A stretch of DNA of 43,434 nucleotides from Crenarchaeota archaeon 13_1_40CM_3_52_17 (lineage in GTDB: Archaea > Thermoproteota > Bathyarchaeia > 40CM-2-53-6): assembly GCA_001918745.1 (NCBI GenBank), contig MNGN01000061.1, positions 1-43,434 of the forward strand, read 5' to 3'. Shown piece by piece: positions 1 to 43,434 of this stretch. The number at the start of each line of letters is the position of its first letter. The stretch's first letter is position 1. Made by a program: the position numbers and the translations under genes. The notes beneath the pieces were generated by a model. It saw only the letters and a list, made by a program, of their open reading frames with translations, had not been told where the DNA came from and did no database searches.

Positions 1-32
1 CTCGACAAAATTGAGCGGCATTTGCTGGTTCT

Positions 33-176
33 TGGCGCCGCCGACAGGGTTCGAACCTGTGACCAACGGGTTGCTACAGTGGACGTTCCACTTTAACAGC
101 TTCAGCCTCAGCCACGAGCCGAGTCCGCTGCTCTACCACTGAGCTCGCGCCCCCAAACCTCTGAGGGAACGGCGGC
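33..176 (-). tRNA. tRNA-Asn(GUU) split by three introns
   Basis: Read on the minus strand, the 5' acceptor GCCGCCG (176-170) pairs perfectly with CGGCGGC (43-37), followed by discriminator G and an encoded CCA (35-33). The T arm is ACAGG/CCTGT with loop TTCGAAC. Removing about 23 nt (146-168, between positions 8 and 9), 24 nt (101-124, between 30 and 31) and 22 nt (72-93, at 37/38) leaves a 75-nt cloverleaf with anticodon loop CTGTTAA and stem GCGGG/CCCGT. Each intron fits the bulge-helix-bulge rule: central helices CGCC/GGCG, CAGC/GCTG and CTGT/GTAG, each flanked by two 3-nt bulges cut after their second base. G73 and the loop sequence are typical of tRNA-Asn. An alternative reading with anticodon GAA (Phe) was considered, but G73 argues against it. 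Confidence 0.88.
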
Positions 177-220
177 CCGCGTCATAGCCGGCGGCAACCG
201 ACAACCCGACAAGACCCGTT

Positions 221-228
221 TATTAAAA
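221..228 (-). promoter_or_regulatory. Probable TATA box of the tRNA-Asn gene
   Basis: On the minus strand this reads TTTTAATA, about 45 bases upstream of the tRNA 5' end at 176. A start about 25 bases downstream would leave a leader of roughly 20 nt for RNase P to remove. Seen: the A/T octamer in a GC-rich setting. Inferred: promoter role. Confidence 0.4.
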
Positions 229-490
229 GATAGGCAACCGCGGATATCAGATGAAAAGTCCATCTAAGATGAAGATCGCTCCCAGGGAAACAGGCAAGAA
301 CCACACTGACGTAGGATGGTAGTTGGACTTTTTTCGTGATCTCTGGAGACCCGTGGAGCGTGCAACTAGCCCAAACGAAACCAAGAAGACACCAACGACT
401 ACCGTAACCCAGTTCATGGGTGCAGCCTAGAACTGCTATTTCTCACCACTAAAACATTAAGAATCGAGTTGAGCGAGCGGCCTTCTTGGA
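229..490. other. Intergenic stretch, no gene recognised
   Basis: No convincing coding frame is present; the longest ATG frame (251-322, 23 codons) has no recognisable features. The stretch separates the minus-strand tRNA-Asn from the plus-strand tRNA-CAU and presumably holds the promoters of both. Confidence 0.4.
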
Positions 491-606
491 GGGCCCGTAG
501 CTCAGCTAGGTTTTCTTCAGGTTGAAGAACTGAGAGAGCGGCAGGCTCATAGCCCCAAGTTCGGGAAACCTGACGGTCCCCGGTTCGAATCCGGGCGGGC
601 CCACCA
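491..606 (+). tRNA. tRNA with CAU anticodon (Ile2 or elongator Met), two introns
   Basis: Acceptor GGGCCCG (491-497) pairs with CGGGCCC (596-602), then A73 and an encoded CCA (604-606). The T arm is CCCGG TTCGAAT CCGGG. The anticodon loop is CTCATAA (CAU at 548-550), interrupted after position 37 by about 16 nt (552-567). A second intron of about 24 nt (roughly 512-535) sits in the D loop and forms a 7-bp hairpin TTCTTCA/TGAAGAA. The initiator-type three G-C pairs are absent from the anticodon stem. The acceptor resembles archaeal tRNA-Ile, so an AUA-decoding Ile2 (agmatidine-modified) is as likely as elongator Met. The first anticodon-stem pair (27-43) is a G-A mismatch, and both introns fit only a relaxed bulge-helix-bulge. 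Confidence 0.87.
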
Positions 607-640
607 CTTCCAAGGGGTGAGTACCCCAGGACAGTTGGGC

Positions 641-826
641 CTACAAGTCGCTAGCAACCTTAGCCTTTTTCCAAACCAGGAAAAGGGGGACGGTTGCGCT
701 AACGGCGACAAGTAGAGAGACGTACGGATTTACTGGCATTAGAACGATAGCGATACTGATAATGGCGACAGCAATAACGAACGTCGTTAGGTATTCCAAT
801 CTCGTTGACGACCTTACAAGCTTCAT
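641..826 (-). CDS. Small two-helix membrane protein (hypothetical)
   Basis: 61 residues with two hydrophobic helices (about residues 14-30 and 35-51), a short turn containing NPY, and a basic tail KKAK; I recognise no family. It starts with ATG at 826 and overlaps the start of the opposite-strand RraA remnant by 22 bases. Because it lies where the missing front of that remnant should be, it may be part of newly arrived DNA or a chance frame. The clean two-helix pattern is the only support. Confidence 0.4.
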   Translation of the reverse strand: MKLVRSSTRLEYLTTFVIAVAIISIAIVLMPVNPYVSLLVAVSATVPLFLVWKKAKVASDL

Positions 827-1098
827 CTAAGTGGGATGGTTTCACGGTGAATGATAGTGATGCGGTCTTCGCCGACGATGATGGCGTTCTTTTCGTAGCA
901 TCGAACAGTATCGAAGATGTCCTGAAAGTTGCCAAGTCAATATCGAGCGTTGAACGGCATCAGGCAGAGTCAATTCAGGCTGGAAAGAAGCTTTCTGAAC
1001 AACTTGCCTTCGACCGATACCTGACAAAACGTACCTCGGACCCATCTTACACCTTCGGTAGGCATTTGAAAGAACGAGGGGGAGCAATAGAGGAGTAG
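805..1098 (+). pseudogene. C-terminal remnant of an RraA-like protein
   Basis: The 97-codon frame (TTG start) contains, from about residue 12, the closing part of the RraA / dimethylmenaquinone methyltransferase-like fold: a strand-turn motif FADDDGVLFV, a helix region with an IQAG motif, then a tail ending DPSYTFG..LKERGGAIEE that I associate with this family. Full family members are about 160-230 residues, so half or more is missing. Upstream sequence in this frame does not resemble the family and meets a stop at 775. I read it as a 5'-truncated gene; expression as a short protein cannot be excluded. The next gene follows after 7 bases. Confidence 0.6.
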
Positions 1099-1105
1099 AC
1101 GAAGA

Positions 1106-1735
1106 TTGAGCCATGCGTCATCTGGTCCCCCAGAATATTCGTCCAAGGAGCTTTCGGCGAAAACATGGCCTGATCTTGCCAGACTTTTCGAGAAACCGGA
1201 GATTGGGGATGCGTGGTGGTGTTGGTGCACTTTTCATCACGTGTCCTCTTTCTCAACGCCCGAACACAAACCAGCGCGCACCCGGGCGGAGAGAGCTGGA
1301 AAGAACCGTCGGAACAAGGAAAGTCTGGTCAAGAACGACCGAGCCCACGGGGTAATTGTCTACGCGAACGGGGAACCGGTGGGTTGGTGCCAGTATGGAC
1401 GCAGAGAAGATCTCCCTCGGCTTGACCACAGTCGCAATTATCAAAGTCTCTCGCCTAAAGACAAGAACGAGAAGCTCTGGAGGATAACCTGTTTTGTTGT
1501 TGACAAGAATTATCGCAGAAGTGGTGTAGCGAGTACCGCGCTAAAGGCTGCTCTGGAGAGCATAAGGATCAAGGGCGGCGGTCTAGTCGAAGCCATTCCC
1601 GTAAGCAAGACTGACCAGGGACCAGGCTACATGTACACGGGAACAGTCTCGATGTTCGAGAAGGCAGGGTTCAAGATCGTCGGGCCCTTCGGAACCGGTC
1701 GGACTTCTACTGTTGTTATGCGAAGAGTGATCTGA
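1106..1735 (+). CDS. GNAT-family N-acetyltransferase
   Basis: 209 residues with the acetyl-CoA binding core of the GNAT fold: strand FVVDKNYRRSGVAS (about 137-150), where the R-R-S-G-V-A loop is the pyrophosphate-binding motif A, followed by helix ALKAALESI, and motif B MFEKAGFKIVG near 188-198. The N-terminal part has a Trp/Cys-rich stretch (DAWWCWC) and a basic linker seen in uncharacterised acetyltransferases of this type. The substrate is unknown. Start is TTG at 1106, directly after the RraA remnant. It converges with the 5'-3' exonuclease gene, with 2 bases between the ends. Confidence 0.8.
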   Translation: MSHASSGPPEYSSKELSAKTWPDLARLFEKPEIGDAWWCWCTFHHVSSFSTPEHKPARTRAERAGKNRRNKESLVKNDRAHGVIVYANGEPVGWCQYGRREDLPRLDHSRNYQSLSPKDKNEKLWRITCFVVDKNYRRSGVASTALKAALESIRIKGGGLVEAIPVSKTDQGPGYMYTGTVSMFEKAGFKIVGPFGTGRTSTVVMRRVI

Positions 1736-1737
1736 GC

Positions 1738-2652
1738 TTATTCGGGGTTCCTCGATGTCTTGACCCGGCGCTTCGTAGCGCGCATAATCTCAATTTTAGC
1801 TACACGCTCAACTAGCTTTGCGTCATCGAGTCGCTTGCAAATCTCTGGGAATCCGGTTCTGGGTCCGGTCCAGCGGATTTCTTCCGGCGAAGATATCTTC
1901 GGCTCTCTTGTTCGAAGCGTTGCGAGGTCTCGAAACAAAAGTGCGAGGTTGAAGTTGGTTTCTAGGACTTCTGCAAGGCGTGTGGCGGATCGTGGTTGTA
2001 CCTTCCAGTTTTCCGCCTTTGGGGGAATGGCCTCTAGATGCTTGTAGATGCCTAGGACAATGGCTGTTGATTTGTCTCCCCAGCCTTCCAGACCCGGGTA
2101 TCCGTCAGCATCATCGCCTACCAAGGCGAGATAATCGGGTATCGAACTTGGGGGGACGCCGAACTTCTCTTTGACGCCTGCCTCGTTTCGCACAACTCGT
2201 GCACGACGATCCAACTGGACAATACGGTTGTCTCGAACGCATTGCGCCAGATCCTTATCGGGGGTGCAAATGTATACCCGGCCGACTCTAGGAAGTTTGC
2301 TCAAGGAAGCAGCTGCGCCGGCCAGAGCGTCATCAGCCTCCAGCTCGACCATGGGCCAGACCACAACTCCCATTGCCTGCATCGCCTCTTCAAGCAATGG
2401 AAACTGCGACAAGAGTCGCGGATCAACACCTTCACTCGTCTTGTATCCGGCCCAAAGGTTGTTCCGGAACGATTCTATGACATGGTCTGTCGCAACACCG
2501 ATATGCCTAATTCCGGATTCGAGCATGCCAGCTATGCTGTTGAGCACTCCGCGCGTCGCTGCAATTTCCTCGCCTTTACCGTTAGCTTGGGTGGGGATGG
2601 CGTAGAAATGACGGAACAGTTCGTAGGTGCCATCCACGAGATAGATATCCAC
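1738..2652 (-). CDS. Stand-alone 5'-3' exonuclease (DNA polymerase I N-domain type)
   Basis: 304 residues resembling the PIN/FEN-like 5' nuclease domain of bacterial DNA polymerase I. Acidic metal-binding motifs are visible: LVDG at the N-terminus, ELEADDALA (about 104-112), CTPDKDLAQ (129-137) and VGDDADGYPGLEGWGDKSTA (178-197), the last being the helix-hairpin-helix that contacts DNA. It would remove 5' flaps or RNA primers. Archaea normally use FEN-1 for this, so this bacterial-style enzyme is probably an acquired accessory gene. Start is GTG at 2652. No polymerase domain is attached. Confidence 0.8.
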   Translation of the reverse strand: MDIYLVDGTYELFRHFYAIPTQANGKGEEIAATRGVLNSIAGMLESGIRHIGVATDHVIESFRNNLWAGYKTSEGVDPRLLSQFPLLEEAMQAMGVVVWPMVELEADDALAGAAASLSKLPRVGRVYICTPDKDLAQCVRDNRIVQLDRRARVVRNEAGVKEKFGVPPSSIPDYLALVGDDADGYPGLEGWGDKSTAIVLGIYKHLEAIPPKAENWKVQPRSATRLAEVLETNFNLALLFRDLATLRTREPKISSPEEIRWTGPRTGFPEICKRLDDAKLVERVAKIEIMRATKRRVKTSRNPE

Positions 2653-2698
2653 CTTCTAACAGCCTTCATCTGATCCAATGGGTTAGAGGTGAATATGG

Positions 2699-3074
2699 TT
2701 ACTTCTTCTGCTGAATTTCCTTCATTCGGAACATGACGATTTTCTTCACTAGATCATACGGGATGGGCCGGTCCAGCGGGAATCGTAGGGACCCTTTCTC
2801 ACCGGCGTAGGGGGTTAGTTCTCTTCTGAAGGCTTCATTGCCTTCGGGTATGGAGTAAAGTCCGATATGACTTTTCCAGCCGCTGAAGTAGACTAGTCTC
2901 TCCCCTTTTATTTTGAAGGTAGGCATATCGTAGCTGATAGACTCCGCTGCCTCAGGTGATGCCTGCCGTATTGTTTCCCTAAGCTTCCGCAAAATGCGCC
3001 GAACGTTTTCTGGGAACGACGCGATGTATTCGTCTACTGTTTCGAATTTCTTGGCGGCTACTATTCTCGTTCAC
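2699..3074 (-). CDS. DUF1801/YdhG-like protein with disrupted or unusual start
   Basis: The product has the DUF1801 fold: SISYDMPTFK, YFSGWKSHIGLY and FPLDRPIPYDLVKKIV. Translation from the first accepted start (TTG at 2992) gives 97 residues, but clear family sequence (KFETVDEYIASFPENV) continues upstream in the same frame to a stop at 3071-3073 without any ATG, GTG or TTG there. A GTG at 3074, well placed after an AT-rich box on the minus strand near 3105-3118, would need a one-base shift to join. So the gene is either frameshifted near its start, begins at a rare codon (ATA), or carries a sequence error. Function unknown; related proteins are small iron-chaperone/YdhG-like. Confidence 0.65.
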
Positions 3075-3169
3075 CCGTGAGGCGCTTCGTCCTGGTGTTC
3101 GACACTAATATTTTATTTCTCGTTACCTGTATATCCCCTTAGCATCGTCCTAGCCTTGGTGACTATGAC

Positions 3170-3442
3170 TTGAAAGGAATACCCCACACTGTCAAAGTTG
3201 AAAGGAGGGGAAATGAACTGATAGTTCATATTGCCCTGACTGAAAGAAAAAGTTGGGACAGAACTGGTGTTATTTTAGCATCCGAGGGTTGGCAAGATAT
3301 AGGATATGGATTGAAGATGCAGTTGACAATTGCTTCAACTAATGTTGTCCTTCAAAAGGAGAGGATTAAGCTGATACAGAAGCCTGGAATACTCAATCGT
3401 CTACGTGGAAAGAAGATACCGATGCTGGAGGATAGGTCTTGA
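3170..3442 (+). CDS. Hypothetical protein
   Basis: 90 residues, starting TTG at 3170. The predicted pattern is mostly beta: VKVERRGNELIVHIAL, then VILASEGWQDIGYGLKMQLTIAS, and a basic tail. I recognise no family. The DNA is more AT-rich than its neighbours, and an A/T-rich box (TGTATAT, near 3128-3134) sits an appropriate distance upstream. It could be an acquired gene. Confidence 0.45.
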   Translation: MKGIPHTVKVERRGNELIVHIALTERKSWDRTGVILASEGWQDIGYGLKMQLTIASTNVVLQKERIKLIQKPGILNRLRGKKIPMLEDRS

Positions 3443-3566
3443 GATGCCTAGCTCTCTCTACCGAAAAATGGGATTTTCACAACGAAGCTCAAGATCGAGG
3501 TTCAGAACTCCCAACGCGTTTTCCTGGTCGTCTAGAGAGACGTTCGTTAGTTTGATTCTTCGTTTG

Positions 3567-4055
3567 TTAGAAGGACCCTTTTCTTAGATTGATCCCGTGT
3601 TCCAAGTAGGCTTTCAAGCAGCAAGTCATCTGTGTCCAGCCTTGACAGTTCCCATACGAGCCTTGCAGACCGGTCGCTGTAGACCGCCATTTCCCCTCAA
3701 CTATCTTCACAAGCGTCTCTTTCGCGTTCAATGGTTCGAAACTCATCTCGACAACAGTATCGTATCCGCCGGATTCTGGCATTGAACCGGTTTTCAGGTC
3801 ATAGAGCCCCTCGCTCGCTTCCCAGGAGAATCGGATTAGTTTGTTTCGCACTACCTTCTGCACCTTCACCGGGGCCTCTACGACTTTGTCTCCAACGTCA
3901 TTGAATTTCCAGAGCACTGTCTTTCCTTCGTCCAGTGGTCCATTGGAACCTCCAGAAGTGAAGTAGCTAGTGAGCTTCTTCGGGTTGTGGACGGCCTCAA
4001 AGACCTCGCTTACTGGTTTCTGGATTTTGGTCTGAACGGTGAAACTTAGATCCAT
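3567..4055 (-). CDS. SRPBCC / AHSA1-type ligand-binding protein
   Basis: 162 residues of the START-like (SRPBCC) helix-grip fold, AHSA1 branch: N-terminal strand FTVQTKIQKPVSEVFEAV, then LTSYFTSGG, W-x-F strand VLWKF, and C-terminal helix GWTQMTCCLKAYLEHG, which covers the cavity. Members are soluble and bind hydrophobic ligands; many are paired with ArsR regulators. Here the gene is divergent from an ArsR-type regulator across a 114-bp gap that holds a perfect palindrome, a classic arrangement. Start is ATG at 4055. The ligand is unknown. Confidence 0.8.
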   Translation of the reverse strand: MDLSFTVQTKIQKPVSEVFEAVHNPKKLTSYFTSGGSNGPLDEGKTVLWKFNDVGDKVVEAPVKVQKVVRNKLIRFSWEASEGLYDLKTGSMPESGGYDTVVEMSFEPLNAKETLVKIVEGKWRSTATGLQGSYGNCQGWTQMTCCLKAYLEHGINLRKGSF

Positions 4056-4085
4056 GTTTGACTGACTCTGACCATGCCGGCTATA

Positions 4086-4103
4086 TGTTATATATTTATA
4101 ACA
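4086..4103. promoter_or_regulatory. Palindromic operator candidate between AHSA1 and ArsR genes
   Basis: Perfect 7-base inverted repeat TGTTATA-TATT-TATAACA, lying 31 bases upstream of the AHSA1 ATG and 67 upstream of the ArsR TTG. It overlaps the only TATA-like sequence available to the AHSA1 gene, so a bound dimeric ArsR protein would block transcription factor access. Seen: the symmetry and location. Inferred: the regulator that binds. Confidence 0.6.
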
Positions 4104-4169
4104 CTTTGCTCAACTCCAAGGGATCCGCTATGAGCATCAACCTGGACAGATCTGCCCGGAGAAGGTAGC

Positions 4170-4496
4170 TTGGGGAGAGAGGACAAGTACGATCCGATCT
4201 TCAAAGCACTCAGCGACTCTCGGCGGCGCGAGATACTCGACCTACTCAAAGAAAGAGCAAGAACAACGGGAGAATTAGTCGAACACTTCAAACAATTGGA
4301 CCGATGCACCGTGATGCAGCACCTAAGCGTTCTCGAAAAGGCCGACCTGATCATAGTGAGACGTGAGGGGCGTCTTCGCTGGAATTACATCAACCCCCTT
4401 CCCATCAAAGAATTGCATGACCGATGGATTGGCAGCTACGCGGACGGTGCGGTCGATCTTCTAGCCCGAATGAAACGCGAAATCGAAGGATGCTAG
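4170..4496 (+). CDS. ArsR-family winged-helix transcriptional regulator
   Basis: 108 residues. The HTH core is clear: DPIFKALSDSRRREILDLLKE, then TTGELVEHFK and recognition helix region CTVMQHLSVLEKADLI, followed by wing VRREGRLRWNYIN. No metal-binding cysteine motif (ELCVCDL type) is present, so it is probably not a metal sensor but the ArsR/AHSA1-pair type. It is transcribed away from the AHSA1 gene, and the palindrome at 4086-4103 is the obvious binding site. Start TTG at 4170 chosen by the N-terminal family pattern. Confidence 0.85.
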   Translation: MGREDKYDPIFKALSDSRRREILDLLKERARTTGELVEHFKQLDRCTVMQHLSVLEKADLIIVRREGRLRWNYINPLPIKELHDRWIGSYADGAVDLLARMKREIEGC

Positions 4497-4538
4497 GGCA
4501 TACATACCCACCTACCCAGATGCGGTTGGCTAATCATC

Positions 4539-5633
4539 TTGACCGAGACGAAGACTACGACAAGGCCAAACATTGTCAACTTAGATGAGCTAGAACAACA
4601 AGCAAAGAAGCAGCTCGACCAAGCTAGCTACGATTTCGTGGCTGGCGGCGCCGGCTCCGAGCTAACCCTGAGGGCCAACCTGGAAGCTTTTCAGAAAATA
4701 ACGATAATGCCTCGGGTCCTCACCGGAATCAAGAAGGTCGACACATCGATTGATCTCCTCGGTCAGCGACTGTCCATGCCGATCTACGTCACTCCGATGG
4801 CCAACCACGGAGTCGTCCATCCTTTGGCCGAGGTTGGAAGTGCTCAAGGTGCGAAGAAGGCAGGCACGCTCTTCGTTGCTCCGACAGGCTCCAACAAGAC
4901 GATGGAGGAAGTTGCAACATCAATCAAGGACAGCCCTCGATGGTTCCAGCTATACCTCAACAAGGATCCCGAAATCAACAAACAACTACTACGGCGAGCA
5001 GAGAAAGCAGGCTACTCTGCAATCGTTCTGACAGTCGACTTACCGGTGCTAGGCATGAGGGATCGCAATATCAGAAACAGCTTGACACTACCAAAAGATC
5101 TTAGCAGTCCGAACGGCCTATCCGAGCGATTCATAGCCGCGACAAGGGGTCTTGAGTCTCTTACGGCGGGCATCAAAGACGACTTGGGCTGGGACGATTA
5201 CGAATGGACACGAGAGCATACTTCTCTGCCTGTCTTGATCAAAGGAGTCCTTTCCCCCAATGACGCGGAGGAAGCTGCAAAGCGCAAGGTCCCTGCGATC
5301 ATCGTCTCGAATCATGGGGGAAGACAACTCGATACTGGTTTTGGAGCAATCCAAGCCTTGCAACCAATAATCGAGAGAGTTGGAGGCAAAACGAAAGTAC
5401 TGTTCGACAGCGGAATCAGAAGGGGAACTGATGTCTTCAAAGCACTGGCATTGGGCGCTGAAGCGGTTGGTATCGGACGACCGGTATTATGGGGTCTCGC
5501 GATCTACGGTGCAGACGGGGTGGCTGCAGTTTTGAAACACTTGCAAACCGAGCTTGTCAACGTGATGAGGCTAGCGGGCGTCGCGAAGGTCAGTGACGTT
5601 TCTTCAGAATACATCGAGACGAACGACTGGTGA
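4539..5633 (+). CDS. FMN-dependent alpha-hydroxy-acid oxidase/dehydrogenase
   Basis: 364 residues, the full length of the glycolate/lactate oxidase family, a TIM barrel that oxidises L-2-hydroxy acids to 2-oxo acids with FMN. Visible motifs: N-terminal YDFVAGGAGSE, FMN-site PTGSNKTMEE region, FQLYLNKD, VLTVDLPVLGMRDRN, LIKGVLSPNDA (catalytic-side Lys), and the signature SNHGGRQLD (about residues 258-266), with the base His and substrate Arg. The C-terminal phosphate loop is DSGIRRGTDVFKALALGA. Lactate is the commonest substrate but cannot be read from sequence. Start TTG at 4539. It suggests a heterotrophic or organic-acid-using lifestyle. Confidence 0.88.
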   Translation: MTETKTTTRPNIVNLDELEQQAKKQLDQASYDFVAGGAGSELTLRANLEAFQKITIMPRVLTGIKKVDTSIDLLGQRLSMPIYVTPMANHGVVHPLAEVGSAQGAKKAGTLFVAPTGSNKTMEEVATSIKDSPRWFQLYLNKDPEINKQLLRRAEKAGYSAIVLTVDLPVLGMRDRNIRNSLTLPKDLSSPNGLSERFIAATRGLESLTAGIKDDLGWDDYEWTREHTSLPVLIKGVLSPNDAEEAAKRKVPAIIVSNHGGRQLDTGFGAIQALQPIIERVGGKTKVLFDSGIRRGTDVFKALALGAEAVGIGRPVLWGLAIYGADGVAAVLKHLQTELVNVMRLAGVAKVSDVSSEYIETNDW

Positions 5634-5693
5634 GAAAGGTCTACTGTGTTGTCTTGCACAGGACTAATGTGATAGAACCTCTCAGTCATCTCA

Positions 5694-6104
5694 ATGACTC
5701 GGGAACTGCCCTTACTGATCGGTACAGTTGGAACGGTTTTTGGGTTCTTTTCTTTGTTGGGGGTCTTTTTTGTATTCGCTCTCTTGTCACGCCCGGGCGA
5801 GATTGCACGAACGGACTTACCTCTCTGGCTTGAGCTATCTGTTCTCGTGTGGGCTGCTAGCCCCTTCATTGGATTAGCTGGGGCGTTGAGGGTGCAGAAG
5901 GGGGGGCGACTGGGCGGAGTGCTTTTCGTCGTTGCGGGTGCTCTTCCCTTGATTGTGAGTATGGGGGCGTTCTTACTACTTCAGTTGTGGACTCCACTGT
6001 TAATTGTCGCTGGCATATTGGCCATTTTGGATTTGCCGGGGCCGTACGTAGATAAGGAAGAGATGGATGGCTTGGCAGGGGAGAACTCCGCCCAGCCATC
6101 GTGA
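5694..6104 (+). CDS. Small multi-pass membrane protein
   Basis: 136 residues with about four hydrophobic segments (roughly 7-32, 46-65, 75-95 and 96-112) and a soluble acidic tail (DKEEMDGLAGEN). I recognise no family. Start ATG at 5694. It lies alone downstream of the FMN oxidase. Confidence 0.55.
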   Translation: MTRELPLLIGTVGTVFGFFSLLGVFFVFALLSRPGEIARTDLPLWLELSVLVWAASPFIGLAGALRVQKGGRLGGVLFVVAGALPLIVSMGAFLLLQLWTPLLIVAGILAILDLPGPYVDKEEMDGLAGENSAQPS

Positions 6105-6371
6105 TCGCTAACTGGAAAGGCCTTGTCTTTACTCTATTCTGTAAATAAGGTAGTTAGGCAAAACTCGTCCAGCTTGAAGATTCGAGACGGGCCGCATAAG
6201 AGAATTGACTCGAACAAGTCAAATCCTCATCCCTAATCAGGAGACTGTCTCTCGCGTTATCTTGACATGTGCGAAGAAGAATCTTTGGCTGTGGCGAAGA
6301 TGTTAACTATGTAAAATGGTCATATTGGCAATTTCCGGCAAGACTATTTCTTGAAATCCGGTATACCCACC
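6105..6371. other. Intergenic stretch, no gene recognised
   Basis: About 270 bases with no convincing frame and no tRNA-like T arm on either strand. A short inverted repeat GACTCGAAC/GTTCGAGTC-like segment near 6208-6222 was inspected and does not lead to a cloverleaf. Confidence 0.35.
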
Positions 6372-6965
6372 ATGTTCGAGGAAGAACCAAAGGCACGATG
6401 CCCAGACTGCAGCCAATCCCTCACGTTCATCCGGACCAAAACGCACCAGAAGCGATGGTACTGCTATGCCTGCGAGAAATACGTCGACCGTCCCACAGAG
6501 CCAACCCTGCTCAAAGATACACACGCTAGAATCGAAGCGCTGAACGGGCTCCAGGTAATTGATTCTCATGGTATGATCGTCGGCCGGGTCCGCAAAGCAA
6601 TCTCAAACGACACCGGCGATGTCAGATCATTCGTCTTGTCGGTCGACAAAGAACAATTCAAAACCCTACTGGAAGAGAGAGATTTACCACGCGAGTTCGA
6701 GCTCGGACACGAGAAAATCGCAACAGTCGGCGATGTCGTAATACTGTCGGATGTGTTCTCGCCAAGCGCGTTCGCACCACCCAGACCCCCGGAAGAATCT
6801 TCGAACACGGGCAAATGCTCGAGATGCAGCGCCCTACTCATAGCAGGCGCGAAACACTGTATCAAGTGCGGAGCGCTCCTGACTTCCGCTTCCTGCGTAT
6901 CGTGCGGAACACTGAACCCGACTGAAGCTAGGTACTGTAAGAACTGCGGTAACAAGCTAGCATAG
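6372..6965 (+). CDS. PRC-barrel protein flanked by zinc ribbons
   Basis: 197 residues from ATG at 6372 (a TTG at 6351 would add 7). It has an N-terminal zinc ribbon CPDC...CYAC (about 10-36), a central PRC-barrel-like beta domain starting LNGLQVIDSHGMIVGRVRKAI with repeats of short strands to about 130, a proline-rich linker, then double zinc ribbons CSRC..CIKC and CVSC..CKNC at the C-terminus. The order ribbon-PRC-ribbon-ribbon suggests an adaptor binding nucleic acid or protein; the PRC-barrel occurs in RimM, photosynthetic reaction centre H subunits and the archaeal cell-division protein CdpB. The exact role is unknown. Confidence 0.7.
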   Translation: MFEEEPKARCPDCSQSLTFIRTKTHQKRWYCYACEKYVDRPTEPTLLKDTHARIEALNGLQVIDSHGMIVGRVRKAISNDTGDVRSFVLSVDKEQFKTLLEERDLPREFELGHEKIATVGDVVILSDVFSPSAFAPPRPPEESSNTGKCSRCSALLIAGAKHCIKCGALLTSASCVSCGTLNPTEARYCKNCGNKLA

Positions 6966-7041
6966 TATCGACAAGCCTTTCTGCCAAGCCTCCTTCTCGG
7001 CCCGGACGATCTCGTTCCAAGCCCGCGTGCGGGTCTGTTAT

Positions 7042-7691
7042 ATGAAAGTGAAACCAAGATTCTATCTCGTCGGGCTTGCCGTTGCCTTCCTTGAAGAATT
7101 CATTACACAAGGGATACTGAAAAGAAACCTCGCGGATTGGATTATCCCCGCGTTAATTGCTTTCCTTCCATTCCTTATAGCGGTCCGTCAAATTGGAAAC
7201 GTTTTACAGGGAAGAATGATCGAGTCCAACGCTACGACCAGTTATTACGTAATATCAGGGGTCATAGGACTGATGATTGAATGGCTAGTTATCGGACTGT
7301 CTACATGGAGCAATCCTGCATCCGATCCATTGCTCACCATAATATTTCAGCTCGGGATTTTCAGTTTCTGGGGCAGCGTAGCATTCGCTCCGAGATTGCT
7401 TCTCGACAGGAGAGATTCTATCGCTCGCGTAAGAAGATGGTACAAGCGCTTCTTGGCATCGGGTTTGTATCGATCTACTTCGCCACGTTCTTGGCTTCAA
7501 GGGACGCAAAATTCATCGTTGGTATCGTCGCAGTCTTGGCGACCTTCATTCCGCTAAACCTATTCTATTTCAAGTACATTCGCGCGCTTGGAAAAACAAT
7601 CAGATCCATAGATTTGGCGCAGTCTATTCAGCACCTAAATAGTCAACCTACTCCTCCAGCCGCATTTCAGAGAGCGACAGCAAGTGTCTGA
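7042..7691 (+). pseudogene. Membrane protein with internal frameshift
   Basis: Two frames together make one membrane protein. The first (ATG 7042) has helices FYLVGLAVAFLEEFI, WIIPALIAFLPFLIAV, VISGVIGLMIEWLVIG and LLTIIFQLGIFSFWG, then degenerates after about 7400. The second frame picks up ERFYRSRKKMVQ and gives two more helices (ALLGIGFVSIYFATF and IVGIVAVLATFIPLNLFYF) before stopping at 7691. The shift lies about 7395-7425. Either the gene is decaying or one base is wrong in the sequence. The 3' end overlaps the next gene by 8 bases, as in an operon. Family not recognised. Confidence 0.6.
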
Positions 7692-8139
7692 TGTTAAAGA
7701 AGACCAATGGCTAGACCTGGACCTTGCGGCTGCCAATGTGAATCGTGCCGGAACCGTTCTCGGGTCAACCATTGCCGTCTTCACCTTCCTCCTCTTCTTC
7801 CTCTACCCTCGTTATTCCTCAGGGCAGATCGACCCCGTTCTCTTCCAGATCACTTTGACGGCAATAGTGCTGACCATTCTCTCGTTCAGCCTTTGCATAC
7901 TCTTCTGCTACCGGATCGGCGTATTGAAAATGAGCAGTACCGAGAAACGCGCAAGTATGCAGTCCGGAACACTATTCTGGCTTATCGGCACTCTTCTTCT
8001 AGTGTTGGAGCCCTCCTTGATACTGTTCACGATCGGACTCGCAGCGGTCGGTTATGTAGCGTTGGCGGCATGGGTCTTGTACACCTTCTTCACGCTGCGA
8101 GACGCAAAGAAGTATCAGGGATCCAATAGAGAACGTTGA
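7684..8139 (+). CDS. Four-helix membrane protein (hypothetical)
   Basis: 151 residues with an acidic soluble start and about four membrane segments (26-46, 54-76, 95-113 and 116-136), ending in a basic tail. Start GTG at 7684 overlaps the end of the frameshifted membrane gene by 8 bases, so the two probably form one unit and may interact. No family recognised. Confidence 0.55.
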   Translation: MSDVKEDQWLDLDLAAANVNRAGTVLGSTIAVFTFLLFFLYPRYSSGQIDPVLFQITLTAIVLTILSFSLCILFCYRIGVLKMSSTEKRASMQSGTLFWLIGTLLLVLEPSLILFTIGLAAVGYVALAAWVLYTFFTLRDAKKYQGSNRER

Positions 8140-8186
8140 CCAGTCCAACACCCGAGAGCAGGCTGGCGCTAATCCACAGGGTCATC

Positions 8187-8706
8187 ATGCCGGCTGATAA
8201 TTATCCGAAGGAGTACGCGATTCTAGTGACGGATCGCAAGGTCGATCTTCATTCGCCAGAATAAGACGAGAGGCAACTTTTGGCTTCGTCGAGAAATGAG
8301 CTATGGAACTGCACTAATTACAGATGTGGAGCCAAAGACACTTCAGGATTATGAACAGACCCGGATGGAAACACTCGCGGCCGATAGCGCAAACATCACC
8401 GTCTCGCATGAAGCGGTTAACTCGCTAGCCATGAAGAAGGAAGCGCTGAAGCCTCGCAAATATGACTTTTTCGTCCGTCTTACAATGAGACTGCAGAAGG
8501 AAGAGTTTCAAGTGTACGACTTTGAGATGAACTGTCGGCAGAGCGCGAATAGTGAGACAATGATCAAGTTCTACACGGTGCCCTTGGGCGCCTATTTCAA
8601 GCTCAGAAGACAAACCCAGACTAGAGAAACAATCCTTCGAGAATACGCATCGGATGCGCTAGAGATTTTCCGGAAGGTTCTCCCGGCTTTGATCGTGTCC
8701 TCCTAG
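8187..8706 (+). pseudogene. Hypothetical protein, apparent one-base frameshift near its N-terminus
   Basis: The main frame from ATG 8296 gives 136 residues (GTALITDVEPKTLQDYEQT and so on), but the same frame stays open upstream and encodes a plausible continuation (SIFIRQNKTRGNFWLRRE). In the neighbouring frame, an ATG at 8187 opens with PADNYPKEYAILVTDRK and would join at about 8240 if one base were lost or gained. The joined product, about 172 residues, reads as one continuous domain with a strand YAILVTDRK-SIFIR. The function is unknown. The intact part alone (8296-8706) may still be made. Confidence 0.5.
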
Positions 8707-8731
8707 GACCATTCTTCTCTAGCTATTGAGT

Positions 8732-9400
8732 CTAGCCCTGGAATCTGTTTGATTGAAGCCGTCTCGGTATTAGCTGGAATATCGCGACCCCCAAAAGTCC
8801 AGCAACTATCAGCACTCCATAGTAGTTGAGAAGGTAGCCTCCCGGGGCGAAGTTGGCTTGGACCCAATCCTGCATTTCGACGTTTGAACCGTATTCCCGG
8901 ACAAGGCCACTGTAGATTATGATCATTACAATGGCTTCGACAAGCGCGATCGCGAGGACCTTTGGAAGGTGGAATGACCTTCTTCCCATCAGCTTAGCCT
9001 CCCTCACGATCCCGGCCTTGACATCGGAGTCCGGCGAATTCTTCTTCTCCATCAGAGCTTCCAATTCATACAAGGCCGACTCAATCCGACTGCTTGTCTG
9101 CCAGGTTCTTCTCATTGCGAGATAATAGGTGCAGAGGCCAACTCCACCGATCAAAAGGGGTATGGAAACAGGGAGGAGAAAAGCTGAGACGGACGCATCC
9201 CACGGGATTAGATTACCTAATCCCAATCCTACGAAGCCTCGCGCAGAATAGGACCAGGCTCCTGTGCCGACTCCGATCGCAATCAGTCCAAGGGCAAGTT
9301 GGGCTCGTACCTTCCAACTGGCCTCGGAAGTGAATACCGCCTGAACGCCTTTCTGGGCTGGTCGTCGTTTTCTCTTAGCGCCGTTGACGCCATTGGTCAT
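8732..9400 (-). CDS. Membrane protein paired with ParA-type ATPase
   Basis: About 222 residues from ATG at 9400 (an upstream start at 9427 would overlap the ParA gene by 20 bases). A basic N-terminus (KRKRRPAQK) is followed by two membrane helices (about 33-55 and 73-92), a charged cytoplasmic region with helix RIESALYELEALMEKK, then two further helices near 150-170 and 195-215, and a basic tail. No family recognised. Its position directly behind parA suggests it is a membrane anchor or cargo of the ATPase. Confidence 0.6.
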   Translation of the reverse strand: MTNGVNGAKRKRRPAQKGVQAVFTSEASWKVRAQLALGLIAIGVGTGAWSYSARGFVGLGLGNLIPWDASVSAFLLPVSIPLLIGGVGLCTYYLAMRRTWQTSSRIESALYELEALMEKKNSPDSDVKAGIVREAKLMGRRSFHLPKVLAIALVEAIVMIIIYSGLVREYGSNVEMQDWVQANFAPGGYLLNYYGVLIVAGLLGVAIFQLIPRRLQSNRFQG

Positions 9401-9407
9401 TGATGAT

Positions 9408-10202
9408 TCAGTCCGCTGCTGACCCAAGCTTCGTTAACACTGTATCTGCAAGAGAGCCTTCCAACAGCTCCTTTGTGAGACGCCGATATTCTTCTGAGGC
9501 CGCGTTTCTAGGACTGTAGACTATACCAGGTATTCCTTTGCTGGGTGCTTCCGCCATTCGGATGGATCGGGGGATGATGATCTTGAGGATGTGGTCACCG
9601 AACGAGGTTCTGAGTTGTTGGACAACCTTCTTTGACAGTCCTGTTCTCTTGTCGTACAGTGTCAGCAAGATTCGGTAATCGAAATCTGTTTTCGCTCGCG
9701 ATTTTACAATTCGCATGAACTTTAGCAGTGTCGGCAGTCCGTCCATTGACAGGAATTCGGATTGCACTGGCACGACCATCAGGTCGCAGGCGACGATCGC
9801 GTTGACGGTAAGGATCCCGATGTTTGGTGGACAATCGATCAGGATCGCGTCGTATTTCCTCTTCGCAACTGAGAGAGCCTCTCTCAGTACGAATTCGCGG
9901 CCGGGAATGGAGGACAGTTCGACCTCTGCTCCGGCAAGGTCTAGGTTGCTGGGGACAAGTGTGAGGTTCTCGACCTTGGTTCCAAGCATTACCTCTTCGA
10001 TCTTTCTCGACTGGGCTAGGGCGTCGTAGACCGTGTAGAGAAGTTTGGATTTCTGGAAGCCAAGACTTACCGTAGCGCTACCTTGTGGGTCAAGATCGAC
10101 GAGCAGAACTCTTCTTCCAAGTTGTGCCAGCGCGGTGGCCAGGTTGACAGCTGTTGTGGTCTTGCCGGTTCCTCCTTTATTGTTCGCGAAGCTTAGGATC
10201 AT
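9408..10202 (-). CDS. ParA/MinD-type (Soj-like) ATPase
   Basis: 264 residues starting ATG at 10202, placing the deviant Walker A motif KGGTGKTTT at residues 9-17, normal for ParA. Walker A' region VDLDPQGSA, the switch/Walker B segment IDCPPNIG, and the conserved PVQSEFLSMDGL are present. ParA ATPases position chromosomes, plasmids or protein clusters by ATP-dependent dimerisation on DNA. No ParB follows; instead a membrane protein is encoded 7 bases downstream. A longer TTG-started version (10295) is possible, with a TATA-like sequence near 10343, but the added residues do not look like the family. Confidence 0.88.
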   Translation of the reverse strand: MILSFANNKGGTGKTTTAVNLATALAQLGRRVLLVDLDPQGSATVSLGFQKSKLLYTVYDALAQSRKIEEVMLGTKVENLTLVPSNLDLAGAEVELSSIPGREFVLREALSVAKRKYDAILIDCPPNIGILTVNAIVACDLMVVPVQSEFLSMDGLPTLLKFMRIVKSRAKTDFDYRILLTLYDKRTGLSKKVVQQLRTSFGDHILKIIIPRSIRMAEAPSKGIPGIVYSPRNAASEEYRRLTKELLEGSLADTVLTKLGSAAD

Positions 10203-10613
10203 GGTCGGGAACTGCTCGTAGCCTGAGGGTTTGGTAAGAGATTCATTCGCAGATCGAGTTGCACAAGATGGTACCAACCTAGTTCGGTTTGGCAAGAAAA
10301 TGATCGGTGTTTCAGAACTTTTGGAGTTTTACCCTCGACACTATATTACCCGTGATGGGGAAGGACATGGCACGTTGTTAGATAGTAGATGGGAGACAGA
10401 CCTGTTCAATTGCACAGTTTCCATTTCTCGATACAAGAAATAGGGGATGGAAGCCATGAGATTCACACTTTCGTGTAAATCGTAAATTTCCCTGAAAACG
10501 TGATCCTGCTTGCGATTTCGATGTTATCATCTGAAAATCCCGACCTGACTCGGCGACTGGTTTACTAGATACAAACGAAGTCTTAATCAGCAGACGACTC
10601 GTTTTCGATTTTC
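10203..10613. other. Long divergent intergenic region
   Basis: About 410 bases between parA (minus) and the protease gene (plus). A 70-codon frame at 10231-10443 has no features of a real protein. Candidate A/T boxes lie near 10341-10350 (for parA) and 10560-10570 (for the protease). No RNA gene was recognised. Confidence 0.4.
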
Positions 10614-11618
10614 ATGAACCGCGAAAACATCCCTCCACAACTAGTTTCTGCGAAAAAAGAGGCCGCTACACGCTTCTTGACAAGCAGCGCTCGAGCCGCC
10701 TACTCGACCAGGGCGGTTTCCTACCAGCTGGACCTGAACATTGTGGGAGTAGGAATAGGCAAGAAAATCAAAGGCGGACAACCGACAGCGACGGACGCGG
10801 TTCGAGTTTATGTGAACCGGAAATTTCCTAAGGCCCAGATTCCCCAGCCGCAGCTCGTGCCCTCGGCGATTCGAGGTTTTCCGACAGACGTCGTCGAGAC
10901 AGGCCGGTTCCGAGCCTTCGCTCTAACCCCAGCACCTACCACTCCTCGCGACCGGTTCCGGCCCATCAGACCGGGAACCTCCATCGGCCCTCCACCGATA
11001 GGAAACATGGTTGAGGCGGGAACTCTAGGCGCGATTGTAAAGAGCGGAGGCGCCCAGTACATATTGAGCAACAACCATGTACTCGCTAACGAGGACAAAC
11101 TTCCAGCTGGAACCGCGATCTTCCAGCCTGCTCTTCTCGACAAGGGAAACCAGACAACCGACCAGGTCGCGACTCTATCAAAAACCGTCCCCCTCTCATC
11201 CAAGGGAAACAATAGTGTCGACTGCGCGATAGCTGCGATTGACAAGACAGTCTCTGCAGATCCCACATTCCTGCCGAAGGTAGGCAAGCTCACCACAACC
11301 TCCCCGATCGATGCAACTGATGGGATGAAGGTGCACAAGGTTGGCCGGACGACAGGCTATACGACCGGTTCGGTGCTCGACATTAGCGCGGATGTGAACA
11401 TACAATACGACATTGGAACGTTAACCTTTCAGGGGCAGATTCTGATCGCCCCCGACCAAGGCCAGATGTTCTCGGACGCAGGAGATTCGGGCTCGCTGAT
11501 CGTCGACCGGGGATTGGGCAGAGCGACAGGTCTGCTCTTCGGCGGCTCACCCAAATCGACCATCGCCAATCATATCTCGGATGTTCTGACAGCGCTTCAA
11601 ATCCAGCTTGCAGGATAG
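10614..11618 (+). CDS. Trypsin-like serine protease (NAL1-like) with N-terminal domain
   Basis: 334 residues. The chymotrypsin-fold triad is readable: His in SNNHVLA (about 161), Asp in NSVDCAIA (about 204) and Ser in SDAGDSGSLIV (about 292). Before it lies a small domain (about 35-85) NIVGVGIGKKIKGG...AVRVYVNRKF, also seen in front of such proteases, and a proline-rich linker (TPAPTTPRDRF). There is no signal peptide or membrane helix, so the enzyme is probably cytoplasmic. It resembles bacterial/archaeal relatives of the plant NARROW LEAF1 protease; substrates are not known to me. Start ATG at 10614. The small gene downstream may encode a partner. Confidence 0.78.
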   Translation: MNRENIPPQLVSAKKEAATRFLTSSARAAYSTRAVSYQLDLNIVGVGIGKKIKGGQPTATDAVRVYVNRKFPKAQIPQPQLVPSAIRGFPTDVVETGRFRAFALTPAPTTPRDRFRPIRPGTSIGPPPIGNMVEAGTLGAIVKSGGAQYILSNNHVLANEDKLPAGTAIFQPALLDKGNQTTDQVATLSKTVPLSSKGNNSVDCAIAAIDKTVSADPTFLPKVGKLTTTSPIDATDGMKVHKVGRTTGYTTGSVLDISADVNIQYDIGTLTFQGQILIAPDQGQMFSDAGDSGSLIVDRGLGRATGLLFGGSPKSTIANHISDVLTALQIQLAG

Positions 11619-11658
11619 GTTCAAGTGAAGGATTAGGCTGGGCCCTAGCCTGAGATAG

Positions 11659-11898
11659 TTGGCGCCTCCCAAGACTCCTTCTGATCCCAGAGCCCTGAAG
11701 CGGAAAGTATCCCCGCAGATTTTGCAGCTGCCTGGAGTGAGTGGAATTGGGGTGCCAAAAGGACAACTTACAGTTTACCTGGAGTCAGATTCTGAAGACA
11801 TTAGGGAACGGGTGCGAGAGGTTCTCAAGACGGTCTCGCCTGAAGCGGACGTTGTTTTCCTTGTCCTAGGGAAGTTCTCTAAGCAGGATCCCGACTGA
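11659..11898 (+). CDS. Small protein resembling the N-domain of the upstream protease
   Basis: 79 residues, TTG start at 11659, 40 bases after the protease. The core VSGIGVPKGQLTVYLES followed by an amphipathic helix IRERVREVLKTV and strand ADVVFLVLGKF parallels the alternation in the protease N-domain (VGVGIG...VRVYV). I infer a free-standing version of that domain, perhaps a regulator or adaptor of the protease. The next gene (methyltransferase) begins 4 bases downstream, so the two are co-transcribed. Confidence 0.55.
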   Translation: MAPPKTPSDPRALKRKVSPQILQLPGVSGIGVPKGQLTVYLESDSEDIRERVREVLKTVSPEADVVFLVLGKFSKQDPD

Positions 11899-11901
11899 CG
11901 T

Positions 11902-12576
11902 ATGACCTCGAACCCGGTTCAAACAAGAGAAATTGCAGAGACCTTTGATAATCTAGCCCATGATCGATGTTGCAAGTACAAGTCCAAGGGCCTAACTGCG
12001 AGCACTGAGGTGCTGCTACGCCTCCTTACCGAAAATGGTCTAGTTGGAAAGGCTGTCCTTGACATTGGCTGCGGGACGGGATTCTTTGCCCTCGAGACGC
12101 TCCGACAAGGAGCATCTTCCTGTATCGGTGTTGACCTCTCGTCGGCTGCGATCCACGAGGCGAACGAGTTCGCGAAGGAATCGGGTCTTCAAGATCGGGC
12201 TAGGTTCGAAGTCGCAAACGCAGCTTCGACTCAACAACCCCCGTCCGATATTGTCGTGATGGACAAGGTGCTATGCTGTTATCCTGATGCGGACTCTCTT
12301 GTGAAGACTGCTTCTACGTCGTCAAGTGAGCTATTGGGTTTCGTTGTTCCGCGAGACGAAGGCCTGATGAGGCCAGTGATGAGAGTCGGCATAGGACTGA
12401 TCAACCTGGTTGAGAGGTTGAGAAAAACCGGTTTCAGGCTGTACCTTCACCCTCTGCGTTCCCTCGACACGCTTCTCGTCGACAACGGCTTCCAAAAGTC
12501 CAGCAAGGCCAAGTCTCGATTCTGGCTAGTTTTCCTCTACAAGAGGACTGGACCGGGTGCGCCCGGGAGAGGGTGA
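11902..12576 (+). CDS. Class I SAM-dependent methyltransferase
   Basis: 224 residues with the Rossmann-like methyltransferase fold: motif I VLDIGCGTGFFALE (about 53-66), motif II acidic end GVDLSSAAIHEA, and motif IV-like IVVMDKVLCCYPD. The general layout resembles magnesium-protoporphyrin O-methyltransferase-like proteins, but the substrate is not inferable. Start ATG at 11902. Its stop overlaps the GTG of the AlkD-like gene by 4 bases, indicating translational coupling. Confidence 0.75.
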   Translation: MTSNPVQTREIAETFDNLAHDRCCKYKSKGLTASTEVLLRLLTENGLVGKAVLDIGCGTGFFALETLRQGASSCIGVDLSSAAIHEANEFAKESGLQDRARFEVANAASTQQPPSDIVVMDKVLCCYPDADSLVKTASTSSSELLGFVVPRDEGLMRPVMRVGIGLINLVERLRKTGFRLYLHPLRSLDTLLVDNGFQKSSKAKSRFWLVFLYKRTGPGAPGRG

Positions 12577-13268
12577 ACTCCGCTTTGGAAGTCCAACAAG
12601 TCATTGACCGGCTAAAGTTGATCGGCGACCCGAAGGCGGTCGAGGGCATGGCCCGGTTCGGAATCCAATCAAGCAATTCGTTCGGGGTCTCTGTTCCCAA
12701 ACTCCGCACCCTTGCACGGGAATTCGGAAGTGATCATCTGCTGGCATCGAAATTGTGGGAGACTGGGCTGCATGATGCTAGACTCCTAGCCACTATGATC
12801 GACGATCCTCGACAGGTGACCCTAGCCCAGATGGAGAAATGGGTTCGAGATTTTGATTCATGGGACGTTGTGGACGGTTGCTGTGGAAATCTCTTCGACA
12901 AAACACCATTTGCCGTAGCGAAGGCTAAGGAGTGGTGCAGACGGGAAGCGGAGTACGAGAAGAGGGCGGGATTCGTCCTGATGGCGGAGCTTGCGGTCCA
13001 TGACAAGAGCGCGAAAGACCCGGTCTTTCGCGACTTTCTCGCGCTCATGATCGACGGAGCTAAGGACAAGAGGAATTTTGTCAAGAAGGCCGTTAACTGG
13101 TCGTTAAGACAGATCGGAAAACGCAATCTCAAACTCAATAGGGCGGCGATATCGACCGCGCTGAAGATGCAGAAAATGGAGTCGGGAAGTGCAAAGTGGG
13201 TTGCCTCAGACGCCCTGCGAGAATTGAAAGGCAGCCAAGTCCAGAAGAGGCTCCGGGAAAGAAAATAA
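12573..13268 (+). CDS. AlkD-like DNA alkylation repair protein
   Basis: 231 residues built of HEAT-like helical repeats (PF08713-type DNA alkylation repair). Recognisable segments are FGVSVPKLRTLAREFG, LHDARLLATMIDDP, FDSWDVVDGCCGNLF (with the conserved Trp-Asp that contacts the damaged base) and KDKRNFVKKAVNWSLRQIGKRN. Members excise N3- and N7-alkylated purines without base flipping. It starts with GTG at 12573, coupled to the methyltransferase upstream. Downstream is a strong T-tract terminator. Confidence 0.85.
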   Translation: MNSALEVQQVIDRLKLIGDPKAVEGMARFGIQSSNSFGVSVPKLRTLAREFGSDHLLASKLWETGLHDARLLATMIDDPRQVTLAQMEKWVRDFDSWDVVDGCCGNLFDKTPFAVAKAKEWCRREAEYEKRAGFVLMAELAVHDKSAKDPVFRDFLALMIDGAKDKRNFVKKAVNWSLRQIGKRNLKLNRAAISTALKMQKMESGSAKWVASDALRELKGSQVQKRLRERK

Positions 13269-13316
13269 CCTCGAGAACAAGCGATAACTCTTCACGAAAT
13301 GTTCTTCTCTGGAATT

Positions 13317-13355
13317 CCTTTTTCCTCAACTATCCTTTTTTCTTAACTATTTTTC
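13317..13355 (+). terminator. T-tract terminator region after the AlkD-like gene
   Basis: Three pyrimidine/T runs (TTTTTCC, CCTTTTTTC, TTTTTC) within 40 bases, about 50 bases past the stop codon. Runs of T on the coding strand are the normal archaeal termination signal. The motif AACTAT recurs three times here (13328, 13345, 13361; spacing 17 and 16). Confidence 0.55.
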
Positions 13356-13373
13356 TTGTTAACTATAATGTGA

Positions 13374-13421
13374 CCCCCCCCCGGGGGGGGCCGATTTTCG
13401 CGCGCCCCGCCCTTCACGAAA
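13374..13421 (+). repeat. GC-palindrome repeat, copy 1
   Basis: A C9-G8 palindrome followed after 16 bases by CCGCCCTTCACGAAA. A second copy with the same order and orientation lies at 31221-31262 (C5-G8, then 14 bases, then the same 15-mer). The bases between them are also alike (GATTT-C-GCG). Both copies sit in non-coding DNA beside T-rich tracts. The role is unknown; it could be a small dispersed element or part of a non-coding RNA. Confidence 0.6.
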
Positions 13422-13611
13422 CGACCCTAGGCAAGGCCATCTCGCCCTAGCACCTGATTCCAGCCTTCTTGGGGGCAGAGCCCGCCCGTTTGCCAGCGAG
13501 ATTGCCGAGCCTGTTACCATGTTGGATTGGACTAGGTTACGATAGAAGCATTTGATGATACCCACGCTCAATGATTCTTGCCGACACTATCTCTAGGAGT
13601 ACGAGGAGACT

Positions 13612-14097
13612 ATGTTTCGAAGCCTAGTTAGGAACAAGAAGGGAATCGACACCATCCTCGCCTCACTCCTGATGGTCGTCATAGTCGTCGCCGCCTCAGT
13701 AATGGTATTCGTCTACGCAACCGGGCTATTTGGCGCTCTGACGCAGGCGCCGAATCTTCAGAAGGAAGCCCTCAGCCTCGAGTTCTCCAGCTTCGGACCA
13801 AACAACCCAACCTACAACGTCACCCTATACTTGAGAAATACGGGAAGCGCCCCGATCACCCTCGTAAGTTACTACGTGAAAAACTCGAACTCCAGCCAGT
13901 ACGCGAAAACCACCTGGACCGGCCCGCCCTCGATAACCCCGACGACACTGGGACAGGCCCAGCTTCTGATATCTTCAGCCTGCAGCTGCACCAATACTGG
14001 AGGCGCGTTCACGTTCTCGACAGGAAACTCCTACACGATAACACTGCTATCCTCCCGAGGCAGCACGTTTTCATACTCTGTAGTGCGGTACTCATAG
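13612..14097 (+). CDS. Type IV pilin-like / archaellin-like secreted protein
   Basis: 161 residues with a class III signal peptide: short basic leader ending RNKKG, then IDTILASLLMVVIVVAASVMVFVYATG, a 25-residue hydrophobic helix that both exports and assembles pilins. Prepilin peptidase (PibD/FlaK) would cut after Gly11. The rest is Ser/Thr/Asn-rich beta structure (VTLYLRNTGSAPITLVSYYV), as in archaeal adhesion pilins and CARDB-like pilins, with a small Cys pair CSC. Start ATG at 13612. No assembly ATPase is encoded nearby, so the subunit must use machinery encoded elsewhere. Confidence 0.8.
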   Translation: MFRSLVRNKKGIDTILASLLMVVIVVAASVMVFVYATGLFGALTQAPNLQKEALSLEFSSFGPNNPTYNVTLYLRNTGSAPITLVSYYVKNSNSSQYAKTTWTGPPSITPTTLGQAQLLISSACSCTNTGGAFTFSTGNSYTITLLSSRGSTFSYSVVRYS

Positions 14098-14379
14098 TCA
14101 AAGCCCGCTTATCTTCTCATAAAACTCAACCAGGCTACGCGCCGCAGGTTCCTCCTGGTTGAAGGCAAATATCTTCATCCCCTTCTCATACCTCTCAAAA
14201 AGCAGGATCCTAGACTTCACCAACGGCTCCGCTATCCTAGCAACAGTCGAGGGTGATACGTCGAGAACACGGGCGAGACCGGCCTGGTTGAACACCTTCT
14301 GCCTGTTCTGAAGCAGATGCTCAACCAACCGGACTTGAGCCTTCGACTGGAACAAATCCACCAATCTCAACACTGTCAC
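14098..14379 (-). CDS. Winged-helix DNA-binding protein
   Basis: 93 residues. HTH pattern: KAQVRLVEHLLQN, then QAGLARVLDVSPSTVARIAEPLVKSRILLFERYEKGMKIFAF, that is helix-turn-helix with wing. It is the small archaeal MarR/ArsR-like type. The GTG start at 14379 is 5 bases after the UMP kinase stop, so the two share a transcript; its end meets the pilin gene end head-on with no gap. Targets are unknown; the pilin gene is a candidate. Confidence 0.7.
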   Translation of the reverse strand: MTVLRLVDLFQSKAQVRLVEHLLQNRQKVFNQAGLARVLDVSPSTVARIAEPLVKSRILLFERYEKGMKIFAFNQEEPAARSLVEFYEKISGL

Positions 14380-14384
14380 CTACC

Positions 14385-15065
14385 CTAGGAATAGACCACT
14401 TTGGTCCCGATGTCCTTCCCTCGTAGCGCGGCGAGGATGTTGCCCGGGTCTCCGAGCGACACGAATCGTGTTGGAATCTTCGCTCTCTGCATTATCTTGA
14501 TCGCGAGAGGATCCAGCAGCTCGTAACGGCCGGCGAAAACCTCCGCGCCCATCGCCCAAGCAAGCAATTTGTCCACGTGAACAGATCGGATTAGCTTCGC
14601 TTTCGGGTTCTTTTTCGGATCCTCAGTATAGACCCCATCCACATCGGTACCATTGACAAGAATCTCGGCTCGGGTAATCTCCGCTGCAAGCGCGGCGACG
14701 GCGTTGGTCGACTGACCAGGCTGCAGTCCACCCATGACCACAGCCCTCCCCGACCCAACAAAGTGAGGCAGATCCGACAAAGTCGAGGGAATCTTCGAGG
14801 ACGCTATCGAGCCAAGCGCTAGACGCACCAGCTCCGCGTTGGCCCTTGTGATCTGAATTCCGAGAAGATCGCAAGTTGACTCGTCTCCCCCAAGCTTTCT
14901 CGCTGTTCCAATGTAGGTTCGGGCATTCTCTCCACCTCCCGCAACCAGTACGAGCTGGTTTCCTTCTTCGACAAACCCTCCCAGAACCTTACCCATGTCC
15001 TTGAGGGCTGTCACGTTCGGCTCGCGGCGGAATAGCGCACCTCCGAGTTTGACGACTGCTCGCAT
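14385..15065 (-). CDS. pyrH: UMP kinase (archaeal type)
   Basis: 226 residues of the amino-acid-kinase fold. It converts UMP to UDP with ATP in pyrimidine nucleotide synthesis. Visible: N-terminal VVKLGGALF, the glycine-rich VLVAGGGENARTYI, the NMP site region MGGLQPGQSTNAVAALAAE, and NGTDVDGVYTEDPKKNPKAK with the ATP-site Lys and Asp. The length and the PGQSTNA signature match archaeal PyrH rather than carbamate kinase or the glutamate kinase group. Start ATG at 15065. It is followed by the small winged-helix gene. Confidence 0.9.
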   Translation of the reverse strand: MRAVVKLGGALFRREPNVTALKDMGKVLGGFVEEGNQLVLVAGGGENARTYIGTARKLGGDESTCDLLGIQITRANAELVRLALGSIASSKIPSTLSDLPHFVGSGRAVVMGGLQPGQSTNAVAALAAEITRAEILVNGTDVDGVYTEDPKKNPKAKLIRSVHVDKLLAWAMGAEVFAGRYELLDPLAIKIMQRAKIPTRFVSLGDPGNILAALRGKDIGTKVVYS

Positions 15066-15103
15066 TCCTTCTCAACCTTCGCCATCCGAGAGGTTTGGTA
15101 TAT

Positions 15104-15184
15104 TAGAATGGAAGTTCTCCGAGCATTCTAGGTTCTTTCAAAAACTCCTCGGAAAAGCTGAATAGGCGTTCTTCCGAGAAGAAC
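15104..15184. promoter_or_regulatory. Two inverted repeats in the pyrH/ABC permease intergenic region
   Basis: TAGAATG (15104-15110) and CATTCTA (15124-15130) form a 7-base inverted repeat with a 13-base spacer, typical of a dimeric regulator site. GTTCTTC-CGA-GAAGAAC (15168-15184) is a second perfect 7-bp hairpin, 13 bases before the permease ATG. Either could control the ABC system; the second could also act in the mRNA leader. Confidence 0.4.
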
Positions 15185-15197
15185 CGACCCTTCGCCG

Positions 15198-18014
15198 ATG
15201 CTCTCCTACGCGATCAAGAGAATCATACGATCATGGAAGCTCTACGCATCCCTAATACTCGGCATGATGCTCGCAGCCACATTCTTCGGCGGCATCAACG
15301 TTGGAGCCGACACGATTGGGAAACAAGCTCTCGACGCTCAACTCGCCAACACTCCCGTCGACATCTCACTCAATCCAGTCTCGGGTGGAATATCGGTTCC
15401 CCGCACATCGTTCGAGAACGTCGCCCAGAGAGTTCAAGGGGTCAGCGGAGTGGTTACCGCCGAACCCGTGGGAAGCGTAACCGAACAGTTCTATCCATAC
15501 AACAGCTCAATTCCATACATTAGAGCCATCCAAGACACTTCCTCTCTCTACCAACACCTTACACTCCTTAACGGCCGAAAGATTTCTAGTACGAATGAGT
15601 CGATGATAAACGCGGATTCGCAGTTTGCCCAGACCTTCAAGCCAGGGCAGACGATCATGTACAGTTTCGGACAATTCGGACAAAAACTCAACATTACATT
15701 GAAGGTGATCGGCGAGGTACAACTAGACTCAGTCGCCGTAACCACCCTCGGCGTCAGCCCGAACTACTATGGACCCTCAGGATCCACCCTGAAACCGGCC
15801 AGCACCCTTATCGTAAGCTGGAACACGTTCGCCTCCATCGCCGATTGGGCCTATAATCAAACTAGATTCGGTCGGGGAGACTATTCTATTACTGGCACGG
15901 TGAATGTCTATCTTGACCGACCAAAACTTCTGAGCGCGTTCAATGTCGAAAGCAGCATTAACCAGGTTCAACAGATCGACGACCAAGTATCGAACATTGC
16001 AGCGCTGAACGGCTTCAATTCACAGCCGAACCTGATCTACCCTCTCCAGCAGTTCTCATCCAGCATATTCGCGCTCCGGCTCGAATTCACGATCTTCTCA
16101 ATCCCAGTCTTCTTCGTAGCATGGTTCGTCGGCAGAACCGTTTCCCAAGCATCCTTCAACCTCCGCCGAAGGGAAATCGGACTACTAATGACGAAAGGCT
16201 TCTCCCAGAGCCAGCTGTTCAGACACTTCCTCGTCGAAGCCCTCCTAGTCGGACTGATAGGAGGGGGACTGGGACTCGCTGCTGCAGTACTTCTAGACCC
16301 CTACTTTGTTCAAATTCTCAGCGGCAGCTATCAAAGCGGAGTATTCCTCAGCCAGGACACCGCCGTCGCCACGATAATCTTCACCCTCGTTCTCACAATC
16401 TTAGCAATCTATTCCCCCGCCCGAGCGGCTGCAACGATGGACCCTGCGAAGGCCTTGAGAGAATACGTCTATCTCGAAGATACGCGTCCATCCAAGAAAC
16501 GAGGCGCAATAATCGCCTTCTCCCTAGGCCTCTACAAGATAATTCTCCTTCTCCTCGGTGTAAACTTCCAGAACATCGGCCGCTATCTCTTCGGAGTAAA
16601 CTTCCTCCTCGCAATTGTTCTGATAATCATGGCAGTCCTCGACTACGGACTAAACATCATTGGCCCCTTCCTCTTCCTCTATGGAGCCACTCAACTATCA
16701 ACCGGGCTAGCAACCCGTTTCCACAGGGCCTTCGCATCCATCTCCAAGCGGCTCGTCGGAGACATCGCATCCCTCGCCTCGAAGAGCGTATTCCGAAACC
16801 CACGTCGCGTCACCGCTCTCGTCTTTCTAGTCGCGCTGATAGCCGGATACTCCATCTGGGTCATCGGCGATCTCGCAAGCGTACAGGACTACAACTACAG
16901 ACAGGCAGAGGTCCAACTAGGCTCCGACCTCCGAATTTCCGGACAAGGCAACCTCAACCTCACCTACGCCACTCTTATCGCCGGTCAACTCCGCTACTGG
17001 AGCAACATCACCGGCGCCACTCCAGAAGTAGACACCTCCATGAGCCTCTCGTCTCGAACCCCCCTCACGATCAAAGCCATAGACCCGACAACCTGGAGGC
17101 AGGGAGCATTCTACGAACCTGAATGGTTCACCGGAAATATCGACATGGTGTTCCAAAACCTGCAAGCAAACAGCCAGACCATCGTACTCGACAGGGGCGT
17201 TGCCTCATACTACAATATTATGCGAGGCGGTATCGTTAACGTAAACCAGAACGTGAGTCTATCCGTGATCAGCTTCTTCGGACCTGACTACTCCCGACAG
17301 TCTACGGGATCGCCTTTCGGTTTTTCATCTTTCCAACCCGAAGGATGGTCATTCATCCCATTGAGCCTCCTTGCACAAAACTCCAATCTCTTTTCCGGGA
17401 CAAATCTAGTCTTGATCAAGGCCGCACCCGGTGTATCGTTCTCCAGCTTGGCAAACTCGATAGAGAAGGCCTATCCAACCTTGACGGTTATCTCCGCGGA
17501 AGATAACACGCGGGGAAATGGAGCGGTAGTGGTTTCTAACGGAGCCCAGTCTACCGGTCCGAGCGCTGGATCAGTGATTGCCAATGGCACACAGAACGTT
17601 CTAAGGCTTGGAACAGTCTTCGCCGGACTTGCCGCATCGATCGGAGTTGGAGCAGTAGCTTACACCGGCTTTAAGGAAAGAGAGAAGGAGACAACAATGC
17701 TAGCCGTACGAGGATTGTCTTACAAGCAGATGCTAGGCCTCCTCGTCACTGAGGTCCTGCCCTTGGTTATCTTTGCACTGATACTCGCAACAGCTGTCGG
17801 TTTGATCACTGTCCGTGGAGACAGCCTCGCGCAGAATTCCCTGACCCCGAACTATTCGAGCCTACTCGCCCCGCGCAGAGTCATCTTCCCGTTATGGGCG
17901 TCCGAGAACATCTTTGCGATTATCGGTCTGTTGTTCCTCGGCGTTTTTCTGCCCGCGATAACCGCTGCACGGAAGGACCTTTCAAAAATGAGCAGAACGG
18001 TGAGATTCGCATGA
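15198..18014 (+). CDS. MacB/FtsX-family ABC transporter permease
   Basis: 938 residues with the duplicated FtsX arrangement. An N-terminal helix (about 12-32) precedes a large extracellular domain (about 33-290), followed by a block of three to four helices (about 294-415), further helices near 440-500, a second extracellular domain (about 560-790), and a final three-helix block (about 805-930). The cytoplasmic loop RRREIGLLMTKGFSQSQLFRHFLVEALLVG and its C-terminal counterpart KEREKETTMLAVRGLSYKQMLGLLVTEVLPL are the coupling segments of the FtsX domain. It probably exports or extracts lipids, peptides or lipoproteins by mechanotransmission. ATGA overlap with the ATPase gene. Confidence 0.85.
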   Translation: MLSYAIKRIIRSWKLYASLILGMMLAATFFGGINVGADTIGKQALDAQLANTPVDISLNPVSGGISVPRTSFENVAQRVQGVSGVVTAEPVGSVTEQFYPYNSSIPYIRAIQDTSSLYQHLTLLNGRKISSTNESMINADSQFAQTFKPGQTIMYSFGQFGQKLNITLKVIGEVQLDSVAVTTLGVSPNYYGPSGSTLKPASTLIVSWNTFASIADWAYNQTRFGRGDYSITGTVNVYLDRPKLLSAFNVESSINQVQQIDDQVSNIAALNGFNSQPNLIYPLQQFSSSIFALRLEFTIFSIPVFFVAWFVGRTVSQASFNLRRREIGLLMTKGFSQSQLFRHFLVEALLVGLIGGGLGLAAAVLLDPYFVQILSGSYQSGVFLSQDTAVATIIFTLVLTILAIYSPARAAATMDPAKALREYVYLEDTRPSKKRGAIIAFSLGLYKIILLLLGVNFQNIGRYLFGVNFLLAIVLIIMAVLDYGLNIIGPFLFLYGATQLSTGLATRFHRAFASISKRLVGDIASLASKSVFRNPRRVTALVFLVALIAGYSIWVIGDLASVQDYNYRQAEVQLGSDLRISGQGNLNLTYATLIAGQLRYWSNITGATPEVDTSMSLSSRTPLTIKAIDPTTWRQGAFYEPEWFTGNIDMVFQNLQANSQTIVLDRGVASYYNIMRGGIVNVNQNVSLSVISFFGPDYSRQSTGSPFGFSSFQPEGWSFIPLSLLAQNSNLFSGTNLVLIKAAPGVSFSSLANSIEKAYPTLTVISAEDNTRGNGAVVVSNGAQSTGPSAGSVIANGTQNVLRLGTVFAGLAASIGVGAVAYTGFKEREKETTMLAVRGLSYKQMLGLLVTEVLPLVIFALILATAVGLITVRGDSLAQNSLTPNYSSLLAPRRVIFPLWASENIFAIIGLLFLGVFLPAITAARKDLSKMSRTVRFA

Positions 18015-18907
18015 CCGCCGTCCCAGTCGTAGTGGATTCCCTTGTCAAAGCATACAAGCTCGGAAGAGTCGAAGTGCAAGCCTTACGCGGGATCAATCTC
18101 AAAGTCGAAGCGGGCGGCATGGTTTCGATCATAGGCCCCAGCGGCAGCGGAAAGACTACCTTGCTCAACATTCTGGGAGGACTTGACAGAGCCACCGCGG
18201 GAAACGTCCATGTTGGCAACACAGTACTAACAGACCTGGACCCAACACGACTCGTGTATTACCGTCGTCAAGTCGTCGGTCACGTGTTCCAGACCCTCAA
18301 CCTGATTCCCACGCTTACGGCCGCGGAAAACGTAGAGCTTCCAATGATGGCAATGGGAACGAGCGGCGGAACTCGCTCGGCAAGAACCAGGGAGCTTCTA
18401 GGCATCGTAGGCCTCGCTGACAGACATGACCACAAGCCAGACGAGCTTAGTGGTGGAGAACAGCAGCGAGTGGCAATAGCTGCGGCTCTGGCCAACGACC
18501 CTCCGCTCCTTCTAGCTGACGAGCCGACCGGCGAACTTGACAGCGTGAACGCGAAGATGGTCACAGACTTCCTTGTCAAGATAAATCGTGAGCTGGGGAA
18601 GACACTGATAATGGTCACGCATGACCAGAATGTTGCCAAGACAGCGAACAACATCATGCGGATCGAGGATGGAACCATCAAATCATCGCTTACTCCCAGC
18701 CAGATCGCCTCTCAGGACACGTCAAGCTCGTACCTCGATCAGCTGCGCCATCGCATGTCAGAGCTTGAGAGACAAATGAAACAATTAGACGATGATTTCA
18801 GGACGGGCAAGGTATCGGGGGACGAGTACGCTGACCAACGGGTCCGGCTGCGACAAGTAAAAGCGGGGCTCCAGGACGAGCTACAAAGACAGGGAGTAAT
18901 CGGCTAG
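18011..18907 (+). CDS. ABC transporter ATPase (LolD/MacB type) with C-terminal coiled coil
   Basis: 298 residues. Walker A GPSGSGKTT (about 38-46), Q-loop FQTLNLIPT, signature LSGGEQQRVAIA, Walker B LLLADEPTGELD and H-loop VTHD are all intact. The EPTGELDS form is typical of the MacB/LolD group that partners FtsX permeases. After the nucleotide domain (about 230) comes an unusual extension with a coiled coil (YLDQLRHRMSELERQMKQL) and a SHOCT-like tail FRTGKVSGDEYADQRVRL. Start ATG at 18011 overlaps the permease stop by 4 bases, so the two are translated together. Confidence 0.9.
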   Translation: MTAVPVVVDSLVKAYKLGRVEVQALRGINLKVEAGGMVSIIGPSGSGKTTLLNILGGLDRATAGNVHVGNTVLTDLDPTRLVYYRRQVVGHVFQTLNLIPTLTAAENVELPMMAMGTSGGTRSARTRELLGIVGLADRHDHKPDELSGGEQQRVAIAAALANDPPLLLADEPTGELDSVNAKMVTDFLVKINRELGKTLIMVTHDQNVAKTANNIMRIEDGTIKSSLTPSQIASQDTSSSYLDQLRHRMSELERQMKQLDDDFRTGKVSGDEYADQRVRLRQVKAGLQDELQRQGVIG

Positions 18908-18926
18908 CTCCGATCTTGGAAAAAGC

Positions 18927-18934
18927 ATTTTATA
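18927..18934 (+). promoter_or_regulatory. TATA box upstream of a micro-ORF
   Basis: ATTTTATA in GC-richer surroundings, about 40 bases before the ATG at 18974. Transcription would start near 18957, leaving a short leader. It shows that this gap holds a separate transcription unit. Confidence 0.5.
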
Positions 18935-18973
18935 CGCAAAACCCACCTATTTCTCTCAAGGACTCGTTAAGAA

Positions 18974-19030
18974 ATGTGTAGTACGTGCGCGAAGCACAAT
19001 CCGGGAAAGAAGAAAAAATCCAAGATGTGA
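18974..19030 (+). CDS. 18-residue CxxC lysine-rich micro-protein
   Basis: ATG at 18974 opens an 18-codon frame, MCSTCAKHNPGKKKKSKM, ending TGA at 19030. It combines a CxxC, a His and a lysine block, a composition unlikely by chance, and follows a good TATA box. I know of similar tiny Cys/Lys-rich conserved proteins in archaea but cannot name a family. It could bind a metal or RNA. It lies between the ABC operon and the aRF1 gene. Confidence 0.4.
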   Translation: MCSTCAKHNPGKKKKSKM

Positions 19031-19093
19031 ACGAGCAGGCCTAGAACCGCAGGCCCCAGGACTTATTTTTTCGGTCTGGAGATCGAATAGCCA

Positions 19094-20362
19094 GTGACCA
19101 GCTCAGTCCTTTCAGCATCAGACTCAGTTGCCAAGTTCAAGTTCAGACGCACCCTGGAACAGTTAGCTCGGAAAGAGGGCCGGGGAACAGAACTCATCAG
19201 CCTATACGTTCCCCCCGACCGCAGAATACACGAAGTACTCAGTCAGCTCCGAGAGGAAGCAGGCACAGCATCCAACATCAAATCACGCACAACCCGCCAA
19301 GCCGTTCAAGACTCCATAGAACGGGTCATGCAACGGCTGCGATTGTTCAAAGAACCACCCCCCACGGGACTTGTGATCTTTGCAGGGATGATTCCCCAGA
19401 ATGGCCTCGGGAGCGAACGGATGGAGATTTACGTACTAACCCCCCCTGAAGCAATTACAGTCGGGTTCTACAGATGCGATGCGCGTTTCCACGTTGAACC
19501 TCTCTTAGCTCTCGTTGTCGAGAAGGATACCTACGGGATAATCGTGATTGACGGGACTGAAGCGGTCGTTGCAACCCTCAAAGGCCGGAGGGTCGAAATC
19601 GTCAAGAGCTTCACCTCAGGAATACCCGGAAAGAGCCGTGCCGGCGGACAATCGGCAAGACGGTTCGAACGTATCCGCGAACAGGTCGCCAACGACTACT
19701 ACAAACGTGTAGGCCAGCACTTCAACGAGATCATGCTTGCGATACCGGATCTCAAGGGAATCATCATCGGTGGACCGGGACCTACAAAATATGTCTGGTC
19801 CGAGGGAGAATACTTGCAGTATACGCTGAAGAACAAGGTCCTCTCGGTCGTCGATACAAGCTATACGAGCGAGGCAGGCGTCGAGGAGGTCGTCGAGAAG
19901 AGTAGCGAGATACTCAAAGGAGTCCGGTACAAGGAAGAGAAACAGATGGTCCAGAAATTCCTCTACGAGTTAGGTCATGAAACTGGCAAAGGGGTCTTCG
20001 GAGAGCTTCAAGTCCAGAAATATCTGGAAAAAGGCGTTGTCGATACTCTGCTGATCTCAGAGAAGCTAGAAGGTCAGCGACTCGTCCTCAAGTGCAAGAA
20101 CTGCGGCAATCTAGAGGAATTTCGCGGGACAAGATATGAGGCTCACTCGGTCAAGAGCGAGCTTCCCACGCGACCATGCAAGAAGTGCGGCAAACCAAAC
20201 CTCGAAGTCGTTGAGGACAGCGATATCATCGACAGTTTCCTCGACTATGCAGAGAAGGGTGGAAGTAAAGTCGAGGTTGTCTCAGAAGAGACCGAGGAGG
20301 GACGAATGCTGCGTGACGCGTTCGGAAAGGTCGCCGCAGTCCTGCGCTACCCTGCTAACTAG
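19094..20362 (+). CDS. prf1: Peptide chain release factor aRF1
   Basis: 422 residues, the archaeal/eukaryotic class-1 release factor. It recognises all three stop codons and triggers peptidyl-tRNA hydrolysis on the ribosome. Diagnostic motifs: TASNIKS at about 58-64 (stop-codon decoding), GGQ at about 184-186 in the middle domain (catalytic), and a C-terminal zinc-ribbon-like minidomain CKNCG...CKKCG (about 335-370). Start GTG at 19094 gives the normal N-terminus. The HAD hydrolase gene follows after 15 bases. Confidence 0.95.
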   Translation: MTSSVLSASDSVAKFKFRRTLEQLARKEGRGTELISLYVPPDRRIHEVLSQLREEAGTASNIKSRTTRQAVQDSIERVMQRLRLFKEPPPTGLVIFAGMIPQNGLGSERMEIYVLTPPEAITVGFYRCDARFHVEPLLALVVEKDTYGIIVIDGTEAVVATLKGRRVEIVKSFTSGIPGKSRAGGQSARRFERIREQVANDYYKRVGQHFNEIMLAIPDLKGIIIGGPGPTKYVWSEGEYLQYTLKNKVLSVVDTSYTSEAGVEEVVEKSSEILKGVRYKEEKQMVQKFLYELGHETGKGVFGELQVQKYLEKGVVDTLLISEKLEGQRLVLKCKNCGNLEEFRGTRYEAHSVKSELPTRPCKKCGKPNLEVVEDSDIIDSFLDYAEKGGSKVEVVSEETEEGRMLRDAFGKVAAVLRYPAN

Positions 20363-20377
20363 TTCGAGCAACTAGCT

Positions 20378-21085
20378 ATGACGAGGGCTAAAGCGATATT
20401 CTTCGATCTCGGAGAGACCCTCGTAACGCAAAACATCGAAGACAACCTAGTCACGATGAAGGCCCTAGAGAAGATCAGTAAGAGTCTTGTTCGTCCCAAG
20501 TCGCCGTCCGAACTCTTCACTATCTACAAGCAAGGCTACAAAGCAAACGAGGCCTTTCGCACCAAGCACCATGTCGAGATTCCAATACAGGCGTGGATGG
20601 TACAACTCCTAAGACGGGCACTTGGCCACGAACCCGAGGACAGTTTGGTCGAAGAAGCGATCAAGACCGTCGTCTCCGCCAGGGCCGAAAACGCGGTCGT
20701 CCTGCCAGACTCGAAATCCCTTTTGGAGAAACTTTCGAGACGAAGGATCAAGCTTGGAATAATATCGAACGTATCATCTCATGATGTCGCGGTGGAGATC
20801 CTTCGCAAAGTTGGGCTGCTCGAATATTTCGAGCGAGTCGTAACATCAGCTTTCGTCGGAATACGTAAGCCTGACCCTGGAATATTTCTCTACGCGCTGA
20901 TGCAGTTCAAGCTGCAACCACGGGATGCGATCATTTTAGGGGATTCAGAAAGACATGATGTCTTGGGAGGCGCGATTACCGGGATGAAGACTGTTCTAGT
21001 CTCGAAGAGACCTGTGACCGACAGCATCGCCGATTATCGATTTGCGAGTCTCGCGGAGGCATCGCCGATATTGGAGTCTCTATAG
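20378..21085 (+). CDS. HAD-superfamily hydrolase
   Basis: 235 residues with a haloacid-dehalogenase core and an alpha-helical cap (about 15-95). Motif I is FFDLGETLV (nucleophile Asp; the second Asp is replaced by Gly, a DLGxT variant that occurs in some subgroups), motif II IISNVS, motif III Lys in GIRKPDPGIF, and motif IV ILGDSERHD. It is probably a small-molecule phosphatase. Start ATG at 20378, 15 bases downstream of aRF1. Its end overlaps the convergent presenilin-type gene by 6 bases. Confidence 0.82.
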   Translation: MTRAKAIFFDLGETLVTQNIEDNLVTMKALEKISKSLVRPKSPSELFTIYKQGYKANEAFRTKHHVEIPIQAWMVQLLRRALGHEPEDSLVEEAIKTVVSARAENAVVLPDSKSLLEKLSRRRIKLGIISNVSSHDVAVEILRKVGLLEYFERVVTSAFVGIRKPDPGIFLYALMQFKLQPRDAIILGDSERHDVLGGAITGMKTVLVSKRPVTDSIADYRFASLAEASPILESL

Positions 21086-21934
21086 GAAGCTTGCAAGGAA
21101 CATTCCCGCCACCCCGAGTAGCAAGGAGAACGGGAGACCGGGAAACATCTCATACTTTGATAGCGCTTTGAATCCAAGGAAAGTTCCGGCGAGTATCCCG
21201 ATCGCGGCGCCAAAAAATGAGAGTGCCCCTCCAAAGTATACCAGTGCTGTTGTCGCAACTAGTGAATAGAAGACCATGTCCCCCATCCCGATTGTCAGAT
21301 CCCCATAGGTGAAGACCGCGCCAGGAAGATCGCCTTCTTCAATTGTCTTCGCGAGGGCTCCGACAGGACCGCGGAAAACGGCAACAATGTCGTAGATCAC
21401 GAGGGCGCCAATGAGGACGAGCGCAGTCACCGGTCCAATCGAGTAGCCCAAGAAGATCCCAGTCAATGCACCAATGAGGGTCACCCCGATCAGCTGATAC
21501 TTTCTTGCTCTCCCAAATATTGTAAGACCGATCGCGATGGCCGTTCCTAGAGAAACGCCTAGGAGGATAACGGTGGCTAACGGGTCTGATGGAGAGTTCG
21601 GAATAAGAAGGAGGATCGAGGACGCGTACCAGAAAGCCACCGCGAACGACACCACGAGAACGGCAGCTCTAATGAGTGAGCGTATGAACTTCATCTTGCC
21701 TCTTCTAATCATGAGAAGCATTGCCGTCGCGCTTGCTCCAAGAGCGATTACGAAGATGACTGCGTTGAGACCTGCCGAACCTAGACTGTCACCCTGGAAA
21801 GGTGTTACTTGGGCTTGAGGAACGATCTGGTTTGAGATGGGATATCCTAGAATGCCCGTTACCGCGAGGCTGAGAATTACCGGATAGAGATGGCGTGGGC
21901 GCGGCTTGAAAGCCCTGCGTTCTTCCTCTGCCAT
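21080..21934 (-). CDS. Presenilin/SPP-type intramembrane aspartyl protease
   Basis: 284 residues with about eight to nine membrane helices. The two catalytic aspartates of family A22/A24-like GxGD proteases are visible: VIYDIVAVF (Asp about 182) and IGMGDMVFYS (Asp about 219). The third signature, normally PAL, appears as PGLPF near 272. Such enzymes cut transmembrane helices or leftover signal peptides. It starts with ATG at 21934, 6 bases after the stop of the beta-CASP gene at 21941, so it is the second gene of that transcript. Confidence 0.82.
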   Translation of the reverse strand: MAEEERRAFKPRPRHLYPVILSLAVTGILGYPISNQIVPQAQVTPFQGDSLGSAGLNAVIFVIALGASATAMLLMIRRGKMKFIRSLIRAAVLVVSFAVAFWYASSILLLIPNSPSDPLATVILLGVSLGTAIAIGLTIFGRARKYQLIGVTLIGALTGIFLGYSIGPVTALVLIGALVIYDIVAVFRGPVGALAKTIEEGDLPGAVFTYGDLTIGMGDMVFYSLVATTALVYFGGALSFFGAAIGILAGTFLGFKALSKYEMFPGLPFSLLLGVAGMFLASFL

Positions 21935-21940
21935 GGAGCG

Positions 21941-23200
21941 CTAAATCTCGATAACGTCCCCGGTCTTCGGAGCCTTCGCGTCCAGTCCCTGTTCTTTCGA
22001 AGCCCACTCTGCAAGCTTCTTGCAGTTTCCTTCCGCGCCATGCACAATGAACACTTTCGTCTTCTTATCGAGATCTGACAGGGTCAATTCTAGTTCTCGT
22101 CTGCCCCCGTGGGATGAGAAGTCGAACCTCTCTACTCTCGCATCCACCGGTCGAGCTTTGCCGTGGATGACGAACTTTTTCCGCTCCAAGAGAATTCTGC
22201 CAGGGCTGCCTGGTACTTGGAAGCTGACCATGAACACAGCATTCTGCTTCTTCGCGGCAACATTCTCCATGTAGAAAACGGACGCGCCGCCCTTCAACAT
22301 CCCTGCAGGCGATATTATCACACCCGCAGTTTTTGCAGCCCTCCTTCGATCGTTCCATCCGTCTACCCAGTGAGCCATCTTGCTAGCCCGTTCGAAAACG
22401 GAAGAGTCTCTTAGAGATGAGGGATACTTCAGCAGCATCTCCATTGCATCGAGGGCCATTCCATCGACAAAAACCGGATGCTCGAAATGGTAAGCCGAGA
22501 GAACCGAGAGTAACTCCTGAGATCGCCCGACACCGAAAGCTGGGACGAGAACCGTTCCCCCTCCCTCCACAACCTCCGTTACTTTTTCCACAAACTCTTT
22601 TTCCAATCCATCACGTAGCGGGTGGTCTTCTGTGGCGTAGGTCCCTTCGATGATGATAGCGTCCAAGTCCTTGTAGTTGCTAGGGTCTGCCCCGTCGACA
22701 AGTCTTGTGGGTTGACGGTTGAAGTCGCCCGTGTAAAGCAACCGTTTACCTTCGGAGGTGATTATCGCTTGAGCGCTGCCCGGTATGTGGCCGGCATTAA
22801 CAAGAGTTAGAGACGCGTCACCCACGTCGATCGACTGGTGATACTGAAGTTCGCGCTGATGCTTCAGCATCGTCTGAAGATCCATGAACTCGTACGGCGC
22901 GTAATAGCCGCTGAGTTTGAGGAAGTCTTTGATAATCAAACTGGTAAGCGTGAAAGTCGGTTGTACTCCATAGAGAGGGACGCCGCCGTGAATGTAGAAT
23001 ATCGGCGCGGACCCAACATGATCCAGGTGAGCGTGTGTAAGCGCGATCGCCTCCACTTCCTTTGGAGGAATGTGCATCGGAAATCCGACGTGATGGTTTA
23101 CCATTACACCATAGTCGAGGACGAGGTACTTGCTGCCGACGCTTACTGCGAATGCGGACCTGCCCACTTCCTGGCAGGCGCCTAAGAACCTGATTTTCAT
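21941..23200 (-). CDS. Beta-CASP metallo-beta-lactamase RNA nuclease
   Basis: 419 residues. Metallo-beta-lactamase motif HAHLDHVG (about 56-63), then GHIPGS, TGDFN and EGTYA, a beta-CASP insertion (VLVPAFGVGRSQELL), SPAGMLKGG, and a final His region VHGAEGN. These mark the CPSF/RNase J group that processes RNA as an endo- or 5'-3' exonuclease. The KH domains of archaeal aCPSF1 are absent, so it is the aCPSF2-like short form. Start ATG at 23200. Promoter TATA at 23281-23290. Confidence 0.88.
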   Translation of the reverse strand: MKIRFLGACQEVGRSAFAVSVGSKYLVLDYGVMVNHHVGFPMHIPPKEVEAIALTHAHLDHVGSAPIFYIHGGVPLYGVQPTFTLTSLIIKDFLKLSGYYAPYEFMDLQTMLKHQRELQYHQSIDVGDASLTLVNAGHIPGSAQAIITSEGKRLLYTGDFNRQPTRLVDGADPSNYKDLDAIIIEGTYATEDHPLRDGLEKEFVEKVTEVVEGGGTVLVPAFGVGRSQELLSVLSAYHFEHPVFVDGMALDAMEMLLKYPSSLRDSSVFERASKMAHWVDGWNDRRRAAKTAGVIISPAGMLKGGASVFYMENVAAKKQNAVFMVSFQVPGSPGRILLERKKFVIHGKARPVDARVERFDFSSHGGRRELELTLSDLDKKTKVFIVHGAEGNCKKLAEWASKEQGLDAKAPKTGDVIEI

Positions 23201-23280
23201 CCGTTCACCACAACAGTATGAAATGGATTATCACGAGAAATTCTTGTTCACTCTACGATTGGACGGGTTTGAAAGACTAC

Positions 23281-23290
23281 AATAAAAGCC
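23281..23290 (-). promoter_or_regulatory. TATA box of the beta-CASP nuclease gene
   Basis: Reads GGCTTTTATT on the minus strand; a start about 25 bases on would give a leader near 55-60 nt before the ATG at 23200. A second A/T box on the plus strand (about 23311-23320) suits the divergent PAC2 gene. Confidence 0.5.
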
Positions 23291-23365
23291 CTACAACCCT
23301 CTCTCCGGAGAGATTTTTAGGCACGGTTAAGCTAAGCAAATCTGCTCTCTTCAGTTGGTATTAGA

Positions 23366-24064
23366 GTGCCAGTTCAACTCCTCGTTGATTCGAAGAATCT
23401 TAAAGGCTGCACGCTAGTCACAGGATTTCATGGAGTGGGCCAAACAGGCTACATTGCAACATCCTACATGATCCATGCGCTAAAAGCAGAGCGAGTAGGC
23501 TTTGTCCAAGTCGCAAACCCGCCACCCTGGGTCGGGACAGCCGATGGCGGTCTAGTCACACCTTTCGAGATTTATCGGAGAGGCAAAACAGTCCTTGTCA
23601 AGTTGGAATTTTCACCCCACAGATCCGAAGAAGCGGAGTTCGCTAAGGTTCTCGCAAACTGGGCGGTCAAGGCCAAGTTCAAAGATGCGATACTGATCGG
23701 CGGGCTCGACTCGTCTTTCAGGAACAACACTGACGATTTCTGCGTCGTTCCAACTGGCGCATACATTGATCGAGCCAAAGTGTTCAAAGCACCGATCCTC
23801 GAACCCGGCTTGCTAGTCTATGGACCGCTCGCGGTCATGTTGAGCGAGTTTGAAATTCATGACTTCCCCGCGGTTGCGGTTCTTCCATATGCCGAGCCGG
23901 CGCGGGCTGACCCTGCAGCAGCGGCGCTTGCTATCCGAAAAATCTCGAAAGCGTACAATTTCAAGGTCAACCTAAAGGAACTATTGAAAGACGCTAAACT
24001 TATCGAGCGAGAATACGATCACAAGTCCAGACTTACGAAATCGCATCAAAGACTCTACGCCTAG
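23366..24064 (+). CDS. PAC2-family protein (proteasome assembly chaperone-like)
   Basis: 232 residues of the PAC2 fold: CTLVTGFHGVGQTGYIATSYMI, then GFVQVANPPPWVG, ILIGGLDSSFRN, VYGPLAVMLSEF and a helical C-terminus. Archaeal members (PbaB-like) assist 20S proteasome assembly or bind unassembled subunits. Start GTG at 23366. Divergent from the beta-CASP nuclease; the end overlaps the TGT gene by 4 bases in opposite orientation. Confidence 0.85.
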   Translation: MPVQLLVDSKNLKGCTLVTGFHGVGQTGYIATSYMIHALKAERVGFVQVANPPPWVGTADGGLVTPFEIYRRGKTVLVKLEFSPHRSEEAEFAKVLANWAVKAKFKDAILIGGLDSSFRNNTDDFCVVPTGAYIDRAKVFKAPILEPGLLVYGPLAVMLSEFEIHDFPAVAVLPYAEPARADPAAAALAIRKISKAYNFKVNLKELLKDAKLIEREYDHKSRLTKSHQRLYA

Positions 24065-25635
24065 CGTAGAAGCCGAATGATCGAACCTACAGTACGGTCC
24101 GGCTTCGACCCTTTGGCCTGGATTCCAATGACTTTCAGCTGTCGGGTTGCTTTTGCAAGCTCCTTTCCAAGTGCCACTCCGTAGTCTCCCTCTGAGACCA
24201 GGAAAACCTGCTTCGGCGATAGTCGTTTGACCCATGCGTCGACCTGCTCTGCTCTCTGCTTGTACATTATCGGGTCATGACTGTCAAAGCTTTCGGTCTG
24301 AGCTAGAGGAAAGGTCTCATCAAGTTCCATTGGCACTGGTCCGAATGGGATTGTATAGAAGCAGATAGACACGTTTGACCTGTTTGCGAGCTTACTGACT
24401 ATGGGCAGGTTTCGCGGGTCTTCGTGATAGGGTCTTCTCCAGCGGCCGGCTAAGAGAACAACAGCCTTCCTCCGTTCTACCGGAACCCGCGCCCTCCTGA
24501 CATTGAAGCGGACCATCTCGGGCCGACTATCGCTTGCCTCGCCAAAATGGGAGATTCCACGAGGCTTTACGGTAGGAGTGAACCGTTCCAAAAAAGAAGA
24601 ATGATGAATGATCTTCGCGAGGAATTTCTTGAAGGCTGGGTTTGCGTAAGTCCGATGTTCGAGAAGATCCCAGAGATGGCCCGTTCTGATCGCTTCTCGA
24701 ATCCGGCGCAGCTCAGAGAAGCAGGCGAGAAGGTTGTGTTTTGACAGGAGTCGCTCCCTTTCGGGCTGATCAAGACGTCGCATCTCCGCCGGAGTAGTTC
24801 TGTCACAGACCCTGCACATGCAGGAGAATTCTTCGATCTCGGCCAGTTCCTGGGTCCCTTCGGAGGTGAGGTATCTGCCTGTCCGAGCGTAGAGCGCGTA
24901 TGCAGCTGAATCGAACATGTCGCAACCCAGAGCGACGATGAATGGGAACATGGCAGGATGACCTGCGCCAAACAGGTGCAACGGCCGCGAGTGAGGGAGA
25001 CCTTTCTTGGCAGCGACTATCATATCCACTAGAACGTCGAAGCGCTGGGCCTCCATCAATTCCGTAGGGCTGCCGAGCGCGTAGATTGAGAATGGTCGCT
25101 TTCCCATCTCCAAAGCGGACCGGGCGACTTCTTTGATGTGGACTCCGCCCTGGACTGGACCTACCCAGAGGATATCCTTCCGTTTGATTCGCTTGAGAGC
25201 TTCATCTGCTCTACGAACTGTCTCGTCAACAGTCCATCCGGCCCGCCTTGCATCGCTGTGAAAGCCGGTTGGAAAATCAAGAATCACACCGATGTCTGTG
25301 CCAATCTTCTCTTGGTAAGCAACGATCTCCGCGGGCTTCACGCCTACGTGTCCATACTCGAGAATCTGGTACGCCCCGGAATCTGTGGCCACTGTCTCCT
25401 TGAAATCTAGGGTACCATGAACGTCCTTCGGCGGCTGACCCGGCCGAGCTCTTTTCAAGAGATAGGCGTTCGTCATTATCGCTCTTATGCCTGCCTCGCG
25501 AAAGAATTTTGGATCAATGATCGGAAGGTTCGGGTCCACGACGGGAAACATGTGAGGTGTCTGAAAGCTACCGCTCTTGGTGGTCAGTGTTCCAATTCTG
25601 CCGAGAAGATCTTTGCCCTGTACCTGAAAGGACAA
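24061..25635 (-). CDS. tgtA: Archaeosine tRNA-guanine transglycosylase
   Basis: 524 residues. It exchanges guanine-15 in the D loop of tRNAs for preQ0, the first tRNA-bound step toward archaeosine. The TIM-barrel catalytic half shows TPHMFPVVDPN, ATDSGAYQILEYG, VILDFPTGFHSD and VGPVQGGVHIKE. The zinc site is FSCMCRVCD plus a downstream His (KHNLL). The C-terminal half (about 375-524) has the domain that in archaea links TGT to tRNA or to ArcS (VVLLAGRWRRPY...), but I do not see an obvious PUA domain. Start TTG at 25635. It ends the Sm/zinc-ribbon/Fap7 gene run. Confidence 0.93.
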   Translation of the reverse strand: MSFQVQGKDLLGRIGTLTTKSGSFQTPHMFPVVDPNLPIIDPKFFREAGIRAIMTNAYLLKRARPGQPPKDVHGTLDFKETVATDSGAYQILEYGHVGVKPAEIVAYQEKIGTDIGVILDFPTGFHSDARRAGWTVDETVRRADEALKRIKRKDILWVGPVQGGVHIKEVARSALEMGKRPFSIYALGSPTELMEAQRFDVLVDMIVAAKKGLPHSRPLHLFGAGHPAMFPFIVALGCDMFDSAAYALYARTGRYLTSEGTQELAEIEEFSCMCRVCDRTTPAEMRRLDQPERERLLSKHNLLACFSELRRIREAIRTGHLWDLLEHRTYANPAFKKFLAKIIHHSSFLERFTPTVKPRGISHFGEASDSRPEMVRFNVRRARVPVERRKAVVLLAGRWRRPYHEDPRNLPIVSKLANRSNVSICFYTIPFGPVPMELDETFPLAQTESFDSHDPIMYKQRAEQVDAWVKRLSPKQVFLVSEGDYGVALGKELAKATRQLKVIGIQAKGSKPDRTVGSIIRLLR

Positions 25636-25643
25636 AACGGGAT

Positions 25644-26045
25644 TTAGGCCTTGACGCCTTTTTCCCTCATGAACTCGTCGAAGACTCTCTGAACCCGCTC
25701 AGCCGCAGGACCAGTGCCCTCGATGATACCCCTCTCATTAACCCGGATCCTGTCCATCACAACGATCACTCCTGCATCATCCATCACACGTACCATTCTT
25801 GGAAAGACCCGTTCAAGCCTCTCGCCGAGACTCTGAAGATCGAATGGCTTTTCAAAACTAGAAATCTGGAGAATGGTGTCACCGTTCAGGAACACCTTGT
25901 GGATATCGCCAGCGTCCGACTTCGCGTTTGTGAGGCAGACGCTAAGGGTGTCAGTATCAACGCCGGTCAGTGTGCCGATGAAGGTTTTTCCCTGCGTGGT
26001 CAAGACGCTAACGTGCTTTTGGAGAAGGTTCGAGAGTTCCTCCAT
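25644..26045 (-). CDS. Sm-like archaeal protein with C-terminal domain (SmAP3-like)
   Basis: 133 residues. The N-terminal 60 residues are an Sm fold: LLQKHVSVLTTQGKTFIGTLTGVDTDTLSVCL (Sm1) and HKVFLNGDTILQIS (Sm2-like). The rest (DLQSLGERLERVFPRMVRVMDDAGVIVVMDRIRVNE) is the extra domain of SmAP3-type proteins. Sm proteins form rings that bind U-rich RNA. It lies 8 bases upstream of tgtA and is transcribed with it. Start ATG at 26045. Confidence 0.85.
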   Translation of the reverse strand: MEELSNLLQKHVSVLTTQGKTFIGTLTGVDTDTLSVCLTNAKSDAGDIHKVFLNGDTILQISSFEKPFDLQSLGERLERVFPRMVRVMDDAGVIVVMDRIRVNERGIIEGTGPAAERVQRVFDEFMREKGVKA

Positions 26046-26112
26046 GAATTTCCGGCCCGCAGTTGAAGACAGTTTATCCAGGCACCTTAGCAGCGTGCGG
26101 ACCCGGAGACCG

Positions 26113-26337
26113 CTATATCACCTTTGGTTCAGACAAGGTTGTTCTCGGCATCTTCAGCTCTGCTACGATAGCTCTCGCTTCTCTCGCGTCTTTAGCAGAG
26201 GCGAGGATAGGCAGATCGAGAATCTCAAACCGTCGAGAGCATTGAGAGCAAGTCTTGCTCTTGTTCCTAGAGTCAGCAATTTGATGCGTGTGGCAACGCG
26301 GGCATTTGATAATCCAGAACCTCTCCTTCTCAGTCAT
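26113..26337 (-). CDS. Small zinc-ribbon protein (DUF1922-like)
   Basis: 74 residues. Zinc ribbon CPRCHTHQIA...CSQCSRRFEI (Cys at about 12, 15, 30, 33) with a basic patch between the knuckles, then a helix with KDAREARAIVAEL. I assign it to the DUF1922 type by pattern. It probably binds nucleic acid or a translation partner. Its ATG (26337) overlaps the stop of the Fap7-like gene by 4 bases. Confidence 0.7.
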   Translation of the reverse strand: MTEKERFWIIKCPRCHTHQIADSRNKSKTCSQCSRRFEILDLPILASAKDAREARAIVAELKMPRTTLSEPKVI

Positions 26338-26903
26338 AGTGTTCTCTCCAACTCTAGCGGATCGTAACGAGCAAGCCAGTTTACCACTCCTGACCTGCGT
26401 ACTCTACCAGTTGACAATGCTTGCATTGCCTCCCAATAGACTGCGCCGGCTGACTTTCGAGTAGTGTCAATCTCATACACCTTCCGAGGTCCGAAGAGAA
26501 AACGAGATTCTTGAAGGCAAACGTCTAGTATCTCTGCCTCGGTGTTTTCCCACGCTTTCCGTCTGGTCCATCCTCTCGCTCGAAGTCGCTTATAGAGGAC
26601 AAGTGGGTCCAGGCGAAGGACCAGGGCCAATTTAACCGAAGCTTTGGGAAGAAACCTTCCAATTAGATGTGTTGGTAGAACAATTCTCTCGGATGATCGC
26701 GACAACGCTTCCAGTCGCTTTCGAAGCTTCCCTTCATCGACTACGTATGTTTTCCTAGCTTTGTCAAAGCGGGTGTAGAGTCTCTCTTTCCTTACCAGAT
26801 TGCCCAGTTCGACGAGTTTGAAGCCTGACTTTCGGGAGAGATTCCTGGCCAGCACGGTTTTTCCGACTCCAGGCGTGCCGGTTATGAGTATGATGCTGGC
26901 CAA
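26334..26903 (-). CDS. Fap7/AK6-like adenylate kinase-type NTPase
   Basis: 189 residues. P-loop GTPGVGKTVLAR at about residues 8-19, lid-like RARGWTRRKAWENTEAEILDVCLQES and EIDTT near 147. This matches archaeal Fap7/AK6, which in eukaryotes helps the last step of small-subunit maturation and works with uS11. Start TTG at 26903, 13 bases beyond the end of the tRNA-Glu gene; tRNA and mRNA may be made as one transcript. Downstream it is coupled to the zinc-ribbon gene. Confidence 0.85.
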   Translation of the reverse strand: MASIILITGTPGVGKTVLARNLSRKSGFKLVELGNLVRKERLYTRFDKARKTYVVDEGKLRKRLEALSRSSERIVLPTHLIGRFLPKASVKLALVLRLDPLVLYKRLRARGWTRRKAWENTEAEILDVCLQESRFLFGPRKVYEIDTTRKSAGAVYWEAMQALSTGRVRRSGVVNWLARYDPLELERTL

Positions 26904-26916
26904 GTTTGTGGTCTAG

Positions 26917-27027
26917 TGCTCCGGCCGGGACATTCAGGCTCTTTGGAGCCTTTTGAACCCGGGTCGCCGGATCGAGAGTCCGGCATACTTTCGGCCAAAC
27001 TTGTGGACCGGGCTATACTACCGGAGC
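26917..27027 (-). tRNA. Cryptic tRNA-Glu(CUC) with D-loop and T-loop introns
   Basis: On the minus strand the acceptor GCTCCGG (27027-27021) pairs with CCGGAGC (26924-26918), then discriminator A; no CCA is encoded. The D region starts TAGTATAGCCCGG, the anticodon arm is CCGGA CTCTCGA TCCGG (anticodon CTC), and the T arm CCGGG TTCAAA^T CCCGG is interrupted after position 59. The T-loop intron (26931-26951, 21 nt) is a textbook bulge-helix-bulge: central TTCA/TGAA, inner hairpin GGCTC/GAGCC, bulges AA^A and TG^T. A 15-nt D-loop intron (about 26990-27004; central CGGT/GCCG) completes it. The spliced product is 75 nt, a normal tRNA-Glu. Confidence 0.88.
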
Positions 27028-27118
27028 AAGGGCTCCCAGAAAATATGTTTCAGTTAAGGATTGTCGTTTTCTCGAATTTGATTCCAGCCTTGACTCATGG
27101 AGACTCTTTCGTCAATCA

Positions 27119-27292
27119 TCAACCGAGATACCGACGCAATAGGAATGCCGCAATGAACACCAACAACACAAGCACTATCGTCGCCGCTAGTGCAATCTTC
27201 TGCCGGTTTGTTAGTGGTTTCCCACTCGGTGGGGGGCGCGGAGGGGCGTAGGTAGGGGGAATGGAGTTGAAAATGACAAGCCTAATTCTCAC
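27119..27292 (-). CDS. Small proline-rich tail-anchored membrane protein
   Basis: 57 residues from GTG at 27292 (TTG at 27325 would give 68). A proline-rich stretch PPTYAPPRPPPSGKP precedes a single strongly hydrophobic C-terminal helix ALAATIVLVLLVFIAAFLL and a basic end RRYLG. The topology is a tail anchor with the proline segment in the cytoplasm. No family is recognised. It lies between the thermosome gene and tRNA-Glu on the same strand. Confidence 0.5.
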   Translation of the reverse strand: MRIRLVIFNSIPPTYAPPRPPPSGKPLTNRQKIALAATIVLVLLVFIAAFLLRRYLG

Positions 27293-27443
27293 CTGCCATG
27301 GTTTCTGACGAGACAGACTGGTCAAGAAGACTCGGGAGAAATCAATCGCATCCTAGCCATGACGATAGAGTATTGAAGGGGAAGCCAAGAGCCCCCATCA
27401 TGTAGATGCGCTCAGCAGTCTGAGCTTTTCTTCTGCCGGATAA

Positions 27444-29060
27444 TTAATCCGGAGGCGGGCCGCCTTTCGGTGGAGGAGGCGGTTTCGCGGCTGCGATTAC
27501 GTCGTCGATTCTCAGTATCATGGATGCGACTTCTACTGCGGATCCGATCGCGTGTTCCTTGACCTTTACCGGCTCCAGTACTCCCTCTTTCCACATATCG
27601 GAGACTTGACCAGTATGAACGTTGATTCCGCTCCAAAGCCCCTTGTTTTCGTGAGCTGCTCGTAAAGCTACGAGGATCTCGATTTGTTCGAGGCCTGCGT
27701 TGTCGGATAAGGTTCGCGGAATGGACTCTAGAGAATCCGCAAAAGCCTCGATAGCTAGCTGTTCTCTTCCACCTATCTTCGGCGCTAGATCTCGGATTCT
27801 TTTCGCCAACTCGATCTCAATTGCACCGCCACCTGCAACTATCTTGTTCTTCTTGACAACATCAATAATGACCGAGAGGGCATCTTTGAGGGCTCTCTCC
27901 GCTTCGTCAACCAGCCTTTCCAGACCCGCTCTAATCAGGATGCTAACGGACTTCGGGTCTTTCGAGTCTTCGATGAACACCATCTTATCGTCACCTACCT
28001 TTCGCTCTTCAACAAGACCAGCGAACCCCAGATCCGCGCTGCGAATGTCTTCCAGGTTGGTGATTATTCGAGCACCAGTTGCTCTCGATAGTTTCTCGAT
28101 GTCTGACTTTTTGATTCTTCTAGCAGCCAATATTCCATTCTTGGCCATGAATGACTGAGCTACTTCGTCGATTCCTTTCTGACAGAGGACAACGTTTGCA
28201 CCGGACTTTTTGATCTTCTCGACCATGTCCTTCATCAGCTTTGTCTCCTCGTCGAGGAAGGACTGCATCTGTTGCGGGTTACTGATCTTGATTTCAGCAC
28301 TAAACTCGGTCTTCTCAATCTCAAGCGGCGTATCCAAGAGCGCGATCTTCGCTTTCTCAATCCTCTTCGGCATTCCCGGATGGACGACTTCCTTGTCCAC
28401 AATAACGCCCTTGATCAGTGCGGTGTCAAGGAGGCTCTTGCCCTCCTTCTTCACCAGCTGAATATTCTCGATGTCGGCAGAGAAGGCATCACCCCTCTTC
28501 TCAATAACATGGTTAACCGCCTCAACCGCAATATTCGCAAAGTGTTCCGTCGCCCCTCCAAGGGACTTCCCGCGCATCGCAGTCACCGCGATCTTCCGAA
28601 GCGTCTCAGTGTCTTTTAGATCAACGGGTTTTCCGAGCTCGTTTAGAATCTCACGCGCCTTCTCAGCGGCCTTTTTGAACCCAGCGTTAATCACGGTCGG
28701 ATGCAAACCCTTGTCGAGCAAAAGCTCGGCCCGCTTCAGTAGCTCTCCTGCAAGGACTACGACTGATGTGGTTCCATCACCCACTTCATCGTCTTGGGTC
28801 TTCGCTATCTCAACGAGCATCTTAGCGGCAGGATGCTGAACATCTAACTCGTCAAGTACTGTGGCTCCATCGCTTGTCACGGTAACATCACCGAGGCTGT
28901 CGACCAACATCTTGTCCATGCCCCGTGGCCCGAGGGTTGTTTTTACAACTTCAGAGACGATCCTTGCGGCACTAATATTGCTCCTCTGGGCATCCTTCCC
29001 ACGATTACGGTTAGAGCCTTCTTTCAGAATCAAGACTTGTTGGTTAGCAAGATACGACAT
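27444..29060 (-). CDS. Thermosome subunit (group II chaperonin)
   Basis: 538 residues, the usual size. It forms the two-ring ATP-driven protein-folding chamber. Motifs: [15 protein letters not shown] (nucleotide site), [11 protein letters not shown], the catalytic [19 protein letters not shown] (about 90-108), the apical domain with helical protrusion (about 200-350), and [12 protein letters not shown]. The tail is proline/glycine-rich ([12 protein letters not shown]) rather than the common GGM tail of many archaea. Start ATG at 29060 with TATA at 29101-29110. Which paralogue (alpha or beta) cannot be said. Confidence 0.95.
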
Positions 29061-29100
29061 TTACTCTTAGCACTCAGAAAGAGGCACCGGCGGAGTTGCG

Positions 29101-29110
29101 AATAAAAACC
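29101..29110 (-). promoter_or_regulatory. TATA box of the thermosome gene
   Basis: Minus strand GGTTTTTATT, preceded by the purine/pyrimidine context AGATAA; transcription would begin near 29080, 20 bases before the ATG. It is the best-formed A/T box in this intergenic gap. Confidence 0.6.
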
Positions 29111-29138
29111 TTATCTTAAGTGTGGGCGAGTTTTAGGG

Positions 29139-29360
29139 CTATTCCTTCTGTATACGCTTGACAGCGAGACGTATATCCTCTGATCTGACTGTTTTTCGCC
29201 CTGCGTGCGTTGCTAGTTCCAGAGCTTCCTTTCCCACCCGTATGGCGAACTCTTCAACCACTTTTCTTAGTTCTTCCGCCGCATCGTCCCCTATTCGCCC
29301 GGCCCCGCCCCGTTTTATGAGCCGATGCACGGCAGCGGTTGATATCTCGCTCTCTCCCAA
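29139..29360 (-). CDS. Archaeal histone (HMf family)
   Basis: 73 residues with a complete three-helix histone fold: ISTAAVHRLIKRGGAGRIGDDAAEELRKVVEEFAIRVGKEALELATHAGRKTVRSEDIRLAVKRI. The loop residues RI-D and the C-terminal TVRSEDI are diagnostic, and the core length is normal without tails. It wraps DNA as dimers or longer hypernucleosomes. Start TTG at 29360, only about 9 bases after the inferred transcription start (TATA 29391-29400), so the mRNA is nearly leaderless. Confidence 0.93.
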   Translation of the reverse strand: MGESEISTAAVHRLIKRGGAGRIGDDAAEELRKVVEEFAIRVGKEALELATHAGRKTVRSEDIRLAVKRIQKE

Positions 29361-29390
29361 GGAAGGGACCGATTTCGGTTCCCAACCAGA

Positions 29391-29440
29391 CTATAAAAGC
29401 GTTAGTCGAACGTTCTGGCGCTTTCGCGCCAATATTTAAA
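29391..29440. promoter_or_regulatory. Divergent promoters of histone and S17e with central palindrome
   Basis: GCTTTTATAG on the minus strand (29391-29400) serves the histone gene; ATATTTAAAA on the plus strand (29432-29441) serves S17e. Between them lies a perfect palindrome TGGCGC-TTTC-GCGCCA (29416-29431) touching the S17e TATA box. Such placement would allow one factor to control both genes; its identity is unknown. Confidence 0.55.
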
Positions 29441-29480
29441 AGTCCAGCAGAGGGTCCGCGGTCTTCTCGGATGTGTTAGC

Positions 29481-29723
29481 GTGGGAAAAGTTCGGATAGC
29501 CGCGGTTAAGAAAGTGTCGAGAGAACTCGTCGCTCGGTATCCGGACAAGTTCAGCAAGAATTATGAAGAAAACAAGGTCGCCTTAGCGGTACTTGTCGAT
29601 GCAAGGACTAAACGACTTAGAAACAGAATCGTCGGTTATGTCACTCGGCTAAAGATAGTTGAAGCGAAACGCGCAGCCGCTCCCGGTGAAATTGGACCCG
29701 AAGGACCAGACGACCAAGCATAG
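29481..29723 (+). CDS. rps17e: Small-subunit ribosomal protein eS17 (S17e)
   Basis: 80 residues. N-terminal GKVRIAAVKKVSRELVARYPDKFSKNYEENK is the S17e signature, followed by RLRNRIVGYVTRL. It is an archaeal/eukaryotic-specific 30S protein. A short acidic C-terminal tail (GPEGPDDQA) is extra. Start GTG at 29481, about 20 bases after the inferred transcript start. The SerK-like gene follows 20 bases later. Confidence 0.92.
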   Translation: MGKVRIAAVKKVSRELVARYPDKFSKNYEENKVALAVLVDARTKRLRNRIVGYVTRLKIVEAKRAAAPGEIGPEGPDDQA

Positions 29724-29743
29724 TACGCTGGCCTAGCAGCCTC

Positions 29744-30598
29744 TTGGAAGCCCACTCTTCCCTGAAAGGCTATTCGATCGCCGGCGGCAGAATACCTATT
29801 CTCATCTCGCTAAGAAAGACTTCAGATCTCAAGCCACATGAAGAGACAGTCGCTGAAGACCTGAAAAGACTTGTTGACGCTCTGAGAGAGAACCCGGTCT
29901 TGCGACACCCAATCATCGCAGACCGGAGAACGGGAATCGTTCTTGATGGAACGCACCGATTGGCCGCAATAAAACAGCTGGAGTGCAACTTCATCCCCTC
30001 TGCATTGGTGGAGTACGACGACCCACAAATCACAATAGAAAGATGGTTCAGGCAATTTTCAGGATCAAACGTTCGAAATCTTGAGAACGACCTTAAGCAA
30101 CTAGGTCCCAAGGAAGTGAGCCAGGACGAATGCGAGAAGGGACTTTCGAAAAGGCGATTTTATGCGACTGTCGAGAAATCTACGTCCTGCTTGGCCTTCG
30201 CGGCTCGCAGTCAGAATTCCTGGGAAATGGCTCAAGACTCCCAAGGTATAGAGATGGCTGCTCGAAGACATGGTGTCAACATCGCTTATCAAGATAACAG
30301 GGACACGAAACCGGAAGACCCCGAGAACCTTATCATGTCAACAATCAAGATTGAGAAAAAAGAAGTCGCGGAGACTGTTAAGAAAGGAAAGTTGTTCCCG
30401 CCAAAATCCACACGCCATCTAGTCCCGTCAAGACCACTGGGGGGAGGCGTCCCAATCGATTGGCTACAAGCCGCCGATTTTTCAGAAGCGCAATCCCGAT
30501 ATCAAGAATACATCCGATCTAGAAAGGTTAAACGGCTTCCCGAGGGATCGCTGGTCGGGAGTAGACGTTACTTAGAAGAGGTTTTCCTGTTTGAATGA
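29744..30598 (+). CDS. SerK-like (ParB/sulfiredoxin-fold) kinase
   Basis: 284 residues. The N-terminal region shows the ParB/Srx-like nucleotide-binding pattern used by archaeal free-serine kinase SerK: LKPHEETVAEDLKRLVDAL, then HPIIADRRTGIVLDGTHRLAAIKQL (the DGTHR motif). The later FPPKSTRHLVP also fits. SerK phosphorylates L-serine to O-phosphoserine for cysteine synthesis. The assignment is by pattern; a plain ParB-like DNA-binding role cannot be excluded. Start TTG at 29744. The stop overlaps a ubiquitin-like gene, hinting at sulfur metabolism. Confidence 0.65.
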   Translation: MEAHSSLKGYSIAGGRIPILISLRKTSDLKPHEETVAEDLKRLVDALRENPVLRHPIIADRRTGIVLDGTHRLAAIKQLECNFIPSALVEYDDPQITIERWFRQFSGSNVRNLENDLKQLGPKEVSQDECEKGLSKRRFYATVEKSTSCLAFAARSQNSWEMAQDSQGIEMAARRHGVNIAYQDNRDTKPEDPENLIMSTIKIEKKEVAETVKKGKLFPPKSTRHLVPSRPLGGGVPIDWLQAADFSEAQSRYQEYIRSRKVKRLPEGSLVGSRRYLEEVFLFE

Positions 30599-30908
30599 AC
30601 CGTTGTCCGTGCCTGCTGATGTTATTCCGGTTAGACTCATTGGAGTCCTCGGCTCGGCAGCGGGAAACAGGGAAATCATGCTCCGGGCTCGGATTATTCT
30701 GACCGTCCAAGAACTAATCTCTGCGTTATTGAAGACCGTCGGCAACAAGTTTTTCAGGGAACTCTTAGTCGATGCTGGAACGGACGATCCTCGGTCGAAC
30801 GTGATCATCTTGTTGAATGATCAGGACTGCAATATTTTCGACGGTCTAAAAACCCAGATCGAGCCTGGAACGAAGGTTACGATTATTCCAGTGGCGCACG
30901 GCGGCTAG
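30591..30908 (+). CDS. Ubiquitin-like sulfur carrier / small archaeal modifier (MoaD/Urm1-like)
   Basis: 105 residues of a beta-grasp fold ending in Gly-Gly (PVAHGG), the hallmark of activated sulfur carriers and SAMPs. Segments VPADVIPVRLIGVLGSAAGN, LTVQELISALLKTVG and the DPRSNVIILLNDQD...KTQIEPGTKVTIIPVAHGG end resemble MoaD and eukaryotic Urm1 (which ends HGG). It may supply sulfur for tRNA thiolation or molybdopterin, or be attached to proteins. Start TTG 30591 overlaps the SerK-like stop; GTG 30609 is an alternative. The end overlaps convergent L38e by 4 bases. Confidence 0.82.
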   Translation: MNEPLSVPADVIPVRLIGVLGSAAGNREIMLRARIILTVQELISALLKTVGNKFFRELLVDAGTDDPRSNVIILLNDQDCNIFDGLKTQIEPGTKVTIIPVAHGG

Positions 30909-31099
30909 ACTTCGACTATCTCACATTTTAGTCGCTTGATGACGTCATCGGCCCGTTCCACTTTCACCTTGTGGGTGTAGAGCTGACGAGGAGTCCGAAG
31001 CTTCAGCTTAACCAGGTCCTTTGCTCGCTTTACCCGGCATTCCAATGCTCCTTCAGACAGGCTAACGAATTGATCTGCGCTTGTGATTTCCGACGGCAT
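30905..31099 (-). CDS. rpl38e: Large-subunit ribosomal protein eL38 (L38e)
   Basis: 64 residues: ALECRVKRAKDLVKLKLRTPRQLYTHKV is an almost exact L38e core, with C-terminal VIKRLKCEIVEV. This protein is limited to eukaryotes and some TACK/Asgard archaea, which supports the lineage inference. Start ATG at 31099, about 14 bases past the inferred transcript start (TATA 31135-31142). Confidence 0.92.
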   Translation of the reverse strand: MPSEITSADQFVSLSEGALECRVKRAKDLVKLKLRTPRQLYTHKVKVERADDVIKRLKCEIVEV

Positions 31100-31134
31100 C
31101 TCTCAGACCTTGACAGTGGCTTCTCGACGTCTCG

Positions 31135-31142
31135 CTATAAAC
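31135..31142 (-). promoter_or_regulatory. TATA box of the L38e gene
   Basis: GTTTATAG on the minus strand, about 36 bases before the ATG. Its presence inside a short minus-strand frame (31103-31213) is the reason that frame is not annotated as a gene. Confidence 0.55.
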
Positions 31143-31220
31143 GGTTCGCCTTCATAGGATCCTGATTGAACCCGGTCGGATTGTTCTTGCCCCTTTTTCC
31201 AAGCATTCTTTTTCATGGCG

Positions 31221-31262
31221 CCCCCGGGGGGGGTGATTTCCAGCGTTCCGCCCTTCACGAAA
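31221..31262 (+). repeat. GC-palindrome repeat, copy 2
   Basis: C5-G8 palindrome, TGATTTCCAGCG, then CCGCCCTTCACGAAA, matching copy 1 at 13374-13421 in order and orientation. A further pairing CCAGCG (31240-31245) with CGCTGG (31278-31283) could extend a hairpin here. Non-coding setting between L38e and the YchF-like gene. Confidence 0.6.
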
Positions 31263-31300
31263 GCCACCAACCTAAGCCGCTGGAGTAGGAAATCCATGAG

Positions 31301-31310
31301 CTATAATACC
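31301..31310 (+). promoter_or_regulatory. TATA box of the YchF-like GTPase gene
   Basis: CTATAATACC, about 40 bases before the TTG start at 31345, giving a leader near 12-15 nt. Confidence 0.5.
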
Positions 31311-31344
31311 AAGCCAGCCCGAACACCCTATCCGTGATTCTTGG

Positions 31345-32556
31345 TTGATCCGAATAGGCATCATTGGCAAGACAAATACTGGCAAAACCACGTTCTTCAA
31401 CGCGGCCACGTCTAGCACTGCAGAAGTCTCCACTTATCCGTTTACAACAAAGAAACCCAACACCGGTCTCGGTCAAGTTCAGACGCTATGCGCCTGCAGA
31501 GAACTCGGCCTGAAGGACCGACCCCGTAACTCGAAATGCGTAGATGGTTGGCGATTCATACCAGTCGAAGTACTCGACCTCCCTGGTCTCATCAAGGGAG
31601 CGTGGAAGGGTAAGGGGCTCGGAACCCAATTCCTAAACGTGGTCGCACAAGCTGACGCTCTTCTCCACGTAGTCGACGCCTCTGGCAGCATCGACCCGGA
31701 CGGCAAGATCGCCCACGCTGGAATGGGCAACCCAATACTCGACGTTTACGACATCGAAGAGGAGCTAGTTCTCTGGTTCAAAGTATCCGTCGACAGATCA
31801 TTACAACGGCTACGCAAACGACCACTCAAGACAGGAGCCTACGACAAAGCTTTCGCCAAGGAACTCGCTGGAATAGGAGTCAAACTAGAACATGTAACCG
31901 CGGCTCTTGACGGAGCAAACCTGTCCACAAAACACCCGAAGGATTGGAAAGACGAAGATTCAAGAAAATTCTCTGAAAACATACGAGTCGTCTCAAAGCC
32001 AACTTTGATCATCGCCAACAAGATGGACCTTGCCTATTCTGAGAAGAACTTCGAAAAACTCCGCGAAGAATTCAACTCCCAACTCGTCATACCCGCTTCC
32101 AGCGAAGCAGAACTCGCACTGAAACGAGCCCAAGAGAAAGGCTTGATAGAATACGTTCCAGGCGAAGAGACATTCAAGGTCCTAGACGAATCACGAATAT
32201 CCAAGGACCAAGCCTGGGCCCTGGCATACGTACAACAGAAAGTAATGACCAAACTTATGAGGACCGGAGTAGAGTTCGCCCTCAACTCCGCCGTCTTCAA
32301 ACTTCTAGGAATGAATGCCGTGTATCCGGTCGAAGACCCGAAGACTTTCTCTGACAAGAAAGGAAACGTTCTACCTGACACCTTCCTAGTTCCCCGCGAA
32401 TATACTCCGAAAGACTTGGCCAAGGAGATACATTCAGAACTAGCCGCGAAAATGCTCTATGCGATTGACACACGGGACGGTCTGAGATTGCCCAACGACT
32501 ATCTTTTGCGAGATAGGGATGTGATCTCCATCGTGACAGCCGCTCGCAAGAAGTAA
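31345..32556 (+). CDS. Archaeal YchF/Obg-family GTPase (ATPase)
   Basis: 403 residues. P-loop GKTNTGKTTFFNAAT (an unusual Thr-for-Ser and Thr-for-Pro variant of GKPNVGKST), switch segment STYPFTTKKPNTGLGQV, the Cys-containing insert CACRELGLKD typical of archaeal YchF-like proteins, G3 DLPGLIKGAWKGKGLG, HVVDASG, G4 NKMD, and a C-terminal TGS-like domain (NAVYPVEDPKTF...LRLPNDYLLRDRDVI). Such proteins associate with ribosomes. Start TTG at 31345. Confidence 0.88.
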   Translation: MIRIGIIGKTNTGKTTFFNAATSSTAEVSTYPFTTKKPNTGLGQVQTLCACRELGLKDRPRNSKCVDGWRFIPVEVLDLPGLIKGAWKGKGLGTQFLNVVAQADALLHVVDASGSIDPDGKIAHAGMGNPILDVYDIEEELVLWFKVSVDRSLQRLRKRPLKTGAYDKAFAKELAGIGVKLEHVTAALDGANLSTKHPKDWKDEDSRKFSENIRVVSKPTLIIANKMDLAYSEKNFEKLREEFNSQLVIPASSEAELALKRAQEKGLIEYVPGEETFKVLDESRISKDQAWALAYVQQKVMTKLMRTGVEFALNSAVFKLLGMNAVYPVEDPKTFSDKKGNVLPDTFLVPREYTPKDLAKEIHSELAAKMLYAIDTRDGLRLPNDYLLRDRDVISIVTAARKK

Positions 32557-32649
32557 TTTTCTCAGAAAATATTCCTTTGAGAATAGGCTAACAAACGTTA
32601 ATAACAGAAGTTTGCCGCGGGACACATTCAAACCCTTGAGTTTGAGAAA

Positions 32650-33855
32650 ATGGGCCTTGTTGTCAGCGAACTAAGACAGACTCCTGTGTCAGAACAAGAA
32701 CTCGAAATCGTCGAGCGCAAGGGGCTCGGACACCCCGACCACATATGCGACGCTGTTATGAACGAAGTCTCCGTCTCACTTAGCCGAGAATACATCAAAC
32801 GATACGGTATAGTCATGCACCACAACATCGACAAAGCACTCCTGGCTGCAGGAGCGGTGAGTAGAAACTTCGGAGGGGGAGAAGTCAAACGTCCAATGCT
32901 CATGGTCTTCGGGGATCGAGCCACGTACGAGGTTGACGGTGATCCGATCCCTATCGACGAGATCGCCGTCTCGACCGCGAAAAAATGGTTCAAGAAAAAC
33001 CTCCGATTCGTTGACCCTGAAAGACACGTTCGGTACCAAGTCGAATTAGCAAGAGGCTCAGAGGCCCTTCGAGACATTTTCAGTCGAAAGGGAAAATTCT
33101 ACGGCGCAAACGACACATCAGCCGCCGTAGGCTACGCTCCACTCACCGATACAGAGAAAATCGTCCTTCACACAGAACGATACATCAATTCTCCCAGTTT
33201 CAAGAAGGAATTCCCTGAAACTGGCGAGGACGTCAAGATCATGGGCTCAAGGGAAGGAAGAGATCTGAACCTTACGATCGCCATGGCCTTTGTCGACCGA
33301 CTTATCGAAAACGAGAATCAATACTTCCAGCGCAAAGCCGAAGTCGTCGAAGACGTAACGCGCTTCGTAAAGTCAAGAGTGAAATTCGACGGAGTGAATG
33401 TTGATATCAACACTCTGGATAAAAGAGGACGAGGAATGGGGGGAATATACCTCACTGTCCTCGGAACCTCAGCAGACGACGGCGACGGGGGCCAAGTCGG
33501 CCGTGGAAACCGCGTCAATGGGGTCATTCCCCTCAACAGGCCAACTTGCTCGGAAGCTGCCGCAGGCAAGAACCCGGTTAGTCATGTCGGAAAGATCTAC
33601 AACCTTCTAACCTACGAAATTGCCCAACACGTGCAGCAAAAGGTCTCAGGTGTAAGAGAAGTTTACGTCTGGCTCCTCAGCCAGATTGGAAGGCCCATTA
33701 ACGAACCTAAAGTTGCTGGCGTGGAGCTCATTCTAGACAAGGGTGTAGAACTCAAACGAGTCTCCAAAGCCGCTTCAGAAATCGCAAAATCCGACCTGAA
33801 CAACATCAACGACTTCACCAAACGTTTGACCGAAGGAAAGATACCGGTCTGCTAG
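32650..33855 (+). CDS. S-adenosylmethionine synthetase, archaeal type
   Basis: 401 residues. It makes AdoMet from methionine and ATP. The archaeal family, unrelated in detail to bacterial MetK, is recognised by VERKGLGHPDHICDAVMNEVS, HHNIDKALLAAG, FGGGEVKRPM, AND-TSAAVGYAPL, MGSREGRDLNLTIAMAFVDR, and GTSADDGDGGQVGRGNRVNGVIPLNRP. The length is normal. Start ATG at 32650. A CPBP membrane protease gene follows 13 bases on. Confidence 0.95.
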   Translation: MGLVVSELRQTPVSEQELEIVERKGLGHPDHICDAVMNEVSVSLSREYIKRYGIVMHHNIDKALLAAGAVSRNFGGGEVKRPMLMVFGDRATYEVDGDPIPIDEIAVSTAKKWFKKNLRFVDPERHVRYQVELARGSEALRDIFSRKGKFYGANDTSAAVGYAPLTDTEKIVLHTERYINSPSFKKEFPETGEDVKIMGSREGRDLNLTIAMAFVDRLIENENQYFQRKAEVVEDVTRFVKSRVKFDGVNVDINTLDKRGRGMGGIYLTVLGTSADDGDGGQVGRGNRVNGVIPLNRPTCSEAAAGKNPVSHVGKIYNLLTYEIAQHVQQKVSGVREVYVWLLSQIGRPINEPKVAGVELILDKGVELKRVSKAASEIAKSDLNNINDFTKRLTEGKIPVC

Positions 33856-33868
33856 GCTAACAAAGCGC

Positions 33869-34942
33869 ATGAGTCAAGCCCGTCGGGGACTCCTCGGAAG
33901 AATCGCTGCCGGAGCAGTTTCATTCACCGTCCTAACGTATATCCTAGCTATTGGAATATCGTTCGGCTTAGTCACCTCCCCCCAATTCGCTGGCCAGCTA
34001 GAGAACATCAGAGTACATTTCTTCACGGGGGCCTTCTTCATCTACCCAATAATTACGCCACTTCCTGTCGACCTGCTTCTTCTCACCGACACTTGCATAA
34101 TCATTTACTTGGCTTGCTTCATCGTCGCATTCAGATCTAGAGACGGTTTTCTGGCCGGATTGCAACGCCTTCGGCAAGTGGGGCGAATCAGTTTCAAATC
34201 TAGCTGGCTCGTCTCAATGCCCCTGGTCTCTTGCGCCCTACTCCTCCTCGTCTTGGTTTCAACAATCATCCTAAACCAATCCGGTCTCCCTTCAGGAACC
34301 CTTTGCAATCCCTGCCCCCCTCAAGCTGAACTCTACGCGCTTCTCACCTATTCACCAATTAGCGAAGAGATCGCCTTCAGGATTACGACTCTAGGACTAC
34401 TAGTCTCCATATTGACAATCTGGAAAAGCCGTTCAATCCAGCAAGGATCAAGGCCGAAAACCCCTTCGCTTGTTGTGGCCTCATTTCTATCTCCAGAATC
34501 AGCGAAAGCCAGGGTGGGACTTCCCACGATCACAACTAATGGGCGGAACGGGATCCACTGGAGCGAATGGATCTTGTTGTTCCTAACATCCTCTTTCTTT
34601 GGGATAGCCCATATCCTTTCGGGAGGAACAGATTGGGGCGTCGGCAAAGCCGCCACCGCCGCAATCTCGGGATTCGTATTGGGCGTGGTCTACTTGGGAT
34701 ATGGAGCTTACGCCGCGATCTTGTTGCACTGGTTCTTCGATTTCTACTTTGAAACATTCAGCGTGGGAGCGAATGTGTTCGGGGGCGCTGTTGCCACCCT
34801 TCCGGGCCTCGTATCTCTAGCCACCTTAATTGTCGGAGCCATCTCGATCGTCGTCGCTCTAGCTTGGATAATCAGACGAATAGCACGCGGTGAAATTCCA
34901 ACGACTTATAAGCCACCTGAAGCTGCGCCTTACTCTGTTTAA
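33869..34942 (+). CDS. CPBP-family intramembrane metalloprotease
   Basis: 357 residues with about eight membrane helices. The CPBP (CAAX-protease/bacteriocin-processing) motifs are present in order: SEEIAFRI (EExxxR, about 166-173), SSFFGIAHIL (FxxxH, about 241-250), and LLHWFFDF (HxxxD/N type, about 289-296). These form the metal site inside the membrane. An insertion of about 60 soluble residues (KSRSIQQGSRPKTP... to TNGRNGIHWSEW) between the first and second motif is unusual. Start ATG at 33869. Confidence 0.82.
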   Translation: MSQARRGLLGRIAAGAVSFTVLTYILAIGISFGLVTSPQFAGQLENIRVHFFTGAFFIYPIITPLPVDLLLLTDTCIIIYLACFIVAFRSRDGFLAGLQRLRQVGRISFKSSWLVSMPLVSCALLLLVLVSTIILNQSGLPSGTLCNPCPPQAELYALLTYSPISEEIAFRITTLGLLVSILTIWKSRSIQQGSRPKTPSLVVASFLSPESAKARVGLPTITTNGRNGIHWSEWILLFLTSSFFGIAHILSGGTDWGVGKAATAAISGFVLGVVYLGYGAYAAILLHWFFDFYFETFSVGANVFGGAVATLPGLVSLATLIVGAISIVVALAWIIRRIARGEIPTTYKPPEAAPYSV

Positions 34943-34983
34943 GTGAGGAGCTTGCATCACCGCCAAGTCCGACAGAACTGAAT

Positions 34984-37491
34984 TTGAGCCGTTCACTCAC
35001 TAGGGAAATTGAGAATTCTTCTCAGGCTGGATTGGGAACCGGCCGCAATTATGCCTTGGACAAGAACTTTGATCCGGCGGCCGAAGAATCTAAGTGGCGT
35101 GAATATTGGCGAGAGCACGACATCTACCACTTTGATCCCCTCGACAAATCACGTAAGACTTACAGTATCGACACCCCGCCCCCATATCCCAGCGGTGATT
35201 TTCACGTTGGAAACGCTCTAAACTGGTGCTACATCGATTTCGTAGCACGGTACAAACGGATGAAAGGGTTCAACGTTCACTTTCCCCAAGGTTGGGACTG
35301 CCATGGACTCCCGACCGAGGTTAGAGTAGAACAGACGTTCAAAATACGCAAGAACGATTTGCCACCGGAACAGTTCGTCGAGATGTGCCGCAAACTCACT
35401 GGCGAATACATCGCCAAAATGAAACAATCGATGAATCTGCTTGGAATATCCTCCGACTGGGCTCTAGAATACAAGACGATGGACCCTTCGTATTACAAGC
35501 TCACTCAACTCTCCTTCATCGAACTTTTCAAATCAGGGCACCTATACCGCGGCGAGCACCCCGTGAATTGGTGTCCTCGTGACGAGACGGCGATAGCAGA
35601 AGCAGAAGTGGTCTACCAAGAACGAAAAGGGACACTACATTACATGCGATTCGGGCACGCTAACGAACACATCGAGATCGCATCCACGCGCCCCGAGCTT
35701 CTCTCAGCCTGCGTCGGAATTGCTGTACACCCCAAGGATGAGAAGTACAAACTGGTGGTAGGAAAAACCATTGCGGTTCCCATCTTCGGCCAGCAAGCAC
35801 GCGTAATTTCCGATGACGAAGTGGATCCCCGCTATGGTACAGGAGCTGTAATGATTTGCACGTTCGGAGACAAGACTGACGTGCGATGGCAGGCAAAATA
35901 CCATCTTCCAGTCATCAAGGCCCTAACAGAAAATGGCAGATTATCCGTTGACGACCCACGATTCAAAGGACTCAAGGCCGAAGAAGCAAGAAGGAAAATA
36001 GTCGCCGAACTTCAAGCATCGGGACTACTCACCAAGACGGAACCGATAACCCAGAATATCGGAACATGTTGGCGATGCCAAACCCCTGTCGAGATTATCG
36101 CAAGACCTCAATGGTTCATGAAGACCCGCGACCTGACCCAAAAGGTTGTAGAGTGGGCCGGGAAACTAGACTGGATCCCATCCTTCTCTAAACAACGACT
36201 CATCGACTGGGCCGAATCTCTCGACTGGGATTGGGTGGTTTCCAGACAGAGAATTTTTGCCACTCCTATACCCGTTTGGTACTGCACGAAATGCGAGTCA
36301 ACAATCATCCCCAACGAAGAGAGCCTGCCAGTCGACCCTCGCAAGGACAAGTCGCCAGGAGAAGAATGCCCGAGGTGTGGCAACCGTGAGCTTAGAGGCG
36401 AAACAGATGTGCTCGACACATGGATGGACTCGTCCATAACCGCCGCGGTTCATGCCGGATGGCCTAACAAGTCAGAGCTATTCAACCGACTCTTTCCAGC
36501 GGACCTTCAGCCAAACGGGCTCGACATCGTTCGAACATGGGACTATTACCTACTAGTTAGAAGTCTCGCATTGTTCGGCAGACCTCCCTACAAGACACTC
36601 CTCATCAACGGCATGGTAAAAGGAACTGATGGCCGCATGATGCACAAATCCTACGGAAATTACGTTGTAGCAGATGAGGCGATCAAGAAGGTCGGTGCTG
36701 ACGCGCTTCGACAATGGGCAGCCGCTGGCGGATCGACCGGTTACGACATACCCTTCCGTTGGAACGAACTTGAACACGGGAAGAAGTTCTTGACCAAGCT
36801 CTGGAACGTAACCAGATTCGTTCTTGCCAACACCACCGAACCCCTACGTCTGAAGAAACCCAGTACCCTCTCCCTCATTGATCGTTGGCTTCTAGCTTCA
36901 CTTCAGGAGTTGATACAGAAAGTATCAGAGGCATTTGAGACGTTCCAGTTCAACACGGCCTTGGAAGCGATAAGGAACTTCACCTGGCATGCGCTCGCCG
37001 ATGATTACTTGGAAGCAGTCAAGCATAGGCTCCAGACTGGAAGGGAGCTCTCTGACCTCACGGCAACCCAATATTGCCTGCGGGAAGCCGTATTGACCAT
37101 TTGCAAACTCCTCGCACCCATATGCCCCCACATCTCAGAAGCAGTCTACCAACAATTCCCATCAGAAGCCACTAAGAGCGTCCACTTGGAAAGCTGGCCA
37201 GAGCATGAAAAAGCGCTCGACGATACTTCGATCCGCAACGGCAGGTTTCTTCTAGATCTAATCGCTCATGCTCGACGCGAGAAATCCTCGAAGGGTCTCT
37301 CGCTGGGCTCGAACATCAAGCGGATCATAGTAAGTACTGAGGCCGAACACCTCCACCTTCTGAAGGAGAACGAGGAGACTATTCTCCGAACGCTCAAAGC
37401 AGATTATATGGACCTCGAACGCTTGCCCTTGAATTCCAATCAAGTAGGGGAATCAAGTGCAGGATTCGTTGTCGAAATCATCGCAAAGTAG
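34984..37491 (+). CDS. valS: Valyl-tRNA synthetase
   Basis: 835 residues, class I. The HIGH motif reads HVGN in PPPYPSGDFHVGNALNW (about 71-74). The editing domain (about 200-350) contains ASTRPELLSACVGIAVHP and YGTGAVMICTFGDKTD. Zinc-type Cys pairs CWRC and CTKC...CPRC are visible. The KMSKS loop reads MMHKS in DGRMMHKSYGNYV. Anticodon-binding helices and a short C-terminus complete an archaeal-type ValRS; similarity to Ile/Leu enzymes is expected, but ETAIAEAEVVY and WDWVVSRQRIFATPIPVW favour Val. Start TTG at 34984. Confidence 0.9.
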   Translation: MSRSLTREIENSSQAGLGTGRNYALDKNFDPAAEESKWREYWREHDIYHFDPLDKSRKTYSIDTPPPYPSGDFHVGNALNWCYIDFVARYKRMKGFNVHFPQGWDCHGLPTEVRVEQTFKIRKNDLPPEQFVEMCRKLTGEYIAKMKQSMNLLGISSDWALEYKTMDPSYYKLTQLSFIELFKSGHLYRGEHPVNWCPRDETAIAEAEVVYQERKGTLHYMRFGHANEHIEIASTRPELLSACVGIAVHPKDEKYKLVVGKTIAVPIFGQQARVISDDEVDPRYGTGAVMICTFGDKTDVRWQAKYHLPVIKALTENGRLSVDDPRFKGLKAEEARRKIVAELQASGLLTKTEPITQNIGTCWRCQTPVEIIARPQWFMKTRDLTQKVVEWAGKLDWIPSFSKQRLIDWAESLDWDWVVSRQRIFATPIPVWYCTKCESTIIPNEESLPVDPRKDKSPGEECPRCGNRELRGETDVLDTWMDSSITAAVHAGWPNKSELFNRLFPADLQPNGLDIVRTWDYYLLVRSLALFGRPPYKTLLINGMVKGTDGRMMHKSYGNYVVADEAIKKVGADALRQWAAAGGSTGYDIPFRWNELEHGKKFLTKLWNVTRFVLANTTEPLRLKKPSTLSLIDRWLLASLQELIQKVSEAFETFQFNTALEAIRNFTWHALADDYLEAVKHRLQTGRELSDLTATQYCLREAVLTICKLLAPICPHISEAVYQQFPSEATKSVHLESWPEHEKALDDTSIRNGRFLLDLIAHARREKSSKGLSLGSNIKRIIVSTEAEHLHLLKENEETILRTLKADYMDLERLPLNSNQVGESSAGFVVEIIAK

Positions 37492-37520
37492 AATCTCTTT
37501 CCGCCTGATGCGTTAGCGGC

Positions 37521-37781
37521 TCATCGACCTAGTGAGTCTCTCGTCTGACGGTCTGCGAAGAGTTGGATCCGTCCGCAGCTTTGGCAGACGAAGGCGTCAA
37601 AATGGAGGACCCCTTCTCCCAGCTCGGCCCAGCTCCCAAACAAAAAGTGTGCGGCCCCACTCGTTCCTCCGGTCCTGAACGGAATGTCTCCTAAGTCTGT
37701 CATAGCTACGTTGCAAGATGAACACCTTTGCGAGAACACCGGTTTGGGCCGCTGAATCTGACACTCGCTACCGCTAAGCAA
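37521..37781 (-). CDS. Zinc-ribbon protein with FRTGG motif
   Basis: 86 residues. CSSC near 19-22 and CQSCGRI near 67-73 form a zinc ribbon around the conserved core DIPFRTGGTSGAAHFLFGSWAELGE. I recognise this as a small conserved ribbon family seen in archaea and bacteria but cannot give a function. Start TTG at 37781. It converges with valS. Confidence 0.65.
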   Translation of the reverse strand: MLSGSECQIQRPKPVFSQRCSSCNVAMTDLGDIPFRTGGTSGAAHFLFGSWAELGEGVLHFDAFVCQSCGRIQLFADRQTRDSLGR

Positions 37782-37869
37782 CGATAGCGATGAGAAGGCT
37801 TAAGCTTTGATGGGTCGGCTGTGATTAGAGCTAGCCGTTTAGTCTCTGGCTCTAACTTAGGGTCAAGTC

Positions 37870-37877
37870 TTATATCG
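37870..37877 (+). promoter_or_regulatory. TATA box and long leader before the TRAM gene
   Basis: TTATATCG about 155 bases before the ATG at 38028. If used, the mRNA would have a leader of about 130 nt, long for this genome, with a hairpin GCAAG-TTCTCG-CTTGC near 37949-37964. A second weaker A/T box lies near 37970. Another hairpin, TTAGAGC/GCTCTAA, lies just upstream of the box (about 37823-37856). Confidence 0.35.
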
Positions 37878-38027
37878 TAACCGCCCTGAAAAACAGTTTC
37901 AGAAGGCGTCTTTGGGCCGTCCGGTCACGATGAGAATGGTTTCCCGCAAGTTCTCGCTTGCAGCAATCTTTTCATATTGACCCATCACGGTTCAGACCCC
38001 TTAACAAACAAAGGATTGCAAGAAAGA

Positions 38028-38417
38028 ATGGGAGAAGAACGACCGAGAAGAAGTTACGGGCGAAAGGGCGGCTACTCTAGAAGTGGCGGAGGAAGCAGTG
38101 GAGGAAGTTATGGCCGAGGCGGTGGAGGTGGAAGCTACGGCCGCGGCGGAGGAGGCGGTGGCGGGCGAGGGTATGATCGCGGTTACGACCGCGACCGCGG
38201 ACAGGACCGAAACCGAGGACCGGCACCCGTCGAAGAAGGTCAAGAAGTAGATGTCACGATCGACTCCGTCGGCAAGCGAGGGGACGGGATAGCCCGAATC
38301 AACAACTTTGTAGTCTTCGTACCTGGCACAAACCAAGGCGACCAAGTAAAAGTTAGAATAACATCGGTAAGAGGCAACTTCGCGACCGGAGAAGTCGTAA
38401 CGGGAGAACAACAGTGA
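38028..38417 (+). CDS. RGG-rich TRAM-domain RNA-binding protein
   Basis: 129 residues from ATG at 38028 (TTG 37977 would add 17). The N-terminal 60 residues are an Arg/Gly/Tyr low-complexity region with repeated SYGRGGGGG and YDRD units; the C-terminal 60 are a TRAM domain: EEGQEVDVTIDSVGKRGDGIARINNFVVFVPGTNQGDQVKVRI. Free-standing TRAM proteins act as archaeal RNA chaperones, comparable to cold-shock proteins. The RGG arm would add non-specific RNA binding. Stop overlaps the OB-fold gene by 4 bases. Confidence 0.85.
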   Translation: MGEERPRRSYGRKGGYSRSGGGSSGGSYGRGGGGGSYGRGGGGGGGRGYDRGYDRDRGQDRNRGPAPVEEGQEVDVTIDSVGKRGDGIARINNFVVFVPGTNQGDQVKVRITSVRGNFATGEVVTGEQQ

Positions 38418-38707
38418 AGATCGCGGAACTCAAACCTGGAATGAGAAGGGTAGACGTCGCGGGGAAGATCGTCGACATGGAAACTCCCAGAGACGTGCAG
38501 ACAAAGTTCGGACCTGGACAGGTTGCCAGTGCAACGCTTCAAGACGAGTCTGGAACGGTCAAGGTCACCTTGTGGAACGAGAACATAACAAAAGTAGCGG
38601 TCAACGACACTGTCCAAATCGAAAATGGATATGTTGACTCCTTCAGAGGAGAGCTCCAACTTAACGTCGGAAGATATGGGAAGCTAGCAAAAGTAGAGTC
38701 GGCTTAG
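38414..38707 (+). CDS. OB-fold single-stranded nucleic-acid-binding protein (RPA/SSB-like)
   Basis: 97 residues, one OB fold: MRRVDVAGKIVDMETPRDVQTK, then SATLQDESGTVKVTLWNENITKVAVNDTVQIENGYVDSFRGELQLNVG. The pattern is that of archaeal RPA/aspartyl-tRNA-synthetase-like OB domains (VxGKIVxx...xxxDxSGxxxxxLWxxx). It lacks the acidic tail of crenarchaeal SSB. GTG start at 38414 is translationally coupled to the TRAM gene, so the two products are made together. Confidence 0.82.
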   Translation: MKIAELKPGMRRVDVAGKIVDMETPRDVQTKFGPGQVASATLQDESGTVKVTLWNENITKVAVNDTVQIENGYVDSFRGELQLNVGRYGKLAKVESA

Positions 38708-38764
38708 ACACGAATTCTAGGACCGTAGGGTCCCGGATCTGCAGCTCCTTGCAGGACATTCTAG

Positions 38765-39592
38765 CTATTCGATACTGACTTTTGGAGACGACGTATCTGG
38801 TGCGCCGAGCGTGTATCTGGTGAGCACAGTCTTTCTCTGCTGGTTCTCGACTTGAGCCACCACTTCAATGAAACCCTCGATCTTCGTTCCGAGTATCTTC
38901 TTCTTCAATAATTGATCGACCTGGAAAATCCCTGACTCATTGTACATGCTTATCTCAACGATGACAGGTTTCTGTTTGCTCTTCCGGATTTTCACATCCC
39001 TAATCGACATCGCCGAAAGTGCATGGATGTCCTTCTTCCCTGCGGTAAACGGAATCCTGGCCCGGCCCTCTTTCATATCCAACGCGTCCGCGACCCTCAC
39101 AACCCCGGCTTCGATTGTAAATTGTGGGATCTCAGATTCGTGAGCGTAAATCGTGTGAAGAGCCTCTGCAGTGACGATAGCCCTCTCCTTCTCCCCGTAT
39201 ATGCCCGTCAACAGCCCTGGTATGATCTGAGCTGCTAGAGAAACGCTAAAGATCTGATGGTTCTCCCTATGGGCAACCATTCCCAAGTCGTGCAGCACCG
39301 ACCCTAGGAATACAACAACTTCAGCGTCATCATGGGTGAGCTTGTGATCGGTGACTATACTCGGTTCCACGCCAGCCTCGATCAAATTCCGAAGAATCTT
39401 CAAACCAATGTTCGAGACGATAGCAAAGTGGACTCTCCCGTGATCTGAAAGTCCTAGCCTCCGGACTGCATTGGTGTTTATGCAATCCCAGAGACTCTGC
39501 AGATACTCGTCACCATTGACGCGGTCAAGAACTGTTTTGAGTTTCTGATTCGAGTTGTAAGGCAGATTAATCGTGATAATACGCACCGACAA
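38765..39592 (-). CDS. HD-domain metal-dependent phosphohydrolase
   Basis: 275 residues. H of DHGRVHFAIV, then GSVLHDLGMVAHRENHQIFSV (the HD pair) and a later Asp in VRVADALDMKEGRARIPF make the HD site. The C-terminal 80 residues (VKIRKSKQKPVIVEISMYNESGIFQVDQLLKKKIL...) form a beta domain. It likely cleaves phosphodiester or nucleotide substrates. Start ATG at 39592 on the basis of the N-terminal frame. No neighbour indicates a substrate. Confidence 0.78.
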   Translation of the reverse strand: MSVRIITINLPYNSNQKLKTVLDRVNGDEYLQSLWDCINTNAVRRLGLSDHGRVHFAIVSNIGLKILRNLIEAGVEPSIVTDHKLTHDDAEVVVFLGSVLHDLGMVAHRENHQIFSVSLAAQIIPGLLTGIYGEKERAIVTAEALHTIYAHESEIPQFTIEAGVVRVADALDMKEGRARIPFTAGKKDIHALSAMSIRDVKIRKSKQKPVIVEISMYNESGIFQVDQLLKKKILGTKIEGFIEVVAQVENQQRKTVLTRYTLGAPDTSSPKVSIE

Positions 39593-39693
39593 TCGGTCTC
39601 TTCCTCCGGCGCTTCAAAAAGGTTCTCGAACCCAAGACGGAAAGTCAAATTACTCTCCAGGTGCCGACATCGTCGTGCATGCGAGTTGTCAGT

Positions 39694-40464
39694 ATGAAAC
39701 TTGAAAATGTCGACTACGCGGTCGCGAATCATCTGGCCCGAATAGAAATGAATCGTCCACAAGTCCTCAACGCACTCTCCAAGGGAATGTTTCGCGACCT
39801 GAGAAATGCATTGAGGCTAGCCACTGAAAATAGGGATGCACGAGTTGTCGAGATAACCGGTGCTGGAACGGCATTCTCCGCTGGTCTCGACGTGAGAGAG
39901 GTCGGAGGGTTCAAGTCTAGAGCCGAAGCAAAAGAATTCGTTTACGGACTCGTTAAGCCCTTCTGGGACCAACTCTTCAAATGCGAGAAGCCAGTAATAT
40001 CGCTAGTCGATGGGCCGGCCTACGGTGCAGGTGCGGAAATTGCACTTGCGTCCGACATCGTCATTGCATCCACGGAATCAACGTTCGCGTTCTCGGGTGG
40101 ACGAGTCGGGGCGCTCTGCTGCATGTCAGGAATAATCGGACCATCCCTAATGAATGGAAGAAAACTTGTAGAGATGAACCTAACCGGGACTCCTCTCAAC
40201 GCATCTGAAGCGACGAACTACGGGCTTGTCAACTATTCAGTTCCGAGGGAGGAGCTGACTGGAACGCTAGAGAAGATTATTCGAGAGATCATGCATGTAT
40301 CTCCCATTTCCAACTCCAGCTTCAAACGAATCAGAAAAACAGACCTGTCGAAGACAAAGATGGAGACAGGGTACAGGGAACTCCTGAGAACGATAACCAG
40401 CAAGGACTTTCGAGAGGGATCCAGTGCTTTCGTAGCAAAGCGACCCCCCGAATACTACCGATGA
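39694..40464 (+). CDS. Enoyl-CoA hydratase/isomerase (crotonase) family protein
   Basis: 256 residues from ATG at 39694 (GTG 39661 and ATG 39679 also possible). Crotonase motifs: IEMNRPQVLNALSKGMF, oxyanion-hole AFSAGLDVREVG and GPAYGAGAEIALASDIVIAS (Glu retained at the first acid position). The second catalytic acid region reads RVGALCCMSGIIGPSLMN with no Glu, so a simple hydratase reaction is doubtful; isomerase, hydrolase or lyase members share this pattern. It acts on acyl-CoA. No other beta-oxidation genes are adjacent. Confidence 0.8.
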   Translation: MKLENVDYAVANHLARIEMNRPQVLNALSKGMFRDLRNALRLATENRDARVVEITGAGTAFSAGLDVREVGGFKSRAEAKEFVYGLVKPFWDQLFKCEKPVISLVDGPAYGAGAEIALASDIVIASTESTFAFSGGRVGALCCMSGIIGPSLMNGRKLVEMNLTGTPLNASEATNYGLVNYSVPREELTGTLEKIIREIMHVSPISNSSFKRIRKTDLSKTKMETGYRELLRTITSKDFREGSSAFVAKRPPEYYR

Positions 40465-40543
40465 CAGGATTCTCTCCGGCCCTGAATGTCCCGACAGCGA
40501 GATTCAATATCACTGTCAGATTAGACCCGAGGTGAAAGAGTCC

Positions 40544-40640
40544 TTATATCTGGTCCAGCGACCTGTTCGTGTAGGCTGGAAAGTGCAGGCTCAAGCGAGA
40601 GCCAGCAAGCCAGTACAATGGCAAAATAGAGGTGTAAGAA
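40544..40640 (+). ncRNA. Possible small structured RNA or leader
   Basis: A good TATA box (TTATAT, 40544-40549) is followed at the expected start distance by a hairpin: GCTGG (40575-40579) with CCAGT (40610-40614), an internal loop, then GGCTC/GAGCC (40588-40592, 40599-40603) and loop AAGCGA, with an ACA directly after the lower stem (40615-40617). This is reminiscent of a single-hairpin H/ACA RNA, though the lower stem is shorter than usual. It may instead be the leader of the zinc-finger gene at 40647. Confidence 0.25.
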
Positions 40641-40646
40641 TAACAA

Positions 40647-40796
40647 ATGCGAGGAGGAAATTGGAAGGGCAGGAACGTTCGAACCGAAATGAAGACCTTA
40701 GAATGCCCTCGATGTCACGACCACGTACGATTGGACAAGTACACTGTTCATATCGCCTCTTGTCCCCAACCAGCCGTTGCTAATACAGCGGCCTAG
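40647..40796 (+). CDS. 49-residue C2HC zinc-finger protein
   Basis: ATG at 40647 (ATG 40689 gives a 35-residue version). The core CPRCHDHVRLDKYTVHIASC has spacing C-x2-C-x11-H-x3-C, the same as Rad18-type UBZ4 fingers of eukaryotes and of some archaeal micro-zinc-finger proteins. The Cys/His spacing makes a chance frame unlikely. The N-terminal 14 residues are basic. It ends 11 bases before the 3' end of the convergent tRNA-Ser gene. It probably binds nucleic acid or protein. Confidence 0.55.
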   Translation: MRGGNWKGRNVRTEMKTLECPRCHDHVRLDKYTVHIASCPQPAVANTAA

Positions 40797-40806
40797 TTGA
40801 GTTATT

Positions 40807-40976
40807 TGGCGCCGGGAGTGGGATTCGAACCCACGCGGCCCTAACGGGCCACAGGCTCTCAAGGCCTACGCTCTCACATCGCTGGAAGATCTGCGCCTTT
40901 AGACCCACATCAGCAGGTTAATCCACTCGGCCAACGGGATGCAAGAAACCCAACCGAATCCTTGCATTATCCCGGC
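40807..40976 (-). tRNA. tRNA-Ser(UGA) split by three introns
   Basis: Acceptor GCCGGGA (40976-40970) pairs with TCCCGGC (40817-40811), then G73 and an encoded CCA (40809-40807). Class II variable arm GGCCC-GTTA-GGGCC, T arm GTGGG TTCGAAT CCCAC, and anticodon arm CAGGC CTTGAGA GCCTG (anticodon TGA) are clear. Introns: 36 nt at 8/9 (40933-40968; hairpin ATGCAAG/CTTGCAT), 20 nt in the D loop (40899-40918), and 25 nt at 29/30 (40866-40890). Central helices CGGG/CCCG, GGAT/GTCT and GCGC/GCGT with two 3-nt bulges each satisfy the bulge-helix-bulge rule. The 8/9 position is shared with tRNA-Asn. Confidence 0.9.
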
Positions 40977-41021
40977 GCGTCAACCCGCCTTCAGGTCAAA
41001 GCAGGAGCGCGATTGAGTCAG

Positions 41022-42214
41022 CTAATAAGCAGTTCTGGTTCTGCTAAGTCTTGGTCGGACCGGTCGGAATTCGTCGGTTGTTGGACTTATCTTGCCTTCA
41101 TCGACTTTGAGGATTAGGGTCGCGTTCTCCGGTTCCCGTTCCTCTAGCATCGCTTCACCTGGAGGCCCGTTGGGGCTGAACCTCGGCCCTCTTGCAGCCA
41201 GGTTCCTGGCCGCGTTCTCGTCCCTGTCTAGGATGGCTCCACATTGTGGACACCACAGTCTTCGGTGGGTGCTCTGGGGTCTTGTACCCGCATATTGAGC
41301 ACCGCTTAGAAGTGTTCCTAGCAGGAACGTAGATCACCTTTACTCCTTCCCATCGTGCTTTATACTCTACCTGTCGCTGCAGCTCTCCATAGCTCCAACT
41401 GTTCATCCTCGCCCGATAGTTTCTGCTCTGCCCGTTCCCCTTGCGATAGAGTCTTCTGATCCCAGTCAGCGTCTCCCTTGGACACGTTGTGGAGCATTGA
41501 TTGAACACGGTTGCGCTGTCTCTCTCCATACTTGGAAAAGACTCGCACCCTTATTCGCGCATCGTTTCTCTTGAACTGGCTTTTGACATAACGATAATCG
41601 GACGCGATCCTGGTCGCCTTGGACAAATCGAACGTACGAACTGTTTGGTCTGTTGATGCGACTGTTACGTTGTCCAAGTTCCGGTCTACACCCACGTATC
41701 CTTCCGGCTTGATCTCGATGGTGTCCTTCCTGTAGGTCATGCTTAGCGAGTGCGGGGTCAGAGTGACTGAGCGAATGTCAACCCCTGAGAGAACCTTGAG
41801 AGTTTGAGTATTCAGGTTGAGATAGACGTACCGCCACGGTTTGACGGGTAGCCTGAGAAGGCTGTCTTTCACCCTGAACCCGTAACAAGTGGTCAGCATG
41901 AGTTTCCTAGCCCATGGGATCCTTGTACGAGGGTTCTTTTTCTTCGCTTTTCGATAGTTGTGGAGCATTACAGTGGCTATACCGATCGCTCCTAGCCTAT
42001 AGTATCCGAGCATCTCACGGCTGAGACGATAATACGATTTCAACGAGAGAGTCTTGAGACTGGAAATATTCTCTTCTATTCCAACAGCGATGCAGACGTT
42101 CACCATACGTCTAAACTCGTCCAACAACCATAGGAGTTCGACTGAGGCCTGATGTTTCTGTCTGACCGACTTCACCGCGAGCAATAGTGACGCCAAAACA
42201 AGAGAATTCGTCAT
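41022..42214 (-). pseudogene. tnpB: Decayed TnpB (IS200/IS605-type OrfB)
   Basis: Three frames together give a TnpB: an N-terminal part with SMTYRKD and RuvC-I GVDRNLDNVTVAS (frame 1, 42214 to about 41485); then LTGIRRLYRKGN...MNSWSYGELQRQVEYKARWEGVKVIYV and first zinc pair CSICGYK (frame 2, to about 41270); then CPQCGAILDRDENAARNLAARG with the last catalytic Asp (frame 3, stop at 41022). About 15 residues before LTGIR, where the EDL glutamate normally lies, also look deleted. No tnpA is nearby. It can no longer make a full RNA-guided nuclease. Its end touches the promoter of tRNA-Ser. Confidence 0.82.
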
Positions 42215-42355
42215 TCCCAGATAGCGAATAGAGGATGGCGAACATCACTCGACAACCAGAACCAACACCTTTCCGAACAAGAGCCAGTAATCCCTCGCAT
42301 CCTACGAAGAGTTAACAGAGCCGTAATACACCAGCGAAACGTCTGAGGCGAAAAG
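42215..42355. other. Gap between tnpB relic and archease
   Basis: 141 bases without a gene. It should hold one end of the insertion element and the archease promoter; I could not identify element ends or a target-site repeat by eye. Confidence 0.3.
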
Positions 42356-42796
42356 GTGTTAGGAGCATCTGGAGGATATCGGTTTCTCGAACATGTAACC
42401 GATGCCTTCGCAGAGGCATGGGGAGAAACCCTCGAAGAAGCCTTCTCTCAAGCAGGTCTAGCCATGTTCGACACGATGCTTGACGTGAAGACGGTGCAGA
42501 CAAAGACCAATGTGGAAATCCAGACCAACGGTCATGACGAGAAGGAACTCCTCTACAACTATCTCGAAGAGCTCTTGCTTCTGCTTGAAGTCAAACAGCT
42601 CGCCCTTGGAAGGTTTACTGTGAACTCTATCACTCCGACTAAAGCCGAAATCAGACTCAAGGGTAATGTAGCTGGAGAGCCCTATGATCGCGCCAAACAT
42701 AACGGAAAGGTTGAGGTCAAAGGAATAACATACCATTTGATGGAGATAGAAAAACACCCGGGCAAAGCGACGGTCAGATTTCTACTCGACCTATAG
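42356..42796 (+). CDS. Archease (RtcB activator)
   Basis: 146 residues. YRFLEHVTDAFAEAWGETLEEAFSQAGLAMFDTMLD is the archease signature (metal-binding Asp/His near the N-terminus), with the acidic C-terminal LLDL. Archease speeds RtcB turnover by promoting guanylylation, and widens its NTP use. Start GTG at 42356. It lies 118 bases upstream of rtcB on the same strand, so ligase and activator are neighbours. Confidence 0.92.
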   Translation: MLGASGGYRFLEHVTDAFAEAWGETLEEAFSQAGLAMFDTMLDVKTVQTKTNVEIQTNGHDEKELLYNYLEELLLLLEVKQLALGRFTVNSITPTKAEIRLKGNVAGEPYDRAKHNGKVEVKGITYHLMEIEKHPGKATVRFLLDL

Positions 42797-42870
42797 ACCG
42801 ACTTGTGGGATCTGAGCCGCATATGACTCTCCGCCACTTACACGTCCATTCCCTTCTCGTTCCAGCCATG

Positions 42871-42878
42871 CTTATAGG
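42871..42878 (+). promoter_or_regulatory. TATA box of the rtcB gene
   Basis: CTTATAGG, about 40 bases before the ATG at 42915; transcript start near 42900 leaves a leader of about 15 nt. It suggests rtcB is also transcribed separately from archease. Confidence 0.5.
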
Positions 42879-42914
42879 TAGCTACTCAAGAAACAACGCG
42901 AGCGAAGAGAAACA

Positions 42915-43434
42915 ATGAGCCACCAAGGGTCCGGCCTCGTCAACCGTTCAAGCACACAAATTCCGATAACACAGATTGAGCCAAACATCTGGGAGGTACC
43001 CAAAGACTTCCAGTCAGGAATGAAAGTCCCCGCGAGAATCTACGCCGACGAAGACCTAATGTCCAAGATGAGAACCGATCGCACAATCCAACAGTGCGTA
43101 AATGTCGCCCACCTAGACGGGATTTGTAAATACGCCATCACCATGCCGGATGGCCATGAAGGATACGGGTTTCCAATAGGCGGAGTGGCAGCCACTGACT
43201 ATGACGAAGGCTTGATCAGCCCCGGAGGCGTCGGCTACGATATCAACTGCCTCTCCGGAGATTCGCGAGTCCTACATGACCTAGGATACACCCGACAAAT
43301 TTCAGACTTTGACAAGGATTGGAAGGACAGCATAATCAAATGCATAGGGAACGATTTACAGACATCCTCGACTGGGCTCGTCAGATTCCTCCACCAGAAG
43401 CCCCACCACAGAGTATTGAAGATCCGGACACTCC
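42915..43434 (+). CDS. rtcB: RtcB tRNA-splicing ligase, 5' part, with intein (runs off window)
   Basis: From ATG 42915 the frame is open to the window end (173 codons). [40 protein letters not shown] and [11 protein letters not shown] are RtcB; it joins 2',3'-cyclic phosphate and 5'-OH RNA ends produced by the tRNA splicing endonuclease. At Cys112 (43248), the metal-binding Cys of the DINCG motif, RtcB sequence is replaced by [17 protein letters not shown], an intein block A. The N-extein is thus complete and the intein continues past 43434; the C-extein lies outside. An intein at this Cys is known from archaeal RtcB (Pyrococcus). Confidence 0.92.

Follow-up and report, generated by a model that had tools for sequence, protein, structure and literature searches.

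The window, by which we mean the whole 43,434-nucleotide stretch of DNA that was analysed, contains four tRNA genes: Asn (GUU), a gene with a CAU anticodon, Glu (CUC), and Ser (UGA). They are interrupted by three, two, two, and three introns, respectively (Table 1). All ten introns announced by the original prediction are present, and decoding returned an identical list of junctions, namely 8/9 (twice), the D loop (three times), 29/30, 30/31, 37/38 (twice), and 59/60. Removal of the introns yields cloverleaves with conserved residues, and all four genes are collinear in cis, neither split nor permuted. As judged from its acceptor stem, the CAU tRNA is perhaps Ile2 rather than Met; it is distinct from the initiator CAU tRNA of the genome (L016), which has two introns. 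TnpB-like ORFs adjoin the Ser gene, and no mobile element was tied to an intron.

Table 1 Interrupted tRNA genes of the window, their introns, and splicing-related genes. BHB, bulge-helix-bulge.
Feature	Position	Strand	Details and basis
tRNA-Asn(GUU) gene, three introns	36-176	-	72 nt mature; decoding; Rfam tRNA match 44-145
Asn intron 8/9, 23 nt	146-168	-	Strict BHB (4 central, 4 outer, 3 inner pairs); site common to G005, G018, G016, G021
Asn intron 30/31, 24 nt	101-124	-	Strict BHB; site common to G005, G018, G016, G021
Asn intron 37/38, 22 nt	72-93	-	Strict BHB, G-U at 2/4 central pairs; in G005, G021; missing in G018, G016
tRNA gene with CAU anticodon, two introns	491-603	+	Intron-free same-anticodon gene in G016 (L067), 92% identity
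CAU D-loop intron, 22 nt	513-534	+	3/4 central pairs; two junctions score equally, this one agrees with the intron-free G016 gene
CAU intron 37/38, 16 nt	552-567	+	3/4 central pairs; decoding
tRNA-Glu(CUC) gene, two introns	26917-27027	-	CCA not encoded; decoding; alignment with four relatives
Glu D-loop intron, 15 nt	26990-27004	-	4/4 central pairs; decoding
Glu intron 59/60 (T loop), 21 nt	26931-26951	-	Strict BHB; decoding
tRNA-Ser(UGA) gene, three introns	40810-40976	-	Decoding; alignment
Ser intron 8/9, 36 nt	40933-40968	-	Strict BHB; decoding; covarying inner helix
Ser D-loop intron, 20 nt	40899-40918	-	4/4 central pairs, G-U at two; three junctions score equally
Ser intron 29/30, 25 nt	40866-40890	-	4/4 central pairs; missing in same-genus L052, L040
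Archease	42356-42796	+	PF01951, E 3.8e-40
RtcB tRNA-splicing ligase, gene start, cut by window end	42915-43434	+	PF01139, E 1.4e-18, residues 60-119 of 173

The central helix of the BHB motif is paired at 4/4 positions in eight of the ten introns and at 3/4 in both CAU introns, which agrees with the claim of eight strict motifs when strictness is measured by central pairs. Under a fuller definition that adds at least two outer and at least two inner helix pairs, five of the ten are fully strict (all three Asn introns, Glu 59/60, and Ser 8/9). Junctions in the D loop are ambiguous by a few nucleotides. In CAU and Ser, alternative parses score equally, and the D-loop junctions were selected because they match relatives; the three-intron parse of Ser was obtained under loose rules only.

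ARAGORN reported no tRNA in the window and missed all four genes, while Rfam gave one tRNA match at threshold (Asn) and one below it (Ser). If other simple searches resemble ARAGORN, the tRNA counts of such drafts would be too low. The archaeal mode of tRNAscan-SE 2.0 was designed for introns of this kind (PMC8450103). In chance controls, reversed loci gave parses in 0/30 and 0/34 cases (0/64 overall). Shuffling of the introns with exons kept allowed some parse in 107 of 480 trials; the score equaled or exceeded the real one in 8, and the same mature tRNA was restored in 3. The shuffled set consisted of the 24 genes that parse tightly, among which Ser-UGA was entered with the script's two-intron parse. 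A tight parse is lacking in 4 of the 28 script-decoded intron-bearing genes, including the window's CAU gene, and these were left out of the set.

Relatives that lack an intron provide a second view of the junctions. The predicted spliced tRNA matches an intron-free relative without gaps in 10 of 17 testable genes and requires gaps in the remaining 7; the CAU match, one of the 10, involves some circularity, since agreement with the relative guided the choice of its junction. Intron-free versions joined at the predicted junction were found for Ser 8/9 (L048, L061) and for Ser 29/30. The exact 8/9-joined Ser string occurs in 6 of 41 genomes of the class and in none of the four members of this genus among the 41; for G016 only was the string shown to be Ser-UGA. 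The Ser 8/9 intron ranges from 22 to 36 nt in nine sequences (the window and eight relatives), and 94.9% of 117 cells are paired, compared to 35-47% when slid. Five cells are changed on both sides, and the covariation score was reached by 0/500 shuffles. Two other measures are unstriking: the number of doubly changed pairs was reached by 31/500 shuffles and that of pair types by 477/500.

The host genome, a draft MAG of an uncultured archaeon that is 80% complete as an assembly, is assigned to Bathyarchaeota, in line with the expectation of a lineage other than Thermoproteales; a search of the MAG for SSU rRNA returned none. Introns interrupt 33 of the 35 tRNA genes found, at least two of them in 24 of the 35, for a total of about 66; 30 genes were decoded by script and 5 by hand, and the counts rest on our own decoder. 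Because Arg-GCG and Leu-CAG (L002, L004) are intron-free, the claim that every tRNA is interrupted is limited to the window, and the accompanying statement that no intron-free tRNA exists holds there and fails for the genome. A BHB for the Ser-CGA intron was not found by the test used. Orphan T arms raised the suspicion of split tRNAs, which we rejected when the three loci parsed as ordinary two- or three-intron genes for Ala-GGC (L095), Pro-UGG (L096), and Trp (L097); on the Trp-gene regions, Rfam gave sub-threshold matches only, the tmRNA-like ones being lowest in E. A T-arm pattern matched 32 sites, 28 of them within tRNA genes, against 3 in the backward control. Four matches (L101-L104) gave no parse as tRNA genes and were taken as chance, and another weak match (L098), also without a parse, was left out of the gene count. 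Across six Bathyarchaeota genomes, the number of introns per decoded gene forms a graded series between 0.56 and 1.91, and introns at 37/38 are present in all six. An intron-free Ala-UGC of the same-genus genome G005 (contig C19) was taken as contamination, as it lies beside tRNA-Ile in what appears to be a bacterial rRNA spacer; it is still counted in the decoded-gene totals and per-gene figures.

Two PF01974 genes of the genome correspond to the alpha and beta subunits of a splicing endonuclease of the (alpha-beta)2 type, whose tetramer is putative. The alpha subunit (L064; 189 amino acids; best match 3p1z, E 1.3e-42) contains a GPGIDHAPF stretch whose histidine is, by homology, probably catalytic; the beta subunit (L065; 196 amino acids) is without the GIDHAP stretch of alpha. 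Archease is the partner of the tRNA ligase RtcB, and both are encoded at the end of the window. In sequence alignment, a Lys-Pro-Lys loop is present in 5/5 alpha subunits (IPKPKP in G000, G005, and G021; IPKPKV in G022; VSKPKP in G018). Crenarchaea have an (alpha-beta)2 endonuclease with a Crenarchaea-specific loop (PMC6379350), which lies near the active site and contains Lys-(Pro/Val)-(Lys/Arg) (PMC12397907); the predicted alpha loop is of this crenarchaeal type. Together, these features suggest a model that we consider very probable, in which working tRNA genes carry BHB introns that were partly gained within Bathyarchaeota. Folding of the pre-tRNA would place each exon-intron junction in a bulge, and both bulges would be cut by the (alpha-beta)2 endonuclease with its lysine-bearing loop, whose action would extend to imperfect helices and to introns outside the anticodon loop. 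The exons would then be joined by RtcB, assisted by its partner archease. Where introns are closely spaced, one would leave first, allowing the BHB of the other to form. Enzymes of this type are also present in an intron-poor relative.

That the four genes are instead decayed pseudogenes or assembly artefacts seems extremely improbable, even though all of them escaped ARAGORN and the MAG is 80% complete. The Ser and Glu genes are conserved in other named MAGs, and in G005 the Asn, CAU, and Ser genes agree with those of the window in the sites or the number of their introns. In the 20 genes with equal intron sites in this genome and same-genus G005, identity is 99.2% in exons, 86.6% in introns, and 62.2% in flanks; exons are thus conserved far better than flanks. 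The original prediction had pointed to intact intron-free copies elsewhere as the mark of pseudogenes. The Asn, Glu-CUC, Ser-UGA, and elongator-type CAU genes have no second copy among the 14 tRNA matches of the genome over the cut-off, and intron-free second copies were not found among the 35 genes; a copy may lie in the missing part because the genome is 80% complete.

How the introns arose is a separate matter. The proposal of massive gain is partly supported, in that the BHB introns are real, the load extends over the whole genome, and some of the gain appears specific to the lineage; against it, the four other genomes with a decoded Asn gene (it was not decoded in G022) all have the 8/9 and 30/31 introns, and therefore some introns are probably old. 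The same two Asn sites, common to G018, G016, and G021, together with the 37/38 introns of all six genomes, could mean that the ancestor of these Bathyarchaeota was already rich in introns and that intron-poor relatives such as B26-2 lost introns, with no large gain. We regard this as rather unlikely. The Ser 8/9 intron is missing from every out-of-genus genome with Ser-UGA decoded (G016, G018, G022) as well as from L048 and L061, the joined string being intact in the class genomes noted above, and 53/54 introns are confined to this genus among the rows listed. Moreover, Ser 29/30 and Arg-CCU 30/31 are present or cleanly absent inside the genus, which makes the mode of gain testable. Another possibility is that ready-made introns moved between tRNAs by transposition, a route reported for Thermoproteales (Fujishima 2010, cited in PMC4033280). 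Identical positions do recur in many tRNAs, and the sister genes Gly-UCC and Gly-GCC of G005 both have 26-nt introns at 53/54. Yet among the 56 decoded introns of this genome, no two resemble each other beyond the level of shuffled introns (pairs scoring at least 11: 0 observed, 0-2 in shuffles), a comparison in which introns of 11-65 nt would have lost the traces of old transpositions; we consider transposition improbable. To a reading built on continuing gain we give about even odds: with near 1.9 introns per gene, the tRNA genes of this genus would be more densely interrupted than those of any organism counted so far, the introns having been acquired as unrelated short sequences without transposition. 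Because the loop-bearing endonuclease already exists in an intron-poor relative, such a permissive enzyme would be necessary but not sufficient.

The original prediction placed multi-intron tRNAs chiefly in Thermoproteales, a view that is out of date. Three Asgard genomes (Atabeyarchaeia and Freyarchaeia) have introns in 92-95% of their tRNA genes, more than half with multiple introns (PMC11291895). The present genome, in which nearly all tRNA genes found are interrupted, places a third archaeal lineage beside Thermoproteales and Asgard; the open literature searched yielded no report of heavily interrupted tRNA gene sets in Bathyarchaeota. As in the Asgard sets, most genes are interrupted, more than half multiply, and at non-canonical positions; those genomes are complete and of another lineage, whereas ours is a draft. 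The word endonuclease is absent from the text of the Asgard paper. In Pyrobaculum calidifontis, a member of the Thermoproteales, 71 introns reside in 46 tRNA genes (PMC8450103), or 1.54 per gene compared to 1.9 here in a different lineage and by different methods. Thermoproteales resemble the present genome in that a gene may contain as many as three BHB introns, including ones at non-canonical positions, and the loop-bearing (alpha-beta)2 endonuclease described for crenarchaea is a further common feature; unlike Thermoproteales, this Bathyarchaeota genome has no trace of intron transposition. The tRNA-Thr of Caldiarchaeum subterraneum is described as having an intron polymorphism tied to a mobile element (PMC3293823). 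Intron presence likewise varies among close relatives here, in this case with no element tied to an intron.

All four tRNA genes in the window are interrupted at the positions listed below. ARAGORN found no tRNA in the window, and the genes were instead resolved with a purpose-written decoder that seeks an acceptor stem, cuts introns only where a bulge-helix-bulge (BHB) is possible, and scores the leftover cloverleaf. Run on each gene explicitly, it returned exactly the intron sites of the original prediction. The accompanying claim that eight introns have a strict BHB holds for the central helix, in which all four pairs form in 8 of the 10, but the outer and inner helices are strict as well in only five. 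The CAU gene was parsed under loose rules only, and its junction was picked between two equal parses as the one agreeing with an intron-free gene of G016 (same order). The three-intron parse of Ser-UGA also needed loose rules and ties with two parses that differ in the D-loop junction, among which we picked the one agreeing with G016 and G018 (same order); tight rules gave a two-intron parse with a slightly lower score.

Features of the window and the introns decoded in its tRNA genes
Feature	Position	Strand	Introns or source
tRNA-Asn(GUU)	36-176	-	8/9, 30/31, 37/38
CAU tRNA	491-603	+	D loop, 37/38
tRNA-Glu(CUC)	26917-27027	-	D loop, 59/60
tRNA-Ser(UGA)	40810-40976	-	8/9, D loop, 29/30
tRNA match reaching threshold	44-145	-	Rfam
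tRNA match, sub-threshold	40810-40881	-	Rfam
5'-3' exonuclease	1738-2652	-	
Two overlapping ORFs	41155-42214	-	
RtcB, cut by window end	42915-43434	+	

The high intron load extends across the genome, a MAG of 1.78 Mb in 66 contigs that is 80% complete. RF00005 at E 10 gave 34 matches, 14 above the cut-off. The script received the 30 matches with loci and L095–L097; the remaining match, L098, gave no parse. Among the 30 genes decoded at threshold, 2, 7, 14, and 7 carry zero, one, two, and three introns. Script junctions in Glu-UUC, Leu-UAA, Lys-CUU, and Pro-CGG look wrong, and their intron counts were retained. Addition by hand of Glu-CUC (two introns), Ser-CGA (one), Arg-CCU (two), Arg-UCU (one), Asp (three), and the third intron of Ser-UGA brings the total to 35 genes, of which 33 bear introns and 24 at least two, with about 66 introns or 1.9 per gene. 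These hand counts are less firm than the script's; explicit tests in Arg-CCU and Asp covered the 30/31 and 4/5 introns only, and an explicit test found no BHB at the Ser-CGA intron. The lack of intron-free tRNAs, originally stated for the window, is true there and fails genome-wide, where Arg-GCG and Leu-CAG lack introns, as they do in G005.

Introns counted with the same script and threshold in the genome and its relatives
Genome	Introns	Genes	Loci given
G022 (Bathyarchaeota B26-2)	19	34	35
G016 (same order)	43	36	31
G021 (Bathyarchaeota RBG_13_38_9)	26	19	23
G018 (same order)	51	33	36
Own genome	56	30	34
G005 (same genus)	67	35	39

Small differences between these genomes carry little meaning, since every genome has loci without a parse and some loci gave two. 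On contig C19 of G005, an intron-free tRNA-Ile and tRNA-Ala adjoin (L071, L087) as in a bacterial rRNA spacer. This pair is probably contamination of that MAG; without the tRNA-Ala, G005 has 67 introns in 34 genes.

Could the decoder have forced introns onto ordinary sequence? The same script assigns no intron to 21 of the 34 genes in one relative, which indicates that introns are not forced on tRNAs. No reversed locus was parsed in the genome (0/30) or in G022 (0/34). For the 24 genes whose original parse was tight, shuffling the introns while keeping the exons gave back the same mature tRNA in 3 of 480 trials, any parse in 107, and a score at least equal to the real one in 8; this total leaves out 4 of 28 intron-bearing genes, which have no tight parse, and enters Ser-UGA as the script's two-intron parse.

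Conservation indicates that the intron fold is under selection. In 20 genes with equal intron sites in the genome and G005, identity is 99.2% in exons, 86.6% in introns, and 62.2% in flanks. Nine sequences of the Ser 8/9 intron (22–36 nt) retain the BHB, with 94.9% of cells paired versus 35–47% in slid versions and both sides changed at three pairs. The paired cells, doubly changed cells, and covariation score were each matched by 0 of 500 shuffles; the number of doubly changed pairs was reached by 31 of 500 and the pair types by 477 of 500.

Intron-free counterparts exist at several predicted junctions. The Ser-UGA 29/30 intron is absent from two genes of the same genus (L052 in G023, L040 in G024), the 8/9 intron from L048 and L061, and the 16-nt Arg-CCU 30/31 intron from G005. 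G023 and G024 match G002 and G012, genomes of this genus, in size and in the number and positions of hits. Of 41 class genomes, 6 contain the joined Ser 8/9 string exactly, confirmed as Ser-UGA for G016 only (L260), and none of the four from the genus, own genome included, does so; there are one-mismatch matches in the genus, that of the own genome being the Ser-CGA gene. For 17 of the 28 script-decoded intron-bearing genes, G016, G018, G021, or G022 holds an intron-free gene with the same anticodon; 10 align to it end to end without gaps, including Gly-UCC (97% identical), the initiator (93%), and the window CAU gene (92%, a match partly circular because its junction was chosen to fit), and seven need gaps. 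Median identity to the intron-free gene is 0.84 for the same anticodon versus 0.77 for the best of another.

Among the 56 script-decoded introns of the genome, no pairs were alike beyond shuffle level, although very old copies would escape. This differs from Thermoproteales, for which similar introns in different tRNAs have been reported (PMC4033280). Pyrobaculum calidifontis, with 71 introns in 46 tRNA genes, is reported as top among the complete genomes assessed, and Thermoproteales average 0.84 introns per tRNA gene (PMC8450103); 228 tRNA introns are described in three Asgard genomes, with 92–95% of genes interrupted (PMC11291895). Among the open papers listed, we found no earlier report of tRNA introns in Bathyarchaeia, a weak absence given that most subscription journals lay outside the literature searched.

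The genome contains two PF01974 genes, alpha and beta of a predicted (alpha-beta)2 splicing endonuclease. Alpha matches the structure 3p1z (E 1.3e-42), keeps GPGIDHAPF plus a Lys further along, and has Lys-Pro-Lys in its loop at the place of the Lys-Pro-Arg of 3p1z, in keeping with the Crenarchaea-specific loop as described (PMC12397907); the GIDHAP stretch is missing from beta. Intron-poor G022 has the same endonuclease loop, so the enzyme by itself does not bring introns. In G016, a beta-like gene was the only one found. Closely spaced introns have to be removed in order, as stated in PMC8450103. The window ends with archease and the start of an RtcB gene, in which ...GVGYDIN is followed by CLSGDSRVL, near the end of the Pfam match. 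From its sequence this stretch resembles the beginning of an intein, at an established site of intein insertion in RtcB; no intein family matched the RtcB portion in the window.

Several tRNAs have unusual features. One intron of tRNA-Asp L027 of the own genome apparently lies at 4/5 within the acceptor stem, leaving a first exon of four bases, and leader bases enter the central BHB helix; L181 is similar in sequence. U at position 33 is near-universal in tRNAs. Five Arg tRNAs (UCU, CCU; L009, L110, L129, L117, L272) apparently have C there; in L163, a further Arg-UCU gene of G005, the base is U. The tRNA-Trp 37/38 introns (63–68 nt; L097, L187, L209, L237) all contain ATGA(A/G)GA and, allowing 0 or 1 mismatch, a segment complementary to the anticodon arm of the same tRNA. 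In this they resemble the tRNA-Trp introns of other archaea that serve as box C/D guides.

SSU rRNA was sought in the genome and not found. The AdoMet synthetase encoded in the window shares 96–98% identity along its entire length with proteins of the Candidatus Bathyarchaeota MAGs BA_3 and BA_21 to BA_25, which places the genome in Bathyarchaeota. These MAGs are presumably from soil, judging by sample names with depths in cm. Adjoining tRNA-Ser, two ORFs overlap in different frames; one has a Cas12f1-like TNB domain (PF07282), the other has no Pfam match, and the pair may represent a broken TnpB-like gene. The exonuclease carries PF02739 and PF01367, domains of bacterial DNA polymerase I, and is unexpected in an archaeon.
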